Of a stretch of 64,000 nucleotides of DNA, positions 1 through 64,000 are shown in pieces; positions within the stretch are counted from its first letter, which is position 1; the number at the start of each line of letters is the position of its first letter. Where the stretch lies: assembly GCA_030602715.1 (NCBI GenBank), contig JAUVZD010000009.1, positions 1 to 64,000 on the forward strand. Reading direction: 5' to 3'. Source of the DNA: Candidatus Coatesiibacteriota bacterium. GTDB taxonomy: Bacteria; RBG-13-66-14; B26-G2; JAUVZD01. The notes under the pieces were generated by a model. It worked only from the letters and a program-made list of their open reading frames with translations, ran no database searches and was not told where the DNA came from. Made by a program: the position numbers and the translations under genes.

Positions 1-271
1 TGTCATAACCAGCATCTATCCCAATCCGGCGGTTGATGAGGTCAACATTTCGCTATATCTGCCGGAGAGTGGTGTGATACGGCTGGAGCTTTACGATCTT
101 AGCGGCAGGAAGGTAATGGAGAGGGCAGTGGGCGAGTTAGGAGAGGGGGAGCAGGTTACGGTGGTAGATACTTCGGGTTTGCAGTCCGGTGTTTACACGG
201 TGCGTGTGGTTTTTGCCGGAGGTGACTTGGGGAGTGCTACTGATGTGAGTAAGCTGGTGGTGGTGCGGTAG
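1..271 (+). CDS. C-terminal end of a secreted protein with type IX-like sorting domain (partial)
   Basis: The open frame runs in from the left edge (reading from base 2) and stops at TAG 269-271, so only the last 89 residues are present. They form a compact beta-sandwich module: a YPNPA motif at the start, then VNISLYLPESG, LELYDLSGRKV and a GLQSGVYTVRV turn. This is the usual order of Por-secretion/FlgD-like C-terminal sorting domains found on exported proteins of Bacteroidetes-like bacteria. Such domains normally follow a large catalytic or binding region, which lies outside this window, so the function of the protein is unknown. A hairpin terminator follows. The same module ends the M28 peptidase and the VCBS protein of this window. 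Confidence 0.85.
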   Translation, partial: VITSIYPNPAVDEVNISLYLPESGVIRLELYDLSGRKVMERAVGELGEGEQVTVVDTSGLQSGVYTVRVVFAGGDLGSATDVSKLVVVR

Positions 272-301
272 GATTAGGGTTCATCTGAAACCAATGGAAA
301 A

Positions 302-336
302 TAAAGGGGCGATGTGAAAGTCGCCCCTTTATTGTC
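302..336. terminator. Rho-independent-type hairpin between convergent genes
   Basis: An 11-bp perfect stem (TAAAGGGGCGA / TCGCCCCTTTA) with a short loop and T-rich flanks on both strands sits between the sorting-domain gene and the convergent small secreted protein. It can serve both directions. Confidence 0.8.
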
Positions 337-364
337 TTATTCAGTCCCTGATATCTCAGAAGGT

Positions 365-1000
365 TCAGTTGAACAGGGCTTTTACCACGCCCAAGGAGGT
401 GGGTTGAATCGCTGTGGGGGTATATTCTACAGTTAGCTGGAACCCGAAGTCATAATAATAGCCAAAGTCGTCTTCAATGCTATACCATCCGTCGACCAAG
501 TATTCCCAGTCGTTGGTGTCATCGGGACCATCATCCATACAGAGAATATAGTCACTAATATATGGTGGTTCGCCGATAATGCCCAACCCCACACATTGCT
601 CGCCATCTACATCCCAATCAACTTCATAAGTGTTCAGAGTGTCGTCGTCCGCTTCCCAAGTAATGGTTTGATCGGTTAGGTCGTAGGTGTGAGGTATTCC
701 CTCTGGACTACTCTCTTTGTCGGGGAGAAGGATGAGAAAGAGGGCACAGGGACCACTGCCATCCTCACCGGTGTAGTTACCGCTGGCCCAGATACCAATT
801 TCGGTGATTGTGTAGTCTTCACTACCAATGGCAAAGTCAGCCGGGTCAAAAGCTTGTACATAATAGTCGTCATCGGCAGGAAGATTCCAGTAGTAACTGC
901 CCCACGCATCGTAGTAATACCAGGTCTCAGTGGTGGAGAATGCCGACAGGGGCAATACCACTACAATCAACAACATCATTAGAGTATATGCCTTCCACAT
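365..1000 (-). CDS. Secreted protein of unknown function ending in a SLGxxK box
   Basis: A 211-residue protein with an N-terminal signal peptide (MWKAYTLMMLLIVVVLPLSA). The mature part is rich in Tyr, Asp and Trp and looks like an all-beta extracellular domain. No family is recognised. The last residues, IQPTSLGVVKALFN, match the C-terminal box of three other secreted proteins in this window, which suggests a shared sorting or anchoring signal (inference). The start is set by AAAGGAGGAAT just upstream of the ATG, and a promoter with TTGACA lies further upstream. It stands alone between sucD (divergent) and the convergent sorting-domain gene. Confidence 0.75.
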   Translation of the reverse strand: MWKAYTLMMLLIVVVLPLSAFSTTETWYYYDAWGSYYWNLPADDDYYVQAFDPADFAIGSEDYTITEIGIWASGNYTGEDGSGPCALFLILLPDKESSPEGIPHTYDLTDQTITWEADDDTLNTYEVDWDVDGEQCVGLGIIGEPPYISDYILCMDDGPDDTNDWEYLVDGWYSIEDDFGYYYDFGFQLTVEYTPTAIQPTSLGVVKALFN

Positions 1001-1053
1001 AGCTTATTCCTCCTTTAGTTTGGGTTTACATAAAAACTGTTTGAACCATTTTT

Positions 1054-1083
1054 AGAATAGCACATATGGGTTGATTTTGTCAA
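1054..1083 (-). promoter_or_regulatory. Sigma70-type promoter for the secreted 211-aa protein
   Basis: On the minus strand a perfect -35 box TTGACA is followed after 18 bp by TATTCT. The predicted transcript start leaves a leader of about 45 nt with a good ribosome binding site. Confidence 0.6.
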
Positions 1084-1158
1084 TATTTTTTTTGGGCGTT
1101 TTAAAATTTTAACTGAGCTACAAATATATTACTCCATTTCTTTACCCCCCTTTTCCCC

Positions 1159-1187
1159 TTGAAAAGCGGAAGGCTTTGCGATAATAT
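1159..1187 (+). promoter_or_regulatory. Sigma70-type promoter upstream of sucD
   Basis: TTGAAA, 17 bp, TAATAT, with the sucD ATG about 45 bp further on. Confidence 0.5.
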
Positions 1188-1232
1188 CTTCCCTTATCTA
1201 GGAATTATTCGCCGGAGTTTGTGGGAAATCCC

Positions 1233-2099
1233 ATGGCTATTCTCGTAGATGAGAACACCCGTCTGATCGTTCAGGGCATCACCGGCACCGCAGGCTCCTT
1301 CCACGCCAAACGCATGCTCGCCTACGGCACCAACATCGTCGCCGGCACCAGCCCCGGCAAAGGCGGGCAGAATGTGGACGGAATCCCGGTCTATGACACC
1401 GTGCAGGAGTGCGTGGATGAGCAGGGCGCGGATACATCGGTGCTCTTCGTCCCCGCCCGCTTCGTGCTGGATTCCACCCTGGAGGCGCTATCCGCCGGCA
1501 TCAAGCTGGTGGTGGTGGTCCCGGAACATATCCCCATCCACGATATGCTGCGTATCCGCAACTCAGCAAAGGAGCACGGGGCGATGGTCCTGGGTGGAAA
1601 CACCGCAGGCATCATCAGCCCCGGCAAGTGTAACGTGGGGATAATCCCCGAGCTTGCCTTCACCCCCGGACGCATCGGCACCGTCTCCCGCTCCGGCTCC
1701 ATCACCTACTATGTCGCCGATACGCTGACTTCCTGCGGGCTGGGGGAGACCACCTGCGTGGGGCTGGGCGGAGACCCCATCCTCGGCTCCACATTCGGGG
1801 AGGTGCTGGAGCTATTTGAAGAGGACCCCCAGACCGAGGGGGTGGTTCTGGTGGGGGAGATCGGCGGGGTCTATGAGGAGATGTCCGCCGAGACGGTGAG
1901 GAAGATGAGCAAGCCGGTGGTCTTCATCATCGGCGGAGTAAACGCACCCCCGGGCAAGCGCATGGGGCACGCCGGAGCCATCATTGAAGGGGATATGGGG
2001 ACCGCCCGGAGCAAGATAAAGGCTCTGGAGGAGGCGGGGGCGATACGGGCGAAGACATTTTTGGATATACCGAAGATATTTGAGGAGGTTTTGGGATAG
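1233..2099 (+). CDS. sucD: Succinyl-CoA ligase (ADP/GDP-forming) subunit alpha
   Basis: A 288-residue protein matching the alpha subunit of succinyl-CoA synthetase, which with SucC interconverts succinyl-CoA and succinate with substrate-level phosphorylation. Visible features are the N-terminal CoA-binding Rossmann domain (GITGTAGSFH, YGTNIVAGTSPGKGG), the SRSGSITYY and GLGGDPILGS motifs, EIGG, and the phosphohistidine in GKRMGHAGA at residue 246. A GTG at 1221 is possible, but the ATG at 1233 aligns with the usual N-terminus and has TGGGAA in front. Two oddities: the usual GPNCPG loop reads GGNTAG (residues 121-126), and no sucC lies next to it. The beta subunit must be encoded elsewhere, or this is a paralogue acting on another acyl-CoA. 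Confidence 0.92.
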   Translation: MAILVDENTRLIVQGITGTAGSFHAKRMLAYGTNIVAGTSPGKGGQNVDGIPVYDTVQECVDEQGADTSVLFVPARFVLDSTLEALSAGIKLVVVVPEHIPIHDMLRIRNSAKEHGAMVLGGNTAGIISPGKCNVGIIPELAFTPGRIGTVSRSGSITYYVADTLTSCGLGETTCVGLGGDPILGSTFGEVLELFEEDPQTEGVVLVGEIGGVYEEMSAETVRKMSKPVVFIIGGVNAPPGKRMGHAGAIIEGDMGTARSKIKALEEAGAIRAKTFLDIPKIFEEVLG

Positions 2100-2160
2100 G
2101 GGTGTGTCGGTGGTATTTGTCTGGTTTAAGGCAATTGATTATTTCTGAGTGGTGATTGAG

Positions 2161-2754
2161 ATGAGAATAAAGATTTATCAGATGGTTCTGCTCTCTTTAG
2201 CACTAGCGCTGGTCTCCTCCTGCGACTTGCCCCGAGTGGGAGGCGAGGGCGACATCTATCCGGCAAGCGCCGGCAACACCTGGGTATATTACGATGAGGT
2301 TTCCGAGAGAGGACGCACCTTCACCATGTTCGCTCCAGTTCAACACGACGGCGGTTTTCAGGTCTATCCCATAAACATTGAAAGCGATGGATATCTTCTC
2401 CAGTCCATCTATCTCTATCGGGATGATGCGGGGCTTTATTATTATTATAGCCTTCAGTCCACCCCTGACAACCGCTGGCAGTTAGCTGCTTTCCCCCTGG
2501 TTGTGGGAAGCGTCTGGGAGTTTGATTATAGAAGCACGGTGGATTTTAATTTATACCACATTGTCGGCGCCCTGGAGGATGTGGAGAATGTTGAGAGTGA
2601 GGGGACCATCTACAATGATTGTTACCGCATCCACTTCTCAGGAGACGCCAATGAGACCCTGTGGTTCTGCCCCGGGGTGGGAGTGGTCAGGGATATCGGT
2701 CACTCCTCGTATGGTGGTTATATACTGAAACTGGAATCTTACACCCTGTATTGA
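2161..2754 (+). CDS. Putative lipoprotein of unknown function
   Basis: A protein of 197 residues with a lipoprotein signal peptide: MRIKIYQMVLLSLALALVSS followed by the lipobox cysteine (VSSC). The mature part (GEGDIYPASAGNTWVYYDEV...) resembles extracellular beta-rich lipoproteins that begin with a 'PL..GNTW.Y' segment in FCB bacteria; this is a weak resemblance and no function is claimed. An in-frame GTG at 2149 would add four residues before the signal peptide, so the ATG at 2161 is preferred. It follows sucD by 61 bp and could be cotranscribed, though there is no functional link. Confidence 0.75.
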   Translation: MRIKIYQMVLLSLALALVSSCDLPRVGGEGDIYPASAGNTWVYYDEVSERGRTFTMFAPVQHDGGFQVYPINIESDGYLLQSIYLYRDDAGLYYYYSLQSTPDNRWQLAAFPLVVGSVWEFDYRSTVDFNLYHIVGALEDVENVESEGTIYNDCYRIHFSGDANETLWFCPGVGVVRDIGHSSYGGYILKLESYTLY

Positions 2755-2762
2755 TGAACTGA

Positions 2763-2784
2763 CGCCGACCAATTCAGGTCGGCG
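2763..2784. terminator. Hairpin between convergent lipoprotein gene and mazG
   Basis: An 8-bp stem CGCCGACC / GGTCGGCG with a 6-nt loop lies just after the lipoprotein stop. There is no long T-run, so intrinsic termination is uncertain. Confidence 0.5.
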
Positions 2785-2812
2785 GTATATTGTTAGTTTG
2801 GCGTAAAACTGA

Positions 2813-3631
2813 TTATTTCAGGTTCGGCTCGTCCTTGGACTCCTGCCACAATGCTTCCATCTCCTCAAGGTTTGACTGACGGGGCGAGCGGTCGGACTTG
2901 GAGAGCTTTTTCAGCACATAGCCGAAGCGGGCGATGGCTCGCTCGGTGGTATGATTGAGGGCGTCGTGAGGATTGACCCCCAGATGGCGAGCCAGTTGCA
3001 CCAACACGAAGAGCAGGTCCCCCAGCTCGTGCTCAATGGCTTTGGGGTCGTCCCCTTGGTCAAGCTCATTGGTGAGTTCGGTAACCTCCTCGCCCACTTT
3101 GTCCAGCACCTGCCGGGGGTTCTCCCAGTCAAAGCCCAGGTTTGCCATCCGCTCCCCGGCTCGCAGGGCTCTCAGAAGCGGAGGAAGTCCTTTGGGAAGG
3201 GATTTCAACGCCTCCTCTGGCGGTTTGCCCTCGGCTTTAGCCGACTCCCATAACAGCTCCACCTGCTCCGGGTCATCCGCCCGTGCGGAGCCGAAGACAT
3301 GGGGGTGGCGCCGTTTCAGTTTTTCGCTTATGGAGGTGATGGCTTTACTGATGTCAAAACGGCCTTGCTCGTGGGCGATTTGGGCGTGAAAGACCACCTG
3401 TAATAAGATATCACCCAGCTCATCAACCATGTGCTCGTCGTCGCCCTCTTCCACCGCTTCCAGAAACTCATATACCTCCTCCAGTAGATAGCGGCGCAGA
3501 CTGTGGTGGTCTTGAGCGGAGTCCCAGGGGCAGCCGTCGGGAGCCCTCAGGCGAGCCATAAGAGAGCAAAGCTTTGCGAAATCTTTGCCCCACTGGGCGG
3601 TTTTATCGTTTGAATGTTCGTCTTTTTCCAT
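2813..3631 (-). CDS. mazG: Nucleoside triphosphate pyrophosphohydrolase MazG
   Basis: A 272-residue protein with two MazG repeats, as in E. coli MazG (about 263 aa). Repeat one has the metal-binding helices EEVYEFLEA (residues 51-59) and DELGDILLQVVFHAQ (70-84) and then KLKRRHPHVFG. Repeat two has EEVTELTNEL and HELGDLLFVLVQLARHLG near residues 180-210. The family hydrolyses NTPs to NMP and PPi, removing abnormal nucleotides and tuning ppGpp levels. The ATG at 3631 has GGAG five bases upstream. Its start lies only 14 bp from the divergent birA start, so each gene's promoter must overlap the other's coding region. Confidence 0.93.
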   Translation of the reverse strand: MEKDEHSNDKTAQWGKDFAKLCSLMARLRAPDGCPWDSAQDHHSLRRYLLEEVYEFLEAVEEGDDEHMVDELGDILLQVVFHAQIAHEQGRFDISKAITSISEKLKRRHPHVFGSARADDPEQVELLWESAKAEGKPPEEALKSLPKGLPPLLRALRAGERMANLGFDWENPRQVLDKVGEEVTELTNELDQGDDPKAIEHELGDLLFVLVQLARHLGVNPHDALNHTTERAIARFGYVLKKLSKSDRSPRQSNLEEMEALWQESKDEPNLK

Positions 3632-3645
3632 AAAAACTCCGGATT

Positions 3646-4632
3646 ATGAAAGCGACAGTTGAAGAAATCTGCAGGCTCTTTGCCTTCGGTGCAGGATGCA
3701 TTGAAGCGGAGGAGATGAAGGGTCTTGTCGCCCTCCGTGGATGGGGGATGGTGGAACAAGCCCTGGACTATCTCAAGAGGATAGGCTTCTCCTTCAAGGC
3801 GGAGCGGGGAGACTTGCTCCTGCTCGCCACCGGTCCCGATATTACCCCGGAGGCGATCCATGCCCGCACCCATACCAGGGAGTTCGGACGCGGTATTCAT
3901 CACTTCTCGGAGGTGGACTCCACCAACAGTCAGGCCAAAGCTCTCGCTGAGGAAGCGTGTGCCGAGGGGACCCTGGTCGTCTCCGAGACCCAGACCCGGG
4001 GTCGGGGTCGGATGGATAGGAAATGGTTCTCCCCGCCGGGGAAGGGATTGTGGTTCAGTATCATTCTCCGCCCAACGATTGACCCCTCGGAGATTGCATC
4101 GCTCACCCTGCTTACTGCGGTATCTCTGGCTGAGTCGGTTGCAAGCACCTGCGGAGTGACCCCGCTCATCAGCTGGCCCAATGACCTGCTTCTCTCCGGC
4201 AGAAAGCTCGCCGGCATACTGGCGGAAGCCGCCATCACCGATAAGGTCTGCAAGTATGTCATAATGGGTGTAGGTGTGAATGTCAATATCGCCGAAGGTG
4301 GTTTCCCCACCGAACTTGCCCAATCCTCCACAGCACTGCTCATAGAGACTGGAAAAACGCAGGACCGAGCTCTACTCTTGGGCGCTTTCCTCTCCATTTT
4401 TGAGGAGCATTATCTGAACTACATCGCCAGCCTGACCTCCCTGACCGAGTTGCTTGCGGATAAGGAGACCTTGAGGGGTCTGTGGGTGGAGGTGGTGCTT
4501 CCGCCAAAGGAAGGAGAGACCGTTGTGGGGAAGGTGCTGGGATATGGCGAGGACGGGTCCCTGCATCTACAGGACGAGAACGGCAGAGTGCACCACATCA
4601 CCGTGGGAAGCGCTCGCCTGCTCCCCTCCTAA
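3646..4632 (+). CDS. birA: Bifunctional biotin-protein ligase / biotin operon repressor
   Basis: A 328-residue BirA-type protein. The N-terminal 60 residues look like the winged-helix DNA-binding domain (EEICRLFAF...ALDYLKRIGFSFKAERGD). The ligase domain has the biotinyl-AMP loop GRGRMDRKW (119-127), WPND (177-180) and GRKLAGIL with the catalytic lysine (185-192), then a C-terminal SH3-like domain (VGKVLGYGEDGSLHL). It charges acetyl-CoA carboxylase and related carriers with biotin, and may repress biotin genes. The usual KWPND reads SWPND here. No strong ribosome binding site precedes the ATG. The alignment of the HTH region supports this start, although a later ATG at 3715 exists. Confidence 0.92.
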   Translation: MKATVEEICRLFAFGAGCIEAEEMKGLVALRGWGMVEQALDYLKRIGFSFKAERGDLLLLATGPDITPEAIHARTHTREFGRGIHHFSEVDSTNSQAKALAEEACAEGTLVVSETQTRGRGRMDRKWFSPPGKGLWFSIILRPTIDPSEIASLTLLTAVSLAESVASTCGVTPLISWPNDLLLSGRKLAGILAEAAITDKVCKYVIMGVGVNVNIAEGGFPTELAQSSTALLIETGKTQDRALLLGAFLSIFEEHYLNYIASLTSLTELLADKETLRGLWVEVVLPPKEGETVVGKVLGYGEDGSLHLQDENGRVHHITVGSARLLPS

Positions 4633-5624
4633 TCCCCCTCTATGCGCAGTTCACCGGGATAATGTGTCACTGAAGGACCCTCCTCCTCAAAGAGCCCATC
4701 TTTTTCAGGCTTCAGGTCCACCAAAATCAGGTCAAAACGGCACTCAGGGGGTCGGGAGAAGTTCTCTCGCAGGTATTCCTCTACCGCAAGCACCATCCGC
4801 TCCCGCTTAACTGAATCGGCACGGGCGGCTACCTCTCCCTTTTCTGCCCCCCGGGTGCTCTTAACCTCGGCGAAGATTAGGGTGGCGCCGTCCCGGGCGA
4901 TGATGTCTATCTCCCCCCCACCACGAGTATAGTTCCGAGCCAGAACAAAATAACCCATGTTTAATAGATACATACAAGCCAAATCCTCGCCTTTGTGCCC
5001 CAGGGCTTGGGCGGAGCTTTGGTAGGATTTTCCCACCGGTGCGTAGCTTCGGCGGTGTATCGGGGAAGGACCCAGTTGGTTGATGCGCTCCAGATGCTTT
5101 TTTGTGGCGTAGCCCTTGTGGCTGGCAAAGTCGTAGCCGGGGAAGCGTCGGTCCATCTCCACCATCAGACGGTCCCTGCTGACCTTGGCGAGGATGCTGG
5201 CTGAGGCGATGGTGTGGGAGCGGGCGTCTCCGCCGGTTAGGGAGAGCCAGTTGCAAGCTATCTGGGGTTTAATTCTACCGTCGGTCAAAAGGAGCTGAGG
5301 TGGGCTGCGTAAACCCAGATAAGCCCGCTCCACAGCCAACATGGTAGCCTGGTATATGTTGACCGCATCTATCTCTCCCGCTCCCACCATAGCCACCTGC
5401 CAGTCCAGGGCTTTCTCGGTGATGATAGAAAAAAGGCTTTCCCTCTTCTGGGGGGAGAGCCGTTTGGAGTCCGCTAAGCCCTCTATGCGCAACTTGGTGG
5501 GCATCACCACCACGGCGGCGGAGACCGGGCCCGCCAATGCCCCTACTCCGGCTTCGTCGGTTCCAGCTAGTATGGTGTAACCGTGGTAAGTGAGAAGTTC
5601 CTCAATGGGGAAGGTGGAGGACAT
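4629..5624 (-). CDS. rnhB: Fusion of ribonuclease HII and YraN (UPF0102) nuclease-like protein
   Basis: One frame of 331 residues encodes two usual neighbours as a fusion. Residues 1 to about 210 are RNase HII, which removes ribonucleotides from DNA: DEAG with D23/E24, DSKRLS, TDGR near 113, ASILAKVSRDR near 143 and HKGYATKKH. Residues from about 212 are YraN: LGHKGEDLA, NYTRGGGEIDII and FAEVKS, the D/ExK nuclease-like core. The GRG loop of RNase HII reads GVG (R27 replaced by V). The open frame continues upstream into rplS, but the ATG at 5624 has TGGAG 8 bases before it and starts 13 bp after the rplS stop. It is the last gene of the rpsP-trmD-rplS operon and overlaps the convergent birA end by 4 bp. 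Confidence 0.92.
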   Translation of the reverse strand: MSSTFPIEELLTYHGYTILAGTDEAGVGALAGPVSAAVVVMPTKLRIEGLADSKRLSPQKRESLFSIITEKALDWQVAMVGAGEIDAVNIYQATMLAVERAYLGLRSPPQLLLTDGRIKPQIACNWLSLTGGDARSHTIASASILAKVSRDRLMVEMDRRFPGYDFASHKGYATKKHLERINQLGPSPIHRRSYAPVGKSYQSSAQALGHKGEDLACMYLLNMGYFVLARNYTRGGGEIDIIARDGATLIFAEVKSTRGAEKGEVAARADSVKRERMVLAVEEYLRENFSRPPECRFDLILVDLKPEKDGLFEEEGPSVTHYPGELRIEGD

Positions 5625-5637
5625 GGCAAGCACTCCA

Positions 5638-6075
5638 CTACTTGACCTCCGAGGAGATTTCTGATTCGGTCTTCTCTTTGGTTTCGGCCTCGGCTTTTGG
5701 CTTGGCTTTGGATTGGGTCTGGATTCCCTCACGAATCTTAGCTGACTTACCTACCTTCCGCCGCAGGTAATAGAGCTTGGAGCGGCGCACCCGACCACGG
5801 CGGGTCACTTTTATGCTGACGATACGGGGGGAGTGGAGGGGAAAGGTTCGCTCCACGCCGACGCCGGATGCTATTCGGCGGAGGGTGATTGTCTCCCGGC
5901 TACCGCTGTGCCGGTGGGCTATGACCACACCCTCAAAGGGCTGAACTCGCTCCCTGTCTCCTTCTATAATTTTGAACTCCACCCGAACGGTGTCCCCCAC
6001 CCTGAAATCAGCCTTAGGGGGTTGAGTGTGTTCTTTTTCCAACTCTCTAATGGTCTCCACCGCAAATTCCTCCAA
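5638..6075 (-). CDS. rplS: 50S ribosomal protein L19 (bL19) with charged tail
   Basis: A 145-residue protein. The first 115 residues are canonical L19 ([66 protein letters not shown]). L19 lies at the 30S-50S interface. The last 30 or so residues form a low-complexity K/E/A/S tail ([18 protein letters not shown]) that most L19 proteins lack. The gene follows trmD in the classical order. Similar charged tails occur on S16, L25, S6, L9 and SSB in this window. Confidence 0.96.
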
Positions 6076-6097
6076 ATTTATCTATAATTTCTCTGAT

Positions 6098-6772
6098 TTA
6101 GCTCTCTTCTAGAATATCCGGTCTTCGCTCCCTGGTCCTCTTTAGGGCTTGATTTCTCCGCCAAGCCTCTATCTGACCGTGGTCGCCGGAGATGAGCACC
6201 TGCGGGACTTCATTTCCCTCAAACTCCCGTGGGCGGGTATATTGTGGTGAGTCCAGAAGACCGTTTGAAAAACTCTCCGCCTCTAACGATTCCTCATTTC
6301 CCAGCACGCCGGGAATGAGCCTAACCACCGCCTCAATGATGACCAGAGCGGCAAGCTCTCCTCCGCTGAGGATGAAGTCGCCCAGCGATATCTCCCGGTC
6401 AATGTAATTCTGACGGATGCGCTCGTCTATCCCCCGATAACGTCCGCAGACCAGAAGCATCCCCGGCATATCTGCCAGCTCCTTTGCCATACGCTGGTTG
6501 AAGGTTTCGCCCTGAGGAGTGAGGTAGATTCTCGGATGCTCTTTCCTGCTCAGGGAGCTTATCGCCTTAGCCAGGGGCTCGGGCTTCATCACCATTCCCG
6601 GACCCCCGCCGAAAGGGTAGTCATCCACCACTTTGTGGAGGTCGGTGGTGAAGCGGCGAAGGTCAACCACCTCCACCTGCACCAGTTCCTTTTCTGTCGC
6701 CCGACCCAGGATGCTCTCTTTTATAAACGACTCTATCAGCTGGGGGAATATGGTAAGGACGGTGATATGCAT
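6098..6772 (-). CDS. trmD: tRNA (guanine-N1)-methyltransferase
   Basis: A 224-residue SPOUT methyltransferase that makes m1G37 in tRNAs with a G36, which prevents frameshifting. Motifs seen: LTIFPQL at the N-terminus, [17 protein letters not shown], the trefoil-knot AdoMet site [14 protein letters not shown] and [15 protein letters not shown], and SPQYTRP containing the catalytic aspartate region of the family. It is slightly shorter than E. coli TrmD (255 aa), the difference being at the C-terminus. The ATG is one base after the rimM stop, which implies translational coupling. Confidence 0.96.
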
Positions 6773-6773
6773 T

Positions 6774-7280
6774 TCAGCGCTCCCATTCCTCCATCAGGCG
6801 GACCACGATGCGCTCCTCCTCTATCCCTTTGACCACCTCCCGGCAGAAGGGGAGCAGTAGTTCCTCATCTCCCACCACCACCAGCACATCGTTGCCCATA
6901 GCGGAGATGATCTCCTTTACCCGCCCCAGCTCCTCGCCGTCCTCGTCTATCACCTTGAGACCCACCAGTTGAAACTCGTAATATTCGTCATCTTCAAGTT
7001 CGGCAAGGGTCTCCGCCTCCACCATCACCATATTTCCCCGATATGCCTGAGCCTGTTCACGGTTTTCTATTCCCGCAAGCTGAAGTAGCACGCTTTTGGA
7101 GTGAGGTCGGAATTCCAGCAGGTCAAAGGGCTGGGGTTTACCTTGCGGTTCTGCCAGATATATGCGATCTAGTCCTGCGAAATTATCCGTATTTTCGCCG
7201 GTGGGTGCCACCTTGAGCCAGCCGTGAATGCCGAAGGCGCCCACCACCCAACCGACGGTGACCAACTTCTGTTCGTTCAT
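6774..7280 (-). CDS. rimM: Ribosome maturation factor RimM
   Basis: A 168-residue protein with the RimM N-terminal beta-barrel ([31 protein letters not shown]) and the C-terminal PRC-barrel ([34 protein letters not shown]). RimM binds S19 and assists 30S head maturation. The ATG overlaps the stop of the interrupted KH-domain frame upstream (ATGA), the kind of overlap seen between coupled genes. Confidence 0.95.
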
Positions 7281-7480
7281 TCCAAAATGCGCAGGGATGT
7301 GCGCCTGCCCTCTTTTGTAGCGATATTCTCCAGAAGGGTTGGGGTTGCAAGTATAGTACTTCCCCCTCTGACGATGGTTCTTCCGATTTCTTCTTTACTT
7401 GACTGCAAATTGATGATAATAACCCTTCCAGGGGTTTCGCCCTCCAGGTGCGCTGCATCCTCGTCCTGGACGGCTTTTTA
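7277..7480 (-). pseudogene. khpA: KhpA-type KH-domain protein, interrupted by an in-frame stop
   Basis: Between rpsP and rimM, where bacteria usually carry khpA, the minus strand has an open frame of 66 codons with no ATG, GTG or TTG near its beginning. Its product fits the KH domain without gaps: VIIINLQSSKEEIGRTIV, then TPTLLENIATKEGRR and SLRILE. Its stop overlaps the rimM ATG as ATGA. Going upstream in the same frame, TAA at 7480-7478 interrupts about ten further codons (VYQVIRMNR) that would complete a normal length of 75-80 residues. The GxxG RNA-binding loop is also altered (IVRGG instead of VIGKxG). It may be a decaying gene, a sequencing or assembly error, or a gene with a non-canonical start. 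KhpA normally binds RNA together with KhpB. Confidence 0.7.
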
Positions 7481-7580
7481 ACGGTTCATTCTGATAACTT
7501 GATAGACCCTATTAATGTCCGGGAGAGATGTATATCCTCTCCACTCTCCTCGGAGGCGGATATGGTTCCGTCGCTTTTCC

Positions 7581-7898
7581 CTAGCTCTTTGCCTTCTCCT
7601 TCGCTCTAGCTTCTTCCCCCTCTTTCCTCCGCTCCTCCTTCATTGCCATGAATTTAGCCATGACGCCGGTCTTAGATAAGATCATCTTCACCGTATCTGA
7701 GGGCTGTGCCCCAACTTCCAGCCACTTCAGGGCTTTCTCTTCGTTGACTTTCATCTGAGGAGGGTCGGTCTGGGGGTGATAGTGACCGATTATCTCCAGG
7801 GAGCGACCTTCGCGGCGCCTACGAGCATCGATGACTACCAGGCGATAGTGGGGATCGTTGGTTCCTCCCGTGCGACGAAGACGAATGCGAACCGCCAA
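7581..7898 (-). CDS. rpsP: 30S ribosomal protein S16 (bS16)
   Basis: A 105-residue S16 with the typical start AVRIRLRRTGGTNDPHYRLVV, EIIGHYHPQTDPP and VGAQPSDTVKMILSKTGV. The final 20 residues are a charged tail (EERRKEGEEARAKEKAKS). It starts with TTG at 7898, six bases after a near-perfect AGGAGGTG. It is the first gene of the operon that continues through rimM, trmD, rplS and rnhB, and its leader carries a terminator-like hairpin. Confidence 0.95.
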   Translation of the reverse strand: MAVRIRLRRTGGTNDPHYRLVVIDARRRREGRSLEIIGHYHPQTDPPQMKVNEEKALKWLEVGAQPSDTVKMILSKTGVMAKFMAMKEERRKEGEEARAKEKAKS

Positions 7899-7924
7899 TT
7901 ATTTCACCTCCTCGGCTAGATTGT

Positions 7925-7950
7925 TAAAAATCCCCCCAAAGGGGGGACCT
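7925..7950 (-). terminator. Terminator-like hairpin in the rpsP leader (possible attenuator)
   Basis: On the minus strand a seven-pair stem CCCCCC-TTT-GGGGGG plus a closing T-A pair runs straight into ATTTTT, about 80 nt after the predicted transcript start and 27 nt before the rpsP TTG. It would either end readthrough from upstream or attenuate the ribosomal operon. Confidence 0.55.
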
Positions 7951-8024
7951 AGTTCCTTCCCTCTGGTTTTTCCCTTATCTATGATGGCTCTTCTTCATAG
8001 TCAGATTGGTGCTGAAAGCAAGGA

Positions 8025-8053
8025 ATTATATACCCCCTCATCTTATAAGTCAA
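8025..8053 (-). promoter_or_regulatory. Promoter of the rpsP-rimM-trmD-rplS-rnhB operon
   Basis: TTGACT, 17 bp, TATAAT on the minus strand, 127 bp upstream of the rpsP start. It is among the best sigma70-type matches in the window. Confidence 0.75.
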
Positions 8054-8154
8054 GGGTTTTTTATGTTTGGAAGTGGCTTGACCAGGGGAAGAAAATGAAA
8101 GGGTGAGTTTGAAGGGGGCATTGTAGGTGTTGGAATACTCCTACCTGGTCGGCT

Positions 8155-8171
8155 CCCCGCCAAAGGCGGGG
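8155..8171. repeat. GC-rich palindrome CCCCGCC-AAA-GGCGGGG
   Basis: A perfect 7-bp inverted repeat with an AAA loop in the intergenic region between the rpsP operon and the zinc-ribbon gene. The same core recurs at 46255-46271 and 52198-52214. Confidence 0.6.
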
Positions 8172-8301
8172 TCGCTGCATCTTGCGCAAACATAGTGAGG
8201 GGGGACAGATATTGCTGAAAGTATAAGTGTAGTTGCCAAAAGCGTCTCAACCATTTTCTTATCCTGAAGAACCATAATCAGAATTTGCTGTCATATACGC
8301 A

Positions 8302-8985
8302 TTAAACAACAAGATAGAAAGTAACCCAGCAAAGGGACCAAAGGAGGGAGAGGCACAGACCGATGATGGAGCAAATGAATCCGCCCTTCGCCACCTGCTC
8401 CTTGGGGATTCCCTTGTCTTCGGCTTTATTCCTGGTGCTAACCGCCACCACCAATCCGATGATTCCCATTATTATGCCGATAAATCCTATAAACGGTATC
8501 AGCCCCAATACTATGCTGATAATACCCAGGACGAGAGAGGTGTTCTCCCCCGGTATCCCCGGTCTGGTAGCGGCCCCGCCGTAGCGGGGGGCTGTAGTGG
8601 GTGGTTTTTGCTGAGGGGTGGGAGTTTCCGGAGGGGGTGGGATCTCCACCGAGCCCTTCACGCCCGAAGGTGTTGGTTTCACTTTGGGTTTTACATCCGC
8701 CATAGCAGGCATGGCGGTTGCGACCGCACCCTTGACCTGAGACCACTGCTTCCACTTTTTATCCTTGCCCAGGAGGAAATCTATGTCGGTAATCTCGCCG
8801 TTTTTATATCTCTTGAGAAACTCCTCGGCGGTTAGAGGACCTATCTGCTTGTGGGAGGAACTGATGAAGAGAACGATTTTTGCCGGGTCAAAGGGAGCGA
8901 TGGACTTATCTATGACCACCTTGCCGCAGGCGGCGCAGTATTTGGCGTCGGGCTTATTTACCGCACCGCAGTAGGCGCAGTTCAT
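8302..8985 (-). CDS. Zinc-ribbon, GYF_2-like, DUF4190-like membrane protein
   Basis: A 227-residue protein of four parts. Residues 1-25 form a zinc ribbon (CAYCG...CAACG). Residues 38-85 resemble the GYF_2 domain (QIGPLTAEEFLKRYKNGEI...WKQWSQV). A Pro-rich linker spans about 95-145. The C-terminal part has two hydrophobic helices with a Gly-rich turn (LVLGIISIVLGLIPFIGFIG and GFICSIIGLCLSLLWSLCW), as in DUF4190 proteins. This build is common in bacteria and of unknown role, probably protein-protein contact at the membrane. It stands alone with its own promoter. Confidence 0.8.
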   Translation of the reverse strand: MNCAYCGAVNKPDAKYCAACGKVVIDKSIAPFDPAKIVLFISSSHKQIGPLTAEEFLKRYKNGEITDIDFLLGKDKKWKQWSQVKGAVATAMPAMADVKPKVKPTPSGVKGSVEIPPPPETPTPQQKPPTTAPRYGGAATRPGIPGENTSLVLGIISIVLGLIPFIGFIGIIMGIIGLVVAVSTRNKAEDKGIPKEQVAKGGFICSIIGLCLSLLWSLCWVTFYLVV

Positions 8986-9042
8986 ACATCCTCCTTAAGG
9001 TATGTCTTGTTGCCGGAAAGAATATTTTTAGGCTGATAGGAG

Positions 9043-9072
9043 AATATACCACATTTATGCGGGGATTGACAA
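9043..9072 (-). promoter_or_regulatory. Promoter of the zinc-ribbon membrane protein gene
   Basis: TTGTCA, 18 bp, TATATT on the minus strand, about 60 bp upstream of the start codon. Confidence 0.45.
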
Positions 9073-9248
9073 TTGATTTTTTTTAATAAAGGGTGTTTGA
9101 AGACGGTGAAATGCAAAGAAACTGGGCAAAAAGCTGTTTTTTTGTGAAATATTACATTCTACGTGTTATAATTTATGGAGCTCTTCATTTCAATTCAATT
9201 GGTGGGATTGCCGGAGTTTGACAGCGGCAACTTCAAGGAGGAAGTCAG

Positions 9249-11195
9249 TTGCTCAAAAAAATGGCGTTTTACTTTATTGCTTTGGCTTTACTTTTTACCG
9301 CTGCTGTATCGTTCGCCGATGAGTTGGCTTTGGTGCCCATAGAAAGTTACGCCGACGCTGAGAGCATTGCCGAAGTACCTGGTGTGATGGTCATCCGTTT
9401 GCTAGGCGATCGGGCGATTCTTCTAATTGCCGATGACTCCTCAGGGAAAAATGAAATTTCCGATTTACAGATACTTGACCGGAGAGCTGAGGAATTTGAC
9501 TATTGGATGGCTTTTGCTATCACCGAGGAAGCCCGCCAGAAGCTCTATTCTTATGGTAGGGTGGTTTATGAGCGGGAAGCGGAGCGGGGCTGCCATGTGA
9601 TTCTGGCGCTACCTCACGATTTTGATTATAGTCGGATTAACACGCAAGGAATTTTGGGCATTAACCCCCTGCGCAAAGAGAGCGTAGTCATCCCCGAAGA
9701 GACGGAGGGAAGCTGTATCCGTCTTCCTGACGCAGACCCGGATATTCAGGAGATGGTGGACCAGATCAGCCAAGACTCGTTTCTAACCTACGACCAGATT
9801 TTAGAGGATTATGTAACCCGCAACACTTTTACCAATGAAAATGTAGAAGCAGTAAAATGGATTAAAGAGCAGTTTGAATCTTTTGGTCTGTCCGCCGAGT
9901 TGCACAGCTTCCTTATCTCCAGCATTACCCGTTATAACGCCGTCGCTGAACAACCTGGAGTGGTCAATCCGGAGACTATTTATATAGTCATTGGTCATAT
10001 GGATTCCACTGCCGGCGATCCCTTTACACCTGAGCCGGTAGCCCCCGGAGCCGATGATAACGCGTCCGGTTCAGCGACGGTTTTAGAGGTGGCTCGGGTG
10101 CTATCCCAGTATGATTTTGTCAATACCATTCGCTATGTCTGTGTCAGTGGTGAGGAGCAGGGTCTCTATGGCAGTTACTACTATGCCCGGGATTGTTACC
10201 TTAACGATGACAATATCGCCGGTGTGATAAACCTGGACATGATTATGTATGCCCCTCAACCATATGATGTTCTTACTACGTATTACGATTCCCAGTCCAC
10301 GGATTTCACTCAGGACTTTGAAGCCTACGCCGAGTTGTATTCCCCGGAACTGAGTGTGAACCCGGTTTTTGACCCAGAAATGTATTATTCCGACCACGCC
10401 TACTTCTGGTATTACGGTTATGCCGCTTTCTGCGGGATAGAGCAGAGATATTGGGAAAACCCTTATTACCACACCATCTACGACCTGCAGGAAAATTACC
10501 TGACTTATCTTCCTTTCCCCACATTGGTAGCTAAAGGTGTATGCGGAGCCTTAGCCGCTTTTGCAGTTCCCAATGGTACCACACCGATACAGGTGGCTGA
10601 CTTTAGTGCCATTGGTGTAGAAGACGGCATCAAACTCTCCTGGACTGGCGCTTATGAGGAAGATTTGGTGGGCTACAATATTTATCGCACTCCTTTGGAG
10701 TCAGATAACTCTCTTATTGGACTTAATACATATGAACCATCGGATTCGGTCAAGGTAAATTCCTACCCTATCGCAGGACATAGCCCCTACACCTTTCTGG
10801 ATGATACTGCGGTTTGTGGAGTTAAATATGTTTACTCACTAAGACCGGTCTATCTGAGTGTTGAGGGTGATATTTTGGCTCAGACTGAGGGAAGCTTCTA
10901 TGGTGCAGTTACTTTCTCCCTGGAAAAAATCTTTCCAAATCCAGCCGGTGATGTGGTCAACATCTCCTTCATAATACCCCAAGGTCATGATGGGGAGGAG
11001 GTCAGTCTCGTCCTTTATGACCTGAGCGGAAGGCTGGTGGCAAACATCTACACGGCTCCTGCTCTAAGCGGGGAGTATTGTCTTGTGTGGCGGGCGGTAG
11101 ATGATGATGGAGTGGCTTTCCCCAGTGGTTTGTATCTACTGCAACTTTGTTTGGGAAGTATCAGCGAAAGCGGAAGATTGATCCTCTGCCATTAG
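9249..11195 (+). CDS. Secreted M28-family zinc peptidase with type IX-like sorting domain
   Basis: A 648-residue exported metallopeptidase. A signal peptide (ending AAVSFADE) is followed by a pro-region. The M28 catalytic domain has all expected zinc ligands and catalytic acids: IGHMDST near residue 248, GADDNASG near 268, SGEEQGLYGS near 300, NLDMI near 329 and YYHTIYD near 406. After a linker comes a sorting domain from about residue 561 (IFPNPAGDVVNISF, YDLSGRLV, FPSGLYLL). The family removes N-terminal amino acids, so it is probably a scavenging aminopeptidase on or outside the cell surface. It starts with TTG, preceded by AAGGAGG at a good distance. It sits next to a sigma-54 activator gene, with no evident functional link. 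Confidence 0.9.
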   Translation: MLKKMAFYFIALALLFTAAVSFADELALVPIESYADAESIAEVPGVMVIRLLGDRAILLIADDSSGKNEISDLQILDRRAEEFDYWMAFAITEEARQKLYSYGRVVYEREAERGCHVILALPHDFDYSRINTQGILGINPLRKESVVIPEETEGSCIRLPDADPDIQEMVDQISQDSFLTYDQILEDYVTRNTFTNENVEAVKWIKEQFESFGLSAELHSFLISSITRYNAVAEQPGVVNPETIYIVIGHMDSTAGDPFTPEPVAPGADDNASGSATVLEVARVLSQYDFVNTIRYVCVSGEEQGLYGSYYYARDCYLNDDNIAGVINLDMIMYAPQPYDVLTTYYDSQSTDFTQDFEAYAELYSPELSVNPVFDPEMYYSDHAYFWYYGYAAFCGIEQRYWENPYYHTIYDLQENYLTYLPFPTLVAKGVCGALAAFAVPNGTTPIQVADFSAIGVEDGIKLSWTGAYEEDLVGYNIYRTPLESDNSLIGLNTYEPSDSVKVNSYPIAGHSPYTFLDDTAVCGVKYVYSLRPVYLSVEGDILAQTEGSFYGAVTFSLEKIFPNPAGDVVNISFIIPQGHDGEEVSLVLYDLSGRLVANIYTAPALSGEYCLVWRAVDDDGVAFPSGLYLLQLCLGSISESGRLILCH

Positions 11196-11201
11196 GAAGA
11201 T

Positions 11202-12557
11202 ATGACACCGGATAAGGTTGAACGAATAATAGTTGCTGAGAAGGACCCCGCTCTACGCCGGTCTATGAGCGAAGCGCTTATCAAGGAGGGGCGAGATGTA
11301 GTCCCGGTGAGCAACGGGACAAAGGCGCTGGATGAGCTGGATGGAGGGGGTGCTGATGTGTTGGTCTCATCCCTGAAACTGCCTCAGGTGAACGGGATGG
11401 AGCTTCTGACCACGATAAGCGAGCGAGACACCTATGTCCCGGTAATCCTGCTCACCCCTCAAAGGGAGGTGGATGCGGCTGTTGAGGCAATGAAGAGGGG
11501 AGCTTTTGACTGTTTGACCAAGCCCATCAATTTGGTGGAGCTCGGCGAAGCGGTGGACAAAGCTCTCGCCGAGCGGCGCAGGACGCTTAGCGCCTCCCTG
11601 GCTGTACCGGTTATCTCCCTCTTCCCGGAGATCATCGGCGCATCCCCCCAAATGAGGGAGATATTTGATACCATAACTAAAGTAGCCACAACAGATGTAA
11701 CCGTGCTGGTCAGCGGTGAGTCCGGCACCGGTAAGGAGCTGGTCGCCGACGCCATAGCCGCCCATAGCGCCCGTCGGGATAAACCCTATGTCAGACTGCA
11801 TTGTGCTACCCTCTCCGAGGGGGTCTTGGAGAGCGAGCTCTTCGGGCATGAGCGCGGCGCCTTCACCGGTGCGGTCTCCCGCCACATCGGGCGCTTTGAA
11901 CGTGCTGATGGGGGTTCCATCTTCCTGGATGAGGTAACCGAAATTCCCCCATCCATCCAGGTCAAACTGCTGAGGGTGTTGAACGACGGCACCTTTGAGC
12001 GCGTGGGAGGAAGGGAAACCTTAAAGTGCGATGTTCGTCTCATCTGTGCCACCAACCAGGACCTGGAGCAGGCGGTGCGTGAGAAGTCTTTTCGGGACGA
12101 CCTCTACTGGCGCATCAATGTAATCCGCATCCATCTCCCCCCTCTGCGAGAGCGGCGAGAGGATATTCCCCCTATGGTTGAGGCTTTCATCGCTGAGTTT
12201 GCGGAGAAGAACCGCCGGGATGTGGAGGGAATAAGCAAATCGGCTCTGGATATATTGGTTGATTACCCCTGGCCTGGCAATGTCCGTGAATTGCGCAATG
12301 TCCTGGAGGGGATGGTGGTGTTGGCTAAAGGCAAACAGTTGACCGAAGATGACCTGCCCAGCGGTATCCGTGACCGCCCAACCAGAGAGGCTCAGGTGAT
12401 GTTGCCGGTAGGAACCACCATCGGTGAGGCGGAAAGGGAGCTGATTCGTCGCACTTTGATGGAGACCGATGGAGACCGAACCAGGGCGGCAAAGATATTG
12501 GGAATAGGGGAGGCGGCGCTTAAGAAAAAGATAGAGGAGTATGGTCTTGATGTTTGA
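11202..12557 (+). CDS. NtrC-type sigma-54 activator with degenerate receiver domain
   Basis: A 451-residue protein of three domains. Residues 7-120 are a receiver fold. The AAA+ domain has Walker A GESGTGKE (172-179), GAFTGA (219-224) that contacts sigma-54, and Walker B GGSIFLDEV. The C-terminal Fis-like HTH (GDRTRAAKILGIG) completes the set. The receiver lacks the phosphoacceptor aspartate: the DLxxP motif is SLKLP, with Ser at 57, and one of the acidic pair is Lys14, while T85 and K107 remain. It is therefore unlikely to be switched by phosphotransfer. No histidine kinase gene lies nearby. It begins 6 bp after the M28 gene and may be cotranscribed with it. Its targets are unknown; no clear GG-N10-GC sigma-54 site was noted next to it. 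Confidence 0.93.
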   Translation: MTPDKVERIIVAEKDPALRRSMSEALIKEGRDVVPVSNGTKALDELDGGGADVLVSSLKLPQVNGMELLTTISERDTYVPVILLTPQREVDAAVEAMKRGAFDCLTKPINLVELGEAVDKALAERRRTLSASLAVPVISLFPEIIGASPQMREIFDTITKVATTDVTVLVSGESGTGKELVADAIAAHSARRDKPYVRLHCATLSEGVLESELFGHERGAFTGAVSRHIGRFERADGGSIFLDEVTEIPPSIQVKLLRVLNDGTFERVGGRETLKCDVRLICATNQDLEQAVREKSFRDDLYWRINVIRIHLPPLRERREDIPPMVEAFIAEFAEKNRRDVEGISKSALDILVDYPWPGNVRELRNVLEGMVVLAKGKQLTEDDLPSGIRDRPTREAQVMLPVGTTIGEAERELIRRTLMETDGDRTRAAKILGIGEAALKKKIEEYGLDV

Positions 12558-12629
12558 AGGAATTTTCGCCGCTTTATTCGGGGAGAAGATGGTTTGATTT
12601 TAAAGGATTTTTCCTAGAAAGGAGACAAA

Positions 12630-13040
12630 GTGGATAGGTACCCCGTCAAAGATATAGAGGGTATAGGTCCGGTCTATGGGGAGAAGCTGGAGGCGGTGGG
12701 TATAGAGGATACCATGCAGTTATTGGAGCGATGCAAAACCCCAACCGACCGCACCAAGCTGGAGGAGGAGACCGGTATAGGGCATGCCCTGATTCTGGAA
12801 TGGGCAAACCTGGCTGACCTGATGCGGATAAGCGGTATCTCCGAGGAATACAGCGACCTTCTGGAGGAAGCCGGAGTGGACACGGTCAAGGAACTTGCCA
12901 CCCGAAATGCACAAAATCTCTATGAAGCGCTGAAAAATATCAACGAGGAGAAGAACCTGGTGCGCAGATTGCCTTCCCTTGAGGATGTCACGGGTTGGAT
13001 AACTCAAGCAGGTGAGCTCCCCCCGATGCTGGAGTATTAG
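12630..13040 (+). CDS. DUF4332-type helix-hairpin-helix protein
   Basis: A 136-residue protein with two helix-hairpin-helix-like units: IEGIGPVYGEKLEAVGIEDT at the N-terminus and ISGISEEYSDLLEEAGVDTV in the middle. This is the usual build of DUF4332 proteins, small proteins with putative DNA-binding HhH motifs and no proven function. It starts with GTG at 12630 after GAAAGGAGAC. The gap to the sigma-54 activator is 72 bp. Confidence 0.82.
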   Translation: MDRYPVKDIEGIGPVYGEKLEAVGIEDTMQLLERCKTPTDRTKLEEETGIGHALILEWANLADLMRISGISEEYSDLLEEAGVDTVKELATRNAQNLYEALKNINEEKNLVRRLPSLEDVTGWITQAGELPPMLEY

Positions 13041-13106
13041 GAGGAGGTGGAAGCATCGTTTTGAGGGGAGAGGAATCGTAGTGCCCCTCTTCCCTGCCGG
13101 ATTTTG

Positions 13107-13136
13107 TTGACTTTTTTTGCTCAATTATGATAAGAT
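13107..13136 (+). promoter_or_regulatory. Promoter feeding a short terminated transcript upstream of the aminotransferase
   Basis: TTGACT, 18 bp, TAAGAT. Transcription would begin near 13143, and a strong terminator at 13191-13226 lies only about 85 nt downstream and well before the next gene. Confidence 0.5.
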
Positions 13137-13142
13137 GTCAAT

Positions 13143-13226
13143 AGAGTGGATTCGATGCTTATGATAATAGATGGGCATATCGTTTAACCTCCGCCTCGAA
13201 CCGAAGGTTCGGGGCGGTTTATTTTT
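13143..13226 (+). ncRNA. Candidate small RNA or attenuator leader
   Basis: The segment between a credible promoter (13107-13136) and a strong intrinsic terminator (13191-13226) would give an RNA of about 84 nt with no evident reading frame. It could be an independent small RNA or the aborted leader of the aminotransferase gene at 13400. This is inferred from the arrangement only. Confidence 0.35.
13191..13226 (+). terminator. Intrinsic terminator
   Basis: A 12-bp stem CCGCCTCGAACC / GGTTCGGGGCGG (one T-G pair), GAA loop, followed by TTTATTTTT. Confidence 0.8.
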
Positions 13227-13399
13227 CCATTGATGGTGTGGTTGCCAGCCAGATGCTCCTTCCATAGCTTGGACGGGGAACTTGGGAGTTTTTAGGAAGC
13301 AAAAGGGTGGGGGGTGAAGTATGAGAGGGAAATTTTTTGGCGCTTTTTGGGGGAAAATTGATTTGATTATAGATTCCTTCTCCCCTTTGGAGGTTTTCA

Positions 13400-14605
13400 A
13401 TGGTTTTTTCCTACGAAAATCTATACTCCAGTTCTACAGCCAGAGCAAAACGAAGCGAGATTCGTGAGCTTCTCAAACTCATCGCCAGACCGGAGGTGAT
13501 CTCCTTCGCCGGGGGTCTTCCCGCACCAGCCAGCTTCCCGCTAGATAAGATAGCTGAAATCACCCGGCAGGTGATCGAAGAGAGCGGACCGCAGGCTCTG
13601 CAGTATGGTCCCACCGAGGGAGACCCTAAACTGCGGGAGGAGCTGGTCAAGTGGGCGGCAAAGGACGGCATTGAGGTGGATTTGGAGCAGGTGCTCATCA
13701 CCAACGGCAGTCAGCAGGGTTTGGATCTGGTGGGCAAGATATTTCTGGATGTCGGTGATCCCCTGGTGGTGGAACTGCCCTCATACATCGGCGGATTGCA
13801 GGCTTTCAACAGCTACCAGGCGACTATGTATGGTGTTCCGCAGGACGATTTGGGTATGAGGATGGATTTGCTGGAGGAGAAGCTGGCAGAACTTAAAGGA
13901 AAAGGCATCATCCCCAAGTTCATCTATGTGGTGCCGGACTTCCAGAATCCCTCCGGGGTGACCATGCCTACCGACCGGCGCAAACGTCTCATTGAGCTTA
14001 CCATGGAATATGACACCATCGTCATTGAGGATTCCCCCTATCGGGAACTGCGCTTTGAGGGAGAACAGCCCGAGCCCATAATCAAACTTGATAAAGACGG
14101 GCGGGTGATTACCCTCTCCACCTTCTCCAAGATATTCTGTCCCGGACTTCGTCTGGCTTGGGCATTCGGTCCTGAGGAGCTTATCTCCAAGATGGTGGTG
14201 GCAAAACAATCCATGGACCTTTGCTCCCCCCCGTTCAACCAGGCTATCGCCGCTACCTTCATGTCCCAGGGTCTATTGCACAAACAGATAGACGTCATCA
14301 AGGAGCTCTACTACAAGAAGCGTCAATTGATGCTTTCCGCGCTGGAGGAGCATATGCCCGAGGGTGTCAGTTGGACCCGCCCCGAGGGAGGGCTGTTCCT
14401 TTGGGCGCGCCTGCCGGAGCATATGGATGCCAAGGAGCTCTTTGAGGAGGCGATTGCCAACAATGTTGCTTATGTGGTCGGATCCGCCTTCCACTGCGAC
14501 GAGGGTGGAAAAAACACCATGCGCCTGAACTTCTCCTATCCCAGCGAGGAGCAGATACCCGAGGGTGTAAAACGGCTGGCGACGGCGATAAAGAAGACGA
14601 TGTAG
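13400..14605 (+). CDS. PLP-dependent aminotransferase, class I/II (2-aminoadipate/aromatic type)
   Basis: A 401-residue fold-type I aminotransferase closest in motif pattern to LysN/AroAT-like enzymes. It has ISFAGGLPAPASFP near residue 35, LQYGPTEGDPKLRE, TNGSQQGLDL, PDFQNPSG (Asn contacting the cofactor), IEDSPYRELRF and STFSKIFCPGLRLAW with the PLP lysine. Such enzymes transfer amino groups between 2-oxoglutarate and 2-aminoadipate, branched-chain or aromatic amino acids. The exact substrate cannot be read from the sequence. TTTGGAGG precedes the ATG. A terminator follows 39 bp after the stop, so it is monocistronic. Confidence 0.92.
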   Translation: MVFSYENLYSSSTARAKRSEIRELLKLIARPEVISFAGGLPAPASFPLDKIAEITRQVIEESGPQALQYGPTEGDPKLREELVKWAAKDGIEVDLEQVLITNGSQQGLDLVGKIFLDVGDPLVVELPSYIGGLQAFNSYQATMYGVPQDDLGMRMDLLEEKLAELKGKGIIPKFIYVVPDFQNPSGVTMPTDRRKRLIELTMEYDTIVIEDSPYRELRFEGEQPEPIIKLDKDGRVITLSTFSKIFCPGLRLAWAFGPEELISKMVVAKQSMDLCSPPFNQAIAATFMSQGLLHKQIDVIKELYYKKRQLMLSALEEHMPEGVSWTRPEGGLFLWARLPEHMDAKELFEEAIANNVAYVVGSAFHCDEGGKNTMRLNFSYPSEEQIPEGVKRLATAIKKTM

Positions 14606-14643
14606 CCGGGATTTAGCAAAAAGGCTAGAATGCCGGTGTTTTT

Positions 14644-14671
14644 AAGGGTGCAGAAAACTGCACCCTTTTTC
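14644..14671 (+). terminator. Intrinsic terminator after the aminotransferase gene
   Basis: A 10-bp perfect stem AAGGGTGCAG / CTGCACCCTT with an AAAA loop and a T-run. Confidence 0.88.
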
Positions 14672-14683
14672 ATCCCCTTGTGG

Positions 14684-14713
14684 TTGGACATTGAGCCGAT
14701 GATTTCGTATAAT
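14684..14713 (+). promoter_or_regulatory. Promoter giving a probable leaderless mRNA
   Basis: TTGGAC, 18 bp, TATAAT (14708-14713). The ATG of the next gene is at 14720, only 6 bases after the -10 box, so the transcript should begin at or next to the start codon. Confidence 0.6.
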
Positions 14714-14719
14714 CTTCCT

Positions 14720-15406
14720 ATGCCCTCACAACTGGACAGTCTGCAAAGGCGACTGGAGGAATCCGCCCGACAGCATGGAGCCAGCCTCTTCGGCGTAGCC
14801 GACCTGGCGGGTGCTCGGAATTCGGGTTTCAGCAAGCCTCCTTCCATAATAGCCGGTTATCCCCGAGCCATATCTATAGGGGTGGTTTTGGCTCCCTCAA
14901 TTGTGGATACTTGCATAGACAGTCCAACCCGCTTTTATGCCTTCCACTATCGGGTGGCTAATTCCCGCCTGGATGCTATAACCTTTATTCTGGCTCAGAT
15001 GCTTTTAGATGCCGGCTACGATGCCATGCCCATACCGGCGAGCCAGATCGTTGACTGGGATAAACTGACCGGTAGCACAAGCCACCGCATAATCGGCTAT
15101 CTTGCCGGGCATGGTTTTATCGGCAGAAATGCGTTGTTGGTCAACCCCCGTTACGGCGCCCGAGTGCGCTACGCAAGCCTTTTGACCGATGTGCTCTTCC
15201 TGAACGATGTACCTCTGTCGGGTGTGGACTGCGGGAGTTGCAGGGAGTGTATCGCCGTCTGCCCCGCCGGGGCTATCGGCGAGACCATAAACGAGTTCAA
15301 TCTGGAGGCGTGCAAGGATAAACTGGACTATTTCAAAAGGCATCTGGTAGGGCATCACATCTGCGGGGTCTGCGTGCGGGTATGTCCGGGAAAGGTGAGG
15401 CAGTGA
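14720..15406 (+). CDS. QueG-like 4Fe-4S protein (epoxyqueuosine reductase-related)
   Basis: A protein of 228 residues from the preferred ATG at 14720. The longer frame from 14630 would run through the upstream terminator and promoter, so it is rejected. The C-terminal third has two [4Fe-4S] clusters: CGSCRECIAVCPAGAI and CGVCVRVCPGK. The middle part (GYLAGHGFIGRNALLVNPRYGA, VRYASLLTD) is typical of QueG and its paralogues. True QueG, the cobalamin-dependent last step of queuosine synthesis, is longer (about 380 aa), so this is a short relative of unproven substrate. The stop is 2 bp before the next ATG, which suggests an operon with the PrsW-like protease. Confidence 0.85.
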   Translation: MPSQLDSLQRRLEESARQHGASLFGVADLAGARNSGFSKPPSIIAGYPRAISIGVVLAPSIVDTCIDSPTRFYAFHYRVANSRLDAITFILAQMLLDAGYDAMPIPASQIVDWDKLTGSTSHRIIGYLAGHGFIGRNALLVNPRYGARVRYASLLTDVLFLNDVPLSGVDCGSCRECIAVCPAGAIGETINEFNLEACKDKLDYFKRHLVGHHICGVCVRVCPGKVRQ

Positions 15407-15408
15407 CC

Positions 15409-16266
15409 ATGCCGAATATATATATTATGGCGATAATCACCACCGCTCTCTCCTTGGGTATATTGGGTAGTATCATCTTTGCACGAGCTGACAGGAAAGA
15501 TCGCTTACTTCTGGCGGTGGCGATTATTGCGCAGTTACCTATGTGTGCCCTGGCTTTTTATCTGGTCCGTATTCCCGTAGACGGCTTATTGAGGAATTGG
15601 CTTGGGGGATCTTCCGGCACATATGGCTTCCTGACCACATTTTACGCTCCTCTCACTGAAGAACCTGCCAAATTATTGCCCCTGCTGATTCCCTGGTTTT
15701 TGAGGGGCATTGAGGAAAAGAACAGGGTTCGGGTGGCAATGGCTCTGGGTCTTGGCTTCGGCATTGGGGAGATGTGGGTGGTCGCTCATTGGATTTCCGC
15801 AAGCCCCGAGTTTTCCGGTTTACCCTGGTATATGTTCACCGGTTATCTTGGCGAGAGGTTCATGGTCTGCATAATGCACGGAGCATTCACAGCTATGGCT
15901 GTGCATAGTCTGCGCCGGGGCTTCGTCATCGGCGTCTTAGGGGCGATGTTTTTACACTATATCGGTAATCTACCCATCTATTTAGCCGGTATAAATTTAT
16001 GGGATTTGGGGAAAGATGTGTGGATGATGGTTCTCAACTTCTGGATTATGCTCTATTTCTTCGCTATGATAGCGCTTTTGGCATATCTCGCCTACGGAAA
16101 GCCGCAAGCCGGTAGGCTCATCTTCGGCAGGGCGAAGTGCCCGGAGTGTGGCGAAGTCTATCCCCGGCCGCTCTTTGCAATCAATGTGGTAACAAGAAGA
16201 TACGAACCCTGCCCCGCCTGTAAGAGATGGCACTGGACCAAGGAGTGGAAGGAGGAGGATTGGTGA
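15409..16266 (+). CDS. PrsW-like intramembrane protease with C-terminal zinc ribbon
   Basis: A protein of 285 residues with about seven membrane helices. It carries the PrsW/glutamic intramembrane protease signature: EEPAK in YAPLTEEPAKLLPLL, the second glutamate in GLGFGIGEMW, and histidines in MHGAFTA and LHYIGN. PrsW proteases cleave membrane anchors such as anti-sigma factors. The C-terminal 50 residues add a zinc ribbon (CPECGEVYPRPL...CPACKRWHW) facing the cytoplasm by prediction, which is unusual and may bind the client. The ATG at 15409 follows the upstream stop by 2 bp. An upstream GTG-type start inside the previous gene is possible but adds only nine residues. Confidence 0.82.
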   Translation: MPNIYIMAIITTALSLGILGSIIFARADRKDRLLLAVAIIAQLPMCALAFYLVRIPVDGLLRNWLGGSSGTYGFLTTFYAPLTEEPAKLLPLLIPWFLRGIEEKNRVRVAMALGLGFGIGEMWVVAHWISASPEFSGLPWYMFTGYLGERFMVCIMHGAFTAMAVHSLRRGFVIGVLGAMFLHYIGNLPIYLAGINLWDLGKDVWMMVLNFWIMLYFFAMIALLAYLAYGKPQAGRLIFGRAKCPECGEVYPRPLFAINVVTRRYEPCPACKRWHWTKEWKEEDW

Positions 16267-16323
16267 TTGATTGGGAGTGAGTAATAAGTTAGTTTAGTTA
16301 CAAAGATTAACCGTAGAATTGAG

Positions 16324-16352
16324 TTGACAGTATTAATAATTATTTTTATATT
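16324..16352 (+). promoter_or_regulatory. Strong promoter of the AT-rich PIN-like gene
   Basis: Perfect TTGACA, 17 bp, TATATT. The nine-base motif TTGACAGTA recurs 37 bp downstream at 16361-16369, overlapping the likely leader. Confidence 0.6.
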
Positions 16353-16422
16353 TGCGTTGATTGACAGTAGATTTTTTGATAATGTTTTTTTCTAATAGAT
16401 GGTATAAAAAGAGGTGTTAAAG

Positions 16423-18360
16423 ATGATAAGTCCGACTATAGTTAGTCTTGCAATTTTGAAGGTAAACTGGGATCTACTGCGAAAAGACTATTTAGAAAAC
16501 TTTGTACCTATTGTTGCCGAGTGTATTCGGCAATCAATAGACGATGTAGTATCTCTTCCATCTTTACGAGAAATACTTAAAATAAAGTTTGGATTGACAT
16601 TACCTCTTAATGTAATCGAAACAATTCTAAGACGCGTGAGGAAGAGGGGATATATACAGTTAAAAGATAAGGTGTATAGAGTAAACCGTGAAGAACTTTT
16701 TAAGCTGGAATTTCGTGAAGTTCAACAAGAGGTGGTTAGAAAGCATGAGGAGTTAATAAGTAGTCTCATTTCTTTTTGTAAAGAAAAATTTAATATTACT
16801 TGGAGTGAAGAAGATGCTGAATCGGCTCTTCAATCTTATCTAGAAGAGAATCAACTACTCCTACTAAGTTCATCAATCAAAGGTACTTTAATCCCTGTTG
16901 TAAAACAACCTGTTAAAAGTGCTAGATTCCTTGTGGGCTCATTTGTACATCACATTCAAGAGACACATGCGTCAGATTTTGACTATTTGGAGACTATTGT
17001 CAAAGGCAATATGCTTGCAAATGCGATATTTCTACCAGAACCAAATGTTGCTCAGAAAAGATTCCGAAATACAAAAGTTTATTTCGACACGCCATTTTTA
17101 ATGTCCGCCTTAGGGTATGCTGGAAAACATCGAGAAGAACCATGCAAAGAACTCATTGAAATACTTTATGAAACTGGAGCCGAACTATGTTGTTTTCAAC
17201 ATACAGCAAATGAAATAAGAGGGATTTTGCACGCATGTTCACACCAAGTAAACCAAACATTGCCGCTAAAACCGGCATATGGAACTACCATAGAGTTCTT
17301 TTTTTCAGAGGGGTATAAACAATCTGATATTGAGTTATTTTCTTCCCAATTAGATAAGAGCTTGGAATTGTTAAGAATCGACGTTGTTGAAAAACCAGAA
17401 TACATACAGAAATATGTAATTGATGAAAAGAGTTTATCTGAAGAGTTAGTTAAAAATATCACATATCGTAATCCACAAGCACTTTACCATGATGTGGATT
17501 CAATTTCAGCAATAATGAGATTGCGCAAGGGGAGAGAGTTTTATTTTGTAGAAGAATGTATAGCTTTATTTGTAACTACAAATAAGGCTTTAGTTAGAGT
17601 TGCTCGTTATTTTTTTTACAAGGAAATTTTTCATGATTCTGTTGCTCCATGTATTACTGATTTTTCTTTAACCAACTTACTCTGGCTTAAGAGACCTGTT
17701 CAGGCACCAGATTTACCAAGGAAAAGGATTATCGCAGATTGTTATGCTGCGACAAGACCAAGAGAAGAATTATGGAGTCATTATCTTGAGGAAATTGATA
17801 AATTAAGACGGAATGAAAATATAACTGCAGATGACTATTATTTGCTCAGATATTCCCTTGAGGCTAAATCTGCTTTTATGGAAATTACATTAGGTGAAGA
17901 GGAAGCTTTTACTCGAGGAACTGTTAAAGAAATACTAAGCATTGTTCGTGAAAGCATACAGGCGGAGTTAAAGGCGCACCTGGGAGATGAAGCAAGGGCT
18001 CGCAAAGATGCTGAAAAGGTAATGGTATATTTAGAAAAAAGAGAGAGTGAGAGGCTTGCGTTTATTAAAGAAAAAAGTATGAAAATTGCAAAAATAATTT
18101 CCATTTTAGTAAAGTACTTAATTTTGTCTTTGTTGGTTATTGGAACTATTATAACTTTTCCTTTAAAGTTCCTTCAGATTCCCAAAATATATGTAGGCTA
18201 TATTATATCAATAGTTCAAGGAATTTTGGCTTTAATTTATATTCTTAATATTTGGAAAGGTACCACAGTTAATACTTGGATTAGAAAGATTGAAGTTATT
18301 TTGTCAAAGTGGATAAATAATGCTTTTTTATTACTTCGTAAATTTGTTCAAGGTGATTAA
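16423..18360 (+). CDS. Winged-helix + PIN-like nuclease domain + C-terminal membrane anchor, unknown role
   Basis: A 645-residue protein in strongly AT-rich DNA unlike its neighbours. The first 90 residues look like a winged helix (LPSLREILKIKFG...ILRRVRKRGYIQLKDKVYRV). Around residues 220-390 lies a PIN-like pattern: D in VYFDTPFLMSA (about 222), E in HTANEIRGIL (about 264), D in HDVDSISAIM (about 358) and FVTTNKALVRVA (about 383), where the last position is Asn instead of Asp. A charged helical part follows, then two membrane helices near residues 554-583 and 593-615. I recognise no named family. The ATG at 16423 is six bases after GAGGTG. The single gene, own promoter, foreign base composition and nuclease plus membrane parts suggest transfer and a defence-type role, by inference only. 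Confidence 0.8.
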   Translation: MISPTIVSLAILKVNWDLLRKDYLENFVPIVAECIRQSIDDVVSLPSLREILKIKFGLTLPLNVIETILRRVRKRGYIQLKDKVYRVNREELFKLEFREVQQEVVRKHEELISSLISFCKEKFNITWSEEDAESALQSYLEENQLLLLSSSIKGTLIPVVKQPVKSARFLVGSFVHHIQETHASDFDYLETIVKGNMLANAIFLPEPNVAQKRFRNTKVYFDTPFLMSALGYAGKHREEPCKELIEILYETGAELCCFQHTANEIRGILHACSHQVNQTLPLKPAYGTTIEFFFSEGYKQSDIELFSSQLDKSLELLRIDVVEKPEYIQKYVIDEKSLSEELVKNITYRNPQALYHDVDSISAIMRLRKGREFYFVEECIALFVTTNKALVRVARYFFYKEIFHDSVAPCITDFSLTNLLWLKRPVQAPDLPRKRIIADCYAATRPREELWSHYLEEIDKLRRNENITADDYYLLRYSLEAKSAFMEITLGEEEAFTRGTVKEILSIVRESIQAELKAHLGDEARARKDAEKVMVYLEKRESERLAFIKEKSMKIAKIISILVKYLILSLLVIGTIITFPLKFLQIPKIYVGYIISIVQGILALIYILNIWKGTTVNTWIRKIEVILSKWINNAFLLLRKFVQGD

Positions 18361-18609
18361 ATAATTTATAGTTATTTTTTTATAATAGTAAATTACCATT
18401 TAAACACTTAACACTAGATTTTAACATTGATGTAGGCTATAATAGAATAAAAGTGACTATACTTATTAATGTAATTTACACTATAGAGATTCGCCCGACG
18501 TATCGCTCGCTTTAGTAGGTTTAGAATTAGAGAGCGAAGAGTATATTAGTTTCCGAATTCGCATATAAATAGTGCCTTTAAACAAGTGTAAAAACAGAAA
18601 GGAGCAAAG

Positions 18610-18972
18610 ATGCACGAGATATGCTATGTTGAGATACCCTCAACCGACTTCGCCAAGTCCAAGGAGTTCTATGAGAAGCTCTTTGGGTGGAAGGTGGAGC
18701 TTATGCCGGAGATGGACTACGCAGTGTGGACTCCACCGGAGGGTCCCGGCGGGGGCTTCAACCCGGTCAAGGAACCGTGCACTTGCGCTGAGAGCGGCGT
18801 GCTGGTCTATATCTTGGTGGAGAGCGTGGATGAGAAGGTTAAGGAGGTAGAATCCGCCGGCGGGAAGATAGTGAAGCCCAAGACCGCAGTGACTGACATG
18901 GGTTGGTATGCGATATTCCAGGATACGGCCGGTGGTGTCGTCGCTCTGTGGGAATCGGCAAAGAAGGGATAG
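18610..18972 (+). CDS. VOC-family (glyoxalase/bleomycin-resistance fold) protein
   Basis: A 120-residue protein with the paired beta-alpha-beta-beta-beta modules of the VOC superfamily: CYVEIPSTDFAKSKEFYEKLFGWKVE at the start and VLVYILVESVDEKVKEVESAGGKIV in the second half, ending GWYAIFQDTAGGVVALWE. The likely metal-binding ends are E (YVEIP), and E in ALWE. Many such proteins are annotated only as VOC family; substrates range from methylglyoxal adducts to antibiotics. AGAAAGGAG precedes the ATG at the right distance. Confidence 0.88.
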   Translation: MHEICYVEIPSTDFAKSKEFYEKLFGWKVELMPEMDYAVWTPPEGPGGGFNPVKEPCTCAESGVLVYILVESVDEKVKEVESAGGKIVKPKTAVTDMGWYAIFQDTAGGVVALWESAKKG

Positions 18973-19201
18973 GGAAAAGATTAGGAAGTCCATCACCGTT
19001 CCCCGGCGGAGGGGTTTCTATTAAAGGGAATCCTTGGATGGTGGGGGTTTATGCCCGAATCCCGAGCAAGGATGACCGGGAGGGAAAAAGAAGGCGGTTT
19101 AATCATCACAGCTAACATCCTGCTTGCGGTGGTGGAGTCCTGAACCACATCGTCTCTTGGTTTTGGAGGGGAATTACGGTCGGTTTTTCCGATTATAACC
19201 C
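18973..19201. other. Intergenic stretch without a recognisable gene
   Basis: No credible coding frame or strong hairpin was found between the VOC gene and the promoter at 19202. Together with the leader this makes a 429-bp gap before the acetyltransferase. Confidence 0.5.
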
Positions 19202-19230
19202 TTGATGGTTTGCTATATTTATGATATAAT
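19202..19230 (+). promoter_or_regulatory. Promoter upstream of the GNAT gene with long leader
   Basis: TTGATG, 17 bp, TATAAT. The next start codon is about 165 nt downstream, so the mRNA would have a long untranslated leader of unknown role. Confidence 0.55.
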
Positions 19231-19401
19231 GAAATGTTGATATTGTGGAAATGTTTTAAGGCTTTGTAGGGAGAATTGACAACACTCAGATGGGACATTT
19301 CGTTTATCAAAAACTTTTAAATGGAATAAACGGATATATTTCAGGTGTGTCTATCTCTTAATTGGACGATATTTTAGGATGATAATAACAGGGGGGAAAA
19401 G

Positions 19402-19887
19402 ATGATTCGGATTGTTAGGGTGGAATCCGAAGAAGAACTGGGTCGTGTCCTGAAGCTGTTTACAGAGAGTTTCTACATTTTTGGTATTGACCTGTCCCTT
19501 CAATATAGAGAAGGTAAGACACTCAAACTCCTGCCGCAATATGCTCCGCCCAAGGGTCGCTTCCTCTTAGCCCTATACAGGAACCAGGCAGCCGGATGCG
19601 TAGCTTTGAGGGAAATTGCCGAAGGTGTCTGTGACCTGAGGAGGATTTATGTCCCCCCCAGGTTTCGCAGAAAGGGGATAGGTAGAGCGCTGGCGCTTTC
19701 TGCTGTAAAGGAAGCCCGTCAACTCGGTTATAAGCAGATAGTTCTGGACACCCTTCCGTTCATGAGAGAGGCGGAATCCCTCTTTCTCTCCCTGGGTTTC
19801 CGGGAGATAGAGCACTACTACCGAGACCCCATTGAGGGCTCCAAGATGTTTGGGTTTGACCTGGTGGATGAAGGCGAAAACCCTTAA
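19402..19887 (+). CDS. GNAT-family N-acetyltransferase
   Basis: A 161-residue GNAT with the acetyl-CoA pyrophosphate loop RRKGIGRAL preceded by LRRIYVPPRF (motif A) and a C-terminal VLDTLPFMREAESLFLSLGF (motif B). GGGGGGAAAAG precedes the ATG. GNATs acetylate small amines, peptides or proteins; nothing in the sequence or context fixes the substrate. Confidence 0.9.
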   Translation: MIRIVRVESEEELGRVLKLFTESFYIFGIDLSLQYREGKTLKLLPQYAPPKGRFLLALYRNQAAGCVALREIAEGVCDLRRIYVPPRFRRKGIGRALALSAVKEARQLGYKQIVLDTLPFMREAESLFLSLGFREIEHYYRDPIEGSKMFGFDLVDEGENP

Positions 19888-20083
19888 AGCTAACAGCGCT
19901 CTCCAAAGGCACCGATGTCAGGGGAAAACCTTGTTTTGGCTTTGGATTTGCTTGGGCTATCAGTAAGTTACTTCGTTTGTCTAAGTGACCTGCTAACAAG
20001 TAGAGATACGGGGCTTCAGGCGAAGCCCCAAAAAGCTCGGTAACTACTCCCGGGAAGGACATCAATCCTTCTGCAACTCCCTC

Positions 20084-21817
20084 CTATTGAATATATCCCA
20101 GACCCCGCAACTGCTCTATCATCTCCTCATCGCTTGCCGTGGCTGAGGGCAAGGTGGTGTTAGGCGGGGTTATTCCCTCGTAAGTGGCTATCACTGTGAG
20201 GGGAAACTGTTCCAGAAACTCGGGCGTGAGTGCGCCCTCAATGGGGGAAGCTACCATATCAAAGGCTACAGGATAACCCATCAGGGTGAGGATGGTGGGG
20301 GTTATCTGGGTAAGCTCAGCGGGCTCCATGGGGAATGCTCGCTTTATCCCTGCGCCGGCGAGGATGAAGACGCCCTCCTTGCGGTGGTCGCCGGAAAGAC
20401 CCCGGGGAAGTAATATGTTGGAGGCGGGATATTCACTTCCCTCTACCAGCAGGATGTCCCAGGGTTCAATCTCTGGGTTGACCCACACCTGGATGTCGGG
20501 GGTGGCTCCTTCCTCCGCCTTCTCTGAGAGCTTGTGCTCCTCCACCTTCTCAAAGAGAGGTATCCCGTCGGTGGTCTTTATCTTTGCCAGAGCGGCGGCT
20601 ATCTCCTTCTGCAGGGTGGGCGCATCGGCGGGGTCAACGATGCCGTCTTCCTCCCGCCCCTTCAGATTCAGGTAGATATCACGGCGGTTGCTCCAATCGG
20701 GGTGGAAGACATATGCCTGGGTTTTACTCCAATCCTCCTGATTGTCCTCCAGGGCTAGGTAGCCCAGGTCGGCGAGGAGGAACTTGACCACATAGTTGAT
20801 CTCCTCCACTTTAGCCTCAAAACCGTGGTCAGAGGCGACGAGGACGGTATATCTCCCCCCAGCCGCATCCAGAAGCCTCCCCACCTGTTCATCCACCCAG
20901 CGGTAGTATTCGGGAAGAATTTCTGCGAAATATTCCCGTTCCTCCTCCGAGACATCAAATAGGGTGATGAGGGAGGTGGGCTGGTAGTATTTCCAGACGA
21001 CGTGGGCTACCCCGTCGGTTCCCTTCAGATAGATGCCCACCAGGTCGGGCTGGTAGTTCTCCATCAGATAGCAGGCGGCATTGACCATAGCCAGGTCCCG
21101 CTTAAGATGCCAGCGCAGGGTGGCTATCCGGCGGTTGTTCTGGTGATAGTCGGAGACCACAGGATAGGAGCCGAAATCGGGGTCGTAAGGGAAGGAGGTG
21201 AAGCGGGTTTGTAGCTCATCCAGCATCTCCTCAGTAATTTCCAGATAGGGGGCAAGCTCCTCAGCGGATTGGGGCGGGTATAGGGCATCCTCCTCCCCGG
21301 AGTCATAGCGGTCGGAGATGATGAAACCGTTGACCTCCTCTGCGGGATAACTAGCCCACCAGTCCATAAAGGCTACCGTCTCCCCATACTCGGAGAGGAT
21401 GTTCCACAGGGCTTTGACCTTCCTCTGCCCACTGCCTATGGGAACGGGTTCCGGTTGGTCCGGAAGTTTGACCACATAGTCCTCTATGCCGTGATCCGGG
21501 GGGAGTTTGCCGGTCACCATAGTGGTCCACAGTAGGGGGGACTGCATGGGCTCAATGGAATTGAGGATTCCGTATGAACCCTGGCGCATCAGCTTCTCCA
21601 GATTGGGAAGCTCACCATCATTTATCATGGGCAGAATGATGTCCCAGTCGGCGCCGTCTATCCCTATGAAGAGCACTTTGACGGGATTCTCGTGAACATT
21701 TTGGATAATTTCTTCGGGGCTTACCAGCTCGCCCCTTCTCTCCTCTGTAATCTCGCATTTACAGGCGAAGGATAAAATTATAAGCATAAAAGCGATGCCT
21801 ATTAGCATTCTGCTCAT
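20084..21817 (-). CDS. Alkaline phosphatase-superfamily lipoprotein (type I phosphodiesterase / nucleotide pyrophosphatase-like)
   Basis: A 577-residue exported protein with a lipoprotein signal (IILSFAC, Cys19). The phosphodiesterase fold shows metal-ligand motifs FIGIDGADWD (near residue 50), the nucleophile region SPLLWTTMVTGK, KGTDGVAHVVW, ASDHGFE, and GDHRKEGVFI near the C-terminal third. The enzymes hydrolyse phosphodiester bonds in nucleotides or lipids, or transfer phosphoethanolamine; the substrate is not evident. It ends LRGLGYIQ, a tail also common on sulfatase-like relatives in FCB bacteria. It has its own promoter and no cotranscribed neighbour. Confidence 0.87.
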   Translation of the reverse strand: MSRMLIGIAFMLIILSFACKCEITEERRGELVSPEEIIQNVHENPVKVLFIGIDGADWDIILPMINDGELPNLEKLMRQGSYGILNSIEPMQSPLLWTTMVTGKLPPDHGIEDYVVKLPDQPEPVPIGSGQRKVKALWNILSEYGETVAFMDWWASYPAEEVNGFIISDRYDSGEEDALYPPQSAEELAPYLEITEEMLDELQTRFTSFPYDPDFGSYPVVSDYHQNNRRIATLRWHLKRDLAMVNAACYLMENYQPDLVGIYLKGTDGVAHVVWKYYQPTSLITLFDVSEEEREYFAEILPEYYRWVDEQVGRLLDAAGGRYTVLVASDHGFEAKVEEINYVVKFLLADLGYLALEDNQEDWSKTQAYVFHPDWSNRRDIYLNLKGREEDGIVDPADAPTLQKEIAAALAKIKTTDGIPLFEKVEEHKLSEKAEEGATPDIQVWVNPEIEPWDILLVEGSEYPASNILLPRGLSGDHRKEGVFILAGAGIKRAFPMEPAELTQITPTILTLMGYPVAFDMVASPIEGALTPEFLEQFPLTVIATYEGITPPNTTLPSATASDEEMIEQLRGLGYIQ

Positions 21818-21860
21818 CTTCTCCCTCTGGATGTTGAGGTTTATCCTTTATTTAACAGAT

Positions 21861-21888
21861 ATTATATATTAGCCGGGGAATTGTTCAA
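21861..21888 (-). promoter_or_regulatory. Promoter of the phosphodiesterase-superfamily lipoprotein gene
   Basis: TTGAAC, 16 bp, TATAAT on the minus strand, ending 43 bp before the start codon. Confidence 0.6.
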
Positions 21889-21979
21889 GTTATTCTGCTT
21901 GAATTTTCACTTTCCAGATACCATAATCGGGGATGTTAACTTGAGGGCTTGTAGGACTTTTTAGGGTTGGAGAGGGATT

Positions 21980-22501
21980 ATGAGCGGAAGGAGAGGGAGA
22001 TCCAAAATGTTAGTTCCGACAATAATTATGGGGGTATTGGCGGTTACTCTCCTTTTAATCGGATACTTCAAGGGCGAGGGTGGGCACATCATCGGTCTGA
22101 AAGCGAGCGTGAGACTGTTGGTTGAGATACTTCCCCTGTTGTTCCTGGCTTTCATTGTCGCCGGCATGGTCCCGGTTCTTCTCCCCAAAGAACTGCTGTT
22201 AAAATGGGTGGGCGCAGAAGCCGGCTTGCGAGGGATATTCATCGGCACGATAGCGGGAGGGTTTGCTCCCGGAGGTCCTTTTGTCAGCCTGCCCATAGCC
22301 GCCGGGTTACTCCACTCCGGCGCCGGCATAGGAACCATGGTCGCCTTTCTGACCGGATGGTCGCTCTGGGCGGTCAGCAGAATACCCATGGAGGTGGGTA
22401 TCCTGGGCTGGAAGGTAGCCCTCATTCGCCTGGTGTGCACATTCTTCTTCCCGCCCATAGCCGGTCTCATCGCCCAGGCTCTCTTTTCCGGGGCGAAGTG
22501 A
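21980..22501 (+). CDS. Half-size permease of the ArsP_1/DUF318 type
   Basis: A 173-residue protein with about four membrane helices. It carries the inner repeat of the ArsP_1/YraQ permease family once: LVEILPLLFLAFIVAGMVP, GTIAGGFAPGGPFVSLPIAA and FLTGWSLWAVSRIPME. Full-length relatives have two such halves (over 300 aa), so this one probably dimerises. The family includes organoarsenical exporters and uncharacterised permeases. AGAGGG precedes the ATG. It is followed closely by a DUF302 gene and a 36-codon membrane peptide, which suggests a small transport or redox operon. Confidence 0.8.
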   Translation: MSGRRGRSKMLVPTIIMGVLAVTLLLIGYFKGEGGHIIGLKASVRLLVEILPLLFLAFIVAGMVPVLLPKELLLKWVGAEAGLRGIFIGTIAGGFAPGGPFVSLPIAAGLLHSGAGIGTMVAFLTGWSLWAVSRIPMEVGILGWKVALIRLVCTFFFPPIAGLIAQALFSGAK

Positions 22502-22532
22502 AAAATTGAGTAATTCATAAGGAGGAGGAAAT

Positions 22533-22919
22533 ATGGATTATCACTTTAGCAAGACCCTGAGTCTTTCCTTTGACCAGGCGATCTCTCGGGTGGTGGAGGG
22601 ATTGAAGGAGGAGGGTTTTGGAATACTGACCGAGATAGATGTCAAAGATACTTTGAAGAAGAAGATTGGTGTTGATTTCCGAAAGTATAAGATTCTTGGT
22701 GCATGCAATCCGCAGTATGCCTATCAGGCGTTGCAAGCCGAAGACAAGATAGGAATCATGTTGCCCTGCAATGTAATTGTGCAGGAGGTGGAGGAGGGTG
22801 CCGTGGAGGTGTCCGCCGTGGACCCAATTGCCTCCATGAAAGCTGTAGAGAATCCCGAGCTTGCGGACATCGCCGGCCAGGTGCGGGAGAAGCTGAAGGC
22901 GGTGATTGACAGGTTGTGA
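22533..22919 (+). CDS. DUF302-family protein
   Basis: A 128-residue protein with the DUF302 core: HFSKTLSLSFDQAISRVVEGLKEEGFG, EIDVKDTLKKKIGVDFRKY, LGACNPQYAYQAL, IGIMLPCNVIVQEVEEG and VSAVDP. DUF302 proteins have a TBP-like fold and often sit beside permeases and thiol-redox genes; biochemical function is unknown. AAGGAGGAGGAAAT lies directly upstream of the ATG. It is 31 bp after the permease. Confidence 0.9.
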   Translation: MDYHFSKTLSLSFDQAISRVVEGLKEEGFGILTEIDVKDTLKKKIGVDFRKYKILGACNPQYAYQALQAEDKIGIMLPCNVIVQEVEEGAVEVSAVDPIASMKAVENPELADIAGQVREKLKAVIDRL

Positions 22920-22947
22920 ACATCTACAATATATCAGGATGTTAAAT

Positions 22948-23058
22948 ATGAAAGAGAGGGGCGGTTTCAAGAAGTTGACCGCACCGTTAACTGTCTTGGT
23001 GGCATTCATCGTAGTTGCGGTGGTTATGTGGAGATGGTTAGTTGACCTCGCCTACTAA
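22948..23058 (+). CDS. 36-residue single-pass membrane peptide
   Basis: ATG at 22948 to TAA 23056-23058 encodes 36 residues: a basic start (MKERGGFKK), one hydrophobic helix (LTVLVAFIVVAVVMWRWLV) and DLAY at the end. AGGA lies 8-9 bases before the ATG, and the gene begins 28 bp after the DUF302 stop in the same direction. The composition (positive-inside start, one membrane helix) is what a real small membrane protein looks like. It may be an accessory subunit of the half-size permease (inference). Confidence 0.6.
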   Translation: MKERGGFKKLTAPLTVLVAFIVVAVVMWRWLVDLAY

Positions 23059-23106
23059 CTGGAAAAGAGCACTTGGGGTAAGCTGAGAAGAAACGAAAGT
23101 GATAAG

Positions 23107-23142
23107 CACAAAACCCCCACCCTATGGTTGGGGTCTTTTGTG
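23107..23142. terminator. Bidirectional terminator hairpin
   Basis: CACAAAA-CCCCxACC ... GGTTGGGG-TCTTTTGTG: a long imperfect stem with A-run and T-run ends, just after the permease/DUF302 group. Confidence 0.7.
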
Positions 23143-23306
23143 AGCATTATCCTGCTTCAGGGAAAAGGTTCTCTCAGGCGACTTTGGTGGAGAATTTAAA
23201 CTCAGTGGATTTCTTCTTGATAGGGAGCTGTACATCGGGGTATAGTTGCTCTGAGTTATCAGGCGCAGATTTTTAATGCCAAAGTGGCGGATAGATTTAT
23301 ATTTAC

Positions 23307-24443
23307 ATGAAATATCAACCCCCCAAAATGAAACAGCGCACATTAGGAAAGACCGGGCTTACCGTCCCCGTCCTGGGCTTCGGGGCGATGCGCCTGCCGG
23401 AGAAGGACCAGAAGGTGAAGCTGAAGGCTTCCATGGCACTCATCCGCAGGGCGATTGAGCTGGGCATAAACTATATTGACACCGCCCCCGCCTACTGCCG
23501 TAACCTATCCGAGGAGATTGTGGGCAGGGCGATAGCCGGCTTTGACCGGGAGAGCCTTATAATCTCCAGCAAGAACGACGAGCGCAAGGATGCCGACAGG
23601 TGGTGGGAGCATCTAAAGACTTCACTCAAACAGCTTGCCACCGACTACATTGACATCTACTTCTTCTGGGGGATAAAGGGGCGAGAGTTTGCCGAGGGGA
23701 TAGCCCCGCCGGGCTTGTATGAAGAGGCGCTGAAGGCAAAGGAGCAAGGGCTTATCCGCCACATCGCCTTCTCCTTCCACGATGAACCAAAGGAAATTAC
23801 CCCCATCATAGATTCGGGGCTCTTTGAGGTGATGCTGGTGCAATACAGCCTGATGGACCGCGCCCTGGAGACCGCCATCCAACGGGCTCATAGCAGAGGG
23901 ATGGGGGTGGTGGTGATGGGACCTCTGGGTGGGGGAAGAATCACCCAGCCCTCGCCAATTATGGAGCTTTTAGCCCCCACGCCGAAGGGGAGGGCGAATG
24001 TGGGGCTGAGATTTGCTCTCTCCCATCCCGGGATCTCATCCGTCCTTTCGGGGATGAGCGATGTGGGGATGTTGGAGGAGAACGTGGACACCGCAAACAA
24101 GCTCTCCCCCCTCACCTCCGGGGAGCGGGAGAGGATAGAATATTTATGGAAGGAGAGGGAGAGGCGGACGGAGATAGGCTGCACCTCATGCCGCTATTGC
24201 GAGCCCTGTCCCCAGAAAGTGAACATCCCCTTCGTGCTCTCCTCGCTTGAGGCGGGGTTGACCTGGGGCTTGTGGGATTACGCCAAGGAACGGATAGCCT
24301 TTCTTAGAGGGCGTCCCGATTTGGGCGAGGACATGTCCGCCTGCGACCTGTGCGGCGAGTGCGACGAGAAGTGCCCTCAGGGTATAGCGGTCAGCGAGCT
24401 GATGAGGCAAGCTAGGGAGAAGCTAGGGGGGGAGAGTAATTAA
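23307..24443 (+). CDS. Aldo/keto reductase with C-terminal ferredoxin-like 4Fe-4S domain
   Basis: A 378-residue protein. Residues 8 to about 270 are the AKR barrel (MKQRTLGKTGLTVPVLGFGAM, NYIDTAPAYCRN, IISSKND with the catalytic Lys, AFSFHDE with His, QYSLMDRALE). The C-terminal part has CTSCRYCEPCP and CDLCGECDEKCPQGI, two ferredoxin-like Cys clusters. Such AKR-ferredoxin proteins are widespread in anaerobes, with unknown substrate. The annotated start at 23307 and the ATG at 23328 are both possible; neither has a good ribosome binding site, and the second begins the conserved AKR sequence. Confidence 0.9.
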   Translation: MKYQPPKMKQRTLGKTGLTVPVLGFGAMRLPEKDQKVKLKASMALIRRAIELGINYIDTAPAYCRNLSEEIVGRAIAGFDRESLIISSKNDERKDADRWWEHLKTSLKQLATDYIDIYFFWGIKGREFAEGIAPPGLYEEALKAKEQGLIRHIAFSFHDEPKEITPIIDSGLFEVMLVQYSLMDRALETAIQRAHSRGMGVVVMGPLGGGRITQPSPIMELLAPTPKGRANVGLRFALSHPGISSVLSGMSDVGMLEENVDTANKLSPLTSGERERIEYLWKERERRTEIGCTSCRYCEPCPQKVNIPFVLSSLEAGLTWGLWDYAKERIAFLRGRPDLGEDMSACDLCGECDEKCPQGIAVSELMRQAREKLGGESN

Positions 24444-24578
24444 TGAGGGGAAAGAGTTTGGGAAGGATTATGTCGTTATGGATGAATAATTATGCTGTGG
24501 TGAAAATTTGTCGAAAAATTGAAGAAAAATCGCGGATATATTCCTAGACTTTTTATTTTTCTTTTATTGTAGAATTAT

Positions 24579-27500
24579 CTAACCGAATATTTCCTGTCTT
24601 AATTTTAAAGAATAAACATCGCCATCTCTAGTAAAATCCAGAAGTAGATCTGAAATTTCTGCTTTGTGTTCATCGGGTATACCAATTTCCCTGAGTATAT
24701 TACCTAAAGCACTTATTATTCTTTCTCGCAACCAGGGATTTGTAATCAGATTACCACTTGGTCTAGCTGCTATTAATAACAAACCAACACATTTATTTAG
24801 ATACTTTGGGGCATTGTAAACTATGTAATCAATATAACGCCAAGTTAAAAATCCTTGATGAGAAGTAATATCTCCAGATATTCTCACTGCTATTTTTTCT
24901 AGAAATTTTATTATTTTAGGGAATATTTCATTATCCCTATCTAAAATAGGTTTCTTATCACCCATATCATTGTTTAATACTTCAAAACATGCGTCAAAAA
25001 CATCTTTGTCTTCATCATCGGCTAGTTCTAAAAGCAATGAATAGACTCTTGGAAATTTTTTTTCGTCGGTGACTTTAGATGAAAATACTTCAACTGCCCA
25101 TTTTTTGAAGTCGTTATCAGCGGAACCACCTTTAATTCTTGATGTAACTATATTATTGAAATTCTCATCTTCAACATATCTATAAAGACAAAGTTTAAAT
25201 GCTGCTTCTCGCGTTGGTAGGTCTTTAGAATCTAGCAATCGTTCCCAAAATGCTATACTTTCGTTTTTATATTCTGGATATAATGGGCCTGAGAAATACA
25301 TTAAAAAAGGATAAATTACCGATTCATCATATTCCCCTTCTAAATATCTAGTAATAATAATGTCAGCAAGTTCTCTACTTTTTTCCCAAAGATTCCCTAG
25401 ATGCTTTATTGTACAAGCCCGAACAGCAGGATGTGGGTCATTAGATAAAGTTAAGATTTTATCTTTTACTGTTTTATTAGGTCGTATTGTATATAGTAAC
25501 TCTAAACATATTAGTGTATTCCCTCTAACGGAATTATAACCTATTTCAAAGGACCTTAATGGATGATCTACAGAGATTTCATTACTCGGATCAAAGTCCT
25601 CAGAAAATTCTATTAATTCCTTTTCACTATAGTCTAAATCATTATTGTCAAATATACCACTTCTGAGAGTTTTTTCAATACACCTCAATATTTCTATTTT
25701 AATGTTGCTATCTTCAAAATTATCAAAAAAACTACATATCTCAATCATTTTGCTTGTTTCTATATCATGTTTTCTTATAGTGAAAATGAAAGATGAGATA
25801 AATTCCGGATTTTTACATTCCTCACAAACTATTTTTATAATACAATGATATTTTTTAATGTTTTGTGCTATTAATTGTGCTATCTCCCTTCCGAATTCTG
25901 AAACACTATTTTTTAGAAAATCGTAATCACCAACATCGCCAGACATAATTTTCCTAGTTATTTTTTTCAGTTCTTCATTTGTCATATTTTCAAGTTCGGC
26001 TTTTGAGAAAGGGGACGTTACTATTCCCCCTCTTATTTCACCAATAGGGTGGGATGGTTTTAGTGAGTCGTCTATATTGAAATCTTTGTTTAGATTCTCA
26101 ATTACTTCATTAAGTTCATCAGACCTTTCTTCTGTTTTAACAGATTGGATAAGATCAACGTTAAGATAATATTTTCCTGAATCACCATATTTCTCGTAAT
26201 GGTCACTGTGTAAGATGAAATCCAACCATTTTCTTTTTTGCTCATCATTCCAAAACTTATATGCTTCTCTTATCGAATTTTGTAATGCGTATTCGATATG
26301 GCTAAACGTTGCATATTTTTCTGATGTTGCCATCTTAAGAATTTCATATTTGAAAATAGATGGTGCTGCAGACATACCTTCTAGTAGTAAGTATGCGCCC
26401 ATTGCAAAATTACGGTCCAAAAAATCCCTCTTTGTAATACGAATTATCTCAGGGTCACTTTTTACAATTTCTTCTATTAATTTATGTAAAATGCTTATTA
26501 ATAATTCATGTAAATAATGGGCATAGTCTCCTCTTAGTTCTCGTTCACTTGATGTTTTTCCGAAATATAAAAGTTTTGCATATCCTTTTTTATATTCCTC
26601 TTCATTGGAGAATTCAGATTCTGAAGCTATTAATCCTTCATAAGTCAGTCGAAGGAATACAGGTAGAAATATTCTTGGATTTATTTTTAAAATTATCTCC
26701 AAAAAATGCCTAAATGCATGGACATCTACATCTCTTTTTCTTAATATCAATGCATAACCCCAAGATTCGAATAAAAGCGAGCTTTTTATAGGGTCATTTT
26801 CTGCTATTTCTGAAATTAGTTTTAAAATTGTATCGTGAAAAAAATTTTGTGGTATATAAGCGTCTCTTAAACAAATTTCTTTTGTAATATTGAAAGTCCT
26901 TTCGTAAGTATAAATTTTCTTTTCTCTTACAATTCTAATAAAAGTATCTGCATAAAACGGATTTATTTTTGTTATTAACAGAATATATTCTAGGACTTCA
27001 TCTACACTTTGTTCGATGTTTTCTATTAAAAATTCGAAGAATTTCTCTAAGTCTTTTCCTCGTGGTACTTCCTCTATGTATTCATCAAGAATACATTTAT
27101 CAATGTGTGCGAACCAAATTGGTGACTTTATATTTTCTAAGAAAAACTCTATTAGTCTTGGATATGTTTCAAATATTTTGCTAAGCATTTTCCCCTCTTG
27201 GTGCGTTGGTTCCCTTATCTCTGCTAGATAATAAACTAGAGCTAAATTTCCTAAAAAATTTACATTTTCTATATTAATCTCCTTCTCTAGAAGAATGTTA
27301 ATTATATCCCCAGCCTCAGGCGCGATTTCATCAATTATTTTTAGTCCTTCCTGCCAGATTTTCCTTGCTTTATCAATATCCCCTATTTCTTGAAGTAGAT
27401 TTGCATAACTTAGGTATAAAAAATGGTCATCTGAAAAAGCTGTTAAAGCGGCTTCGTAGAAACTACATGCTTTATCATTATTTCCTTTTTCTTTCTCCCT

Positions 27501-27947
27501 TTCTGCTTCTAGGGCTAATTTTACAGCTCTTAAGTGAGCTTCTTGCGCAAAAGAAGGTTTGATTTCTAATTCCGTTTCCTCATCCTCCAATTCTATCAAT
27601 CCTTTTTCTTTTAATTTTAACTGTTCTATTACGGGTGTATCTTGTTCAACAACATATCCCCATCTTGGCAATTTACCTTCTTTGACTGATTTCTTTGTTG
27701 ACTCTCTATGTCCGATTAATTCGCCCTTTGTATATTTTTTCCCTGATGGATGTTCTTGGTCGTACCCCATATCATCATGGCAATCTTGGCATAAAGGAAT
27801 TGCATTATCTATATCGTTTGTTCCTCCATATTTAGGTTTTACAATGTGATGTACTCTAATTTTAACACCTTTAAACTGCTTGCAGATGCAACAGTACCTA
27901 CCCGTTTCGACAAGTAATTGTTCTTCTTCTTTCTTGTTAAATCCCAT
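24579..27947 (-). CDS. HNH endonuclease domain fused to a long TPR/HEAT-like helical repeat region
   Basis: A 1122-residue protein in AT-rich DNA. The N-terminus is an HNH nuclease with structural zinc: YCCIC (19-22), RVHHIVKPKYGGTNDIDNAI (31-50) and CxxCH (53-57). Residues of about 130-230 resemble TPR units (KACSFYEAALTAFSDDHFLYLSY, IGDIDKARKIWQEGLKI). The rest is helical, and its last third has HEAT-like pairs (DPHPAVRACTIKHLGNLW). There is no ATPase motif, signal peptide or membrane helix. I recognise no named family of this build. AGGGG precedes the ATG. It stands alone between the aldo/keto reductase and a radical SAM gene. A nuclease joined to a large sensor-like solenoid in a foreign-looking insert suggests a single-gene defence or mobile-element protein (inference). 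Confidence 0.82.
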   Translation of the reverse strand: MGFNKKEEEQLLVETGRYCCICKQFKGVKIRVHHIVKPKYGGTNDIDNAIPLCQDCHDDMGYDQEHPSGKKYTKGELIGHRESTKKSVKEGKLPRWGYVVEQDTPVIEQLKLKEKGLIELEDEETELEIKPSFAQEAHLRAVKLALEAEREKEKGNNDKACSFYEAALTAFSDDHFLYLSYANLLQEIGDIDKARKIWQEGLKIIDEIAPEAGDIINILLEKEINIENVNFLGNLALVYYLAEIREPTHQEGKMLSKIFETYPRLIEFFLENIKSPIWFAHIDKCILDEYIEEVPRGKDLEKFFEFLIENIEQSVDEVLEYILLITKINPFYADTFIRIVREKKIYTYERTFNITKEICLRDAYIPQNFFHDTILKLISEIAENDPIKSSLLFESWGYALILRKRDVDVHAFRHFLEIILKINPRIFLPVFLRLTYEGLIASESEFSNEEEYKKGYAKLLYFGKTSSERELRGDYAHYLHELLISILHKLIEEIVKSDPEIIRITKRDFLDRNFAMGAYLLLEGMSAAPSIFKYEILKMATSEKYATFSHIEYALQNSIREAYKFWNDEQKRKWLDFILHSDHYEKYGDSGKYYLNVDLIQSVKTEERSDELNEVIENLNKDFNIDDSLKPSHPIGEIRGGIVTSPFSKAELENMTNEELKKITRKIMSGDVGDYDFLKNSVSEFGREIAQLIAQNIKKYHCIIKIVCEECKNPEFISSFIFTIRKHDIETSKMIEICSFFDNFEDSNIKIEILRCIEKTLRSGIFDNNDLDYSEKELIEFSEDFDPSNEISVDHPLRSFEIGYNSVRGNTLICLELLYTIRPNKTVKDKILTLSNDPHPAVRACTIKHLGNLWEKSRELADIIITRYLEGEYDESVIYPFLMYFSGPLYPEYKNESIAFWERLLDSKDLPTREAAFKLCLYRYVEDENFNNIVTSRIKGGSADNDFKKWAVEVFSSKVTDEKKFPRVYSLLLELADDEDKDVFDACFEVLNNDMGDKKPILDRDNEIFPKIIKFLEKIAVRISGDITSHQGFLTWRYIDYIVYNAPKYLNKCVGLLLIAARPSGNLITNPWLRERIISALGNILREIGIPDEHKAEISDLLLDFTRDGDVYSLKLRQEIFG

Positions 27948-28083
27948 TTTTCCCCTATTCCTTTTACTTTGCTTTTATAAAAAATGATTAAAGAATTTAA
28001 TTTTCCCATATTATCTATTCATGTTAATATACAATAACTAGGATTTATTTTCAAGCTCTTCTCATTCCCATAAATATGGATTA

Positions 28084-29196
28084 TCACCCATAATCCTCCC
28101 CCCTCAACAGGTGCAGGTTCGCCAGGTTGACCCGTGAAAGCCCCGCCCCCAAAGCGGCTCGGTAGCATCTCTGGGCGTGCGTCCGGGAGGTGGTGGGCAG
28201 GTCGCTCATATGGTGGCAGGGGTGGAAGCCCAGGAGGGAGTAGGGAATCTCGGGGTTCAGGTCAGCCAGTCGGCGGGCAATCTCCGCCACCTCCGTTTCA
28301 TCCACATAGCCGGGAACCAGCAGGCTGCTCGCCACCAGTGGCGGGGGAATGGGGCGTTTGGGGATATATTCAGCCAAGATGGACAGATTTTCCCAGGTCT
28401 GGGAGTTGGAGACCCCGGTCAGGGCGATGTGCAGGTTTTCGTCCGCTGACTTGAGGTCAAATTTGATACAGCCCCCGCTCTGCAAAGTGATATCCATCAT
28501 CTGCCGGGCGATGCGGGGGGACATTGAGCCGTTGGTCTCCCAGCAGATGCGCAGGATGCGCCCCTGACGCTTCGCCTCCCTCAGGGCTAGGCGGGATGTC
28601 TGGAGCGAATGTTCCACCTGCGAAGCCGGGTCTCCGCCGAAATAGCAGACGCAGGCGGTGCGGTCATCCACCGCCTCAGCCAGATTTTTGGCGGATGCTC
28701 CATCCTTCAGGTAGAGGTCACGAAAGTGGCTGTTCTGGCAGAAGAGGCAGTCGTAGGTGCAGGAGTGGTAGAAGACCGCCAGGTTTCTGTAGCCGAACTC
28801 GGGACCGTCCTTGAGGGAATATTGAGGATAGCCGGCGCCGCTCCCGGCGGGGCAGACCCAGGAGGCGACGCAGTTGGTGGGAAGGCTGTCGTAATACCAA
28901 GAGAGGTACCCCCGGCGGACGGTGGAAAGCAGACGGAGTCGGCCCTCTCGGTTCTCCACCATTCCGCAGAAGCCTCGCTCTCCCTCGGGGATAGCGCAGG
29001 CGTTGCCACAGCGTCTGCAGAGTATGCCCTTACGCGGTGGAGCGACCGGCAGTCCATATGGCTCTCTAGCCCGGCGGTGAGCGGACTCTATGTAAGGCCG
29101 GGCTTCATCGGGGCGCTCCACGATACAGTCCCGGCAGAGGGCCAGGGCGCCGGAGATTGTCGGCGAGGTTTTATGGCATAGTTTGCAGGTGGCCAT
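28084..29196 (-). CDS. Radical SAM protein, PFL-activase/AmmeMemoRadiSam-like
   Basis: A 370-residue radical SAM enzyme. The [4Fe-4S]-SAM cluster motif is CTYDCLFCQN near residue 150, followed by FGGDPASQ and WETNGSMSP, and a C-terminal LLGFHPCHHMSDLP. The N-terminal 80 residues hold extra Cys pairs (CKLC...CRDC, CRRCGNACAI, GFCG), probably zinc or Fe-S sites, as in relatives of the PFL-activating enzyme family. The substrate is unknown. A usual partner of the AmmeMemoRadiSam group is not present next to it. The start ATG at 29196 begins with MATCKLC. Confidence 0.85.
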   Translation of the reverse strand: MATCKLCHKTSPTISGALALCRDCIVERPDEARPYIESAHRRAREPYGLPVAPPRKGILCRRCGNACAIPEGERGFCGMVENREGRLRLLSTVRRGYLSWYYDSLPTNCVASWVCPAGSGAGYPQYSLKDGPEFGYRNLAVFYHSCTYDCLFCQNSHFRDLYLKDGASAKNLAEAVDDRTACVCYFGGDPASQVEHSLQTSRLALREAKRQGRILRICWETNGSMSPRIARQMMDITLQSGGCIKFDLKSADENLHIALTGVSNSQTWENLSILAEYIPKRPIPPPLVASSLLVPGYVDETEVAEIARRLADLNPEIPYSLLGFHPCHHMSDLPTTSRTHAQRCYRAALGAGLSRVNLANLHLLRGEDYG

Positions 29197-29474
29197 GGTG
29201 GTGATAGGGAATGGGAATTATATTTCGGCGAAGATGTCGTTCACAATCTAAAGCTATTATAAACACCGTCGTTTTTCAAGTGGTATTATATTCGGGTTAA
29301 CTGGAATTATGATTTGATTGGTGTAAAATTTTGGTAGGTGAGAGAATACGAAAATTTTTTGAATAAACCTTAATGTTATTCCTGGTATTAAGAGAAATAT
29401 CAAGTTTTCTCAAATGGTAAAAATCAGGGAGTGTATTACTTGTAATATTTATAATCTGCAATGAGAAAAGAGCC
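29197..29474. other. AT-rich intergenic stretch without recognised gene
   Basis: Two divergent genes flank it. No coding frame or strong hairpin was found; it should contain the radical SAM promoter on the minus strand, but no clear match is claimed. Confidence 0.4.
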
Positions 29475-29503
29475 TTGATATTTTTTCTAATTTAGTGTAA
29501 GAT
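29475..29503 (+). promoter_or_regulatory. Promoter of the secreted GATase-like protein gene
   Basis: TTGATA, 17 bp, TAAGAT, with the ATG about 38 bp downstream of the -10 box. Confidence 0.55.
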
Positions 29504-29540
29504 AAGACTGTAACCTATTCAAAAATTAAAAGGAGGAGAG

Positions 29541-30329
29541 ATGAAAGCATTAAGTCTAATGGTGGTAGTTGTTCTTTTATCGGCATGTTTTGCTTTTGCC
29601 GACGACCCGGAAAATGTGTTGGTTTACACTGATTGTTATGTTTACAGCTCTGCTGTGGTATCTGCACTGAGTAGTCTGGGGTGGCCCACCAGCGATGTGT
29701 ATTACGCTGACTATACCGGTTTCAACAGCGCAATAGCTGGGGGCACCGAATGGGACATCATTGCAACGGAAGCTTATTACTGGTATTCCTTTTCTTACTG
29801 GGGAGGCAATCTGGACAACTACGTGAACGGTGATTATGGCGGGACAGGTATGGCGGTAGTCTCCACATTTGAAATGGACGATTACTCCAGTCATAGTTTA
29901 TGGGAAGATATGGGCGCTGATTGGGCGGGCGACATCTACTACTCCACTTATAGCGTCTATGTCTGGGATGACACTCATGATATCTTCAATGAGCCCAATG
30001 TGCTGGCTGGACCTTTTAACTGCAACGAGCAAAACTACGTTGATTGTGGCGACAAACATGACGGTTTGGATTCCAAACGCATCGGCGTTGAAGTTGCCGG
30101 TTATACCTCCGATGAACAATCCGGTCAGGGTATGATTTGTATAGGTGAATACAACAGTGAAGATGAACTGGGTCCAACTGTTCTTGCCACTCTGTGCACC
30201 GACATGATGAGCGACCAGACTACCGCTGTTCAGCTTTGGGAGAATATGCTCTACTATGTATGGAACTACGACGTTACCCAAAACGTCCAGCCAGCATCGC
30301 TGGGTGTAATCAAGGCAATGTATCAGTAA
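29541..30329 (+). CDS. Secreted protein, possibly GATase-like fold, ending in a SLGxxK box
   Basis: A 262-residue protein with a signal peptide (MKALSLMVVVVLLSACFAFA). It begins VLVYTDCYVYSSAVVSALSSLGW and alternates strands and helices (IIATEAYYW, GMAVVSTFE), which recalls the class I glutamine amidotransferase-like fold of ThuA-type proteins. The resemblance is weak and no catalytic triad is evident. The C-terminus NVQPASLGVIKAMYQ carries the box shared with three other secreted proteins of this window. AAAGGAGGAGAG precedes the ATG. It stands alone, with its own promoter and a strong terminator. Confidence 0.78.
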   Translation: MKALSLMVVVVLLSACFAFADDPENVLVYTDCYVYSSAVVSALSSLGWPTSDVYYADYTGFNSAIAGGTEWDIIATEAYYWYSFSYWGGNLDNYVNGDYGGTGMAVVSTFEMDDYSSHSLWEDMGADWAGDIYYSTYSVYVWDDTHDIFNEPNVLAGPFNCNEQNYVDCGDKHDGLDSKRIGVEVAGYTSDEQSGQGMICIGEYNSEDELGPTVLATLCTDMMSDQTTAVQLWENMLYYVWNYDVTQNVQPASLGVIKAMYQ

Positions 30330-30350
30330 AGACGGTCCGTTACGATTACC

Positions 30351-30382
30351 GGGGAGGGGATTTTCCCCTCCCCGTCTTTTTT
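30351..30382 (+). terminator. Intrinsic terminator
   Basis: A 9-bp stem GGGGAGGGG / CCCCTCCCC followed by GTCTTTTTT, just after the secreted-protein gene. Confidence 0.88.
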
Positions 30383-30447
30383 ACTAAAACTATTTGGGAG
30401 ACCTTGATAGTTGCAAATCGTAGTTGGGGACGGAGCAGAAAATTCCA

Positions 30448-30475
30448 TTGACAACCGCCCCGCCATATGTAAAAA
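30448..30475 (+). promoter_or_regulatory. Promoter of tRNA-Leu
   Basis: Perfect TTGACA, 16 bp, TAAAAA, ending 27 bp before the tRNA. Confidence 0.6.
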
Positions 30476-30502
30476 TCCCCTCTGCCTGAAGGATTAGTCT
30501 GC

Positions 30503-30589
30503 GCCGGAGTGGTGAAATGGTAGACGCAGGGGACTCAAAATCCCCCGGGGCTGGTCCCCATGTCGGTTCGAGTCCGACCTCCGGCACCA
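30503..30589 (+). tRNA. tRNA-Leu (anticodon CAA)
   Basis: The 87-nt gene has acceptor strands GCCGGAG / CTCCGGC with an encoded CCA, a D-arm, an anticodon stem-loop GGGA-CTCAAAA-TCCC giving anticodon CAA (codon UUG), a long variable arm as expected for a type II tRNA, and a T-arm with GGTTCGAGTCC. Confidence 0.95.
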
Positions 30590-30598
30590 GAATTATAA

Positions 30599-30621
30599 CC
30601 CCCCCGCCAACGGCGGGGGGG
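30599..30621. repeat. GC-rich palindrome after tRNA-Leu
   Basis: A 10-bp inverted repeat around the core CCGCC-AAC-GGCGG, between the tRNA and the convergent zinc-ribbon gene. It may end both transcripts. It is related in form to the CCCCGCC-AAA-GGCGGGG palindromes. Confidence 0.55.
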
Positions 30622-30650
30622 GAATTTATCTCTCAGGAGACCGTCTTTCA

Positions 30651-31295
30651 CTAGCTGAAGCCCACGAGCCAGCTCTCCTTCACCTTCGCCGGATGCATCC
30701 TCAGCCACAGGTCGTCGGGCAGATAGACATCCACACTGCAATACTGACAGCGCACCAGCCTATCCGAGCCGTCCACCAACAGTGTGCCCCCGCACTGGGG
30801 ACAGGTGAAGGCAATCGGTGTGGAGACCGCCGCCTTCTCCATCTCCTTCCCCTTCTCCGCCCCCTCCACCCCCGCCGTGGCGGGGGTGGCGTCAATCAGT
30901 ATCTTCGCCGGCGGATATTCCTTAACCAGCCACTCCGGCGCGGGGAGAACCTCTACCTTCCTCCCGCACTCGGCGCAGGTGTGGGTGTAGGGCTGGGTGA
31001 GCCCCTCATCCACCTCAAAGGCGGTGTCGCACTTGGTGCAGTGGGGAGGGACATGGTAGTAGGTGAGGGTGACATTGAAGGTGCCGAAGATGGTGGACTG
31101 GCGCCCATCGCCCACCTCTAATTCGCCTTTGACCTCCTCATGTATGTCGCTTAAGATGTCCTTCCAGAACTCGTGGGGGACATCAATGTCCGCCTGGCAC
31201 CTGTCGCAGTGCGCCGTCTCCAGGGGTCCGTTGAGCGGAACCGGACCGTCGCACTTGGGGCACTTTATGCCGATCTCAAGCATGGCGTATTGCAT
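30651..31295 (-). CDS. Multi-zinc-ribbon protein of unknown function
   Basis: A protein of 214 residues from the preferred ATG at 31295 (GGAGCCCCCACC upstream; an ATG-type start at 31334 lacks a good site). It has at least three CxxC zinc ribbons: CPKCDG...CDRCQ near the start, CTKCD...CAECG in the middle and CPQCGG...CQYC near the end. Each second ribbon is followed by a helix with an aromatic residue pattern (VPHEFWKDI, YLPDDLWLRM), so the first and last units look like duplicates. No catalytic motif. Probably a protein- or nucleic-acid-binding adaptor. Confidence 0.75.
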   Translation of the reverse strand: MQYAMLEIGIKCPKCDGPVPLNGPLETAHCDRCQADIDVPHEFWKDILSDIHEEVKGELEVGDGRQSTIFGTFNVTLTYYHVPPHCTKCDTAFEVDEGLTQPYTHTCAECGRKVEVLPAPEWLVKEYPPAKILIDATPATAGVEGAEKGKEMEKAAVSTPIAFTCPQCGGTLLVDGSDRLVRCQYCSVDVYLPDDLWLRMHPAKVKESWLVGFS

Positions 31296-31513
31296 GGTGG
31301 GGGCTCCTTTGGTGGGGGGGGTTAATTTTAACAAGGATAGCCTATTGTGGGGAGGAGGTCAAGGGGGGATGTGTGGATTACATAGAAAGATAGTTAATAT
31401 ATTGGATATAATTTTCCTCTCAGTGAAAATTAAATGATATTATGTTGTGGGAATTTCTCTAATAAAAATAAACTATATTATTAATATTTAAATCCATTTA
31501 TATAACATTGGTA

Positions 31514-32341
31514 CTATAACCAAGGAGGTCCAAATAAATATGAAAAGTAGTATTTATAACTTGCTAAGAACATGAATAAAAGAAATATTAATCCTAATAC
31601 TATAGTAACAATAGAAAAAGCTGAGAGTCTTTGTTTTTTCTTCTTTCTCACAATTATTAAAAGAATTAAATTCAAAATTATGAATAATCCGAGAATAAGA
31701 AAGTAATAGCCCAAAAATTTATCTTTAGGTTCAGGACAAAATTTAGACCAATCTTTTTTAACAAATCCCTCTGGCGCTCCTTTAATTCTTCCACTAATAA
31801 AAAATTCGCAATCATCAGGACCTGCGTAAAGTATATGCAAAATTGCTCCATCAAACCTCTCCAAAGCTTCATCACCTTTAATTGAGCATACAATGACCTC
31901 TCCGTATTTTGGATTATCTACAATTGTTAATTCAAAGTCTAAAGTTTCTCTGCTGGTTTTAAGTTTATTAACGGAAAGTATATCTATTTTTTTATCTGAA
32001 AAAATCATAATTGGTTTGCTGGAGGGGATATCACTTTTATCTATATACATTGTACCGTTATTCCAAAATGCAATTTGTATAGAAACGGCATTCCTTATTT
32101 CAATATCATCCCAAAAAATTTTAAGACTTGATTCTTTTTCAAGTGTTTGTGCGAGCAATTCAGACTTACTGACTAAATATATTGGTTCCTTTTTTGATTG
32201 GCTAACAATATATATTGTTACTGCAACTATAATTCCTATTACTAATACAATTATAGCCGTTATGTGCTTTTTCAAAAAGCCCAAAAGTTTTTTATTTTTT
32301 GTAGTTTTTTTCTTTTTCATTTTTTTACTTCTTGCACACAT
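31514..32341 (-). CDS. AT-rich orphan membrane protein with an extracytoplasmic domain
   Basis: A 275-residue protein. A very basic N-terminus (KKMKKKKTTKNKK) precedes a membrane helix (ITAIIVLVIGIIVAVTIYIV). About 150 residues of soluble, strand-rich sequence follow, then two helices near the C-terminus (YYFLILGLFIILNLILLIIV and FSIVTIVLGLIFLLFMFLA). No family is recognised. AAAGGAAAT precedes the ATG. The base composition is much more AT-rich than the flanking zinc-ribbon and glyS genes, as in the PIN-like and HNH genes. Confidence 0.7.
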   Translation of the reverse strand: MCARSKKMKKKKTTKNKKLLGFLKKHITAIIVLVIGIIVAVTIYIVSQSKKEPIYLVSKSELLAQTLEKESSLKIFWDDIEIRNAVSIQIAFWNNGTMYIDKSDIPSSKPIMIFSDKKIDILSVNKLKTSRETLDFELTIVDNPKYGEVIVCSIKGDEALERFDGAILHILYAGPDDCEFFISGRIKGAPEGFVKKDWSKFCPEPKDKFLGYYFLILGLFIILNLILLIIVRKKKKQRLSAFSIVTIVLGLIFLLFMFLASYKYYFSYLFGPPWL

Positions 32342-32545
32342 ATATTTCCTTTCAAAAATGAAATAAACTATGCCTAATTCAAAAAACCCTTATAATTCTT
32401 AATATGTAGATTATAATTTGAATCAGTATAACATATAATATATATTATCTCAAGTTATTTTTGCATTTTTAAAAAAACTTTATTTAGTGTTGCTGGTAAT
32501 AGAATGGTTAGAATTAGTAAAAATTATGTTATTTTTTTACAATTT

Positions 32546-34699
32546 CTACTCCCCCTCCACTATAACCTTAGTAAAATCAGCCAGTGAGAGGAAGAAGTCG
32601 GCTATCTCCTCCATCAGCGCCAGGCGGTTGGAGCGTTTTACCTCATCCTCGTCCATCACCAGCACATCATCAAAGAAGGTGTCCACTGCGGGGCGCAGGG
32701 TTGCCAAGCGCTTGAAGGCGGAGAGATAGTCGCCTGCGCTTACCGCCTTCTCTATCTGTCCCTGAGTCTTGGCGAACTGTTTATATAGCTCTTGCTCCGC
32801 AGGCTCGGAAAGCCCCTCAACTTTCAACTCACCCCAGGTCAGCTCCCTCTCCCGTCCCTGACGGACTATGTTTATCACCCGCTTGAAGGCTACCGCCACC
32901 CCGTCAAAGTCGGGCAGGGCGGTGAGCGCCTGCAAGCCCTTAGCCCGCCGGCAAGCCTCGGCGGGGTCGGTAAGTCGCTCGCCGATAGCCGCCTCCGCCA
33001 GGTCGTAGCGGATGTGGTGCTCGGCGAGCAGTCCCCGCAAGCGCCGGGAGATGAAGGCCAGCAGACCCTTGGCGACGCTCTCCGGGTCGGCGTCGGAGGG
33101 AAACTTGTCCCCCAAATTGTTGAGCGCCAGTTTGACAGCGGCGGGCATATCCATCCGCCAGGCGTCTGCACCGGGCAGGTCGCCATTCTCGTCCCTGGTG
33201 TCCAGCAGCACCGCCAGAAACCCCAGAGCCTGCCTTCGCAGGGCGAAGGGGTCCTCGGAGCCGGTGGGCGCCATCCCCAGAGCGAAGCATCCCGCCAGCG
33301 TATCCAGCCGGTCACAGATGGAGAGCAGGCGACCGAGCTTGGTGGTGGGCAGTTCCCCGCCCGACGCCCGGGGCATATAGTGTTCAGCTATCGCCCGGCA
33401 TACCCGTTGTGGATAGCCGGCGTCCTGGGCGTAGTATCCGCCCATAGTCCCCTGCAGGGAGGAGAACTCCTTCTCCTGCACCATCAGGCTGGCAAGGTCG
33501 GCTTTCGCCAGGCGGACGCCGTCGCTCATCTCCTTCTCATCCAAGCCCAGCCCCAGTTCCTCATTCAGTCGGGTGGCAAGCGCCTGCAGGCGGTCGCCCT
33601 TTTCCGCCACCGTGCCTAAGCCCTCAATGAACAGTATTCCGGAGAGGTCCCCGGCGATGGCGTCTATGCCCCGCTTGCGGTCCTCCTCATAGAAGAAGCT
33701 GGCGTCGTTTAGGCGGGCGGTTATCTCCTGCTGATAGCCCCGCAGGATGGTTGCGGAGGCTCCCCTCCTGCCGTTGTGGAAGGCTATGAAATGGGGGAGG
33801 AGCTCGCCGTCTTTTGAAGTCAAAGGGAAGAAGCGCTGGTAGCCCACCAGGGCGGAGACGATGACCTCTCCAGGGAGGCGGAGATGGCGGGGGTCAAAGG
33901 CGCCCAGCACGGCGACCGGATTCTCCATGGTGTTTGCCACCTGGTCCATCAGCCAGTCGTAGTCGGGGAGTGAGCCCTTCACCTTCTCCAGGAGCTTCTT
34001 TGCCTGGGCGCGCATGGTCGCCTTGCGCTTGGCGCGCTCCACGATGACGCCGTTCTTCTTCAGCAGGGGGAGTAGCTGTTTAGCATCAGGAATGGAGATG
34101 CGCTTCCCTCCGGCTGGGACGCGATGCCCGTAGGTGAATCGCCCGGCGCGCAAGCCGGCGAATTCCAGGGGGACCACCTGCTCATCTGCCAGCGCCAGAA
34201 GCCACCTGATGGGGCGGGGGAAGAGGACACCGCTCTGGTTCCAGCGCATGGTCTTGGGGAAGGAGAGGCGGGCTAGACAAGCGGGGAGGTGTTCGGCGAG
34301 CGCCTGCTCCGCGCTGAGTGCTGGTAAGGTCTTCTTGTAAGCTAAATAGGGACCACGATCACTCTCACTTACAGTACATTCCTGAAGAGAGACTCCTTGT
34401 CTTTTGGCGAAGCCAATGGCGGCTTCAGTAGGTTTTCCATCCTCTGTGTAAGCAACTTTCATAGGGGGACCTAATACGAATTCCAACTTAGGGATTTGCA
34501 GTGCCTGCAAGCCGGAGAGGATGAGAATGAAACGCCGGGGGGTGGAATGTGCTTGAATTTTCCTGCAAGAGAGGCGAGTTTCGGAAAGAAGCTCCTCTGC
34601 CAGGCGTTTCAACTGCTCCTCGCCCCGGGGCAGGTCCGCCGGGGGAAGCTCCTCACAGCCTATCTCCAAAACGAAGGTTATGGTGGATTTTTTCGCCAA
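32546..34699 (-). CDS. glyS: Glycyl-tRNA synthetase beta subunit
   Basis: A 717-residue protein of the bacterial alpha2-beta2 GlyRS. It opens with the conserved VLEIGCEELPPADLP, then HSTPRRF, FPKTMRW, PIRWLLAL, TYGHR and, in the HD-like part, EFSSLQGTMGGYYA, ending in the tRNA-binding domain (TFFDDVLVMDEDEVKRSNRLALM). It provides tRNA recognition for glycine charging. It starts with TTG at 34699, one base after the glyQ stop, so translation is coupled. glyQS here replaces the single-chain GlyRS of many other bacteria. Confidence 0.96.
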   Translation of the reverse strand: MAKKSTITFVLEIGCEELPPADLPRGEEQLKRLAEELLSETRLSCRKIQAHSTPRRFILILSGLQALQIPKLEFVLGPPMKVAYTEDGKPTEAAIGFAKRQGVSLQECTVSESDRGPYLAYKKTLPALSAEQALAEHLPACLARLSFPKTMRWNQSGVLFPRPIRWLLALADEQVVPLEFAGLRAGRFTYGHRVPAGGKRISIPDAKQLLPLLKKNGVIVERAKRKATMRAQAKKLLEKVKGSLPDYDWLMDQVANTMENPVAVLGAFDPRHLRLPGEVIVSALVGYQRFFPLTSKDGELLPHFIAFHNGRRGASATILRGYQQEITARLNDASFFYEEDRKRGIDAIAGDLSGILFIEGLGTVAEKGDRLQALATRLNEELGLGLDEKEMSDGVRLAKADLASLMVQEKEFSSLQGTMGGYYAQDAGYPQRVCRAIAEHYMPRASGGELPTTKLGRLLSICDRLDTLAGCFALGMAPTGSEDPFALRRQALGFLAVLLDTRDENGDLPGADAWRMDMPAAVKLALNNLGDKFPSDADPESVAKGLLAFISRRLRGLLAEHHIRYDLAEAAIGERLTDPAEACRRAKGLQALTALPDFDGVAVAFKRVINIVRQGRERELTWGELKVEGLSEPAEQELYKQFAKTQGQIEKAVSAGDYLSAFKRLATLRPAVDTFFDDVLVMDEDEVKRSNRLALMEEIADFFLSLADFTKVIVEGE

Positions 34700-34700
34700 T

Positions 34701-35585
34701 TCAGCCCAGCTCCCCTATTCGCTCCAGATGACGCTTGGCGCAGAGGCGGGATAATTTGCGGATTCTTCCGATGTATGCGGTTCGCTCGGTTACGCCGATA
34801 GCACCTCTGGCGTCCAAGATATTGAATGTGTGCGAGCATTTTAGCAGGAACTCGTAGGCGGGAAGGAGCAGGTCCTCCGAAAGCAGGCGATAGACCTCGG
34901 ACTCGTAGACCTTGAACAGTTCAAAGTTTACTTTCGTGTCCGCCTTCTCAAAGTTGTAGATGCTCTGCTCCCGCTCATCGGAGTAGCGCAGGTCGCGGTA
35001 GTTGACCCCACCGCCCCACTCCATCTCGTAAAAGCTCTCCACCCCGGCGAGATACATATTGATGCGCTCCACGCCGTAGGTTATCTCGCAGGTGATGGGG
35101 TTGAGGTCGTAGCCCCCCATCTGCTGAAAATAGGTGAACTGGGTTATCTCTATGCCGTCCAGAAGCACCTGCCAGCCCAGCCCCCAGGCGCCCAGGGTGG
35201 GCGATTCCCAGTCGTCCTCGTCCAGGCGCAGGTCGTGGTCGGCGAGGATTATGCCCAGCGCCGAAAGGCTCTCAAAATACTTCTGCATAATATCGTCCGG
35301 TGAGGGCTTGACCAGCACCTGAAACTGCAGGTGTTTCTCCACCCGGTGAGGGTTTTCGCCGTATCTGCCGTCCTTGGGGCGACGGCTGGGCTCGGCAAAA
35401 CATGCCCGCCAGGGGGATTTGCCCAGGGTGCCGAAGAAGGTGGAGGGATTGAAGGTGCCGGCGCCCTTCTCAATATCGTAGGGGAGCAGGACCACACAGC
35501 CCTCCCGGTTCCAGAAGTTATAGAGCTTGAGGAGGATGTCCTGGACGGTGGAGGGGGGCGCTTTTTTCTGTTTGCCCTTAGCCAT
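34701..35585 (-). CDS. glyQ: Glycyl-tRNA synthetase alpha subunit
   Basis: A 294-residue catalytic subunit: LYNFWNREGCVVLLPYD, GAGTFNPSTFFG, WRACFAEPSRRPKDGRYGENP, LGWQVLLDGIEITQFTYFQQ and ITYGVERINMYL, all typical of GlyQ. It forms glycyl-adenylate and works with GlyS directly downstream. The leading residues (MAKGKQKKAPPS) are a basic extension before the usual TVQDILLKL start. Confidence 0.96.
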   Translation of the reverse strand: MAKGKQKKAPPSTVQDILLKLYNFWNREGCVVLLPYDIEKGAGTFNPSTFFGTLGKSPWRACFAEPSRRPKDGRYGENPHRVEKHLQFQVLVKPSPDDIMQKYFESLSALGIILADHDLRLDEDDWESPTLGAWGLGWQVLLDGIEITQFTYFQQMGGYDLNPITCEITYGVERINMYLAGVESFYEMEWGGGVNYRDLRYSDEREQSIYNFEKADTKVNFELFKVYESEVYRLLSEDLLLPAYEFLLKCSHTFNILDARGAIGVTERTAYIGRIRKLSRLCAKRHLERIGELG

Positions 35586-35664
35586 AGCGATAATGCCAAG
35601 TATAGGTTAGGGGGAGGGGAAATTCAAGGGGGAAATTTTTTTTGGGTGGTGGGGGGGTTGAATC

Positions 35665-35847
35665 TTATATAATATCAGGAACCTTAGTAGCCCTAGGTTC
35701 CTCAAAATGCAATTCAATAGCCTCCTTCAAATTTTCCAAAGCCTCCTTCTTGGTCCTTCCCTGGCTGGCTACATCAACATCAAGACATTGAGCCACATGC
35801 CATTCGCCTTTCTGCCAAACGCTTGCATTGAAACTGGTCTCACTCAT
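35665..35847 (-). CDS. HicB-like protein without adjacent HicA
   Basis: A 60-residue protein from the ATG at 35847, which has AAAGGAGGT upstream. A longer frame to 35946 would overlap the acetyltransferase and lacks a site. The sequence (FNASVWQKGEWHVAQCLDVDVASQG, TKKEALENLKEAIELHFEE) is the partial RNase H fold of HicB antitoxins. No HicA double-stranded-RNA-binding-fold toxin is seen on either side (80 bp to glyQ, 90 bp to the acetyltransferase), and there is no HTH domain. It is probably a solitary HicB-like protein, not a complete toxin-antitoxin pair. Confidence 0.78.
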   Translation of the reverse strand: MSETSFNASVWQKGEWHVAQCLDVDVASQGRTKKEALENLKEAIELHFEEPRATKVPDII

Positions 35848-35936
35848 ATTTAAGTGACCTCCTTTAAGTTTTCTTTGCATAAATCGTAGCAGATGTTGGT
35901 TGGGATTTCTATTAGTAATCAGGATTGAGAATTTGC

Positions 35937-37112
35937 CTAAAACCAATGGAACATATACGGCTTGTGGAGGGCGAACAGCTCATCCAGTGCCTTAATGTTT
36001 ACATCTTCTGAGAATTGGATGAGGTGATAATCCAACGCAGTGTGAAAGCTGATGAAGTTGGTGTAGAGCTGGGCTAAGGTCTGAATTGAGGTGGAGAGCT
36101 GGGGCTGTTCCGCCTTTGTCTGCACACATTTTCCGTCTTTGAATAGCAGATCTATCGGGCGCTCGTTCCAGGGCGCATGCTCATCCTGCAGGCGCAGGGA
36201 GAAGCCAAGTTCCTTATCCAGCTTATTGTATGGTCTAGCCTGGAAGGCTTGGGCTACATCCACCAGGCGCAGCGTTATCCCCGGACGGATGTAACAGTCC
36301 ACCCGGGGGTTGCGCAGATAAAGATGGTAGGGCGCATCCGGGTGGCTGAATAGACGCACCTTCTTGAACTGGGCGCTGTGATTGTGAATGAACCACATAA
36401 ACGCCCGCTCAGTCTCATTATCCAGAGTGTAGAGCTCCCAAACCTCCATCCGCTTCTCTTTCTGATTATTTGCCCAGCGCATGTAGCCCCGAAGCTCTCC
36501 CGCTGTATCATGATAGGCGACTATATAGGGCTTGTCGTCCTCATATTCCTGCAGAAAAAGGGATAATTGTTCGCTGTCAAGCTGCACGAAGAGGTTGCTC
36601 TTTTCGGCAATCTTTCGGTATATGGGAAGGAGTTTGCCTGCGCTTCTTCGGTCAGCTTTGAGCCAGATGAAGGAACCGCTGGGAGCCCTGGGCGGAAACA
36701 TGTCCTTAAACTCAAAGTCCCAGCGCCGAAACTCCGAGACCTGCTCCCAGCCCAAGGGGTGATAGTAAAAGAACTCGGCAGCCCACAGGATGGAGAGGGG
36801 CACTTTATTCCTGCGCATATCGGCGATGGAGTGGACCATAAGTTCCTGCATACAACCCTTCCTGCGATGGGCGGGGTCGGATGCAACCCAGGAGATTCCC
36901 CCAGCGGGGATGAGTTTCCCGCCCATATAAATTTTGAAGGGGATGGTATGGGAGCAGGCAACCAGGTGCCCGTCGGCAAAATAGCCGATGAGTTGATCAA
37001 TTTTGAGCTCGGTGAAGGGTGGTCGGCGAAAATAAGCATCGTCCAAGGAGAATGAGTATTTCAGCAGTTCCTTGAGCGCTGGTAAGTCCTTTTGAGTGAG
37101 GGGCCGGATCAT
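35937..37112 (-). CDS. Eis-like GNAT acetyltransferase
   Basis: A 391-residue protein. The N-terminal GNAT has IPFKIYMGGKLIPAGGISWV and ASDPAHRRKGCMQELM (acetyl-CoA loop RRKGCM). It is followed by a second degenerate GNAT-like half and a C-terminal sterol-carrier-like region, the usual build of the Eis family (about 400 aa). Eis proteins acetylate several amines of aminoglycosides or lysines of proteins; the native substrate here is unknown. It is in a minus-strand run after murE. Confidence 0.85.
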   Translation of the reverse strand: MIRPLTQKDLPALKELLKYSFSLDDAYFRRPPFTELKIDQLIGYFADGHLVACSHTIPFKIYMGGKLIPAGGISWVASDPAHRRKGCMQELMVHSIADMRRNKVPLSILWAAEFFYYHPLGWEQVSEFRRWDFEFKDMFPPRAPSGSFIWLKADRRSAGKLLPIYRKIAEKSNLFVQLDSEQLSLFLQEYEDDKPYIVAYHDTAGELRGYMRWANNQKEKRMEVWELYTLDNETERAFMWFIHNHSAQFKKVRLFSHPDAPYHLYLRNPRVDCYIRPGITLRLVDVAQAFQARPYNKLDKELGFSLRLQDEHAPWNERPIDLLFKDGKCVQTKAEQPQLSTSIQTLAQLYTNFISFHTALDYHLIQFSEDVNIKALDELFALHKPYMFHWF

Positions 37113-37152
37113 GGGTGGGCTCCTTTAGTAAATAGTCCCCCTATTAATGTGT

Positions 37153-38715
37153 TTACCTCTCAACACCCCACCCCATCTCCCTCAATATCTCCTCGGCTAC
37201 ATCGGCATCCTTGTGGGGAATCTTGCCCTCGGCAGTGATGATGTAGGGCTCGTGCCCCTTGCCGGCGATGAGCACCACATCGCCGTGTTCGGCTCGCCTG
37301 AGGGCCTCGGCGATTGCCTCCCTGCGGTCCAGGATGATGAGGTAGTCCTCTCGCTCCTTGGCGCCGGCTTGTTCAGCGCCGGAGGCGACATCCAGGGCTA
37401 TCTCCAGCGGGTCCTCGTCGTAGGGGTCGTCGGTGGTGATTATCGCCAGATCCGCCAGGCGGGCGGCTACTTCCCCCATCTGCGGTCGCTTGCCCACATC
37501 CCGCCGACCGGTAGCCCCGAAGACGATTATAATGCGACGGGCGGAGGGAAGGGTGTCGGAGACGGTGGAGAGTAGAGTCTCCAGGCTGTCCGGGGCGTGG
37601 GCGTAGTCCACCAGGACGGTAAAGGGCTGGTGGAGATAGACGCTCTGGGTGCGACCGGGGGGAGCCGGGGCGTCCGCCAGGTAGCTGACTACCTTATTCA
37701 GGTCTATGCCCAGAGCAAGAGCCGAGGTTGCGGCGGCTAAGCCGTTGTAGAGGTTCATCAGCCCCAGAGCGGGAAGCTGGACATTCTCCTCCTTATCTTG
37801 GAATACAAGCCTGGCGCGGATGAACCCAAAGGTCACGCGCACATCCACAGCCTGGAGTATGCCGGAGAGCGACCTGGACAGGTCCTTGTGCTCTCCAAGC
37901 GCCTTCTTCGGCTCGGTGGTGGTGAAGCCGAAGCAGGGAAAATCGCGGCAAGCGAGCGAAAGCATCTTTATGCCATATTCGTCGTCCAGATTGGCGCAGA
38001 CGAAAGAATCCTTGCTCTTCAGCAGGCGGAGTATGTTTGCTTTGGCTTTGAAATACCCCTCCATATCCCGGTGCAGGTCCAGGTGGTCACGAGCCAGGTT
38101 GGTGAAGACAGCGCCATCAAGCCAGAGCCCCTCCACCCTCCCCAGAGACAGCCCGTGGGAGCTTATCTCCAGCACCGCATAGCTGGCTCCCTCATCCACA
38201 GCCCGGCGCAGGAAGCGTTGTAAGGAGGGTATCTCCGGAGTGGTGCGACCGGTATATTCCAGCTCGCCTGAACCGATGCGCCGACCGACGGTGGTGGAGA
38301 GGACGGTGGGGCACCCATCACTTGCCAGGATTTTCTCCAGATAGAAGCAGGTGGTGGTCTTTCCCCCGGTTCCGGTCACCCCGATGGTGGTCATCTCCCG
38401 GCTGGGCAGACCCCAGAGAAGCTCGCTTACCCTCGCCAGAGCACTGCGCACCGAGGGGACGACTATCTGCTCGCAGTCAAGTTGGGGGAGAGAGCGCTCA
38501 CAAAGCAGAGCAGTCGCTTTGGCGGTGAGGGCATCCGGGGCGAAGTGGTGACCGTCATAGCGCTCGCCGGGGATGCAGGCGAAGAGGTCGCCACTTTCCA
38601 CCTCCCGGCTGTCGGTAGCCAGGCCGGTTATCTTTGCCTTCCCTTTGCCTGCTAATTCAGCTCTATCCAGGGATTTGGCAATCTCGCCGGTGGTGTGGGG
38701 CTTGGTCGGTGGCAT
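37153..38715 (-). CDS. murE: UDP-N-acetylmuramyl-tripeptide synthetase MurE
   Basis: A 520-residue Mur ligase. It has ITGLATDSREVESGDLFACIPG at the start, the ATP loop GVTGTGGKTTT, TTPEIPSL, EISSHGL, FTNLARDHLDLH with the carbamylated-lysine region KAKANIL, VDYAHAPDSLE, FGATGRRD and KGHEPY. It adds the third amino acid of the peptidoglycan stem. The specificity motif reads DDPY (residues 429-432) instead of the DNPR typical of meso-diaminopimelate enzymes, so the added amino acid is uncertain. It stands outside any mur/fts cluster in this window. Confidence 0.93.
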   Translation of the reverse strand: MPPTKPHTTGEIAKSLDRAELAGKGKAKITGLATDSREVESGDLFACIPGERYDGHHFAPDALTAKATALLCERSLPQLDCEQIVVPSVRSALARVSELLWGLPSREMTTIGVTGTGGKTTTCFYLEKILASDGCPTVLSTTVGRRIGSGELEYTGRTTPEIPSLQRFLRRAVDEGASYAVLEISSHGLSLGRVEGLWLDGAVFTNLARDHLDLHRDMEGYFKAKANILRLLKSKDSFVCANLDDEYGIKMLSLACRDFPCFGFTTTEPKKALGEHKDLSRSLSGILQAVDVRVTFGFIRARLVFQDKEENVQLPALGLMNLYNGLAAATSALALGIDLNKVVSYLADAPAPPGRTQSVYLHQPFTVLVDYAHAPDSLETLLSTVSDTLPSARRIIIVFGATGRRDVGKRPQMGEVAARLADLAIITTDDPYDEDPLEIALDVASGAEQAGAKEREDYLIILDRREAIAEALRRAEHGDVVLIAGKGHEPYIITAEGKIPHKDADVAEEILREMGWGVER

Positions 38716-38766
38716 ACCACTCCTTATTGCGGCGGTGTTCTATAGCTTACTTTTTAAATGAACCGT

Positions 38767-39405
38767 TTAGGGGATCTCTAATGTGGGATCCAGTTCGTGG
38801 GCTTTTTGAAAGCATTGATCGGCTTCATTTGAGCGTCCCAGTTGCTTTAGCGCAATGCCTTTTTTGTAGTATGCTTTGGCATAATTGGGGTCAATATCCA
38901 GAACCCGGTCACAGTATTCTATCGCTTCTTCATATTTTCCTAAATACATAAGCGAAAGACCGGTGTTGATGAGTGCTTTGATATTATCGGGGTCAATCTC
39001 TAGAACGCTCTCAAAACAATCTATCGCTTCCTGATATTTGCCTAAGGCGGAAAGAGCGATACCTTTGTTGTTGAATGCTTCTGCATAATCGGGGTCAATC
39101 TCCAAAGCACTGTCAAAACACTCTATAGCTTCTGCATACTCGCCCAAAGATAATAGAGCGCAGCCTTTGTTCAAGTATGCATCCACAAAATTGGGGCTGT
39201 TCTCCAAAACCAGGTCATAGCATTCTACCGCTTCCTCAAATCTGCCTAACGCAAGGAGATGGTTGCCTTTGTTGAAGTATTCTGCAATTTCTTTGGGGCT
39301 TAACTCCGTCTCGGAGTGGGCTATTGGTTGAAACGATATTTGAGCGAGAAGTATGCACAAAGCTGCAAGAGATAAGGATGTGAAGTTTTTCTTAAATGTA
39401 TTCAT
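38767..39405 (-). CDS. Secreted tetratricopeptide-repeat protein
   Basis: A 212-residue protein with a signal peptide (AALCILLAQISFQPIAHS) and five consecutive TPR units of 34 residues with the canonical pattern (A.....G..L..LG.YEEAI.C.D..LEIDP). Repeats 2-4 are close copies of each other in protein and DNA. It is exported, so a periplasmic scaffold. The final repeat is KAYYKKGIALKQLGRSNEA. No partner is indicated by context. Confidence 0.88.
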   Translation of the reverse strand: MNTFKKNFTSLSLAALCILLAQISFQPIAHSETELSPKEIAEYFNKGNHLLALGRFEEAVECYDLVLENSPNFVDAYLNKGCALLSLGEYAEAIECFDSALEIDPDYAEAFNNKGIALSALGKYQEAIDCFESVLEIDPDNIKALINTGLSLMYLGKYEEAIEYCDRVLDIDPNYAKAYYKKGIALKQLGRSNEADQCFQKAHELDPTLEIP

Positions 39406-39479
39406 GTCCCTCCTAGGTGGGGCTGGAGAATCCTTTATAATACTAACATAATCTGCACCAGCGGTAATAGAAATTATAC

Positions 39480-39507
39480 TTGACTTTTTTCGCTTTGAGC
39501 TTATAAT
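39480..39507 (+). promoter_or_regulatory. Promoter of the giant GH20-like protein gene
   Basis: TTGACT, 16 bp, TATAAT, about 50 bp before the start codon. Confidence 0.65.
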
Positions 39508-39557
39508 ATTTTAGAGGGATATCTTTCTGCAGTTTATCTTATAATGGGGGTTTGGAT

Positions 39558-42500
39558 ATGAAGAGGATTATGGTTTCTTCGGCGATAGTTATTTTGAGCT
39601 TGCCTTGTGCTTCATCTGCTGAGCAGTGGGAACATAATAATTCTCCCATTAGGAATTTCTCATTTGAGACATACAGCCAGGAGACAGGGTTATTTGATAA
39701 TTGGGTTTATGGTAATCAGTTCATGGATCCGGAGGATTTTGGTCAGGATTTGGCGTATAGCCTTCATTACAGCGCCAGTGCGTATATAAAAGAGACAGAT
39801 ATAGGGCCTGAAGGTAGCTGTTATCTGCAGGCGGGGATTTTAGCTTCCCATGCGAACGATAGGTTTAACGGCAAGCCCTGTTACCTTGTAGCATTTATCA
39901 AATGCAAGAATGTTGAGTCAACTAATGGCGGGGGTGCGTTTGCCGAGATAAGGTTTCCGCCAGGTACTTATGAGACCACTTACACTTCCCCGATGCTGAC
40001 CGGCGACCATAACTGGTGTAAGTTGATCGTTCCATTCCCCTTCCCTCCTTATGAGGGAAGGTTTGATGTTCGTGTAGGTCTTAGGGACGCAACTGGTGAG
40101 GTGTGGATAGACTATGTGCAGATAGTGCAGATGGATACCATGCCGGAGACCATTGTGCTCACCGACTTGGAGAATCCCAGTTTTGACCGCGACCCCTATG
40201 CTTTGTACGGCTGGCCTTCGCAGACGGGAGAAAATACGACCATTGAGGAAGACGATGACAATTCCATGAACGGTCCCAACTCAGCCAAGTTCTACTTTGA
40301 CGTAGTCTCGCCTCCGAGCAACAGAACTTCATTACTTTACCAGGATATAAACACTAACACCCTTCCCTATACCTACTGCGCCTCAGCGTTCGTGAAGACG
40401 GAGAGTCTGCAATATGAGCAAAGCCCCCTCCATCCTGGGGCAAAGATACGAGTTCTCTACGAGGATAAATTGGATTGGTATTCTCAGAGCGTAACCGGCA
40501 CCAACACTTGGATAAAAATCCAGGGCATCTTTGATAAACCTAGAGGGACTTCCGATAGCTTGGAATTGAGGCTGGAGACCCTCGCCTCCTCCGGCACCGC
40601 CTGGTTTGACTGGGTGGCGCTCAAGCTGAACCCCATCCAGAATCCACATTTCAATGACTGGAGCCGGACTGAAGAAGAACCCAACTTGGTTGAATGGGAT
40701 CTGTATCAACTGAGCGGCAATGGTGAAGGGGGCTATACGGCTGAGGAAAGCCACTCCATGCCCTCATGCGGCTATGTGACTAATGGATCTATTGATTATG
40801 ATACGGTTTTGCGACAGTGGCTTTTTTATAGTTTTAGCCCTTCCCTGCGGGAAGGCGCAACCTACTTGGTGACCGGATGGATAAAAACTGTGGGAGTTTT
40901 GCCAAGTGAAGTATCACCCGGGGGTGACCCGTATCCTAATGGTGCATTCGTTCAAATAATAGGTTCCTCTGAAGAAACAAGTTATGAAGACATTGAACTT
41001 GTCCGCACGGAATGTCTTACCGGCAGCAACAACTGGCAAAAATTCTCCCTATGGTTCTCTCTTCCTCTGGACTACTTTATGGATGAAAACGACGGTCTCA
41101 CCACATTTGACCTTTTCTATATTCGCTGCTGCTTGCATTATGCTTCCGGCACAGCCTACTTTGATGACATCAACATCACCGAGCTGGAATCCACCGAGGA
41201 TGTGGCCACAGTCGTCCCCCAGCCCCAAGCCGTTGAATGCCGGGGCTACCACAGCGACCCCCTGGTTACTTTTGACGGCGGGATTGATGCGGTGACCATA
41301 TACTACACCCCCGATGCACTCCCTCATTTGTTTCTGGGTGATACTTATGAGTTCTCCGCCGAGAATCTGCGTCAGGAGCTCAACCGAGCCTTCTATGAGT
41401 GCGAGGGGGATGATGAAGATTATGATAGTGAAGGATGGGAGGGGATTAAGTATGACAATCCAATTGAGGAATACAAAGTGGTAGCTTTAGACAGTAATTT
41501 TATTTCCTTAGAATTGAACAAGCCCTGCATTGTGCTCGGTGACCCTGATAGGGATTTGTCCGTCAATCACCTCTTCCAGGCGGAGCTGGAGAAGCGGGGC
41601 ATAGTCCTACCCGAAGATTTTAACCCCGAGGGCTACATGATGGATATCGGTGAGGATATCATTCTCATCGCCGCCTCAGACCAGGATGGTGCGGGGTTGA
41701 CCAAGGGCGCGGGGAGTTTCTACGGCACCCAGACCCTCCTGCAGTTGCTGGATATTGAGGATAAAGCTAGATTGAAAGTTCCGGGGGAGGATTTTTACCG
41801 CAATACGGTGGTGGCTCCTGCCTGCTACATATACGACTTTCCGGATATGGAGTGGCGGGGGCAGATGACCATTATCGGGCATTGGCTGGAAGATTCGGAA
41901 ACCGATGTTTATCCCGGTTGGCGACTATATATGGAGACAGGATTCTGGGAAGATACCGATAATAATGTGATTCGTAACCAGAAGCTGTTTGCCAAGAAGA
42001 TGGCGAACTTCAAGATGAACCGACTTTCAGCATACTCCATGGTCTTCTTTTTCCTGGAATACGATGTTTTACCGCCTGTAGGTGAACCACAGGTTCCTTA
42101 CGATAAGAACTATGAGTATCTAGAGAGCTTGTTTAACTACTGTCGTAAACTGCACATAGAACCTATACCCATGATGGGTGACTACTACTTCGCCCTTCTG
42201 CGGCACAACGGCAACTGTCTGGAGTATATGATCTATGACAGCGAGTATATAGACGATAATAATCTTCGTCCCGGTCAAGTTGATTATTATGACCCGGTTC
42301 CTGATCAGAATACCTATCCGGTTCCTATGCCCCAGCCTTCCTGGGAGTTTACCATTGGAGAGAGTCTGGAGGAGAGGTATTACTTTGAACAACATAAGAT
42401 TAATGTGTGGGATGAGGATGTGGGAAATGGTGGGGGTCCGGGTTATGAGTTGAAATCCACTCTGGCCTATCGGGTCTGCTACAGGGAGGAAGAGGATGAG

Positions 42501-44483
42501 AATGTTTATCCGATAAGGGTGGAGGAGAAGGTTGACGGTGAATGGGTGGAGTTGGTTGAGGACGAGGATTACGAACTGCAAAATGTGGGTTTGAACACAA
42601 CTATGTATGTGGGCGTAGAGGAGATAGGAACCAGTTATTTACGGCTTAAGGGGGGCGGTTTTTATGGGTATGAGGGTGAGGAGAGGGCTTACATAACATT
42701 TACCGACCTTGAGCAGGGGACCGAGGTGAGGGTATCGTATGCGGCGCCGATAAAGTGGAGTTATATTAATACGGCTGGGGAGGAGCATGCAAAGCCCCGT
42801 CAGCTGGCTTACTGGACCTGTATGAGCTACTTTGACGACGATGGCGACGATTATCTATTTAACGATATACCTGAAGTGGATGAATACGAGCATCTTTCTG
42901 ACGAAGGGTTTGATAATACCGGCGCATGGACCAGCTGGGACAGTCGGGACATCTGGTATGTGGCATTGTATCAGATGATAAACAGGCTAAAGCCCCGGTA
43001 TATAGACATACAGCACTGCGAGCAGTGGTTTATGCACACGGATGACAGGTGTCAGGTGGAGAGGAAGCATGGGGTGAGGGATGACTATTGTGAGGATGAG
43101 CAGTATCCGGTTCGGCTGCTCAGCAAGTATCACAATGCGTTTATCTTAGGGAAGGAGATAGACTGGATGAGGAGGGCCATGGAGGAGATAGACGGCGAGG
43201 AGGGGACGGATACCCGGCTTATGATGTTCGGGGACCAGTTTAACAGCCACAATGGGACTTATTTTGAGGGGCGTTGCTGGTGGGATTGGTATGATGAGGA
43301 GGTGGACCCTTATCATCAGCCGGATATAGATGACGAGAATTGGGAGGGGGATGAGCTGAGCCACGTATATTATCAGCCGGCTATGGGGGGCATGGGTGGC
43401 TGGACCTGGGATTCTTCCCAGATCAAGAATCCTCTGCTGATGGCATCCACATATATTGATGGTAAGGATGATCTGGTGATCGCCGAGTGGGGTTATCAGT
43501 CGGGGATATTTGACGACCGGGAGGGGTTTGAGTATATAGAGTGGAGGGACAAGTATGAGCTGAGGTATGACGAGCTTATTGACCAGGGGTTTACCGATTT
43601 TGTGGGCATGTGCGCCGGGTATGCGGTGATCGGCGGAGAGTGGAGAAGATTGAGGATGAGATGTAGAGATTTTACAGAAGAGGAACCCGAAGATTATTGT
43701 TCACCCGGTCTTGATGGGACCAATCTGAACTGGGTGCAGTTAATCGGGGAGAATATGTCCAAGGAGGAACAGGAGGAGATAGACATCAGATTGTACTTGG
43801 AGACATTTACACGTGATGAATATGAAGGCTGCGGACATTTTGATGAATTTACTGGTGAGGGTTGCCACGTGGGCACGGTTCAGGACGGCTTTGCCTATAT
43901 GGATGATGTGGAGGTAAAGAACAATGAAACGCCTTTGCCGATTCTCAATAAAAGCTTTGAGAATGGCTTATTGGGTTGGACTCAATCTGGACCGGATTAT
44001 GTTACCTGGGAATGGAGCGATGAGGAGAGTCACGGCGGATTGCATTCCTGCAAGCTGGAGATAGACCGAACGGGTTATTATTATAATACACTACCCACAC
44101 ACATTAGACAGGATTACTATGAAGCCCTTCAAACTCCAACTGTGGATTTAGATTTCAGTGTTTATGTGAAGACTATCAAGCTGGACGCCCTGCGCCACTT
44201 AAATCCCAAAATATGGACAGACCTTACCGATGAGTATTATCAGGAGGATGAGATATTGGGGATGATGAGCACCTTCTGGGGGCATGGGGACAGGACATTT
44301 TCCACCGAGCCCAGCAGCGCCGACTGGATGTGGAGCCGGGAGTATCCCCCATCGCCGTTTATCAAGTATTTGCACTACGACCCCTATTTCTTATTTGACA
44401 CTTATAACTTTCATGATGTGGTTAATGAGCCATATCTTGATGGACCGTATCCTAAGGATTTGGAGGAGTTATCGGGTGAATAA
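39558..44483 (+). CDS. Giant secreted GH20-like protein with carbohydrate-binding-type domains
   Basis: An exported protein of 1641 residues (signal peptide ending PCASSAEQ; ATG at 39558 six bases after GGGGGT). Residues 25-550 hold three jelly-roll domains resembling CBM4/9 modules. From about 553 to 765 lies the GH20-type N-terminal domain (VVPQPQAVE, GYMMDIGEDIILIAA, GSFYGTQTLLQLL, DFPDMEWRG). The barrel follows (MANFKMNRLSAYS, YCRKLHIEPIPMMG). Where GH20 enzymes carry the catalytic Asp-Glu in GGDE, this protein has IDIQHCEQ (about 1150), keeping Glu but replacing Asp by Cys. The C-terminus has another carbohydrate-binding-type domain. Its last 74 codons are copied in the tandem duplication downstream. 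It probably binds or cleaves N-acetylated glycans outside the cell; activity is uncertain. Confidence 0.78.
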   Translation: MKRIMVSSAIVILSLPCASSAEQWEHNNSPIRNFSFETYSQETGLFDNWVYGNQFMDPEDFGQDLAYSLHYSASAYIKETDIGPEGSCYLQAGILASHANDRFNGKPCYLVAFIKCKNVESTNGGGAFAEIRFPPGTYETTYTSPMLTGDHNWCKLIVPFPFPPYEGRFDVRVGLRDATGEVWIDYVQIVQMDTMPETIVLTDLENPSFDRDPYALYGWPSQTGENTTIEEDDDNSMNGPNSAKFYFDVVSPPSNRTSLLYQDINTNTLPYTYCASAFVKTESLQYEQSPLHPGAKIRVLYEDKLDWYSQSVTGTNTWIKIQGIFDKPRGTSDSLELRLETLASSGTAWFDWVALKLNPIQNPHFNDWSRTEEEPNLVEWDLYQLSGNGEGGYTAEESHSMPSCGYVTNGSIDYDTVLRQWLFYSFSPSLREGATYLVTGWIKTVGVLPSEVSPGGDPYPNGAFVQIIGSSEETSYEDIELVRTECLTGSNNWQKFSLWFSLPLDYFMDENDGLTTFDLFYIRCCLHYASGTAYFDDINITELESTEDVATVVPQPQAVECRGYHSDPLVTFDGGIDAVTIYYTPDALPHLFLGDTYEFSAENLRQELNRAFYECEGDDEDYDSEGWEGIKYDNPIEEYKVVALDSNFISLELNKPCIVLGDPDRDLSVNHLFQAELEKRGIVLPEDFNPEGYMMDIGEDIILIAASDQDGAGLTKGAGSFYGTQTLLQLLDIEDKARLKVPGEDFYRNTVVAPACYIYDFPDMEWRGQMTIIGHWLEDSETDVYPGWRLYMETGFWEDTDNNVIRNQKLFAKKMANFKMNRLSAYSMVFFFLEYDVLPPVGEPQVPYDKNYEYLESLFNYCRKLHIEPIPMMGDYYFALLRHNGNCLEYMIYDSEYIDDNNLRPGQVDYYDPVPDQNTYPVPMPQPSWEFTIGESLEERYYFEQHKINVWDEDVGNGGGPGYELKSTLAYRVCYREEEDENVYPIRVEEKVDGEWVELVEDEDYELQNVGLNTTMYVGVEEIGTSYLRLKGGGFYGYEGEERAYITFTDLEQGTEVRVSYAAPIKWSYINTAGEEHAKPRQLAYWTCMSYFDDDGDDYLFNDIPEVDEYEHLSDEGFDNTGAWTSWDSRDIWYVALYQMINRLKPRYIDIQHCEQWFMHTDDRCQVERKHGVRDDYCEDEQYPVRLLSKYHNAFILGKEIDWMRRAMEEIDGEEGTDTRLMMFGDQFNSHNGTYFEGRCWWDWYDEEVDPYHQPDIDDENWEGDELSHVYYQPAMGGMGGWTWDSSQIKNPLLMASTYIDGKDDLVIAEWGYQSGIFDDREGFEYIEWRDKYELRYDELIDQGFTDFVGMCAGYAVIGGEWRRLRMRCRDFTEEEPEDYCSPGLDGTNLNWVQLIGENMSKEEQEEIDIRLYLETFTRDEYEGCGHFDEFTGEGCHVGTVQDGFAYMDDVEVKNNETPLPILNKSFENGLLGWTQSGPDYVTWEWSDEESHGGLHSCKLEIDRTGYYYNTLPTHIRQDYYEALQTPTVDLDFSVYVKTIKLDALRHLNPKIWTDLTDEYYQEDEILGMMSTFWGHGDRTFSTEPSSADWMWSREYPPSPFIKYLHYDPYFLFDTYNFHDVVNEPYLDGPYPKDLEELSGE

Positions 44484-45205
44484 GAATGGTTAAGGAAAAA
44501 AAGAGAGGTGAGATTAATGAGGAAGATAATAATTATCAGCATAGTTTTGCTGACACCGCTGGGTGTTTTCGGAAACGAGGTTACCATCCAGCCGGGTCCG
44601 GAGATAGGTCAGGATACTTATGGTGCCCAGGTTTATCCAGATGAGAATTATGGTGATTTAGAATGGATGTCAGCAGGGATTACAGTATTCTCCTTTCTAC
44701 GCTTTACCCAGCTGGACGAATACATCGGTTATGAGATTACCTCGGCGACATTAAGGATTTGGGTTTTCATGGCAAGCGATGGGACTAGATATTTTTACCG
44801 TGTGTTGGGACCCTGGGATGAGGACACATTGACCTGGAACAATCAGCCGTCACATTCCAGCACCGAATATGTTTACTATCATTTCCCGGAAGTGGATTTT
44901 GCTTCAGATTTTAATATAGATGTGACCTGGATGGTGCAGGAATGGCTCAATGGTGATTGGGATAACTTCGGCTGGTGCATAAGGGATTATGGATTTCTAA
45001 TCTCATTTGCAACAAGTAATTCAACCGATCCTGGCGCTCGACCATCATTAATCTTAGAAGGACCCGACCTGCCGGAGGTTGGGGTTCAGCCCACATCGTT
45101 GGGGAAGATAAAGTCGCTCTTTACGCCCCAGTTGGAATATTCTGGTGGGGGTGGTCGTATCGGTCGCCCGGCGCCCCATAGGAGCTGGATGATGGGGCTC
45201 AGGGG
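44262..45205 (+). repeat. Tandem duplication, unit 1
   Basis: About 944 bp running from codon 1569 or so of the giant protein to the end of the first DNRLRE-type gene. It is followed without a gap by a second copy at 45206. The two copies are nearly identical at both ends and differ in the middle. Confidence 0.88.
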
Positions 45206-45209
45206 ATGA
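44517..45209 (+). CDS. Secreted DNRLRE-type domain protein, copy 1
   Basis: A protein of 230 residues from the ATG at 44517 (AGAGGTGAG upstream; GTG at 44508 is inside that site). A signal peptide (KIIIISIVLLTPLGVFG) precedes a jelly-roll domain with the DNRLRE/CBM96-like pattern: PGPEIGQDTYG, PDENYGD, FLRFTQLDEYIGYEITSATLRI, WDEDTLTWNNQP, VTWMVQEWLNG and FGWCIRDY. Such domains bind polysaccharides or act as structural modules on surface proteins. Near the C-terminus is VQPTSLGKIKSLF, the shared box, here followed by 26 more residues with a Gly-rich stretch. The gene follows the giant protein by 33 bp and is probably cotranscribed with it. Confidence 0.82.
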   Translation: MRKIIIISIVLLTPLGVFGNEVTIQPGPEIGQDTYGAQVYPDENYGDLEWMSAGITVFSFLRFTQLDEYIGYEITSATLRIWVFMASDGTRYFYRVLGPWDEDTLTWNNQPSHSSTEYVYYHFPEVDFASDFNIDVTWMVQEWLNGDWDNFGWCIRDYGFLISFATSNSTDPGARPSLILEGPDLPEVGVQPTSLGKIKSLFTPQLEYSGGGGRIGRPAPHRSWMMGLRG

Positions 45210-45427
45210 TGAGCACCTTCTGGGGGCATGGCAACAGGACATTTTCCACCGAGCCCAGCAGCGCCGACTGGATGTGGAGCCGGGAGTATCCCCCATCGCC
45301 GTTTATCAAGTATATGCACTATGACCCTTATTTCTTGTTTAATACCTATAACTTTCATGATGTGGTCAACGAACCATATCTTGACGGACCGTATCCTAAG
45401 GATTTGGAGGAGTTGTTGGGTGAATAA
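45206..45427 (+). pseudogene. Duplicated C-terminal fragment of the giant GH20-like protein
   Basis: A 73-codon frame that repeats residues 1570-1642 or so of the giant protein with only about five replacements (for example GHGNRTF for GHGDRTF and FNTYNFH for FDTYNFH). It has no signal peptide and arose with the tandem duplication. It keeps its frame, and its ATG overlaps the stop of the preceding gene (ATGATGA), so translation by coupling is possible although no function is implied. Confidence 0.75.
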
Positions 45428-46136
45428 GAGTGGTTAAGTAATAAAAAAGAGAGGTGAGATTAATGAGGAAGATAATAATTATCAGCATAGTTTTGCTGGC
45501 ACCGCCTGGTGTTTTCGGAAATACGGTGTACATAGAGCCGGGTCCGGAGATAGGTCAGGATACTTATTCTTATGTTGGTGAACCCGATGAGAATTACGGG
45601 GACAGAGGATGGATGTTAGCGGGGGTTGAAGGCTACGCGTTTCTTCGCTTTACCCAGTTGGACGAATACATCGGCTATGAGATTACCTCGGCTAACTTGT
45701 GTATTGATATTACCCTTGATTATCCTTCGACATGGTATTTTCATCGTGTTTTAGAGCCCTGGGATGAGGACACATTGACCTGGGCAAATCAGCCGCCCCA
45801 TTCAGATAGCGAATACTGCTCGGAAAGTGCGTATGTAGATGATTTTACTATGGTCATAGATGTGACCTGGATGGTGCAGAACTGGGTGGATGAGGAATGG
45901 GAGAACTTCGGCTGGTGTATAAAGGGCCCACAGACATTGGTAATATACACTAGTAATAGCGGCTGTGTTTGTCCGATGCTTTACTTAACAGGACCCGACC
46001 TGCCGGAGGTTGGGGTTCAGCCCACATCTTTGGGGAAGATAAAGTCGCTCTTTACGCCCCAGTTGGAGTATTCTGGTGGGGGTGGTCGTATCGGTCGCCC
46101 GGCGCCCCACAGGAGCTGGATGATGGGGCTCAGGGG
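45206..46136 (+). repeat. Tandem duplication, unit 2
   Basis: The second copy of the 0.94-kb unit (about 931 bp). It repeats the last 74 codons of the giant protein, the spacer and the whole small secreted-protein gene. Confidence 0.88.
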
Positions 46137-46140
46137 GTGA
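45463..46140 (+). CDS. Secreted DNRLRE-type domain protein, copy 2
   Basis: A protein of 225 residues from the ATG at 45463 (AGAGGTGAG upstream). The signal peptide (KIIIISIVLLAPPGVFG) and the last 45 residues (VGVQPTSLGKIKSLF plus the Gly-rich tail) are nearly identical to copy 1. The central domain differs at many positions but keeps PDENYGD, FLRFTQLDEYIGYEIT, WDEDTLTW and VTWMVQNWVDEEWENFGWCI. The pattern of identical ends around a diverged core suggests either selection on the core or gene conversion of the ends. Confidence 0.82.
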   Translation: MRKIIIISIVLLAPPGVFGNTVYIEPGPEIGQDTYSYVGEPDENYGDRGWMLAGVEGYAFLRFTQLDEYIGYEITSANLCIDITLDYPSTWYFHRVLEPWDEDTLTWANQPPHSDSEYCSESAYVDDFTMVIDVTWMVQNWVDEEWENFGWCIKGPQTLVIYTSNSGCVCPMLYLTGPDLPEVGVQPTSLGKIKSLFTPQLEYSGGGGRIGRPAPHRSWMMGLRG

Positions 46141-46177
46141 GTTAGGAGGGGGAATATAGTATAATGGGATGTAGATG

Positions 46178-46339
46178 ATGAGGGTTATTCAGATTAGCGT
46201 GGTGATAGTCTTGATGATGCCGGTCTCCTCCCCCGCCTTTGGCCCCGCCTTTGGCCCCGCCTTTGGCGGGGTGGTGGTGGGGACTGTAAGGCGACCGCGG
46301 TTCTTCACTCGGTCGCTGCTTTTTTTTCTCTCAGGATAG
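46178..46339 (+). CDS. Doubtful 53-codon frame with signal-peptide-like start
   Basis: ATG at 46178 (or 46175) gives 53 residues: a hydrophobic start (MRVIQISVVIVLMMPVSS) like the signal peptides of the two preceding genes, then three PAFG repeats encoded by the 12-bp repeat and a basic end. A TATAAT lies at 46160-46165. Its 3' half runs through a terminator hairpin, so it is probably the remnant of a third secreted-protein gene. Confidence 0.25.
   Translation: MRVIQISVVIVLMMPVSSPAFGPAFGPAFGGVVVGTVRRPRFFTRSLLFFLSG
46231..46271 (+). repeat. Three 12-bp repeats CCCCGCCTTTGG ending in a GC palindrome
   Basis: Three exact 12-bp copies (46231-46266). The last forms the palindrome CCCCGCC-TTT-GGCGGGG (46255-46271), the same element as at 8155 and 52198. 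Confidence 0.8.
46291..46328 (+). terminator. Intrinsic terminator before prs
   Basis: Stem GCGACCG / CGGTCGC with a loop of about 12 nt and a run of T after TGC. Confidence 0.75.
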
Positions 46340-46445
46340 AAACGATTAGGAAATACCTTGCCAAAGTGAGCTCTTTTTGCTAGGATGGATTCTCACGGAA
46401 ACCATCCTTTATAATTTCTACCGGTCTTAGGGAGAGGCTTCACAT

Positions 46446-47417
46446 ATGAGCGACGCCAAAAAGCTCTTTGAGGAGATGATAATCTTCTCCGGAAATGCCA
46501 ATCCGGAGCTTGCCGCCAAGATAGCCAAAGAGATGAAGATCCCTCTGGGGCGCTGTCAGGTGGGCAGATTCCCCGACGGGGAGATAAAGGTCAAGATAGA
46601 GCAGAATGTGCGCGGGCGGGATGTATTTGTGGTCCAATCCACCTGTCCGCCGGTGAACGAGAACCTGATGGAGCTGTTGGTGATTATAGACGCCCTCAAC
46701 CGGGCGAGCGCGGGACGCATCACCGTGGTCATACCCTACTACGGCTACGCCCGTCAGGACCGCAAGGACCAACCCCGGGTGCCCATCACCGCCAAGCTGG
46801 TCGCCGATATGCTGACCGTTGCCGGCGCCGACCGCATGCTGACCATGGACCTGCATTCAGGGCAGGTTCAGGGATTCTTCAATGTCCCCGTGGACCATCT
46901 CACCGCGGCGCCGATATTTCTGGACTACTTCCGAGAAAAGAAGATGGAGGGAGTGGTGGTGGTCTCCCCGGATGTGGGAGGGGTGAAGAGGGCGCGCAAC
47001 TTCGCCCAGGAGATGGGAGCCAATGTGGCTGTGGTGGCAAAGCGGAGACTGGATGACGACAGCACGGAAGTGGACGATGTTATCGGTGAGATCAAGACCA
47101 AGAATGTAATCATCATAGACGACCAGATCAGCGGGGGAGGGACCGTCGTCCGTGCCGCCCGAGCTCTGAAGGAGATAGACAAGAAGATTAAGGTCTATGC
47201 GGTCGCCACCCACGCCGTCTTCGCCGGACAAGCCATTGAGCGTCTCTCGGAAGCGCCTATTGAGGAGGTCATCATTACCGATACTATACCCACACCCCGC
47301 GCCGACGAGCTGGATAAGCTCACCATCCTCAGCGTAGCCGGTGAGCTGGCAGATGCCATTGGTCGTATTCACAATAACCAGTCCGTCGCCACGCTCTTCA
47401 GGGGAGCCTTATTCTAG
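46446..47417 (+). CDS. prs: Ribose-phosphate pyrophosphokinase
   Basis: A 323-residue PRPP synthase. It has FSGNANPELAAKIAKEMKIPLG, GRFPDGEIKVKI, VFVVQSTCPPVNENLMELL, PYYGYARQDRKDQPR (ATP loop), TMDLHSGQVQGFF, VVVSPDVGGVKRARNFA and the PRPP loop IIIDDQISGGGTV. It makes PRPP from ribose-5-phosphate and ATP for nucleotides, His and Trp. GGGAGAGG precedes the ATG. It leads the translation cluster that runs to dnaB, but a terminator follows it. Confidence 0.96.
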   Translation: MSDAKKLFEEMIIFSGNANPELAAKIAKEMKIPLGRCQVGRFPDGEIKVKIEQNVRGRDVFVVQSTCPPVNENLMELLVIIDALNRASAGRITVVIPYYGYARQDRKDQPRVPITAKLVADMLTVAGADRMLTMDLHSGQVQGFFNVPVDHLTAAPIFLDYFREKKMEGVVVVSPDVGGVKRARNFAQEMGANVAVVAKRRLDDDSTEVDDVIGEIKTKNVIIIDDQISGGGTVVRAARALKEIDKKIKVYAVATHAVFAGQAIERLSEAPIEEVIITDTIPTPRADELDKLTILSVAGELADAIGRIHNNQSVATLFRGALF

Positions 47418-47441
47418 GGTAAACCTTTTCTATATCCAGCG

Positions 47442-47468
47442 AAAGCCAGCTTGACGCTGGCTTTTATC
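47442..47468 (+). terminator. Intrinsic terminator after prs
   Basis: A 9-bp stem AAAGCCAGC / GCTGGCTTT with a TTGAC loop and a short T-rich end. Confidence 0.82.
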
Positions 47469-47712
47469 GTTGTAGAGATTGCCGGGGCGACCGAGGGATT
47501 AGATTGAAAAGATTTTCGTTGATTATGTCGTATTTTATGATAAGTTTATCGTCTAGCTTCTGCCGGGATGCGTCGCCTCCAACTGCTCAAGACAGGGTTT
47601 TTCAAAGTAGGCGCAGGCGGAAAGCGTGGATAGTCTGCGCTCAGCAATGGGCGGGGATTTTATTGGCGATTGTTCGCTGTTTAAGGTTTTGTGAGCATAA
47701 AAGGAGTAAAGG

Positions 47713-48423
47713 ATGGAAAAAGTTTCCTTAGAGGTAAAGCGGAGAAAAAGAGTTGGCAAATCGGTCAGCAAAAAAGACCGCCTGGGTGGTTTCACTCCTG
47801 CTGTGATCTATGGTAAGGGCATTGAGACCATAGAGTTACTGGTGAATACCGAGGCTTTGAGGAACATGGTTCACCATCACAGCACAAATGTGCTGGTGGA
47901 TATTATAGATAGCGAGGGGAAGAAGAGCTACACCACGATGATAAAGGAGTTACAGACCGACCACTTGAACGATAAATTTCTCCACGCCGATTTCTTCCTC
48001 ATCTCAATGGACAAACCGATTGAGATGGATGTGCCGGTCAGCGTGGAAGGTCAATCTGTCGGTATATTGGAGGGCGGTATCGTGGACCAGGTTCATCACC
48101 ATTTAAGTGTGGTCTGTCTGCCGGCGGAGATGCCCGATCGTCTGACCGTCAACATTGAATCCCTGGAACTGGGTGAAAGCCTGAGGGTAAAGGATATTCC
48201 TTTGCCTCCCGAGATGACGATAAACGCTCTGCCGGATGAGCCGGTGGTGAGCGTCGTGGTTCCTCGGGGCTTGGCGGCTGAGGAAGAGGAAGCGGAGTTA
48301 GAAGAGGTTGAGGGGGTTGCCGAGGAGGTTCCCGCAGAAGGGGAGGAGGAAGAGCCGCCAGAGCCGGAGGTAATCTCAAAGAAAGGTCAGAAGGAAGAAG
48401 GGAAAAAAGGGGAGGCTGGTTAG
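47713..48423 (+). CDS. rplY: 50S ribosomal protein L25 (bL25, CTC type) with acidic tail
   Basis: A 236-residue protein. The N-terminal 5S-rRNA-binding part (VSLEVKRRKRVGKSVSKKDR, GFTPAVIYGKG) and the C-terminal TL5/CTC domain (MDVPVSVEGQSVGILEGGIVDQVHH, CLPAEMPD) are followed by about 48 residues of Glu-rich low complexity (EEEEAELEEVEGVAEEV). AAAAGGAGTAAAGG precedes the ATG. prs-rplY-pth-ychF is a common order. Confidence 0.95.
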   Translation: MEKVSLEVKRRKRVGKSVSKKDRLGGFTPAVIYGKGIETIELLVNTEALRNMVHHHSTNVLVDIIDSEGKKSYTTMIKELQTDHLNDKFLHADFFLISMDKPIEMDVPVSVEGQSVGILEGGIVDQVHHHLSVVCLPAEMPDRLTVNIESLELGESLRVKDIPLPPEMTINALPDEPVVSVVVPRGLAAEEEEAELEEVEGVAEEVPAEGEEEEPPEPEVISKKGQKEEGKKGEAG

Positions 48424-48457
48424 ACCTGGTGGCTACAACTGCAGGAGCTGTCTTAGC

Positions 48458-49033
48458 GTGTGGACTGTAGTAGGATTGGGCAACCCCAAGAGGAGGTATT
48501 TCCAGACCCGCCACAATGTCGGGAGGATGGTGGTTGATGAGCTCCTCAGGCGGGCTAAGCGGCGCTTTCCCCCCACCATTATCGCAGGTAAACCCTATCA
48601 GGTTCTTCGCCTGGATCTGGGTGGGGGAGAGTTTCTCATTGCCCGCTTGCGCAGTTATATGAACGTCAGTGGACCGGCGGTGGCTCAACTGATTAGCCGT
48701 AAACCAGTTGAGATAGAGGAGCTTCTGGTGGTGGTGGACGACATAAACCTTCCTCTGGGAACCCTGCGCCTCCGTCCCTCTGGAAGCGATGGGGGACATA
48801 AAGGCTTACGCTCAATAATTGAGGTCCTGGAAAGAGAGGACTTTCCCCGCCTTCGTCTGGGAATTGACCCCCCTTCTGCGGGGGTTGATGCTTCCGATTA
48901 TGTCCTCTCGCCGTTTGCTAGTGGAGAGCGGGAGGGGGCGGTGGAGATGATAACACTGGCCGGCGACTGTGTGGAGGTGGTGGTGGAGCAGGGGGTGGAG
49001 ACGGCTATGCAGCGATTCAACAAGAGGAAATAG
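48458..49033 (+). CDS. pth: Peptidyl-tRNA hydrolase
   Basis: A 191-residue enzyme that frees tRNA from dropped-off peptides. It has GLGNPKRRYFQTRHNVG with the catalytic His, the YMNVSGPAV loop, VVVDDINLPLGTLRLRPSGSDGGHKGL and LRLGIDPP. It starts with GTG at 48458 (VWTVVGLGNP, read as Met). The end of the gene lies 3 bp before ychF, so these two are coupled. Confidence 0.96.
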   Translation: MWTVVGLGNPKRRYFQTRHNVGRMVVDELLRRAKRRFPPTIIAGKPYQVLRLDLGGGEFLIARLRSYMNVSGPAVAQLISRKPVEIEELLVVVDDINLPLGTLRLRPSGSDGGHKGLRSIIEVLEREDFPRLRLGIDPPSAGVDASDYVLSPFASGEREGAVEMITLAGDCVEVVVEQGVETAMQRFNKRK

Positions 49034-49036
49034 CCT

Positions 49037-50107
49037 ATGCGTCTGGGTCTGGTTGGATTGCCCAATTCCGGAAAGACCACCCTATTTAACGCCTTGACCT
49101 GTGTCGGAGCCCCGGCGGAACCCTATCCCTTCACCACTATTGAACCGAACACGGGCATGGCTACCGTTCCCGATGAGAAGCTTGCGGTGATCGCTGAGCT
49201 GGCTGGCTGTGAAAAAGCAATCCCCGCTCAGATTAAGGTTGTGGACATCGCCGGGCTGGTGGAGGGGGCGAGTGAGGGCGCAGGCCTGGGCAATCGTTTC
49301 CTAGCCCACATCCGGGAGATGGATGCAATTATTATCGTCCTCGCCTGCTTTGGCGAGAATCCCACTCCGGTTGTGGATTTGGAACTGCTGGAGGTTGAAC
49401 TGGCGCTTGCCGACCTGGAGGTGGCAAGAAAACGGGTGGAGAAGCAAAAAAGACAGGCTAAGGGTAAAAAGACCGACCCCAAAAGGGAGAGGGAGGTGGT
49501 TTTGCTGGAGGAGGTCTGCGCTCAGCTTGACCGAGGGGTGGGCGTTCATCTCCAGAGGCTGGGAAATGAAGACCTGACCTGCCTGGAGGAGGTTTTCCTG
49601 CTCACCGCCAAGCCCCGCCTGGTGGTGGTCAACCTGGCACCGGAGGATACCGCAAAAAAACTCTCCGCCGAACTTGATGAGCTTTCCAGTTTTATTTCAA
49701 AATACAACGAGTCGCCCTGTGCCCTATCCGCTCTCCTTGAGGAGGAGGCGGCAATGCTTGCGGAGGAGGAAGCTGCTGAACTACTTAAGGCTTACGGTCT
49801 GGAGGGTCCGGAGATAGGCGGACTGATAAGGGCAAGTTATGAGCTTTTGGGCTTGGTCACTTTTTATACCATTCAGGGAGGAATCGCCCAGAGCTGGTCG
49901 GTGGCTAAGGGGACGCCGGTCAGGAAGGCGGCGGGATTGATACACAGCGACCTAGCGGAGGGTTTCATAAAAGCCGAGGTGGTTGATAGCGACGAGCTTG
50001 TCTCCCTGGGCTCCTACAGCGAGGTTTGCAGTGCGGGCAGGTTGAGGATTGAGGGTGAGGACTGTCCTCTGCACGGTGGTGAGGTGGTGAAGATTCTTAA
50101 TCAGTGA
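49037..50107 (+). CDS. ychF: Redox-regulated ATPase YchF (Obg family)
   Basis: A 356-residue protein: G1 LVGLPNSGKTTLFNALT, TTIEPNTG, DIAGLVEGASEGAGLGNRFLAHIRE (G3), a coiled-coil insertion (KRVEKQKRQAKGKK) and the C-terminal TGS domain (FYTIQGGIAQSWSVAKGT, GLIHSDLAEGFIKAEVV). YchF prefers ATP and binds the ribosome. The G1 loop reads NSGKTT where NVGKST is usual. It ends slightly shorter than E. coli YchF (363 aa). Confidence 0.95.
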   Translation: MRLGLVGLPNSGKTTLFNALTCVGAPAEPYPFTTIEPNTGMATVPDEKLAVIAELAGCEKAIPAQIKVVDIAGLVEGASEGAGLGNRFLAHIREMDAIIIVLACFGENPTPVVDLELLEVELALADLEVARKRVEKQKRQAKGKKTDPKREREVVLLEEVCAQLDRGVGVHLQRLGNEDLTCLEEVFLLTAKPRLVVVNLAPEDTAKKLSAELDELSSFISKYNESPCALSALLEEEAAMLAEEEAAELLKAYGLEGPEIGGLIRASYELLGLVTFYTIQGGIAQSWSVAKGTPVRKAAGLIHSDLAEGFIKAEVVDSDELVSLGSYSEVCSAGRLRIEGEDCPLHGGEVVKILNQ

Positions 50108-50136
50108 TGCAGTTGTGATTCGTTGTCCTATTTTTT

Positions 50137-50167
50137 TTGTGTTAAGAGAGGGTTTTTAATGTATAAT
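50137..50167 (+). promoter_or_regulatory. Possible promoter of the rpsF-ssb-rpsR-rplI group
   Basis: TTGTGT, 19 bp, TATAAT, 36 bp before the rpsF start. The spacing is long, so the -35 box is uncertain. Confidence 0.4.
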
Positions 50168-50202
50168 GAGAGTAATTCCTAGATCGTTGTGGGAAGAGAG
50201 GA

Positions 50203-50796
50203 GTGAAAGGCTTGCAGGTTTATGAGTCCATGATCATCGTCAGGCCGGATTATGAAGAGGATGCCTTGGCTGAGTTCAGTGAGGGGGTAAAAAATGTCCT
50301 CCAGGAGAACGGTGCTGAAGTTCTGCGCTTCTTCAATCTGGGCATTAGAGACCTGGCCTACGAGATCGCCAAGGAGAAGCGGGGCCGCTACTTCCTGGTG
50401 TGCTTCAAGGGGGGCAGTCCAGCGATCAACGCCTTGAGCCGCCACCTCAAGCTTACAGAGCATGCTATCCGCCACATGGTTGTGGTTGCCGAGGGAGAGC
50501 TCCCCGAGGAGGTTGACGGAGAGGCAAGTGACCTTATCACCGTGGCGGGTCCTTTTGAGGGTCGTGGTCGAGGAGTTGGTCGGGGAGTTGGTCGGGGAGT
50601 TGGTCGGGATTTCCGGCGCCCCGCTATGAAGAAGGAGGAAGAATCAAAAGGGAAAGCGGAAATGGGGGAAAAGGCTGAATCCCCCAAAGAGGGAGCAGGC
50701 GAGGGGAAGGAGGAATCCGGCGAGCAACCCGAAGCCACCTCCGAAGGAAAGGCTTCAGAGCAACCCGCAGAAGGAAGTGAAGAGAAGGAGGCATAG
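50203..50796 (+). CDS. rpsF: 30S ribosomal protein S6 (bS6) with long RG-rich and acidic tail
   Basis: A 197-residue S6. The first 110 residues are the normal fold (VYESMIIVRPDYEED, FFNLGIRDLAYEIAKEKRGRYFLVCF, LSRHLKLTEHAIRHMVV). It then extends far beyond the usual 95-135 residues: an in-frame 12-bp repeat gives GRGVGRGVGRGVGR, followed by about 60 residues of E/K/G/S low complexity. S6 binds S18 and 16S rRNA. The start is GTG at 50203 with GGAAGAGAGGA directly before it. Confidence 0.95.
   Translation: MKGLQVYESMIIVRPDYEEDALAEFSEGVKNVLQENGAEVLRFFNLGIRDLAYEIAKEKRGRYFLVCFKGGSPAINALSRHLKLTEHAIRHMVVVAEGELPEEVDGEASDLITVAGPFEGRGRGVGRGVGRGVGRDFRRPAMKKEEESKGKAEMGEKAESPKEGAGEGKEESGEQPEATSEGKASEQPAEGSEEKEA
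50566..50608 (+). repeat. 12-bp in-frame repeat in rpsF
   Basis: Three and a half copies of GGTCGGGGAGTT (first copy with one change) encode the RGVG repeat of the S6 tail. As 12 bp is four codons, copy-number changes keep the frame. Confidence 0.85.
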
Positions 50797-50798
50797 CT

Positions 50799-51266
50799 AT
50801 GTCTAATTATAACAAGATGTTTTTGATGGGCAATATCACCGCTGATATTGACCTGCGTTACACCCCCACAGGTACCCCTGTTGCCCGCTTCAATGTGGCG
50901 GTAAATAACTTTTACCGTGATTCATCGGGGGAGCAGAAGCAGAGTGTGGACTTCATTCCGGTGGTGGCTTTCGCCCGCCAGGCGGAGACTTGTGCTCAGT
51001 ATCTGGGCAAGGGCAGTCCTGTCTTTGTAGAGGGGCGTCTATCCATCCGTGATTATACCGATAAGGAGGGCAACAAGCGACGCATTGCCGAGGTGATAGC
51101 TCGTCGGGTGGTGTTTTTGCCCAGCAGGCGACAGAGGGAGGAGGCTTTCGCCGAGAAGTCCGTTTCTGACGAGGGAGAGAAGGTTGATGAGCCGGTTGAG
51201 GAGCCGACTGAGGAGCCGACTGAGGAGCATCCTGAACCGGAGATGGACGACGATATCCCCTTCTAA
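50799..51266 (+). CDS. ssb: Single-stranded DNA-binding protein
   Basis: A 155-residue SSB: OB-fold (NKMFLMGNITADIDLRYTPTGTPVARFNVAVN, QSVDFIPVVAFARQAETCAQYLGKGSPVFVEGRLSIRDY) and an acidic linker ending in the partner-binding tip MDDDIPF. The linker contains an in-frame 12-bp repeat (51198-51233) encoding EEPT units. Its position between rpsF and rpsR is common in bacteria. It begins 2 bp after rpsF. Confidence 0.96.
   Translation: MSNYNKMFLMGNITADIDLRYTPTGTPVARFNVAVNNFYRDSSGEQKQSVDFIPVVAFARQAETCAQYLGKGSPVFVEGRLSIRDYTDKEGNKRRIAEVIARRVVFLPSRRQREEAFAEKSVSDEGEKVDEPVEEPTEEPTEEHPEPEMDDDIPF
51198..51233 (+). repeat. 12-bp in-frame repeat in ssb linker
   Basis: Two exact copies of GAGGAGCCGACT and one diverged copy, giving the EEPTEEPT linker. 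Confidence 0.8.
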
Positions 51267-51372
51267 GACAGAGTCTGTAAAAGCATCTGACAGTGGCGAG
51301 CCATCAGGAGATGGACAGACATGGTATGGATTTGTTTTCTCCAACCAGGGTGAACAAAGGAGAATCAGGTAG

Positions 51373-51627
51373 ATGAAGACGAAGAAGCCAAAGCCAAAGT
51401 TCAAACGTTTCTTTAGGAAGCAGGACTGCTATTTCTGCGTGGAGAAGATAGAGGACATTGACTATAAAGATTTGGCAATGTTGCGCCGTTTTCTCAGCGA
51501 TCGGGGTAAGCTACGCCCCAGGCGCTCAAGCGGGAACTGTGCACGGCACCAGCGTCTGGTGGTTAAAAATGTCAAGCGGGCTCGGATTATGGCTCTTCTT
51601 CCCTTCAGCGTTGAACACTATCGTTAA
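51373..51627 (+). CDS. rpsR: 30S ribosomal protein S18 (bS18), zinc-binding form
   Basis: An 84-residue S18: DCYFC near residue 18, IDYKDLAMLRRFLSDRGKLRPRRSSGNCARHQRLV and VKRARIMALLPF. The CxxC and CxxH pairs identify the zinc-binding (C+) version. AAAGGAG lies 12 bases before the ATG. It pairs with S6 in the 30S platform. Confidence 0.96.
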   Translation: MKTKKPKPKFKRFFRKQDCYFCVEKIEDIDYKDLAMLRRFLSDRGKLRPRRSSGNCARHQRLVVKNVKRARIMALLPFSVEHYR

Positions 51628-51644
51628 CTGAGGGAGGGGAGCGG

Positions 51645-52187
51645 ATGAAAGTAATCCTAATAAAGGATGTGGAAGGATTGGGCGAGCGGGGCGCGGTGGT
51701 TGATGTGGCAAAGGGATACGCCCGTAATTATCTACTTCCTCGCAATATGGCAAAGGAAGCCACCGCAAAGACCCTGCAGGCATATGAGAGGGAGAAGCAC
51801 CTTGATGAACGTCGCCTGGAGAGGGAGCGTCTTGGTTCCGAGGACCTTGCCAGCAAGCTGAGCGGGTTGGTGCTTTCGGTAACTATGAAAACCGGCGAGG
51901 GAGACCGTCTTTTCGGTGCGGTTACCTCTATGGATGTAGCTAAGATGTTAAATGAGCGGGGTATCAGTGTGGACAAGCGCAACATCCGCATGGAGGAGAG
52001 CGTCAAAGCCCTGGGCACCCACATTGTGGAGATAAACCTGCCGAGAGGGGTGTCCGCCCAGATACAACTTGAGGTTCGGCGTGAGGGAGAAGAGAAAGAA
52101 GAGAAGGAACAACCTCAAGAGACATCCTTACCTACCGAGGGAGAGATGCCCCCCGCCTCTGGCGGGGAGGAAGTGGAACGGAAATAG
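51645..52187 (+). CDS. rplI: 50S ribosomal protein L9 (bL9) with charged tail
   Basis: A 180-residue L9: MKVILIKDVEGLGERGAVVDV and KGYARNYLLPRNMA, the long helix, then the C-terminal domain (FGAVTSMDVAKMLNERGISVDKRNI, LGTHIVEINL). The last 35 residues are an acidic low-complexity extension. GAGGGGAGCGG precedes the ATG. A perfect GC palindrome follows the stop. Confidence 0.95.
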   Translation: MKVILIKDVEGLGERGAVVDVAKGYARNYLLPRNMAKEATAKTLQAYEREKHLDERRLERERLGSEDLASKLSGLVLSVTMKTGEGDRLFGAVTSMDVAKMLNERGISVDKRNIRMEESVKALGTHIVEINLPRGVSAQIQLEVRREGEEKEEKEQPQETSLPTEGEMPPASGGEEVERK

Positions 52188-52192
52188 TGGGC

Positions 52193-52219
52193 GTTTACCC
52201 CGCCAAAGGCGGGGTAAAC
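52193..52219. repeat. Perfect inverted repeat after rplI (CCCCGCC-AAA-GGCGGGG core)
   Basis: A 12-bp perfect stem around the CCCCGCC-AAA-GGCGGGG core, 5 bp after the rplI stop. There is no T-run, so it is either an mRNA-stabilising 3' hairpin or a dispersed repeat. Confidence 0.7.
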
Positions 52220-52299
52220 CTTCTACTCATTTACACAAAATTTTAAATTCATACCTCCTTTTCACCTCAGAGTAAAAAGGTTGAAGCACATTAAGTCCA

Positions 52300-53673
52300 A
52301 TGGTTGATGAACGATACATGCCCCAGAATATAGAAGCCGAGAGAGCGGTCATCGGGGCTATGCTCCTCAAAAGCGACGCTATTGAGGATGTGGTCTGCAA
52401 ATTGGATGAGGGGAGCTTCTATCATCCTCCCCACCAGGCAATTTATCGGGCGATTATAGATATCAACGCCCGAGGACAGGGTGTTGATGTAGTTACCCTG
52501 GTTGAGGAGCTGAAGAAGGACGGGAGGTTGGAGGAGGCGGGGGGTCTGGCTTACATCATGGAGATAATCCGTGATGTAGCCACCACCGCTCACCTGCAGG
52601 ACTATGCCGGCATTGTTGACGAGAAGGGCGCCCTACGGCGCTTGATAGGCGCTATGGAGCGGGTTCGGGAGCGGGCTTTAGAGGACCGTGGGGATTTAGA
52701 CGAGATTATGGATGAAGCTGAGCGGAGTATATTTGAGATATCCCAGAAGCGTGCCAGGAGGGACTTCATCCATGTCGGCGATATTATCCAGGACACGGTG
52801 CATGATATTGAGGATATCCACGCTCGCAAGGATAATGTAACCGGTCTAGCCACCGGCTTTCGTGAGTTCGACGAAATGACTTGCGGTCTGCAGAAGCAGG
52901 ACTTGATTATCATAGCCGGGCGTCCCTCCTCAGGGAAGAGCGCCTTCGCCATTGACATTGTTCGTTTTGTGGGGGTGGAGAAGAAATTGCCCACCGCCAT
53001 CTTTAGCCTGGAGATGTCCATAGAACAGCTGTCAATGCGCTTGATCTGCGCCGAAGCCCGTGTTAACGCTCATAAGGTGCGCTCCGGCTATATCTCTGCC
53101 GCCGAATGGAATCCACTCTTTCAAGCGGCAAATCGGTTGGCATCAAGCCCCATCTACCTGGATGATACCCCGGCGATGACCATAATGGAAGTTCGTTCTA
53201 AAGCCCGGCGGTTGAAGAGCCGTCATGATATCGCCCTGCTGGTGGTAGACTATTTGCAGTTGATGCGGGGTAGTATCGGCAGGCCGGAGAGCCGTCAGCA
53301 GGAAGTAGCGGAGATTAGCCGATTCCTCAAATCACTTGCCAAGGAGTTGAATATTCCTGTGATGGCGTTGAGTCAGCTCTCCAGGGACATTGAGAAGCAC
53401 GGCAACCGCCGACCCCAGCTCTCCGATTTGCGGGAGTCCGGCGCCATAGAACAGGACTCTGACCTGGTGGCATTCATCTGGAGACCGCACCAGCGGGGCA
53501 CTGTGGAGAGCGAGGAGGAAGGGGATGTGGGTGCGGTAACCGCAAGCGATGCAATAACCGAGTTGATCATCGGCAAACAACGTAACGGTCCCACCGGCAT
53601 CGTCAGGTTGATATTCATCTCTGACTACATGAGTTTTAACAATATAGATTGGTCAAAACAGACTGTGAAGTAG
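52300..53673 (+). CDS. dnaB: Replicative DNA helicase DnaB
   Basis: A 457-residue hexameric helicase. The N-terminal collar (PQNIEAERAVIGAML, FYHPPHQAIYRAI) is followed by a linker and the RecA-like domain (Walker A GRPSSGKSA, LEMSIEQLSMRLI, LLVVDYLQLM, PVMALSQLSRDIE, DLRESGAIEQDSDLVAFIWR). It unwinds DNA ahead of the replisome. No intein or insertion is present. No good ribosome binding site precedes the ATG. The rplI-dnaB order is widespread. Confidence 0.96.
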   Translation: MVDERYMPQNIEAERAVIGAMLLKSDAIEDVVCKLDEGSFYHPPHQAIYRAIIDINARGQGVDVVTLVEELKKDGRLEEAGGLAYIMEIIRDVATTAHLQDYAGIVDEKGALRRLIGAMERVRERALEDRGDLDEIMDEAERSIFEISQKRARRDFIHVGDIIQDTVHDIEDIHARKDNVTGLATGFREFDEMTCGLQKQDLIIIAGRPSSGKSAFAIDIVRFVGVEKKLPTAIFSLEMSIEQLSMRLICAEARVNAHKVRSGYISAAEWNPLFQAANRLASSPIYLDDTPAMTIMEVRSKARRLKSRHDIALLVVDYLQLMRGSIGRPESRQQEVAEISRFLKSLAKELNIPVMALSQLSRDIEKHGNRRPQLSDLRESGAIEQDSDLVAFIWRPHQRGTVESEEEGDVGAVTASDAITELIIGKQRNGPTGIVRLIFISDYMSFNNIDWSKQTVK

Positions 53674-53727
53674 TATTCAATAGAGTGATCCATGAGCGAC
53701 TTATGGCGCTTGCGACCTACATCTTAA

Positions 53728-54930
53728 ATGGTTATGGGAAACGAAAAATCTGACCTTATTGAAGCCAACCACTTCAATTTCTTCGCCGAGGTGAACCTAG
53801 ACGCTATAGAGGGGAACACCACCCGCATAAAGAAGCATTTGAGCAAGGGCTCCAAGCTTCTGGCGGTGGTTAAGGACGACGGCTATGGACACGGTCTGCT
53901 GGAAGCGAGTCGAGCGGTCCTCTTGGGAGGTGCCGACTATCTGGGGGTGGTAGCGGCATTTGAGGGTATCTGCCTACGGCAGGGGGGCATCTCAGCCCCC
54001 ACAATAGTGATGGGAAATAGCGAACCCCATGAGGCAGGTAAGGCGGTAGCCGCCGGACTGGAACTTGCTGTCTTCTCCAAGGATATTGCGGAAGCCCTGC
54101 AGGGCGCTGCTTCGGCAATGGACAAACAGGTGGGGGTGTACATAAAGGTTGATACCGGCATGGGGCGGTTGGGCATTCTCCCTCAAGAGGTGGTGGAATA
54201 TGCCGGCTTCCTCTCCAATTTTAAGCACTTAGATGTTTTAGGCTTAATGACCCACTTACCGGTTGCCGATGCAGAGGATTTGACCGTTACCGAAAAACAG
54301 CTGTCTATATTTCAGGAATTGGTCAAGACACTACGGGAGGCAGGCTTCCGTCTTCCCTGTAACCACTGTGCAAATACCGCCGCTACCCTCAATATGCCCC
54401 ATTCGCATATGGATATGGTGCGAGTGGGCTTGGGTCTCTATGGTTATTATACCTCTCCGAGTGTAAAACGGGATGTGGCTTTAGCACCGGCTATGAACCT
54501 GCGCACAAGGGTGATTCACCTGAAACATTTACCTAAGGATACCCCGATAAGCTACGGTCAGACCTATCGCACCAAACGGGATACCGATGTGGCGGTGATT
54601 CCAGTGGGCTACAACCACGGTTACATTCGTAGTCTGAGCAATGTGGGTATCGCCCTGGTGGGCGGAAGGCGGGTGGCGGTGGCTGGAGTGGTGTGCATGG
54701 ATATGACCATGTTGGATGTGGGACCGGATAGTGGGGTAGAGGTCGGTGATATTGTAACTCTCATTGGAGGCGATGGCGAGGAGTTCGTCGGAGCCGATGA
54801 GCTAGCTCGTTCCGCCGGAACCATCCCCTATGAGCTCTTTACCGCACTCAATGGCAAAGTGCCCCGTCTGTATCTACAGGGGGGACAGGTGGTGGGTATT
54901 CAGACCGCGAGTTGGGGACTTCGGGAATGA
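53728..54930 (+). CDS. alr: Alanine racemase
   Basis: A 400-residue fold-type III PLP enzyme that makes D-Ala for peptidoglycan. It has the cofactor lysine in LLAVVKDDGYGHG (usual form KANAYGHG), HLPVADAED near the middle, HMDMVRVGLGLYGY, the catalytic tyrosine in PISYGQTY, and VCMDMTMLDVG. An alternative ATG two codons later (53734) is equally possible. It ends with ATGA overlap onto the next gene, tying it to the Mla-type operon. Confidence 0.94.
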   Translation: MVMGNEKSDLIEANHFNFFAEVNLDAIEGNTTRIKKHLSKGSKLLAVVKDDGYGHGLLEASRAVLLGGADYLGVVAAFEGICLRQGGISAPTIVMGNSEPHEAGKAVAAGLELAVFSKDIAEALQGAASAMDKQVGVYIKVDTGMGRLGILPQEVVEYAGFLSNFKHLDVLGLMTHLPVADAEDLTVTEKQLSIFQELVKTLREAGFRLPCNHCANTAATLNMPHSHMDMVRVGLGLYGYYTSPSVKRDVALAPAMNLRTRVIHLKHLPKDTPISYGQTYRTKRDTDVAVIPVGYNHGYIRSLSNVGIALVGGRRVAVAGVVCMDMTMLDVGPDSGVEVGDIVTLIGGDGEEFVGADELARSAGTIPYELFTALNGKVPRLYLQGGQVVGIQTASWGLRE

Positions 54931-55730
54931 ACCAGAGGAATACACATCATCAAGGATTTTTGGGCTTAGCTGAGAGAGTGGGCAGGCGCATAATTGGGGG
55001 CTTTGAGTCTGCAGGCGGAATCGCCATCATGTTCTGGAGGGCGTTTTATAATATCTTCCTTCCGCCTTTTGAGATTAAACGCAGTTTCCAGCAGATGGTC
55101 AGGGTGGGTGTGGAGTCGGTGCCGGTGGTTTTACTCACCGCAATTTTCACCGGTATGGTGCTCACCCTGCAAACCACCTACCAGATAGCCAAGTTCGGCG
55201 CCGAGAGCTACATCGGCGGTGTGGTTGGCTTGTCCATGACCAGAGAACTGGTGCCGGTATTGACCGGATTGATGGTCGCCGGGCGGGTTGGAGCCTCCAT
55301 AGCCGCCGAGCTGGGCACCATGTCGGTGACCGAGCAGATAGACGCCTTGAAGACTTTGGCTACCAACCCTATTCGTTACCTGGTCACCCCCCGGTTGGTG
55401 GCATGTCTGATCATGCTTCCGGTGCTCACCGCAGTTGCCGACACAGTAGGAATAGCCGGTAGTTATTTAGTGGCAGTTTTTCATTTGGGAATTCCCGGCA
55501 GTGCCTATATGAAGACCTTGTCAATGATCGTGGAATCCTTTGATGTGCTGACTGGTCTTGCCAAGACCGTCATCTTCGGGGGAATAATTGCCTCGGTATC
55601 CTGCTTCTATGGCTTCAATACCCGCGGCGGTGCTGAGGGCGTGGGTCGCTCCACCACCACCAGCGTGGTCAGCTCCTGTATTACTATCCTTTTGGCTGAT
55701 GTTCTGTTAACCGCTCTGTTCACAAAGTAG
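54927..55730 (+). CDS. mlaE: MlaE-family ABC transporter permease
   Basis: A 267-residue membrane protein of the MlaE/YrbE family: FEIKRSFQQMVRVGVESVPVVLL, FTGMVLTLQTTYQIAKFGA, TRELVPVLTGLMVAGRVGASIAAELGTM, TEQIDALKTLATNPIRYLVTPR and CFYGFNTRGGAEGVGRSTT. It is the permease for lipid movement between the two membranes. The ATG at 54927 overlaps the alr stop; an earlier TTG at 54912 would lie inside alr. The ATPase and MCE genes follow. Confidence 0.95.
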   Translation: MNQRNTHHQGFLGLAERVGRRIIGGFESAGGIAIMFWRAFYNIFLPPFEIKRSFQQMVRVGVESVPVVLLTAIFTGMVLTLQTTYQIAKFGAESYIGGVVGLSMTRELVPVLTGLMVAGRVGASIAAELGTMSVTEQIDALKTLATNPIRYLVTPRLVACLIMLPVLTAVADTVGIAGSYLVAVFHLGIPGSAYMKTLSMIVESFDVLTGLAKTVIFGGIIASVSCFYGFNTRGGAEGVGRSTTTSVVSSCITILLADVLLTALFTK

Positions 55731-56569
55731 TGTCATCTGGATTGGAAATGCCTGAAAGGGAAAAAGACAAGTCCCGTGCAAAAGGGAAAACCACCGTAGA
55801 AGAAAGAGCTAAACCCCTGATTGTCGCTGAGAGTCTGTATAAGAGCTTCGGCGATAATCATGTGCTACGGGGGATGGACCTGACCATTAATGAGGGTGAG
55901 GTCTTGGTCATCATCGGTCGCTCCGGCTGCGGTAAATCTGTCTTTCTGAAGCATGTCATCCGCATTCTGCGCCCGGAGAGAGGTCGCATGCTCTTTGATG
56001 GAGTGGATATAAACCAACTGAATGTGCGGGAGTTGACCGAACTGCGTAAAAATTTCGGTATGCTCTTTCAAGGGTCGGCTCTTTTTGATAGCCTGAGCGT
56101 CAGGGAGAATGTGGGCTTCTATTTTTATGAGTCCACCAAGATACCGATAGGCGAGATAGATGAGATCGTAAAGGAGAAATTGGCTATGGTGGGGCTTTCT
56201 GGTGTGGAGGATATCTTCCCGGCGGAACTTTCCGGGGGGATGAAGAAGCGGGTGGGTCTGGCTAGAGCCATCGCCACCGAACCCAGAGTGATAATGTATG
56301 ACGAGCCCACCACCGGACTTGACCCCATAATGGCTGATGTCATCAACGAGATGATAATAGACCTACAGGAGAAGCTGAACATCACCAGTATCGTAGTAAC
56401 CCACGATATGGTCAGCGCCTACAAGATAGCCACCCGCATCGCCATGCTCTATGAGGGGAAGATCATTGAGGTGGGCACCCCGCAGGAGATAAAGAACTCC
56501 CAGAATCCCTATGTCCAGCAGTTCGTAACCGGAAGTTACAAAGGACCGATTGATGTTCTGGAGGGATAG
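55730..56569 (+). CDS. mlaF: MlaF-family ABC transporter ATPase
   Basis: A 279-residue ABC ATPase: Walker A GRSGCGKSVFLKH, Q-loop GMLFQGSALFDSLSVRENVGF, signature LSGGMKKRVGLARAI, Walker B VIMYDEPTTGLDP and VVTHDMVSAYKIA. About 28 charged residues precede the domain. The GTG start overlaps the stop of mlaE by one base. It powers the MlaE permease. Confidence 0.95.
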   Translation: MSSGLEMPEREKDKSRAKGKTTVEERAKPLIVAESLYKSFGDNHVLRGMDLTINEGEVLVIIGRSGCGKSVFLKHVIRILRPERGRMLFDGVDINQLNVRELTELRKNFGMLFQGSALFDSLSVRENVGFYFYESTKIPIGEIDEIVKEKLAMVGLSGVEDIFPAELSGGMKKRVGLARAIATEPRVIMYDEPTTGLDPIMADVINEMIIDLQEKLNITSIVVTHDMVSAYKIATRIAMLYEGKIIEVGTPQEIKNSQNPYVQQFVTGSYKGPIDVLEG

Positions 56570-56597
56570 GCGCAGGCAGTTTATGAGGAGGAAATAG

Positions 56598-57497
56598 ATG
56601 AAAGCGGAAGCGAAAGTTGGGATATTGTTATTTGTCGCCATAATCTGTCTGGCGGTGTTGCTTTTCTGGGTGGGGGTGTTTGATTTCATTCGGGGAGGTT
56701 TTAGGATATATGCGGATTATCCCCAGATAGGCGGCTTGAGCGAGGGGAGCGAGGTGCGCATGGCTGGGGTGTTGATAGGGAAGGTGGAGAAGATTGAGCT
56801 GATGGACAGGGAAGATGAACGGGTGGTGCGATGCACCTTGTGGATTCAAAAGGACACCGACATACCACAGGATTCAACCTTTACTATAAATATGGCGGGG
56901 CTACTCGCCGAGAAGTATGTGGAGATACTGCCGGGAAATATAAGTGGTCCTATACTTAAGGCTGGTGATGTGGTGGATGGGGAAGCCGGTGCCGATATTG
57001 GGGCACTACTTTCCGGCGGAGGAGAACTGTTTGAGCAGATAGGGGATATCGCCGGGGGGATTAAGGAACTGACCGATGAGGAGACGATTGCCTCATTAAA
57101 ACAGACTATAAAGAATACCGAAAAAATAACCGATAACCTCAATATTGTGGTCGCCGAAAGCAGGGATAACATACGCATCTCCTTGGACCGACTGCGCTCC
57201 ATCTCCGTGCGTCTGGACCAACTGCTTGCCCGCAACGAGGACAACTTGGACAATGCGCTGAGGGACGCCAGCATCGTAGCTGAAGACCTGAAGCGCATAA
57301 CCAAACAGGTGGAGATTACAATGTTCAGTGTGCAGTCTATCGCTGAGAAGATAGATTCCGGCCAGGGGACCGTGGGCAAGCTGATAAACGACCCTACATT
57401 GCACGATGAGATTCTGGAAACTACTATTGAGGCAAAGGAGCTGATAAAGGATTTCAAGGAAAATCCTACCCGCTACATCCAGCTTTCCATCTTTTAA
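56598..57497 (+). CDS. mlaD: MlaD-family (MCE-domain) substrate-binding protein
   Basis: A 299-residue protein: one N-terminal membrane helix (AKVGILLFVAIICLAVLLFWVGV), an MCE domain (YADYPQIGGLSEGSEVRMAGVLIGKVEKIEL, FTINMAGLLAEKYVEILPG), then a long helical part (residues of about 150-299) likely to form the coiled-coil or tunnel-wall region. It carries lipid across the periplasm. GAGGAGGAAATAG precedes the ATG. It is the last gene of the operon; a hairpin near 57746 ends it. Confidence 0.92.
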   Translation: MKAEAKVGILLFVAIICLAVLLFWVGVFDFIRGGFRIYADYPQIGGLSEGSEVRMAGVLIGKVEKIELMDREDERVVRCTLWIQKDTDIPQDSTFTINMAGLLAEKYVEILPGNISGPILKAGDVVDGEAGADIGALLSGGGELFEQIGDIAGGIKELTDEETIASLKQTIKNTEKITDNLNIVVAESRDNIRISLDRLRSISVRLDQLLARNEDNLDNALRDASIVAEDLKRITKQVEITMFSVQSIAEKIDSGQGTVGKLINDPTLHDEILETTIEAKELIKDFKENPTRYIQLSIF

Positions 57498-57745
57498 GGG
57501 GTGGGGCTATCGGTAGTTGAGGTAGAAGATGGATGTGGAGATAGATTGTGGATGTAGGTAACAACCTTTGCAGATTCAAGCGGTGGAGGGGGAGGTTTGG
57601 GTAACTCATTTCAATATTCATACCCATAGACGCAGTAATTCATTCGGATTCATAGGAGTCGTTTCTCCAAGCGCACTCTGCTTGGATGAAGAATTGAAGA
57701 AGCAGGACTGTTTAAAAAGTCTGATTCTATCCGATTGTCACTGCG
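57498..57745. other. Intergenic stretch without a recognised gene
   Basis: About 250 bp after mlaD. A 79-codon frame (57568-57807) runs through it and through the following hairpin and promoter; its composition does not look protein-like, so no gene is claimed. Confidence 0.5.
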
Positions 57746-57778
57746 TCGACCTCAAAAGGGTCGGATTTTCTATTTTCT
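57746..57778 (+). terminator. Probable terminator of the alr-mla operon
   Basis: Short stem CGACC...GGGTCGG followed by ATTTTCTATTTTC. It ends just before the next promoter. Confidence 0.6.
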
Positions 57779-57779
57779 C

Positions 57780-57808
57780 TTGTCGGAAAGAGACAAATAT
57801 GATATAAT
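57780..57808 (+). promoter_or_regulatory. Promoter of yacL-ispD
   Basis: TTGTCG, 17 bp, TATAAT. The start codon of the next gene lies about 200 bp downstream, so the leader is long. Confidence 0.6.
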
Positions 57809-58009
57809 ATATATTGTTGGTAGCAGGTGGCTGTGGTTTATTTACGGGTCCGGGAGCGGAATTTAGCCATATTTGGTGTGCATAATTGGGGGGATAATAT
57901 AGTCTTCTATTTTCCAATGTAGACAGAAATATGGCTTTTTCTGATCTTGCTCATTTCCAATACCCTCATTCCATTATTCCCATACTTATATCCGATAGGG
58001 GTGGTAACT

Positions 58010-59014
58010 ATGCTAGTAAACTTTATACGGGTGATAATGGTCATCTCCACCTCCTGGGTGGGATACCTGATCGCCCCCTATCTTTTCCCCAACTCACCTT
58101 CCGCACCCTTCTGGGGTTTGGGCGCCGGGTTAGCTTTGGGGGTCATTATCCTGCTGGTGGAGATAGGTCTCCAGCGCTATTCTGGAAAAGCACTTACCGC
58201 CGGTATCATGGGCTTGATAGTCGGGCTTATCGCCGCCAACCTGGTGGCTCCGGCTATCGTCAGTGTTGTTCGTGCTTCCTGGTATGTCCATGTTCTGCTA
58301 TTGATCATCTTCAGCTACCTGGGCATCGTGCTGGCGGTGCGCAAGATGGAAGATATGCCCTTCCTTGCCAACTTACTGAAGATAAAGGGCAAGGGTGAAC
58401 CCAGCTATAAACTACTGGATACCAGTGTGATTATAGACGGTCGCATCGCCGATATTCATGACACCGGTTTTCTGGAAGGGACTATGGTCATTCCCCGGTT
58501 CGTGCTCAAGGAGCTACAGCAGATAGCTGACTCCTCGGATACCCTGAAGCGCAACCGGGGGCGCCGGGGTCTGGATATCCTCAACCGCCTGCAGAAGAAA
58601 GCCGGCGTAGATGTAATCATCCAGGATAGGGATTTCCCGGAGATCCGTGAGGTGGACGCCAAGCTGGTAAAGCTGGGCGAGGTGATGGGCGGAAAGCTGG
58701 TGACCAACGACTACAACCTCAATAAGGTCGCTGAGTTGCAGGGCGTTGAGGTGCTCAATGTCAACGACCTTGCCAATGCGGTCAAGCCGGTGGTTCTGCC
58801 CGGCGAGCTGATGAATGTGCGTATCCTCAAGGAGGGCAAGGAATACGGTCAAGGGGTGGCTTATCTGGACGACGGAACTATGGTGGTGGTGGACAACGGT
58901 AGAAGCAAGATTGGTAAGAATGTGGATGTGTTGGTCACCAGCGTCCTACAGACCACCGCCGGGCGGATGATATTCACCCGCCTCAAAGAAGAGGTTGAAA
59001 GTGAAAGGCTCTAA
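58010..59014 (+). CDS. YacL-type membrane PIN/TRAM domain protein
   Basis: A protein of 334 residues from the ATG at 58010 (AGGGGTGG upstream; the frame is open to 57947). Four membrane helices occupy residues 1-115. The PIN ribonuclease domain follows with acidic residues in KLLDTSVIIDGRIADI, VLKELQQIADS and KLVTNDYNLNKVA, and then a C-terminal TRAM domain (VLPGELMNVRILKEGKEYGQGVAYLDDGTMVVVD). It is the family that includes B. subtilis YacL, which also sits next to ispD. Its exact RNA target is unknown. Confidence 0.92.
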   Translation: MLVNFIRVIMVISTSWVGYLIAPYLFPNSPSAPFWGLGAGLALGVIILLVEIGLQRYSGKALTAGIMGLIVGLIAANLVAPAIVSVVRASWYVHVLLLIIFSYLGIVLAVRKMEDMPFLANLLKIKGKGEPSYKLLDTSVIIDGRIADIHDTGFLEGTMVIPRFVLKELQQIADSSDTLKRNRGRRGLDILNRLQKKAGVDVIIQDRDFPEIREVDAKLVKLGEVMGGKLVTNDYNLNKVAELQGVEVLNVNDLANAVKPVVLPGELMNVRILKEGKEYGQGVAYLDDGTMVVVDNGRSKIGKNVDVLVTSVLQTTAGRMIFTRLKEEVESERL

Positions 59015-59729
59015 CCCCCGACCGAAGACACTGGCAATAATCGCCGCCGCCGGGGCGGGACTGCGCTTCGGCGGCAAAAAACAGTTTGCTGAGCTTGCTG
59101 GCAAGCCCATCCTCGCCCGTAGCGCCTTCGCCATCTTCTCTCACCCATGGATAGCCTTTGGTGTCATTCTGGTGCCGGAGGAGGATGTCGCCCGCACCGA
59201 GAGGGAGATAGTGAAGCCCCATTTGGAAGATTTCCCCATTCCCATTGAGGTGGTCGCCGGTGGGGTTCTGCGCCAGGACAGCGTGGTAGTTGGTTTAGGC
59301 TACGCCGACCGTTGTGACCCTCAACTTGTCGTCATCCACGACGGGGTAAGACCTCTTGTGGAGGCTTCCGCCGTCAACAGCTGTCTGCGTTCCGCCCAAC
59401 AGCACGGCGCAGCCACAGTTGCTGCACCGGCGACAGACACCATCAAACAGTCCGTTAATGAGAATTTTGTGGAGGGGACGCTGGATCGCTCCCGCATATG
59501 GCTTATACAGACCCCGCAAGCCTTTCGGCGGGAGGTGATTATTGAGGCTCACCGGCGAGCGGGGGAAGAGGGGATTGAAGTCACCGACGATTGCACGTTG
59601 GTGGAGCGTTACCAGCTTTCATCGGTGGCTTTGGTGGACGGCGGACGTTTTAATATCAAGATTACCGAGCCGATGGATGTGGCCATTGCTGAGGCGGTGA
59701 TTTCATATCGGTCCAAAAAGAGCCCATAG
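59001..59729 (+). CDS. ispD: 2-C-methyl-D-erythritol 4-phosphate cytidylyltransferase
   Basis: A protein of 242 residues: AIIAAAGAGLRFGGKKQFAELAGKPIL (CTP loop), VVAGGVLRQDSVVVGL, VVIHDGVRPLV, ATVAAPATDTIKQ, LIQTPQAFRREVI, TDDCTLVE and FNIKITEPMD. It makes CDP-methylerythritol in the MEP isoprenoid pathway. The GTG at 59001 lies six bases after AAGAAGAGG, better placed than the TTG at 58995. It overlaps the end of the PIN/TRAM gene by 14 bp. ispF is not adjacent. Confidence 0.95.
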   Translation: MKGSNPRPKTLAIIAAAGAGLRFGGKKQFAELAGKPILARSAFAIFSHPWIAFGVILVPEEDVARTEREIVKPHLEDFPIPIEVVAGGVLRQDSVVVGLGYADRCDPQLVVIHDGVRPLVEASAVNSCLRSAQQHGAATVAAPATDTIKQSVNENFVEGTLDRSRIWLIQTPQAFRREVIIEAHRRAGEEGIEVTDDCTLVERYQLSSVALVDGGRFNIKITEPMDVAIAEAVISYRSKKSP

Positions 59730-59755
59730 CGCCAAAAGGACTATTCTATAAATAA

Positions 59756-59785
59756 AACCCCCGCTTGCGAAAGTGGGGGCTTTTT
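59756..59785. terminator. Terminator after ispD
   Basis: CCCCCGCTT / AAGTGGGGG stem with a GCGA loop and a CTTTTT end; AAAA on the other side means it may also work for the convergent SPOR gene. Confidence 0.8.
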
Positions 59786-59874
59786 ACAGAGGGACATTAA
59801 AGGATAGAGCTTTGATTACACCGATTGGACCACCTTGCGGTGTCCGGCTAATCTTCAATTCAGGAGGGGTGTAT

Positions 59875-60384
59875 CTACGGTGCCACCACCCAGGCGTCGT
59901 CGTAACCCAAGGACTTGAGCTTCTCCTTCAGCAGGTCGGCGTCCAGCTTGGTGGCGCAGTCGCCCACCCGCACCTTCCAGTAGCCGTCTATGAACTCCAC
60001 ATAGACCGGCTCGGTAGGCACCAAGCCGAGCACTTTATCGGCGGTCAGGTCTGCGCCGTCATGGGAGGTGGTGGCTACCACCTGGACTCTATAAAAGGGA
60101 CCGATTTTGGTGGTCAGGCTTCCCTCGTAGATGGGTGTGGTCTCGGAGGTTTCAAAGGTGTCACCCTCTCCCACCACACCTTCTACTACAAACTCGGAGG
60201 AGGAGAGCTCTTCAATTTCCTCATCCAGCGAGGATTCGCTGGGGATGATCACCCCGCTTATCACCTCGCCCTTGATAATCTCCTCATCCTCGCTCTTGCC
60301 CCCACCGTTCCCCGGTCTGGTGGTGCACCCTATGATGAGAACCATTATGGTCGCTACCAGCAAAAGGATTGTCATCTTTTTCAT
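59875..60384 (-). CDS. SPOR-domain lipoprotein
   Basis: A 169-residue lipoprotein (lipobox VLIIGC). A Glu/Ser/Gly-rich linker leads to a C-terminal SPOR domain (YRVQVVATTSHDGADLTADKVL, VYVEFIDGYWKVRVGDCATKLDADLLKEKLKSLGYDDAW). SPOR domains bind peptidoglycan stripped of stem peptides, mainly at division sites. The ATG at 60384 follows AAAGGGGG; an upstream start at 60402 lies within that site. It is transcribed away from the VCBS gene with 40 bp between them, possibly as one operon. Confidence 0.87.
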   Translation of the reverse strand: MKKMTILLLVATIMVLIIGCTTRPGNGGGKSEDEEIIKGEVISGVIIPSESSLDEEIEELSSSEFVVEGVVGEGDTFETSETTPIYEGSLTTKIGPFYRVQVVATTSHDGADLTADKVLGLVPTEPVYVEFIDGYWKVRVGDCATKLDADLLKEKLKSLGYDDAWVVAP

Positions 60385-60424
60385 ACCGTATCCCCCTTTC
60401 AACTGTTGGGGAAAGTGGTTTATA

Positions 60425-62449
60425 TCAGCGGTAAAGGACCAGTTTGCGAGCGGAGCTGTTTCCTTTGGCGGTTAAACTGTATATATACACTCCGCTGGAA
60501 AGACGATTACCCTGGCCATCACATCCGTCCCAGAGGAGTTCACTTTGGTCGGCTTCAAGCGTAAACTGAGCCATTAGGCGTCCGCTCAGATCGTAGATAG
60601 TAAGTTCCCCCCCGTTCTGGGCTCCCCCCAGGGAGAACTTGAAGGTGGTGCGACCGGTGGTGGGATTGGGGTAACTCTGCGCCAGATAGAAACTCTCAGC
60701 CCCCACCCCGGAGGTGGCTTCGGCGCTTGCCACAGTATTGTTGTAACTCTCATAGACCGCTTCCAGGGAATAGAGGTAATGGGTATCAACCTCGGTCTGG
60801 TCGTCAAGATAGTGGTAAGCTCCTTGCCCGGTGATCAGCTCCTGATTTAGTTTTTTGCAGACGGAGGTTTTGCTTACATTTTCTGTAATATTGCTCTGCT
60901 TCTCGCCGGTATAAATTTTTGTGCGATAGAGGTTGAATCCCAGCAGGGGCTCCTCCCCAAAATCGGAGACCTCCCAGGAGAGCATCACCCCACTGTTGTG
61001 GGAGACGGCGGCGAAGTAAAGTAACTCCACGGGGACATCCCCCATGTAGTACCACATATAATTGGATGCATAAGAAGTCCAATTGGTATAAGCCATATCC
61101 AAACTGGCGGAGTAGGTGTATTCCACGGAGACATTCTCCGTTCCCGACGGTGGCGCGGTATTAAGAACCAGCCAGCCGTGCTGTAGGTCGTAGCAGTAGT
61201 CGGAGATGGGGAGGGAGACTTCCTCCACAGATACTTCGTCTATGGAGTGAAGGTGAGTATGGTCAAGATAGAACAAGTGGCGTGAACCGTCTCCGTCAAA
61301 GGTGTCGGTCTCGGAGTTGAGGCTGGCATTGTGTGTGTCCCCGAAGACGATATCCTCCCCCACCAAACTTCCCAGCCCGACGGAATATGTCCACGAGGGG
61401 GTGGTCTCCAGGACTCCTCCTACATTATCATATATTTCTAGGGGCTCCCACCAACCGCAGGTAGCCAGTTCGTTATAGCCGTCATTGTCGCAGTCCACCA
61501 GCACTGCAACCGAGTAGTAGTCTTTGGACTCGTCCGCATTTTGCCAGGAGGCGGTAGTCTCCAGGAAACCGCTGTTGTTCATATAAGCCCTCACCTTGCT
61601 GGGATAGGGGCTCAACTGCTCGTTATCCGCCGCCACCAAATCCAGCCAGCCGTCGCCGTCAATATCGCCGATGTCCAATTGCAGGGAACCTCGCTCCTCG
61701 GTGGACTCCCAGTCCGGTGTTCCGGGGAAAGAGCCGCCGGAATTGTAGAATACTATGTTGGGTTCCAGGTCGCAGGCGCAGGCAAGGTCCAGCCAACCGT
61801 CGTTGTCAAAGTCGCCGAACTCCACATCGTTCCCGTAGTATTCGTCATCCGACTCCCAGCCTTTCGTAAAGGTGCCGTCGCCGTCGTTGTGATAGACGAT
61901 GAACTTATAGTTGCTGGGGATATAACGATTACCCTGGGCTAGGGCTATATCCAGATAGCCGTCGTTGTCGTAGTCCCCCAGGGCGACGCCGAAGGTGTTG
62001 TCGTATTCGGCGGTGTAAAATGTTGGTGTTGAGGAGAGAGTGCCGTCGGAGTTCAGATAGACCTGGTCCTGATACTCCTCATCGTCCCCATTCCAGAATA
62101 TAGAGGTAACCAAATCCACCCAGCCGTCGTTGTTCAGGTCGCCCATATCAATGTGTCCGGTATAATCGTCGTCGTCGGTGCGCCAGGAGGCAACCGTCTC
62201 CAGAACACCTTCGTCGTTGAAGTAGATGCAGTCCGTCTGGCTGGATATATCGTTGCCGTTTCCCACCACCAAGTCCAGCCATCCATCGCCGTCAACATCG
62301 GCAAGGAACCCGCCGGTGGAAACATCGTTATAGCCGGTCTCATCCGACTTCCAGTCGGGGCTTTCGCCGTAGGGGATGAAGGAGAGGGCGAGACCGACCG
62401 GGATGCAGATGAGTGCGAATGCGAAAAGCGCTATCTTTGGTATGCTCAT
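60425..62449 (-). CDS. Secreted VCBS/FG-GAP-repeat protein with type IX-like sorting domain
   Basis: A 674-residue exported protein. After the signal peptide come at least six calcium-binding beta-propeller blades with DxDGDGxxD cores: DVDGDGWLDLVVGN, DLNNDGWVDLVTS, DYDNDGYLDIALAQG, DFDNDGWLDLACA, DIDGDGWLDLVAAD and DCDNDGYNELAT, forming an integrin-like propeller. A fibronectin-like part follows. The C-terminus is a sorting domain (YPNPTTGRTTFKFSL, IYDLSGRLMAQF, RLSSGVYIYSL). Such proteins bind surfaces or matrices. Start at 62449; GGATGAG lies upstream. Confidence 0.9.
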   Translation of the reverse strand: MSIPKIALFAFALICIPVGLALSFIPYGESPDWKSDETGYNDVSTGGFLADVDGDGWLDLVVGNGNDISSQTDCIYFNDEGVLETVASWRTDDDDYTGHIDMGDLNNDGWVDLVTSIFWNGDDEEYQDQVYLNSDGTLSSTPTFYTAEYDNTFGVALGDYDNDGYLDIALAQGNRYIPSNYKFIVYHNDGDGTFTKGWESDDEYYGNDVEFGDFDNDGWLDLACACDLEPNIVFYNSGGSFPGTPDWESTEERGSLQLDIGDIDGDGWLDLVAADNEQLSPYPSKVRAYMNNSGFLETTASWQNADESKDYYSVAVLVDCDNDGYNELATCGWWEPLEIYDNVGGVLETTPSWTYSVGLGSLVGEDIVFGDTHNASLNSETDTFDGDGSRHLFYLDHTHLHSIDEVSVEEVSLPISDYCYDLQHGWLVLNTAPPSGTENVSVEYTYSASLDMAYTNWTSYASNYMWYYMGDVPVELLYFAAVSHNSGVMLSWEVSDFGEEPLLGFNLYRTKIYTGEKQSNITENVSKTSVCKKLNQELITGQGAYHYLDDQTEVDTHYLYSLEAVYESYNNTVASAEATSGVGAESFYLAQSYPNPTTGRTTFKFSLGGAQNGGELTIYDLSGRLMAQFTLEADQSELLWDGCDGQGNRLSSGVYIYSLTAKGNSSARKLVLYR

Positions 62450-62487
62450 TGCTATAGACTCATCCTGATAGATTAAGGTTTAGAGGA

Positions 62488-62562
62488 AGTGGAGCAGAGC
62501 GGGATCGAACCGCCGACCTCATCCGTGCGAGGGATGCGCTCTCCCAACTGAGCTACTGCCCC
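62488..62562 (-). tRNA. tRNA-Ala (anticodon CGC)
   Basis: A 75-nt gene on the minus strand. Acceptor GGGGCAG / CTGCTCC has the G3-U70 pair that identifies alanine tRNA. Anticodon arm CATCC-CTCGCAC-GGATG gives anticodon CGC (codon GCG). T-arm has GGTTCGATCCC. CCA is not encoded. Confidence 0.95.
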
Positions 62563-62581
62563 ACTGGTTTGTTTCCTCTGG

Positions 62582-62610
62582 AGTTTAGCACACTACCGCA
62601 GATATGTAAA
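62582..62610 (-). promoter_or_regulatory. Promoter of tRNA-Ala
   Basis: TTTACA, 17 bp, TAAACT on the minus strand, ending 19 bp before the tRNA. Confidence 0.5.
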
Positions 62611-62703
62611 GAGGGAAGTTGTTGGAGGGACAAAGTTATCCTTTTTAACCCAGTAGATGGTGGAAGGGACAAGGGGTTTGGCTTTGCCCGTCAGGAACAA
62701 TTT

Positions 62704-62727
62704 ATAGCCCCCACAACGAGGGGGCTA
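62704..62727. repeat. Inverted repeat between cspA and tRNA-Ala
   Basis: Perfect 9-bp stem ATAGCCCCC / GGGGGCTAT. No long T-run on either side. Confidence 0.5.
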
Positions 62728-62748
62728 TCTAAGATGTCATATTGCCAT

Positions 62749-62775
62749 AAAAAAACGCCCCCATTTCAGGAGGCG
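62749..62775 (-). terminator. Terminator of the cold-shock gene
   Basis: On the minus strand a 7-pair stem CGCCTCC / GGGGGCG runs into seven T residues, about 70 bp after the gene. Confidence 0.75.
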
Positions 62776-62843
62776 GAAACGCCGTGTTATTCAAAAAGCG
62801 AGAGCGATGATGCTTGTGGCGCTTTTAATGGTCCTAGGATTGA

Positions 62844-63053
62844 CTAGGTGGAAGCTTTGGTTACATTGACAGCCTGAGGACCCTTGTCACCATCAACAAT
62901 TTCGAATTCAACCTCTTGACCCTCAAAAAGGGTGCGGAATCCTTCCTCTTGGATGGCGGTGTAGTGGACGAAAACATCGTCGCCGTCTGATCTTTCGATG
63001 AAGCCGTAGCCTTTGTTCTCGTTAAACCACTTGACTTTACCTTTGATACGCAT
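62844..63053 (-). CDS. Cold-shock protein (CspA family)
   Basis: A 69-residue single cold-shock domain: [16 protein letters not shown] (RNP1-like KGYGFI), [10 protein letters not shown] (RNP2-like VFVHY), [21 protein letters not shown]. It binds single-stranded RNA and DNA and acts as an RNA chaperone. The ATG at 63053 starts the conserved sequence; the open frame reaches TTG at 63059. The leader is about 160 nt long, as in many csp genes, and contains a strong ribosome-binding-site-like sequence near its 5' end. Confidence 0.95.
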
Positions 63054-63198
63054 AGACAAAATCCCGAAACAGAAACAGACCGAGCTAAATGCACTTCTCT
63101 ATATATTGCATGTTTCAATGGTGCATAATGACTTATTCTGAGTGCGAGGATGGTTAATGCAAATTTTACTTGGTACTGCTTATTGCTCCTTGGGGTTT

Positions 63199-63210
63199 TC
63201 ACCTCCTTTC
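63199..63210 (-). promoter_or_regulatory. Orphan Shine-Dalgarno-like motif in the cold-shock leader
   Basis: GAAAGGAGGTGA, near-complete complement of the 16S rRNA 3' end, lies a few bases after the predicted transcript start and about 145 nt before the cspA ATG. No ATG or GTG follows at a normal distance. Confidence 0.6.
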
Positions 63211-63222
63211 AATTTTTATGAA

Positions 63223-63251
63223 ACTATAACATTTATAATGACTTATGTCAA
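63223..63251 (-). promoter_or_regulatory. Promoter of the cold-shock gene
   Basis: Perfect TTGACA, 17 bp, TATAGT on the minus strand. Confidence 0.75.
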
Positions 63252-63388
63252 GTATTATCGGTCTAAATTTGCCTTTTTTCTGCCATCCCGGGCGCTCGGT
63301 TTTAACTTAAATCAAAGGGCATATTTTGAGCGCCATTATTACTTTGTTGGGAATTAAGTAGCTGCTAGTAATGTGGTATGTTTATCGT

Positions 63389-63417
63389 TTGACAGGGAGG
63401 AGCTTTTATATTATTTT
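63389..63417 (+). promoter_or_regulatory. Possible promoter of the last lipoprotein gene
   Basis: Perfect TTGACA, 17 bp, TATTTT, about 84 bp before the ATG at 63501. Confidence 0.45.
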
Positions 63418-63500
63418 CAACTATGAGCACTTTTTATGGAGGAGATGTTTCAAATCAAGCCATCCCTGAAGAGAGGCTACACACCTAAGAAGATAACCAG

Positions 63501-64000
63501 ATGTCCCTTCATCAAAGAATTTCCCCAAATATTACTGTTCTGCTGTTGACAGCAGCCCTCTTAGCCGGCTGTGCCAAGATGGGGGTTCCCCCGGGGAAGG
63601 GCGTCGACCCCAGCCGGACCACCACCGCCCTCATCTCCACAGTGGTGGAGGACTCCACCCACCTTATCCTGACCTTCAGTGGGGGTTTGGAGCCAAAGGA
63701 GGCGCAAAAGGAGGAGAATTTCCTCATCCAGGACCAGCAGGGCAACAGACTGGAAGTGGTAGGGGTCATCCAGAACCGTGCCGATGTGCTTACCGTCATC
63801 ACTGTTCCCCAGAAGAAGGGTGACAGATACATCCTGCGTATAATCAACCTGCGGGATGAGAATGGAATACTGTTGGCAGATGTCGTGACTGCCAAATTCA
63901 CCGGTTCCGCAATGGAGGATTCCACCTCTCCCGCTCTGGTCCTTAGTTATCCCCCCCATGAATCTACGGGTATCGGTATTCTCAGTCCCATCACCCTTAC
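63501..64000 (+). CDS. Lipoprotein with Ig-like domain (partial, runs off the right edge)
   Basis: The frame from the ATG at 63501 is open to the end of the window (166 codons seen). A lipoprotein signal peptide (ITVLLLTAALLAGC) precedes a domain starting about residue 40 (TTTALISTVVEDSTHLILTF, GGLEPKEAQKEENFLIQD, DRYILRIINLRDENG), which resembles SbsA/Big_5 Ig-like modules; a second unit begins at the edge (SPALVLSYPPHE). The ribosome binding site is weak (AAGAAGAT). Usually such proteins are long surface lipoproteins. Confidence 0.8.
   Translation, partial: MSLHQRISPNITVLLLTAALLAGCAKMGVPPGKGVDPSRTTTALISTVVEDSTHLILTFSGGLEPKEAQKEENFLIQDQQGNRLEVVGVIQNRADVLTVITVPQKKGDRYILRIINLRDENGILLADVVTAKFTGSAMEDSTSPALVLSYPPHESTGIGILSPITL

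Follow-up and report, generated by a model that had tools for sequence, protein, structure and literature searches.

A short C-terminal tag on exported proteins of a Candidatus Coatesiibacteriota bacterium and other little-studied bacteria resembles an address label not described before, with the type IX secretion machinery as its probable reader

The window, a stretch of 64,000 nucleotides (64 kb) of contig JAUVZD010000009.1 from a Candidatus Coatesiibacteriota bacterium, encodes four proteins with a common short box at or near the C-terminus. The earlier note on this DNA had located four such boxes, and all of them were present; the box of the 211-aa protein was confirmed, whereas its gene had to be reassigned to the minus strand. 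As that note had proposed, the protein types shared essentially the box alone, save for two DNRLRE paralogues that were 69% identical to each other. The features are as follows.

365–1000, minus strand: secreted protein of 211 aa, family unknown, no Pfam match, ending in the tag.
368–409, minus strand: C-terminal tag of the 211-aa protein, IQPTSLGVVKALFN-stop.
29541–30329, plus strand: secreted protein of 262 aa with the tag at its end; VLLSAC/FAFA-DD at the N-terminus could also be read as a lipobox.
30285–30326, plus strand: C-terminal tag of the 262-aa protein, VQPASLGVIKAMYQ-stop.
44508–45209, plus strand: DNRLRE/CBM96 protein of 233 aa (NF033679, PF24517), in which 27 residues separate the box from the stop.
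45084–45125, plus strand: tag VQPTSLGKIKSLFT of the first DNRLRE protein, no longer terminal.
45126–45206, plus strand: 27-residue tail of the first DNRLRE protein, which stop loss relative to the paralogue L022 would explain.
45454–46140, plus strand: tandem DNRLRE/CBM96 paralogue of 228 aa (NF033679, PF24517) with the same arrangement.
46015–46056, plus strand: tag VQPTSLGKIKSLFT of the second DNRLRE protein, no longer terminal.
46057–46137, plus strand: 27-residue putative stop-loss tail of the second DNRLRE protein, identical to the first.

The DNRLRE gene at 44508–45209 was listed with a GTG start; 9 bases further in, at 44517, there is an ATG. A third DNRLRE paralogue, L022, is located elsewhere in the genome and ends ...SLGKLKAIFAH-stop. 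In the aligned codons, L022 read TTT GCC CAC TAG and the window copies TTT ACG CCC CAG. Because L022 has TAG where the window copies read CAG, the simplest reading of the tail is that a stop codon was lost and the loss was copied by tandem duplication; both copies of the duplicated region (44508–46140) carry the same apparent loss and the same 27-residue tail.

In the 2.31-Mb source genome, P[TA]SLGxxK searched as a DNA pattern gave 23 matches, compared with 6 for the reversed control. All but one of these matches lay 12–13 codons before a stop, or 39 codons in the stop-lost pair; the exception, L003, was a 25-aa frame of no interest. The stop-anchored pattern Gx[IV]Kxh[FY]x gave 22 matches in the whole genome and 1 in the control; 21 of the 22 ended at genuine stops, and the remaining one was a TGG caught by TRR. 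S-[LFV]-G stood upstream in all 21 genuine-stop matches, although the pattern made no such demand. An out-of-frame variant gave 21 matches versus 15, with no clear enrichment. The genome yielded a list of approximately 30 tagged proteins, in which the tag closes the chain at the C-terminus; nearly all of them have a signal peptide, and their bodies are diverse. The box is real, far above chance and larger than the earlier note described, and the C-terminal enrichment expected there held.

The consensus tag consists of 12 residues, P-x-S-L/W-G-x-I-K-A-L-Y-R, and is common to dozens of otherwise unrelated exported proteins. A fuller form of 12–13 residues is [VI]-x-P-[TA]-S-[L/F/W]-G-x-[I/V]-K-A-[L/M]-[F/Y]-[R/K/x]-COOH, and the tryptophan version is P-[ST]-[ST]-W-G-x-I-K-A-[LM]-[YF]-R. 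Across 130 proteins, the positions were occupied by P (−12), T/A/S (−11), S/T (−10), W/L/F (−9), G (−8), I/V (−6), K (−5), A (−4), L/M/I (−3), and Y/F (−2). Lysine at −5 occurred in all tagged proteins of the logo set, where the search patterns required it; positions fixed in this way are invariant by construction, since the patterns demanded them. The unbiased features are W in the matches of the stop-anchored scan of 290 genomes, S and L/F/V in the stop-anchored matches of the source genome, and the terminal R/K. The last of these, which the patterns did not require, was found at −1 in 59 of 65 W-type tags (91%) and 41 of 65 L/F-type tags (63%). The chain ends one residue past F/Y, and the tag has neither a transmembrane helix nor a basic cluster. 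Because a single beta-propeller family has both the L and the W forms at the same site, we regard them as one tag. None of the Pfam and NCBIfam models matched the tag in the proteins scanned. In open-access papers, we found no description of the tag and nothing on the motif or on type IX secretion (T9SS) in Eisenbacteria, Zixibacteria, or Krumholzibacteriota.

Among 61 genomes, class-mates of the source bacterium (f3 and f4) had 39–67 P[TA]SLG-type matches per genome, with 0–1 in the control, and f5, another family of the phylum, had none. When the stop-anchored pattern was applied to 290 genomes, the counts per genome were 12–113 in the class, 8–54 in seven families outside the phylum, and 0–4 elsewhere, with a weak signal of 0–7 in the phylum-mates f5. 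A named scan of 84,980 species, with one genome per species, placed the tag in Coatesbacteria, Eisenbacteria, Latescibacterota, Krumholzibacteriota, Zixibacteria, Fermentibacteria (Fermentibacter-type), and Delongbacteria. In most tags of the other-phylum assemblies W replaced L, and the W version was found in the last six groups named. Judged from these sequence matches, the carriers of the tag are the source bacterium and several groups of the Bacteroidota (FCB) superphylum that have received little study. The earlier suggestion that the signal belongs to this lineage was too narrow, since the tag spans several phyla.

The 138 complete tagged open reading frames (ORFs) fell into 55 unrelated body clusters. 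The box co-occurred with signal peptides, a check that the earlier note had proposed: a signal-peptide-like start was present in 111 of the 138 tagged ORFs (80%) and in 213 of 681 untagged ORFs of the same loci (31%; p = 6e-27), the calls being made by a home-made rule under which several of the tagged failures were truncated or masked ORFs. This contrast is conservative because the untagged controls include fetched secreted proteins with a T9SS C-terminal domain (CTD). Tagged proteins were smaller than CTD proteins, with median open-frame lengths of 269 and 683 residues, respectively. Lipobox-like starts were found in only three of the 138, one of which was P0001, and a reading of the tagged proteins as outer-membrane lipoproteins was rejected on account of this rarity.

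A small Fn3-like tagged protein was represented by six orthologues from four GTDB families (L201:6336–6767, L202:10010–10456, L203:10019–10414, L204:9781–10182, L205:2763–3155, and L206:10163–10555). Their bodies were 26–37% identical to the first sequence, whereas the final 10 residues (TWGSIKA[ML]FR) were invariant at nine positions. In the AlphaFold model of a tagged beta-propeller, the mean pLDDT was 90; the body reached approximately 97, and the tag (residues 308–321) fell below 50 and was detached as a short helix. The DNRLRE protein was modelled poorly (pLDDT 49.5), with a helix over the tag. Because the tag was nearly invariant on diverged Fn3-like bodies and the propeller model left it outside the domain, we conclude that the tag is a separately selected appendage that does not belong to a domain. 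Its role as a targeting signal is highly probable; the short sorting, processing, or anchoring signal of the earlier note agrees with a peptide that is C-terminally anchored, linked to signal peptides, carried by unrelated bodies, and appended to a folded domain. In several T9SS genomes belonging to other families, the Fn3-like secreted protein is apparently the only one with a tag, and it may form part of the machinery. Among the neighbours of this single-copy gene, none was conserved across phyla.

The tag was compared with known C-terminal signals. Type A T9SS CTDs (PF18962/TIGR04183), especially their motif E, resemble it in being C-terminal on varied Sec-exported bodies, dozens per genome, and in having a lysine near the end, hydrophobic residues, and a basic last residue; T9SS genes are also present. 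However, these CTDs comprise 70–100 residues with an Ig-like fold, whereas the tag has 12–13 residues and no such fold, and its P-x-S-[LFW]-G core is absent from them. A CTD profile built from the source genome matched none of the 138 tagged ORFs and 39 of the 681 untagged ones, no alignable homology between CTD and tag was found, and the tagged proteins of the window gave no Pfam match to PF18962/TIGR04183. The type B CTD (PF13585) is comparable to the proposed tag as an alternative C-terminal signal with an alternative shuttle, but type B and type C CTDs, with PorP/SprF shuttles, are about 100 residues or more, and neither type matched the tagged proteins of the window. The PEP-CTERM/exosortase, GlyGly-CTERM/rhombosortase, MYXO-CTERM, and LPXTG/sortase systems likewise mark many secreted proteins of unrelated kinds with a short signature at the C-terminus. 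Their signals are tripartite, with a motif, a transmembrane helix, and a basic tail, whereas the tag lacks the last two elements and ends the chain; no LPXTG-like motif followed by a helix and a basic tail was found in the tagged sequences. The tag works like a C-terminal sorting signal and is by definition not a T9SS CTD, PEP-CTERM, GlyGly-CTERM, or LPXTG signal.

The source genome encodes SprA (G000:C3; TIGR04189, 240 bits with a cut-off of 200) and has 11 PorV-family, 7 C25, and 35 T9SS CTD matches; tag-rich genomes had 20–66 CTD matches each. In the sample of 290 genomes, SprA was encoded in 20 of 20 tag-rich genomes, two of which were missed by the Pfam model and recovered with a lineage alignment. 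The hypergeometric probability of this nesting was 5e-12 by genome and 2e-5 by family with the source phylum collapsed, statistics that correct only partly for shared ancestry. The presence of T9SS does not predict the tag, since 66 SprA-positive genomes of the sample were tag-poor, and both may simply be features of the FCB superphylum. Counts of SprA, PorV, and C25 did not separate tag-rich from tag-poor genomes; PorV-family copy number was rejected as a marker of tag use because it was not discriminating, and C25 peptidases because they were present in 28 of 28 genomes, tag-poor ones included. A non-systematic look did not reveal tagged genes to be linked to those for shuttles. Many of these T9SS genomes have a greatly expanded set of PorV-family barrels, with 11 matches in the source genome, up to 37 in G058, and only 3 in G216.

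In assembly JALGZP01, L197 ends in the tag, and its relative L179 (768 aa) has a T9SS CTD at that end instead. L197 matched the body of L179 and, as a second case, that of the CTD protein L159 from another assembly (E ~1e-26). Such alternation on related bodies is as expected of exchangeable C-terminal signals. Because all tag-rich genomes have T9SS and related bodies alternate between tag and CTD, the two may share one machine. The view that the box is unlike the type IX sorting domain was correct for sequence and fold, but these two associations set a limit to it.

We favour the reading that the tag acts on its own as a minimal C-terminal signal of the T9SS type and that a PorV-like shuttle reads it, because, according to published work, what is essential in the CTD lies at its extreme end and the shuttles differ in the signals they read. 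The last 13 residues and the lysines of motif E are required, 22 residues of the CTD can be enough, and there is contact between motif E and PorV (PMC10202324, PMC11285876). RgpB lacking its two C-terminal residues stays in the periplasm (PMC11285876), and different T9SS shuttles read different signals (PMC12618676). In the favoured mechanism, the mostly small tagged proteins would be exported by Sec with removal of the N-terminal signal peptide, and a receptor, periplasmic or located at the outer membrane, would bind the exposed tag. The likeliest receptor is one of the PorV-family shuttle barrels, which occur in multiple copies. The protein would then leave through SprA and be released or attached, possibly with C-terminal processing by a C25 (PorU-like) peptidase. 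One short peptide would thus do the job of motif E, which ends the CTD of 70–100 residues. Against a T9SS reading, the tag was modelled weakly as a helix, whereas motif E is a beta-strand, and we put the chance that the tag depends on T9SS at about even.

The main rival is a separate sorting or docking system in which an amphipathic C-terminal peptide is recognized by a dedicated receptor (an outer-membrane scaffold, a periplasmic scaffold, or a processing peptidase) and T9SS merely co-occurs. The sequence and predicted helix of the tag, unlike those of the CTD, the coexistence of tag and CTDs in every tag-rich genome, the many T9SS genomes without the tag, and the genomes that seem to keep the Fn3-like protein alone, as if for one fixed partner, all point in this direction. 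That the tag-rich genomes all fall within the SprA-positive set, and that tag and CTD alternate on related bodies, argues against it, and no candidate receptor was found. We hold only tentatively that many phyla of the FCB superphylum might have an undescribed pathway that has a dedicated receptor, does not depend on the T9SS CTD, and reads the 12-residue peptide, and such a separate system has an appreciable but lesser chance of being correct.

Recognition by a membrane transpeptidase or protease of the exosortase, sortase, or rhombosortase type is suggested by the C-terminal place and the many substrates per genome, but a chain that stops one residue past F/Y, with no transmembrane helix or basic cluster, makes this most unlikely. 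The earlier note had advised looking for one protease or transpeptidase gene with the same phyletic pattern, and none was found among the exosortases and C25 peptidases, the families screened: exosortase is absent from the source genome and exceeded the cut-off in only 5 of 28 genomes, and C25 is shared with tag-poor genomes. Exosortase-type sorting was rejected on both tag anatomy and gene absence. Periplasmic proteases of the Tsp/Prc type typically recognize a hydrophobic free C-terminus, so a retention or degradation tag would suit the end of the peptide. It is nevertheless very doubtful, as each genome would be consigning some 30 to more than 100 different exported proteins to destruction, the last residue is usually basic, and internal residues are conserved. 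Least probable of all is a structural end-cap or last strand of one shared domain with no signalling role; many tagged bodies are beta-rich, but the 55 unrelated clusters and the place of the tag outside the folded propeller speak strongly against its being part of any single known domain.

The tag thus has the look of a new address label for which the type IX secretion machinery is the probable reader. It provides a listing, from sequence alone, of exported proteins in many uncultured phyla, most of them without a family, and a terminal peptide of 12 residues would be a convenient handle for display or export. If T9SS reads it, the signal would be far smaller than known CTDs and would help define what the translocon or its shuttles recognize; otherwise, there is a secretion or sorting system still to be discovered.

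Several minor observations were made. In the single-contig class-mate G005, two halves of SprA lie approximately 1.2 Mb apart (C1:245139–246932 and 1412588–1414723, L236), which reflects either a misassembly or a split translocon. In the window, the M28 peptidase at 9249–11195 (plus strand) has a weak T9SS-type CTD. The 1122-aa protein at 24579–27947 (minus strand) combines an N-terminal HNH nuclease domain (a partial IscB-like match) with TPR and HEAT-like repeats, an unusual architecture. Directly 5' of the tagged DNRLRE pair, 39552–44483 (plus strand) encodes a 1643-aa protein with only a weak Glyco_hydro_20b match. The FG-GAP protein at 60425–62449 (minus strand) has an ordinary T9SS-type CTD (FlgD_ig/Por_Secre_tail) and ends in SSARKLVLYR, which recalls the final LYR of the tag.
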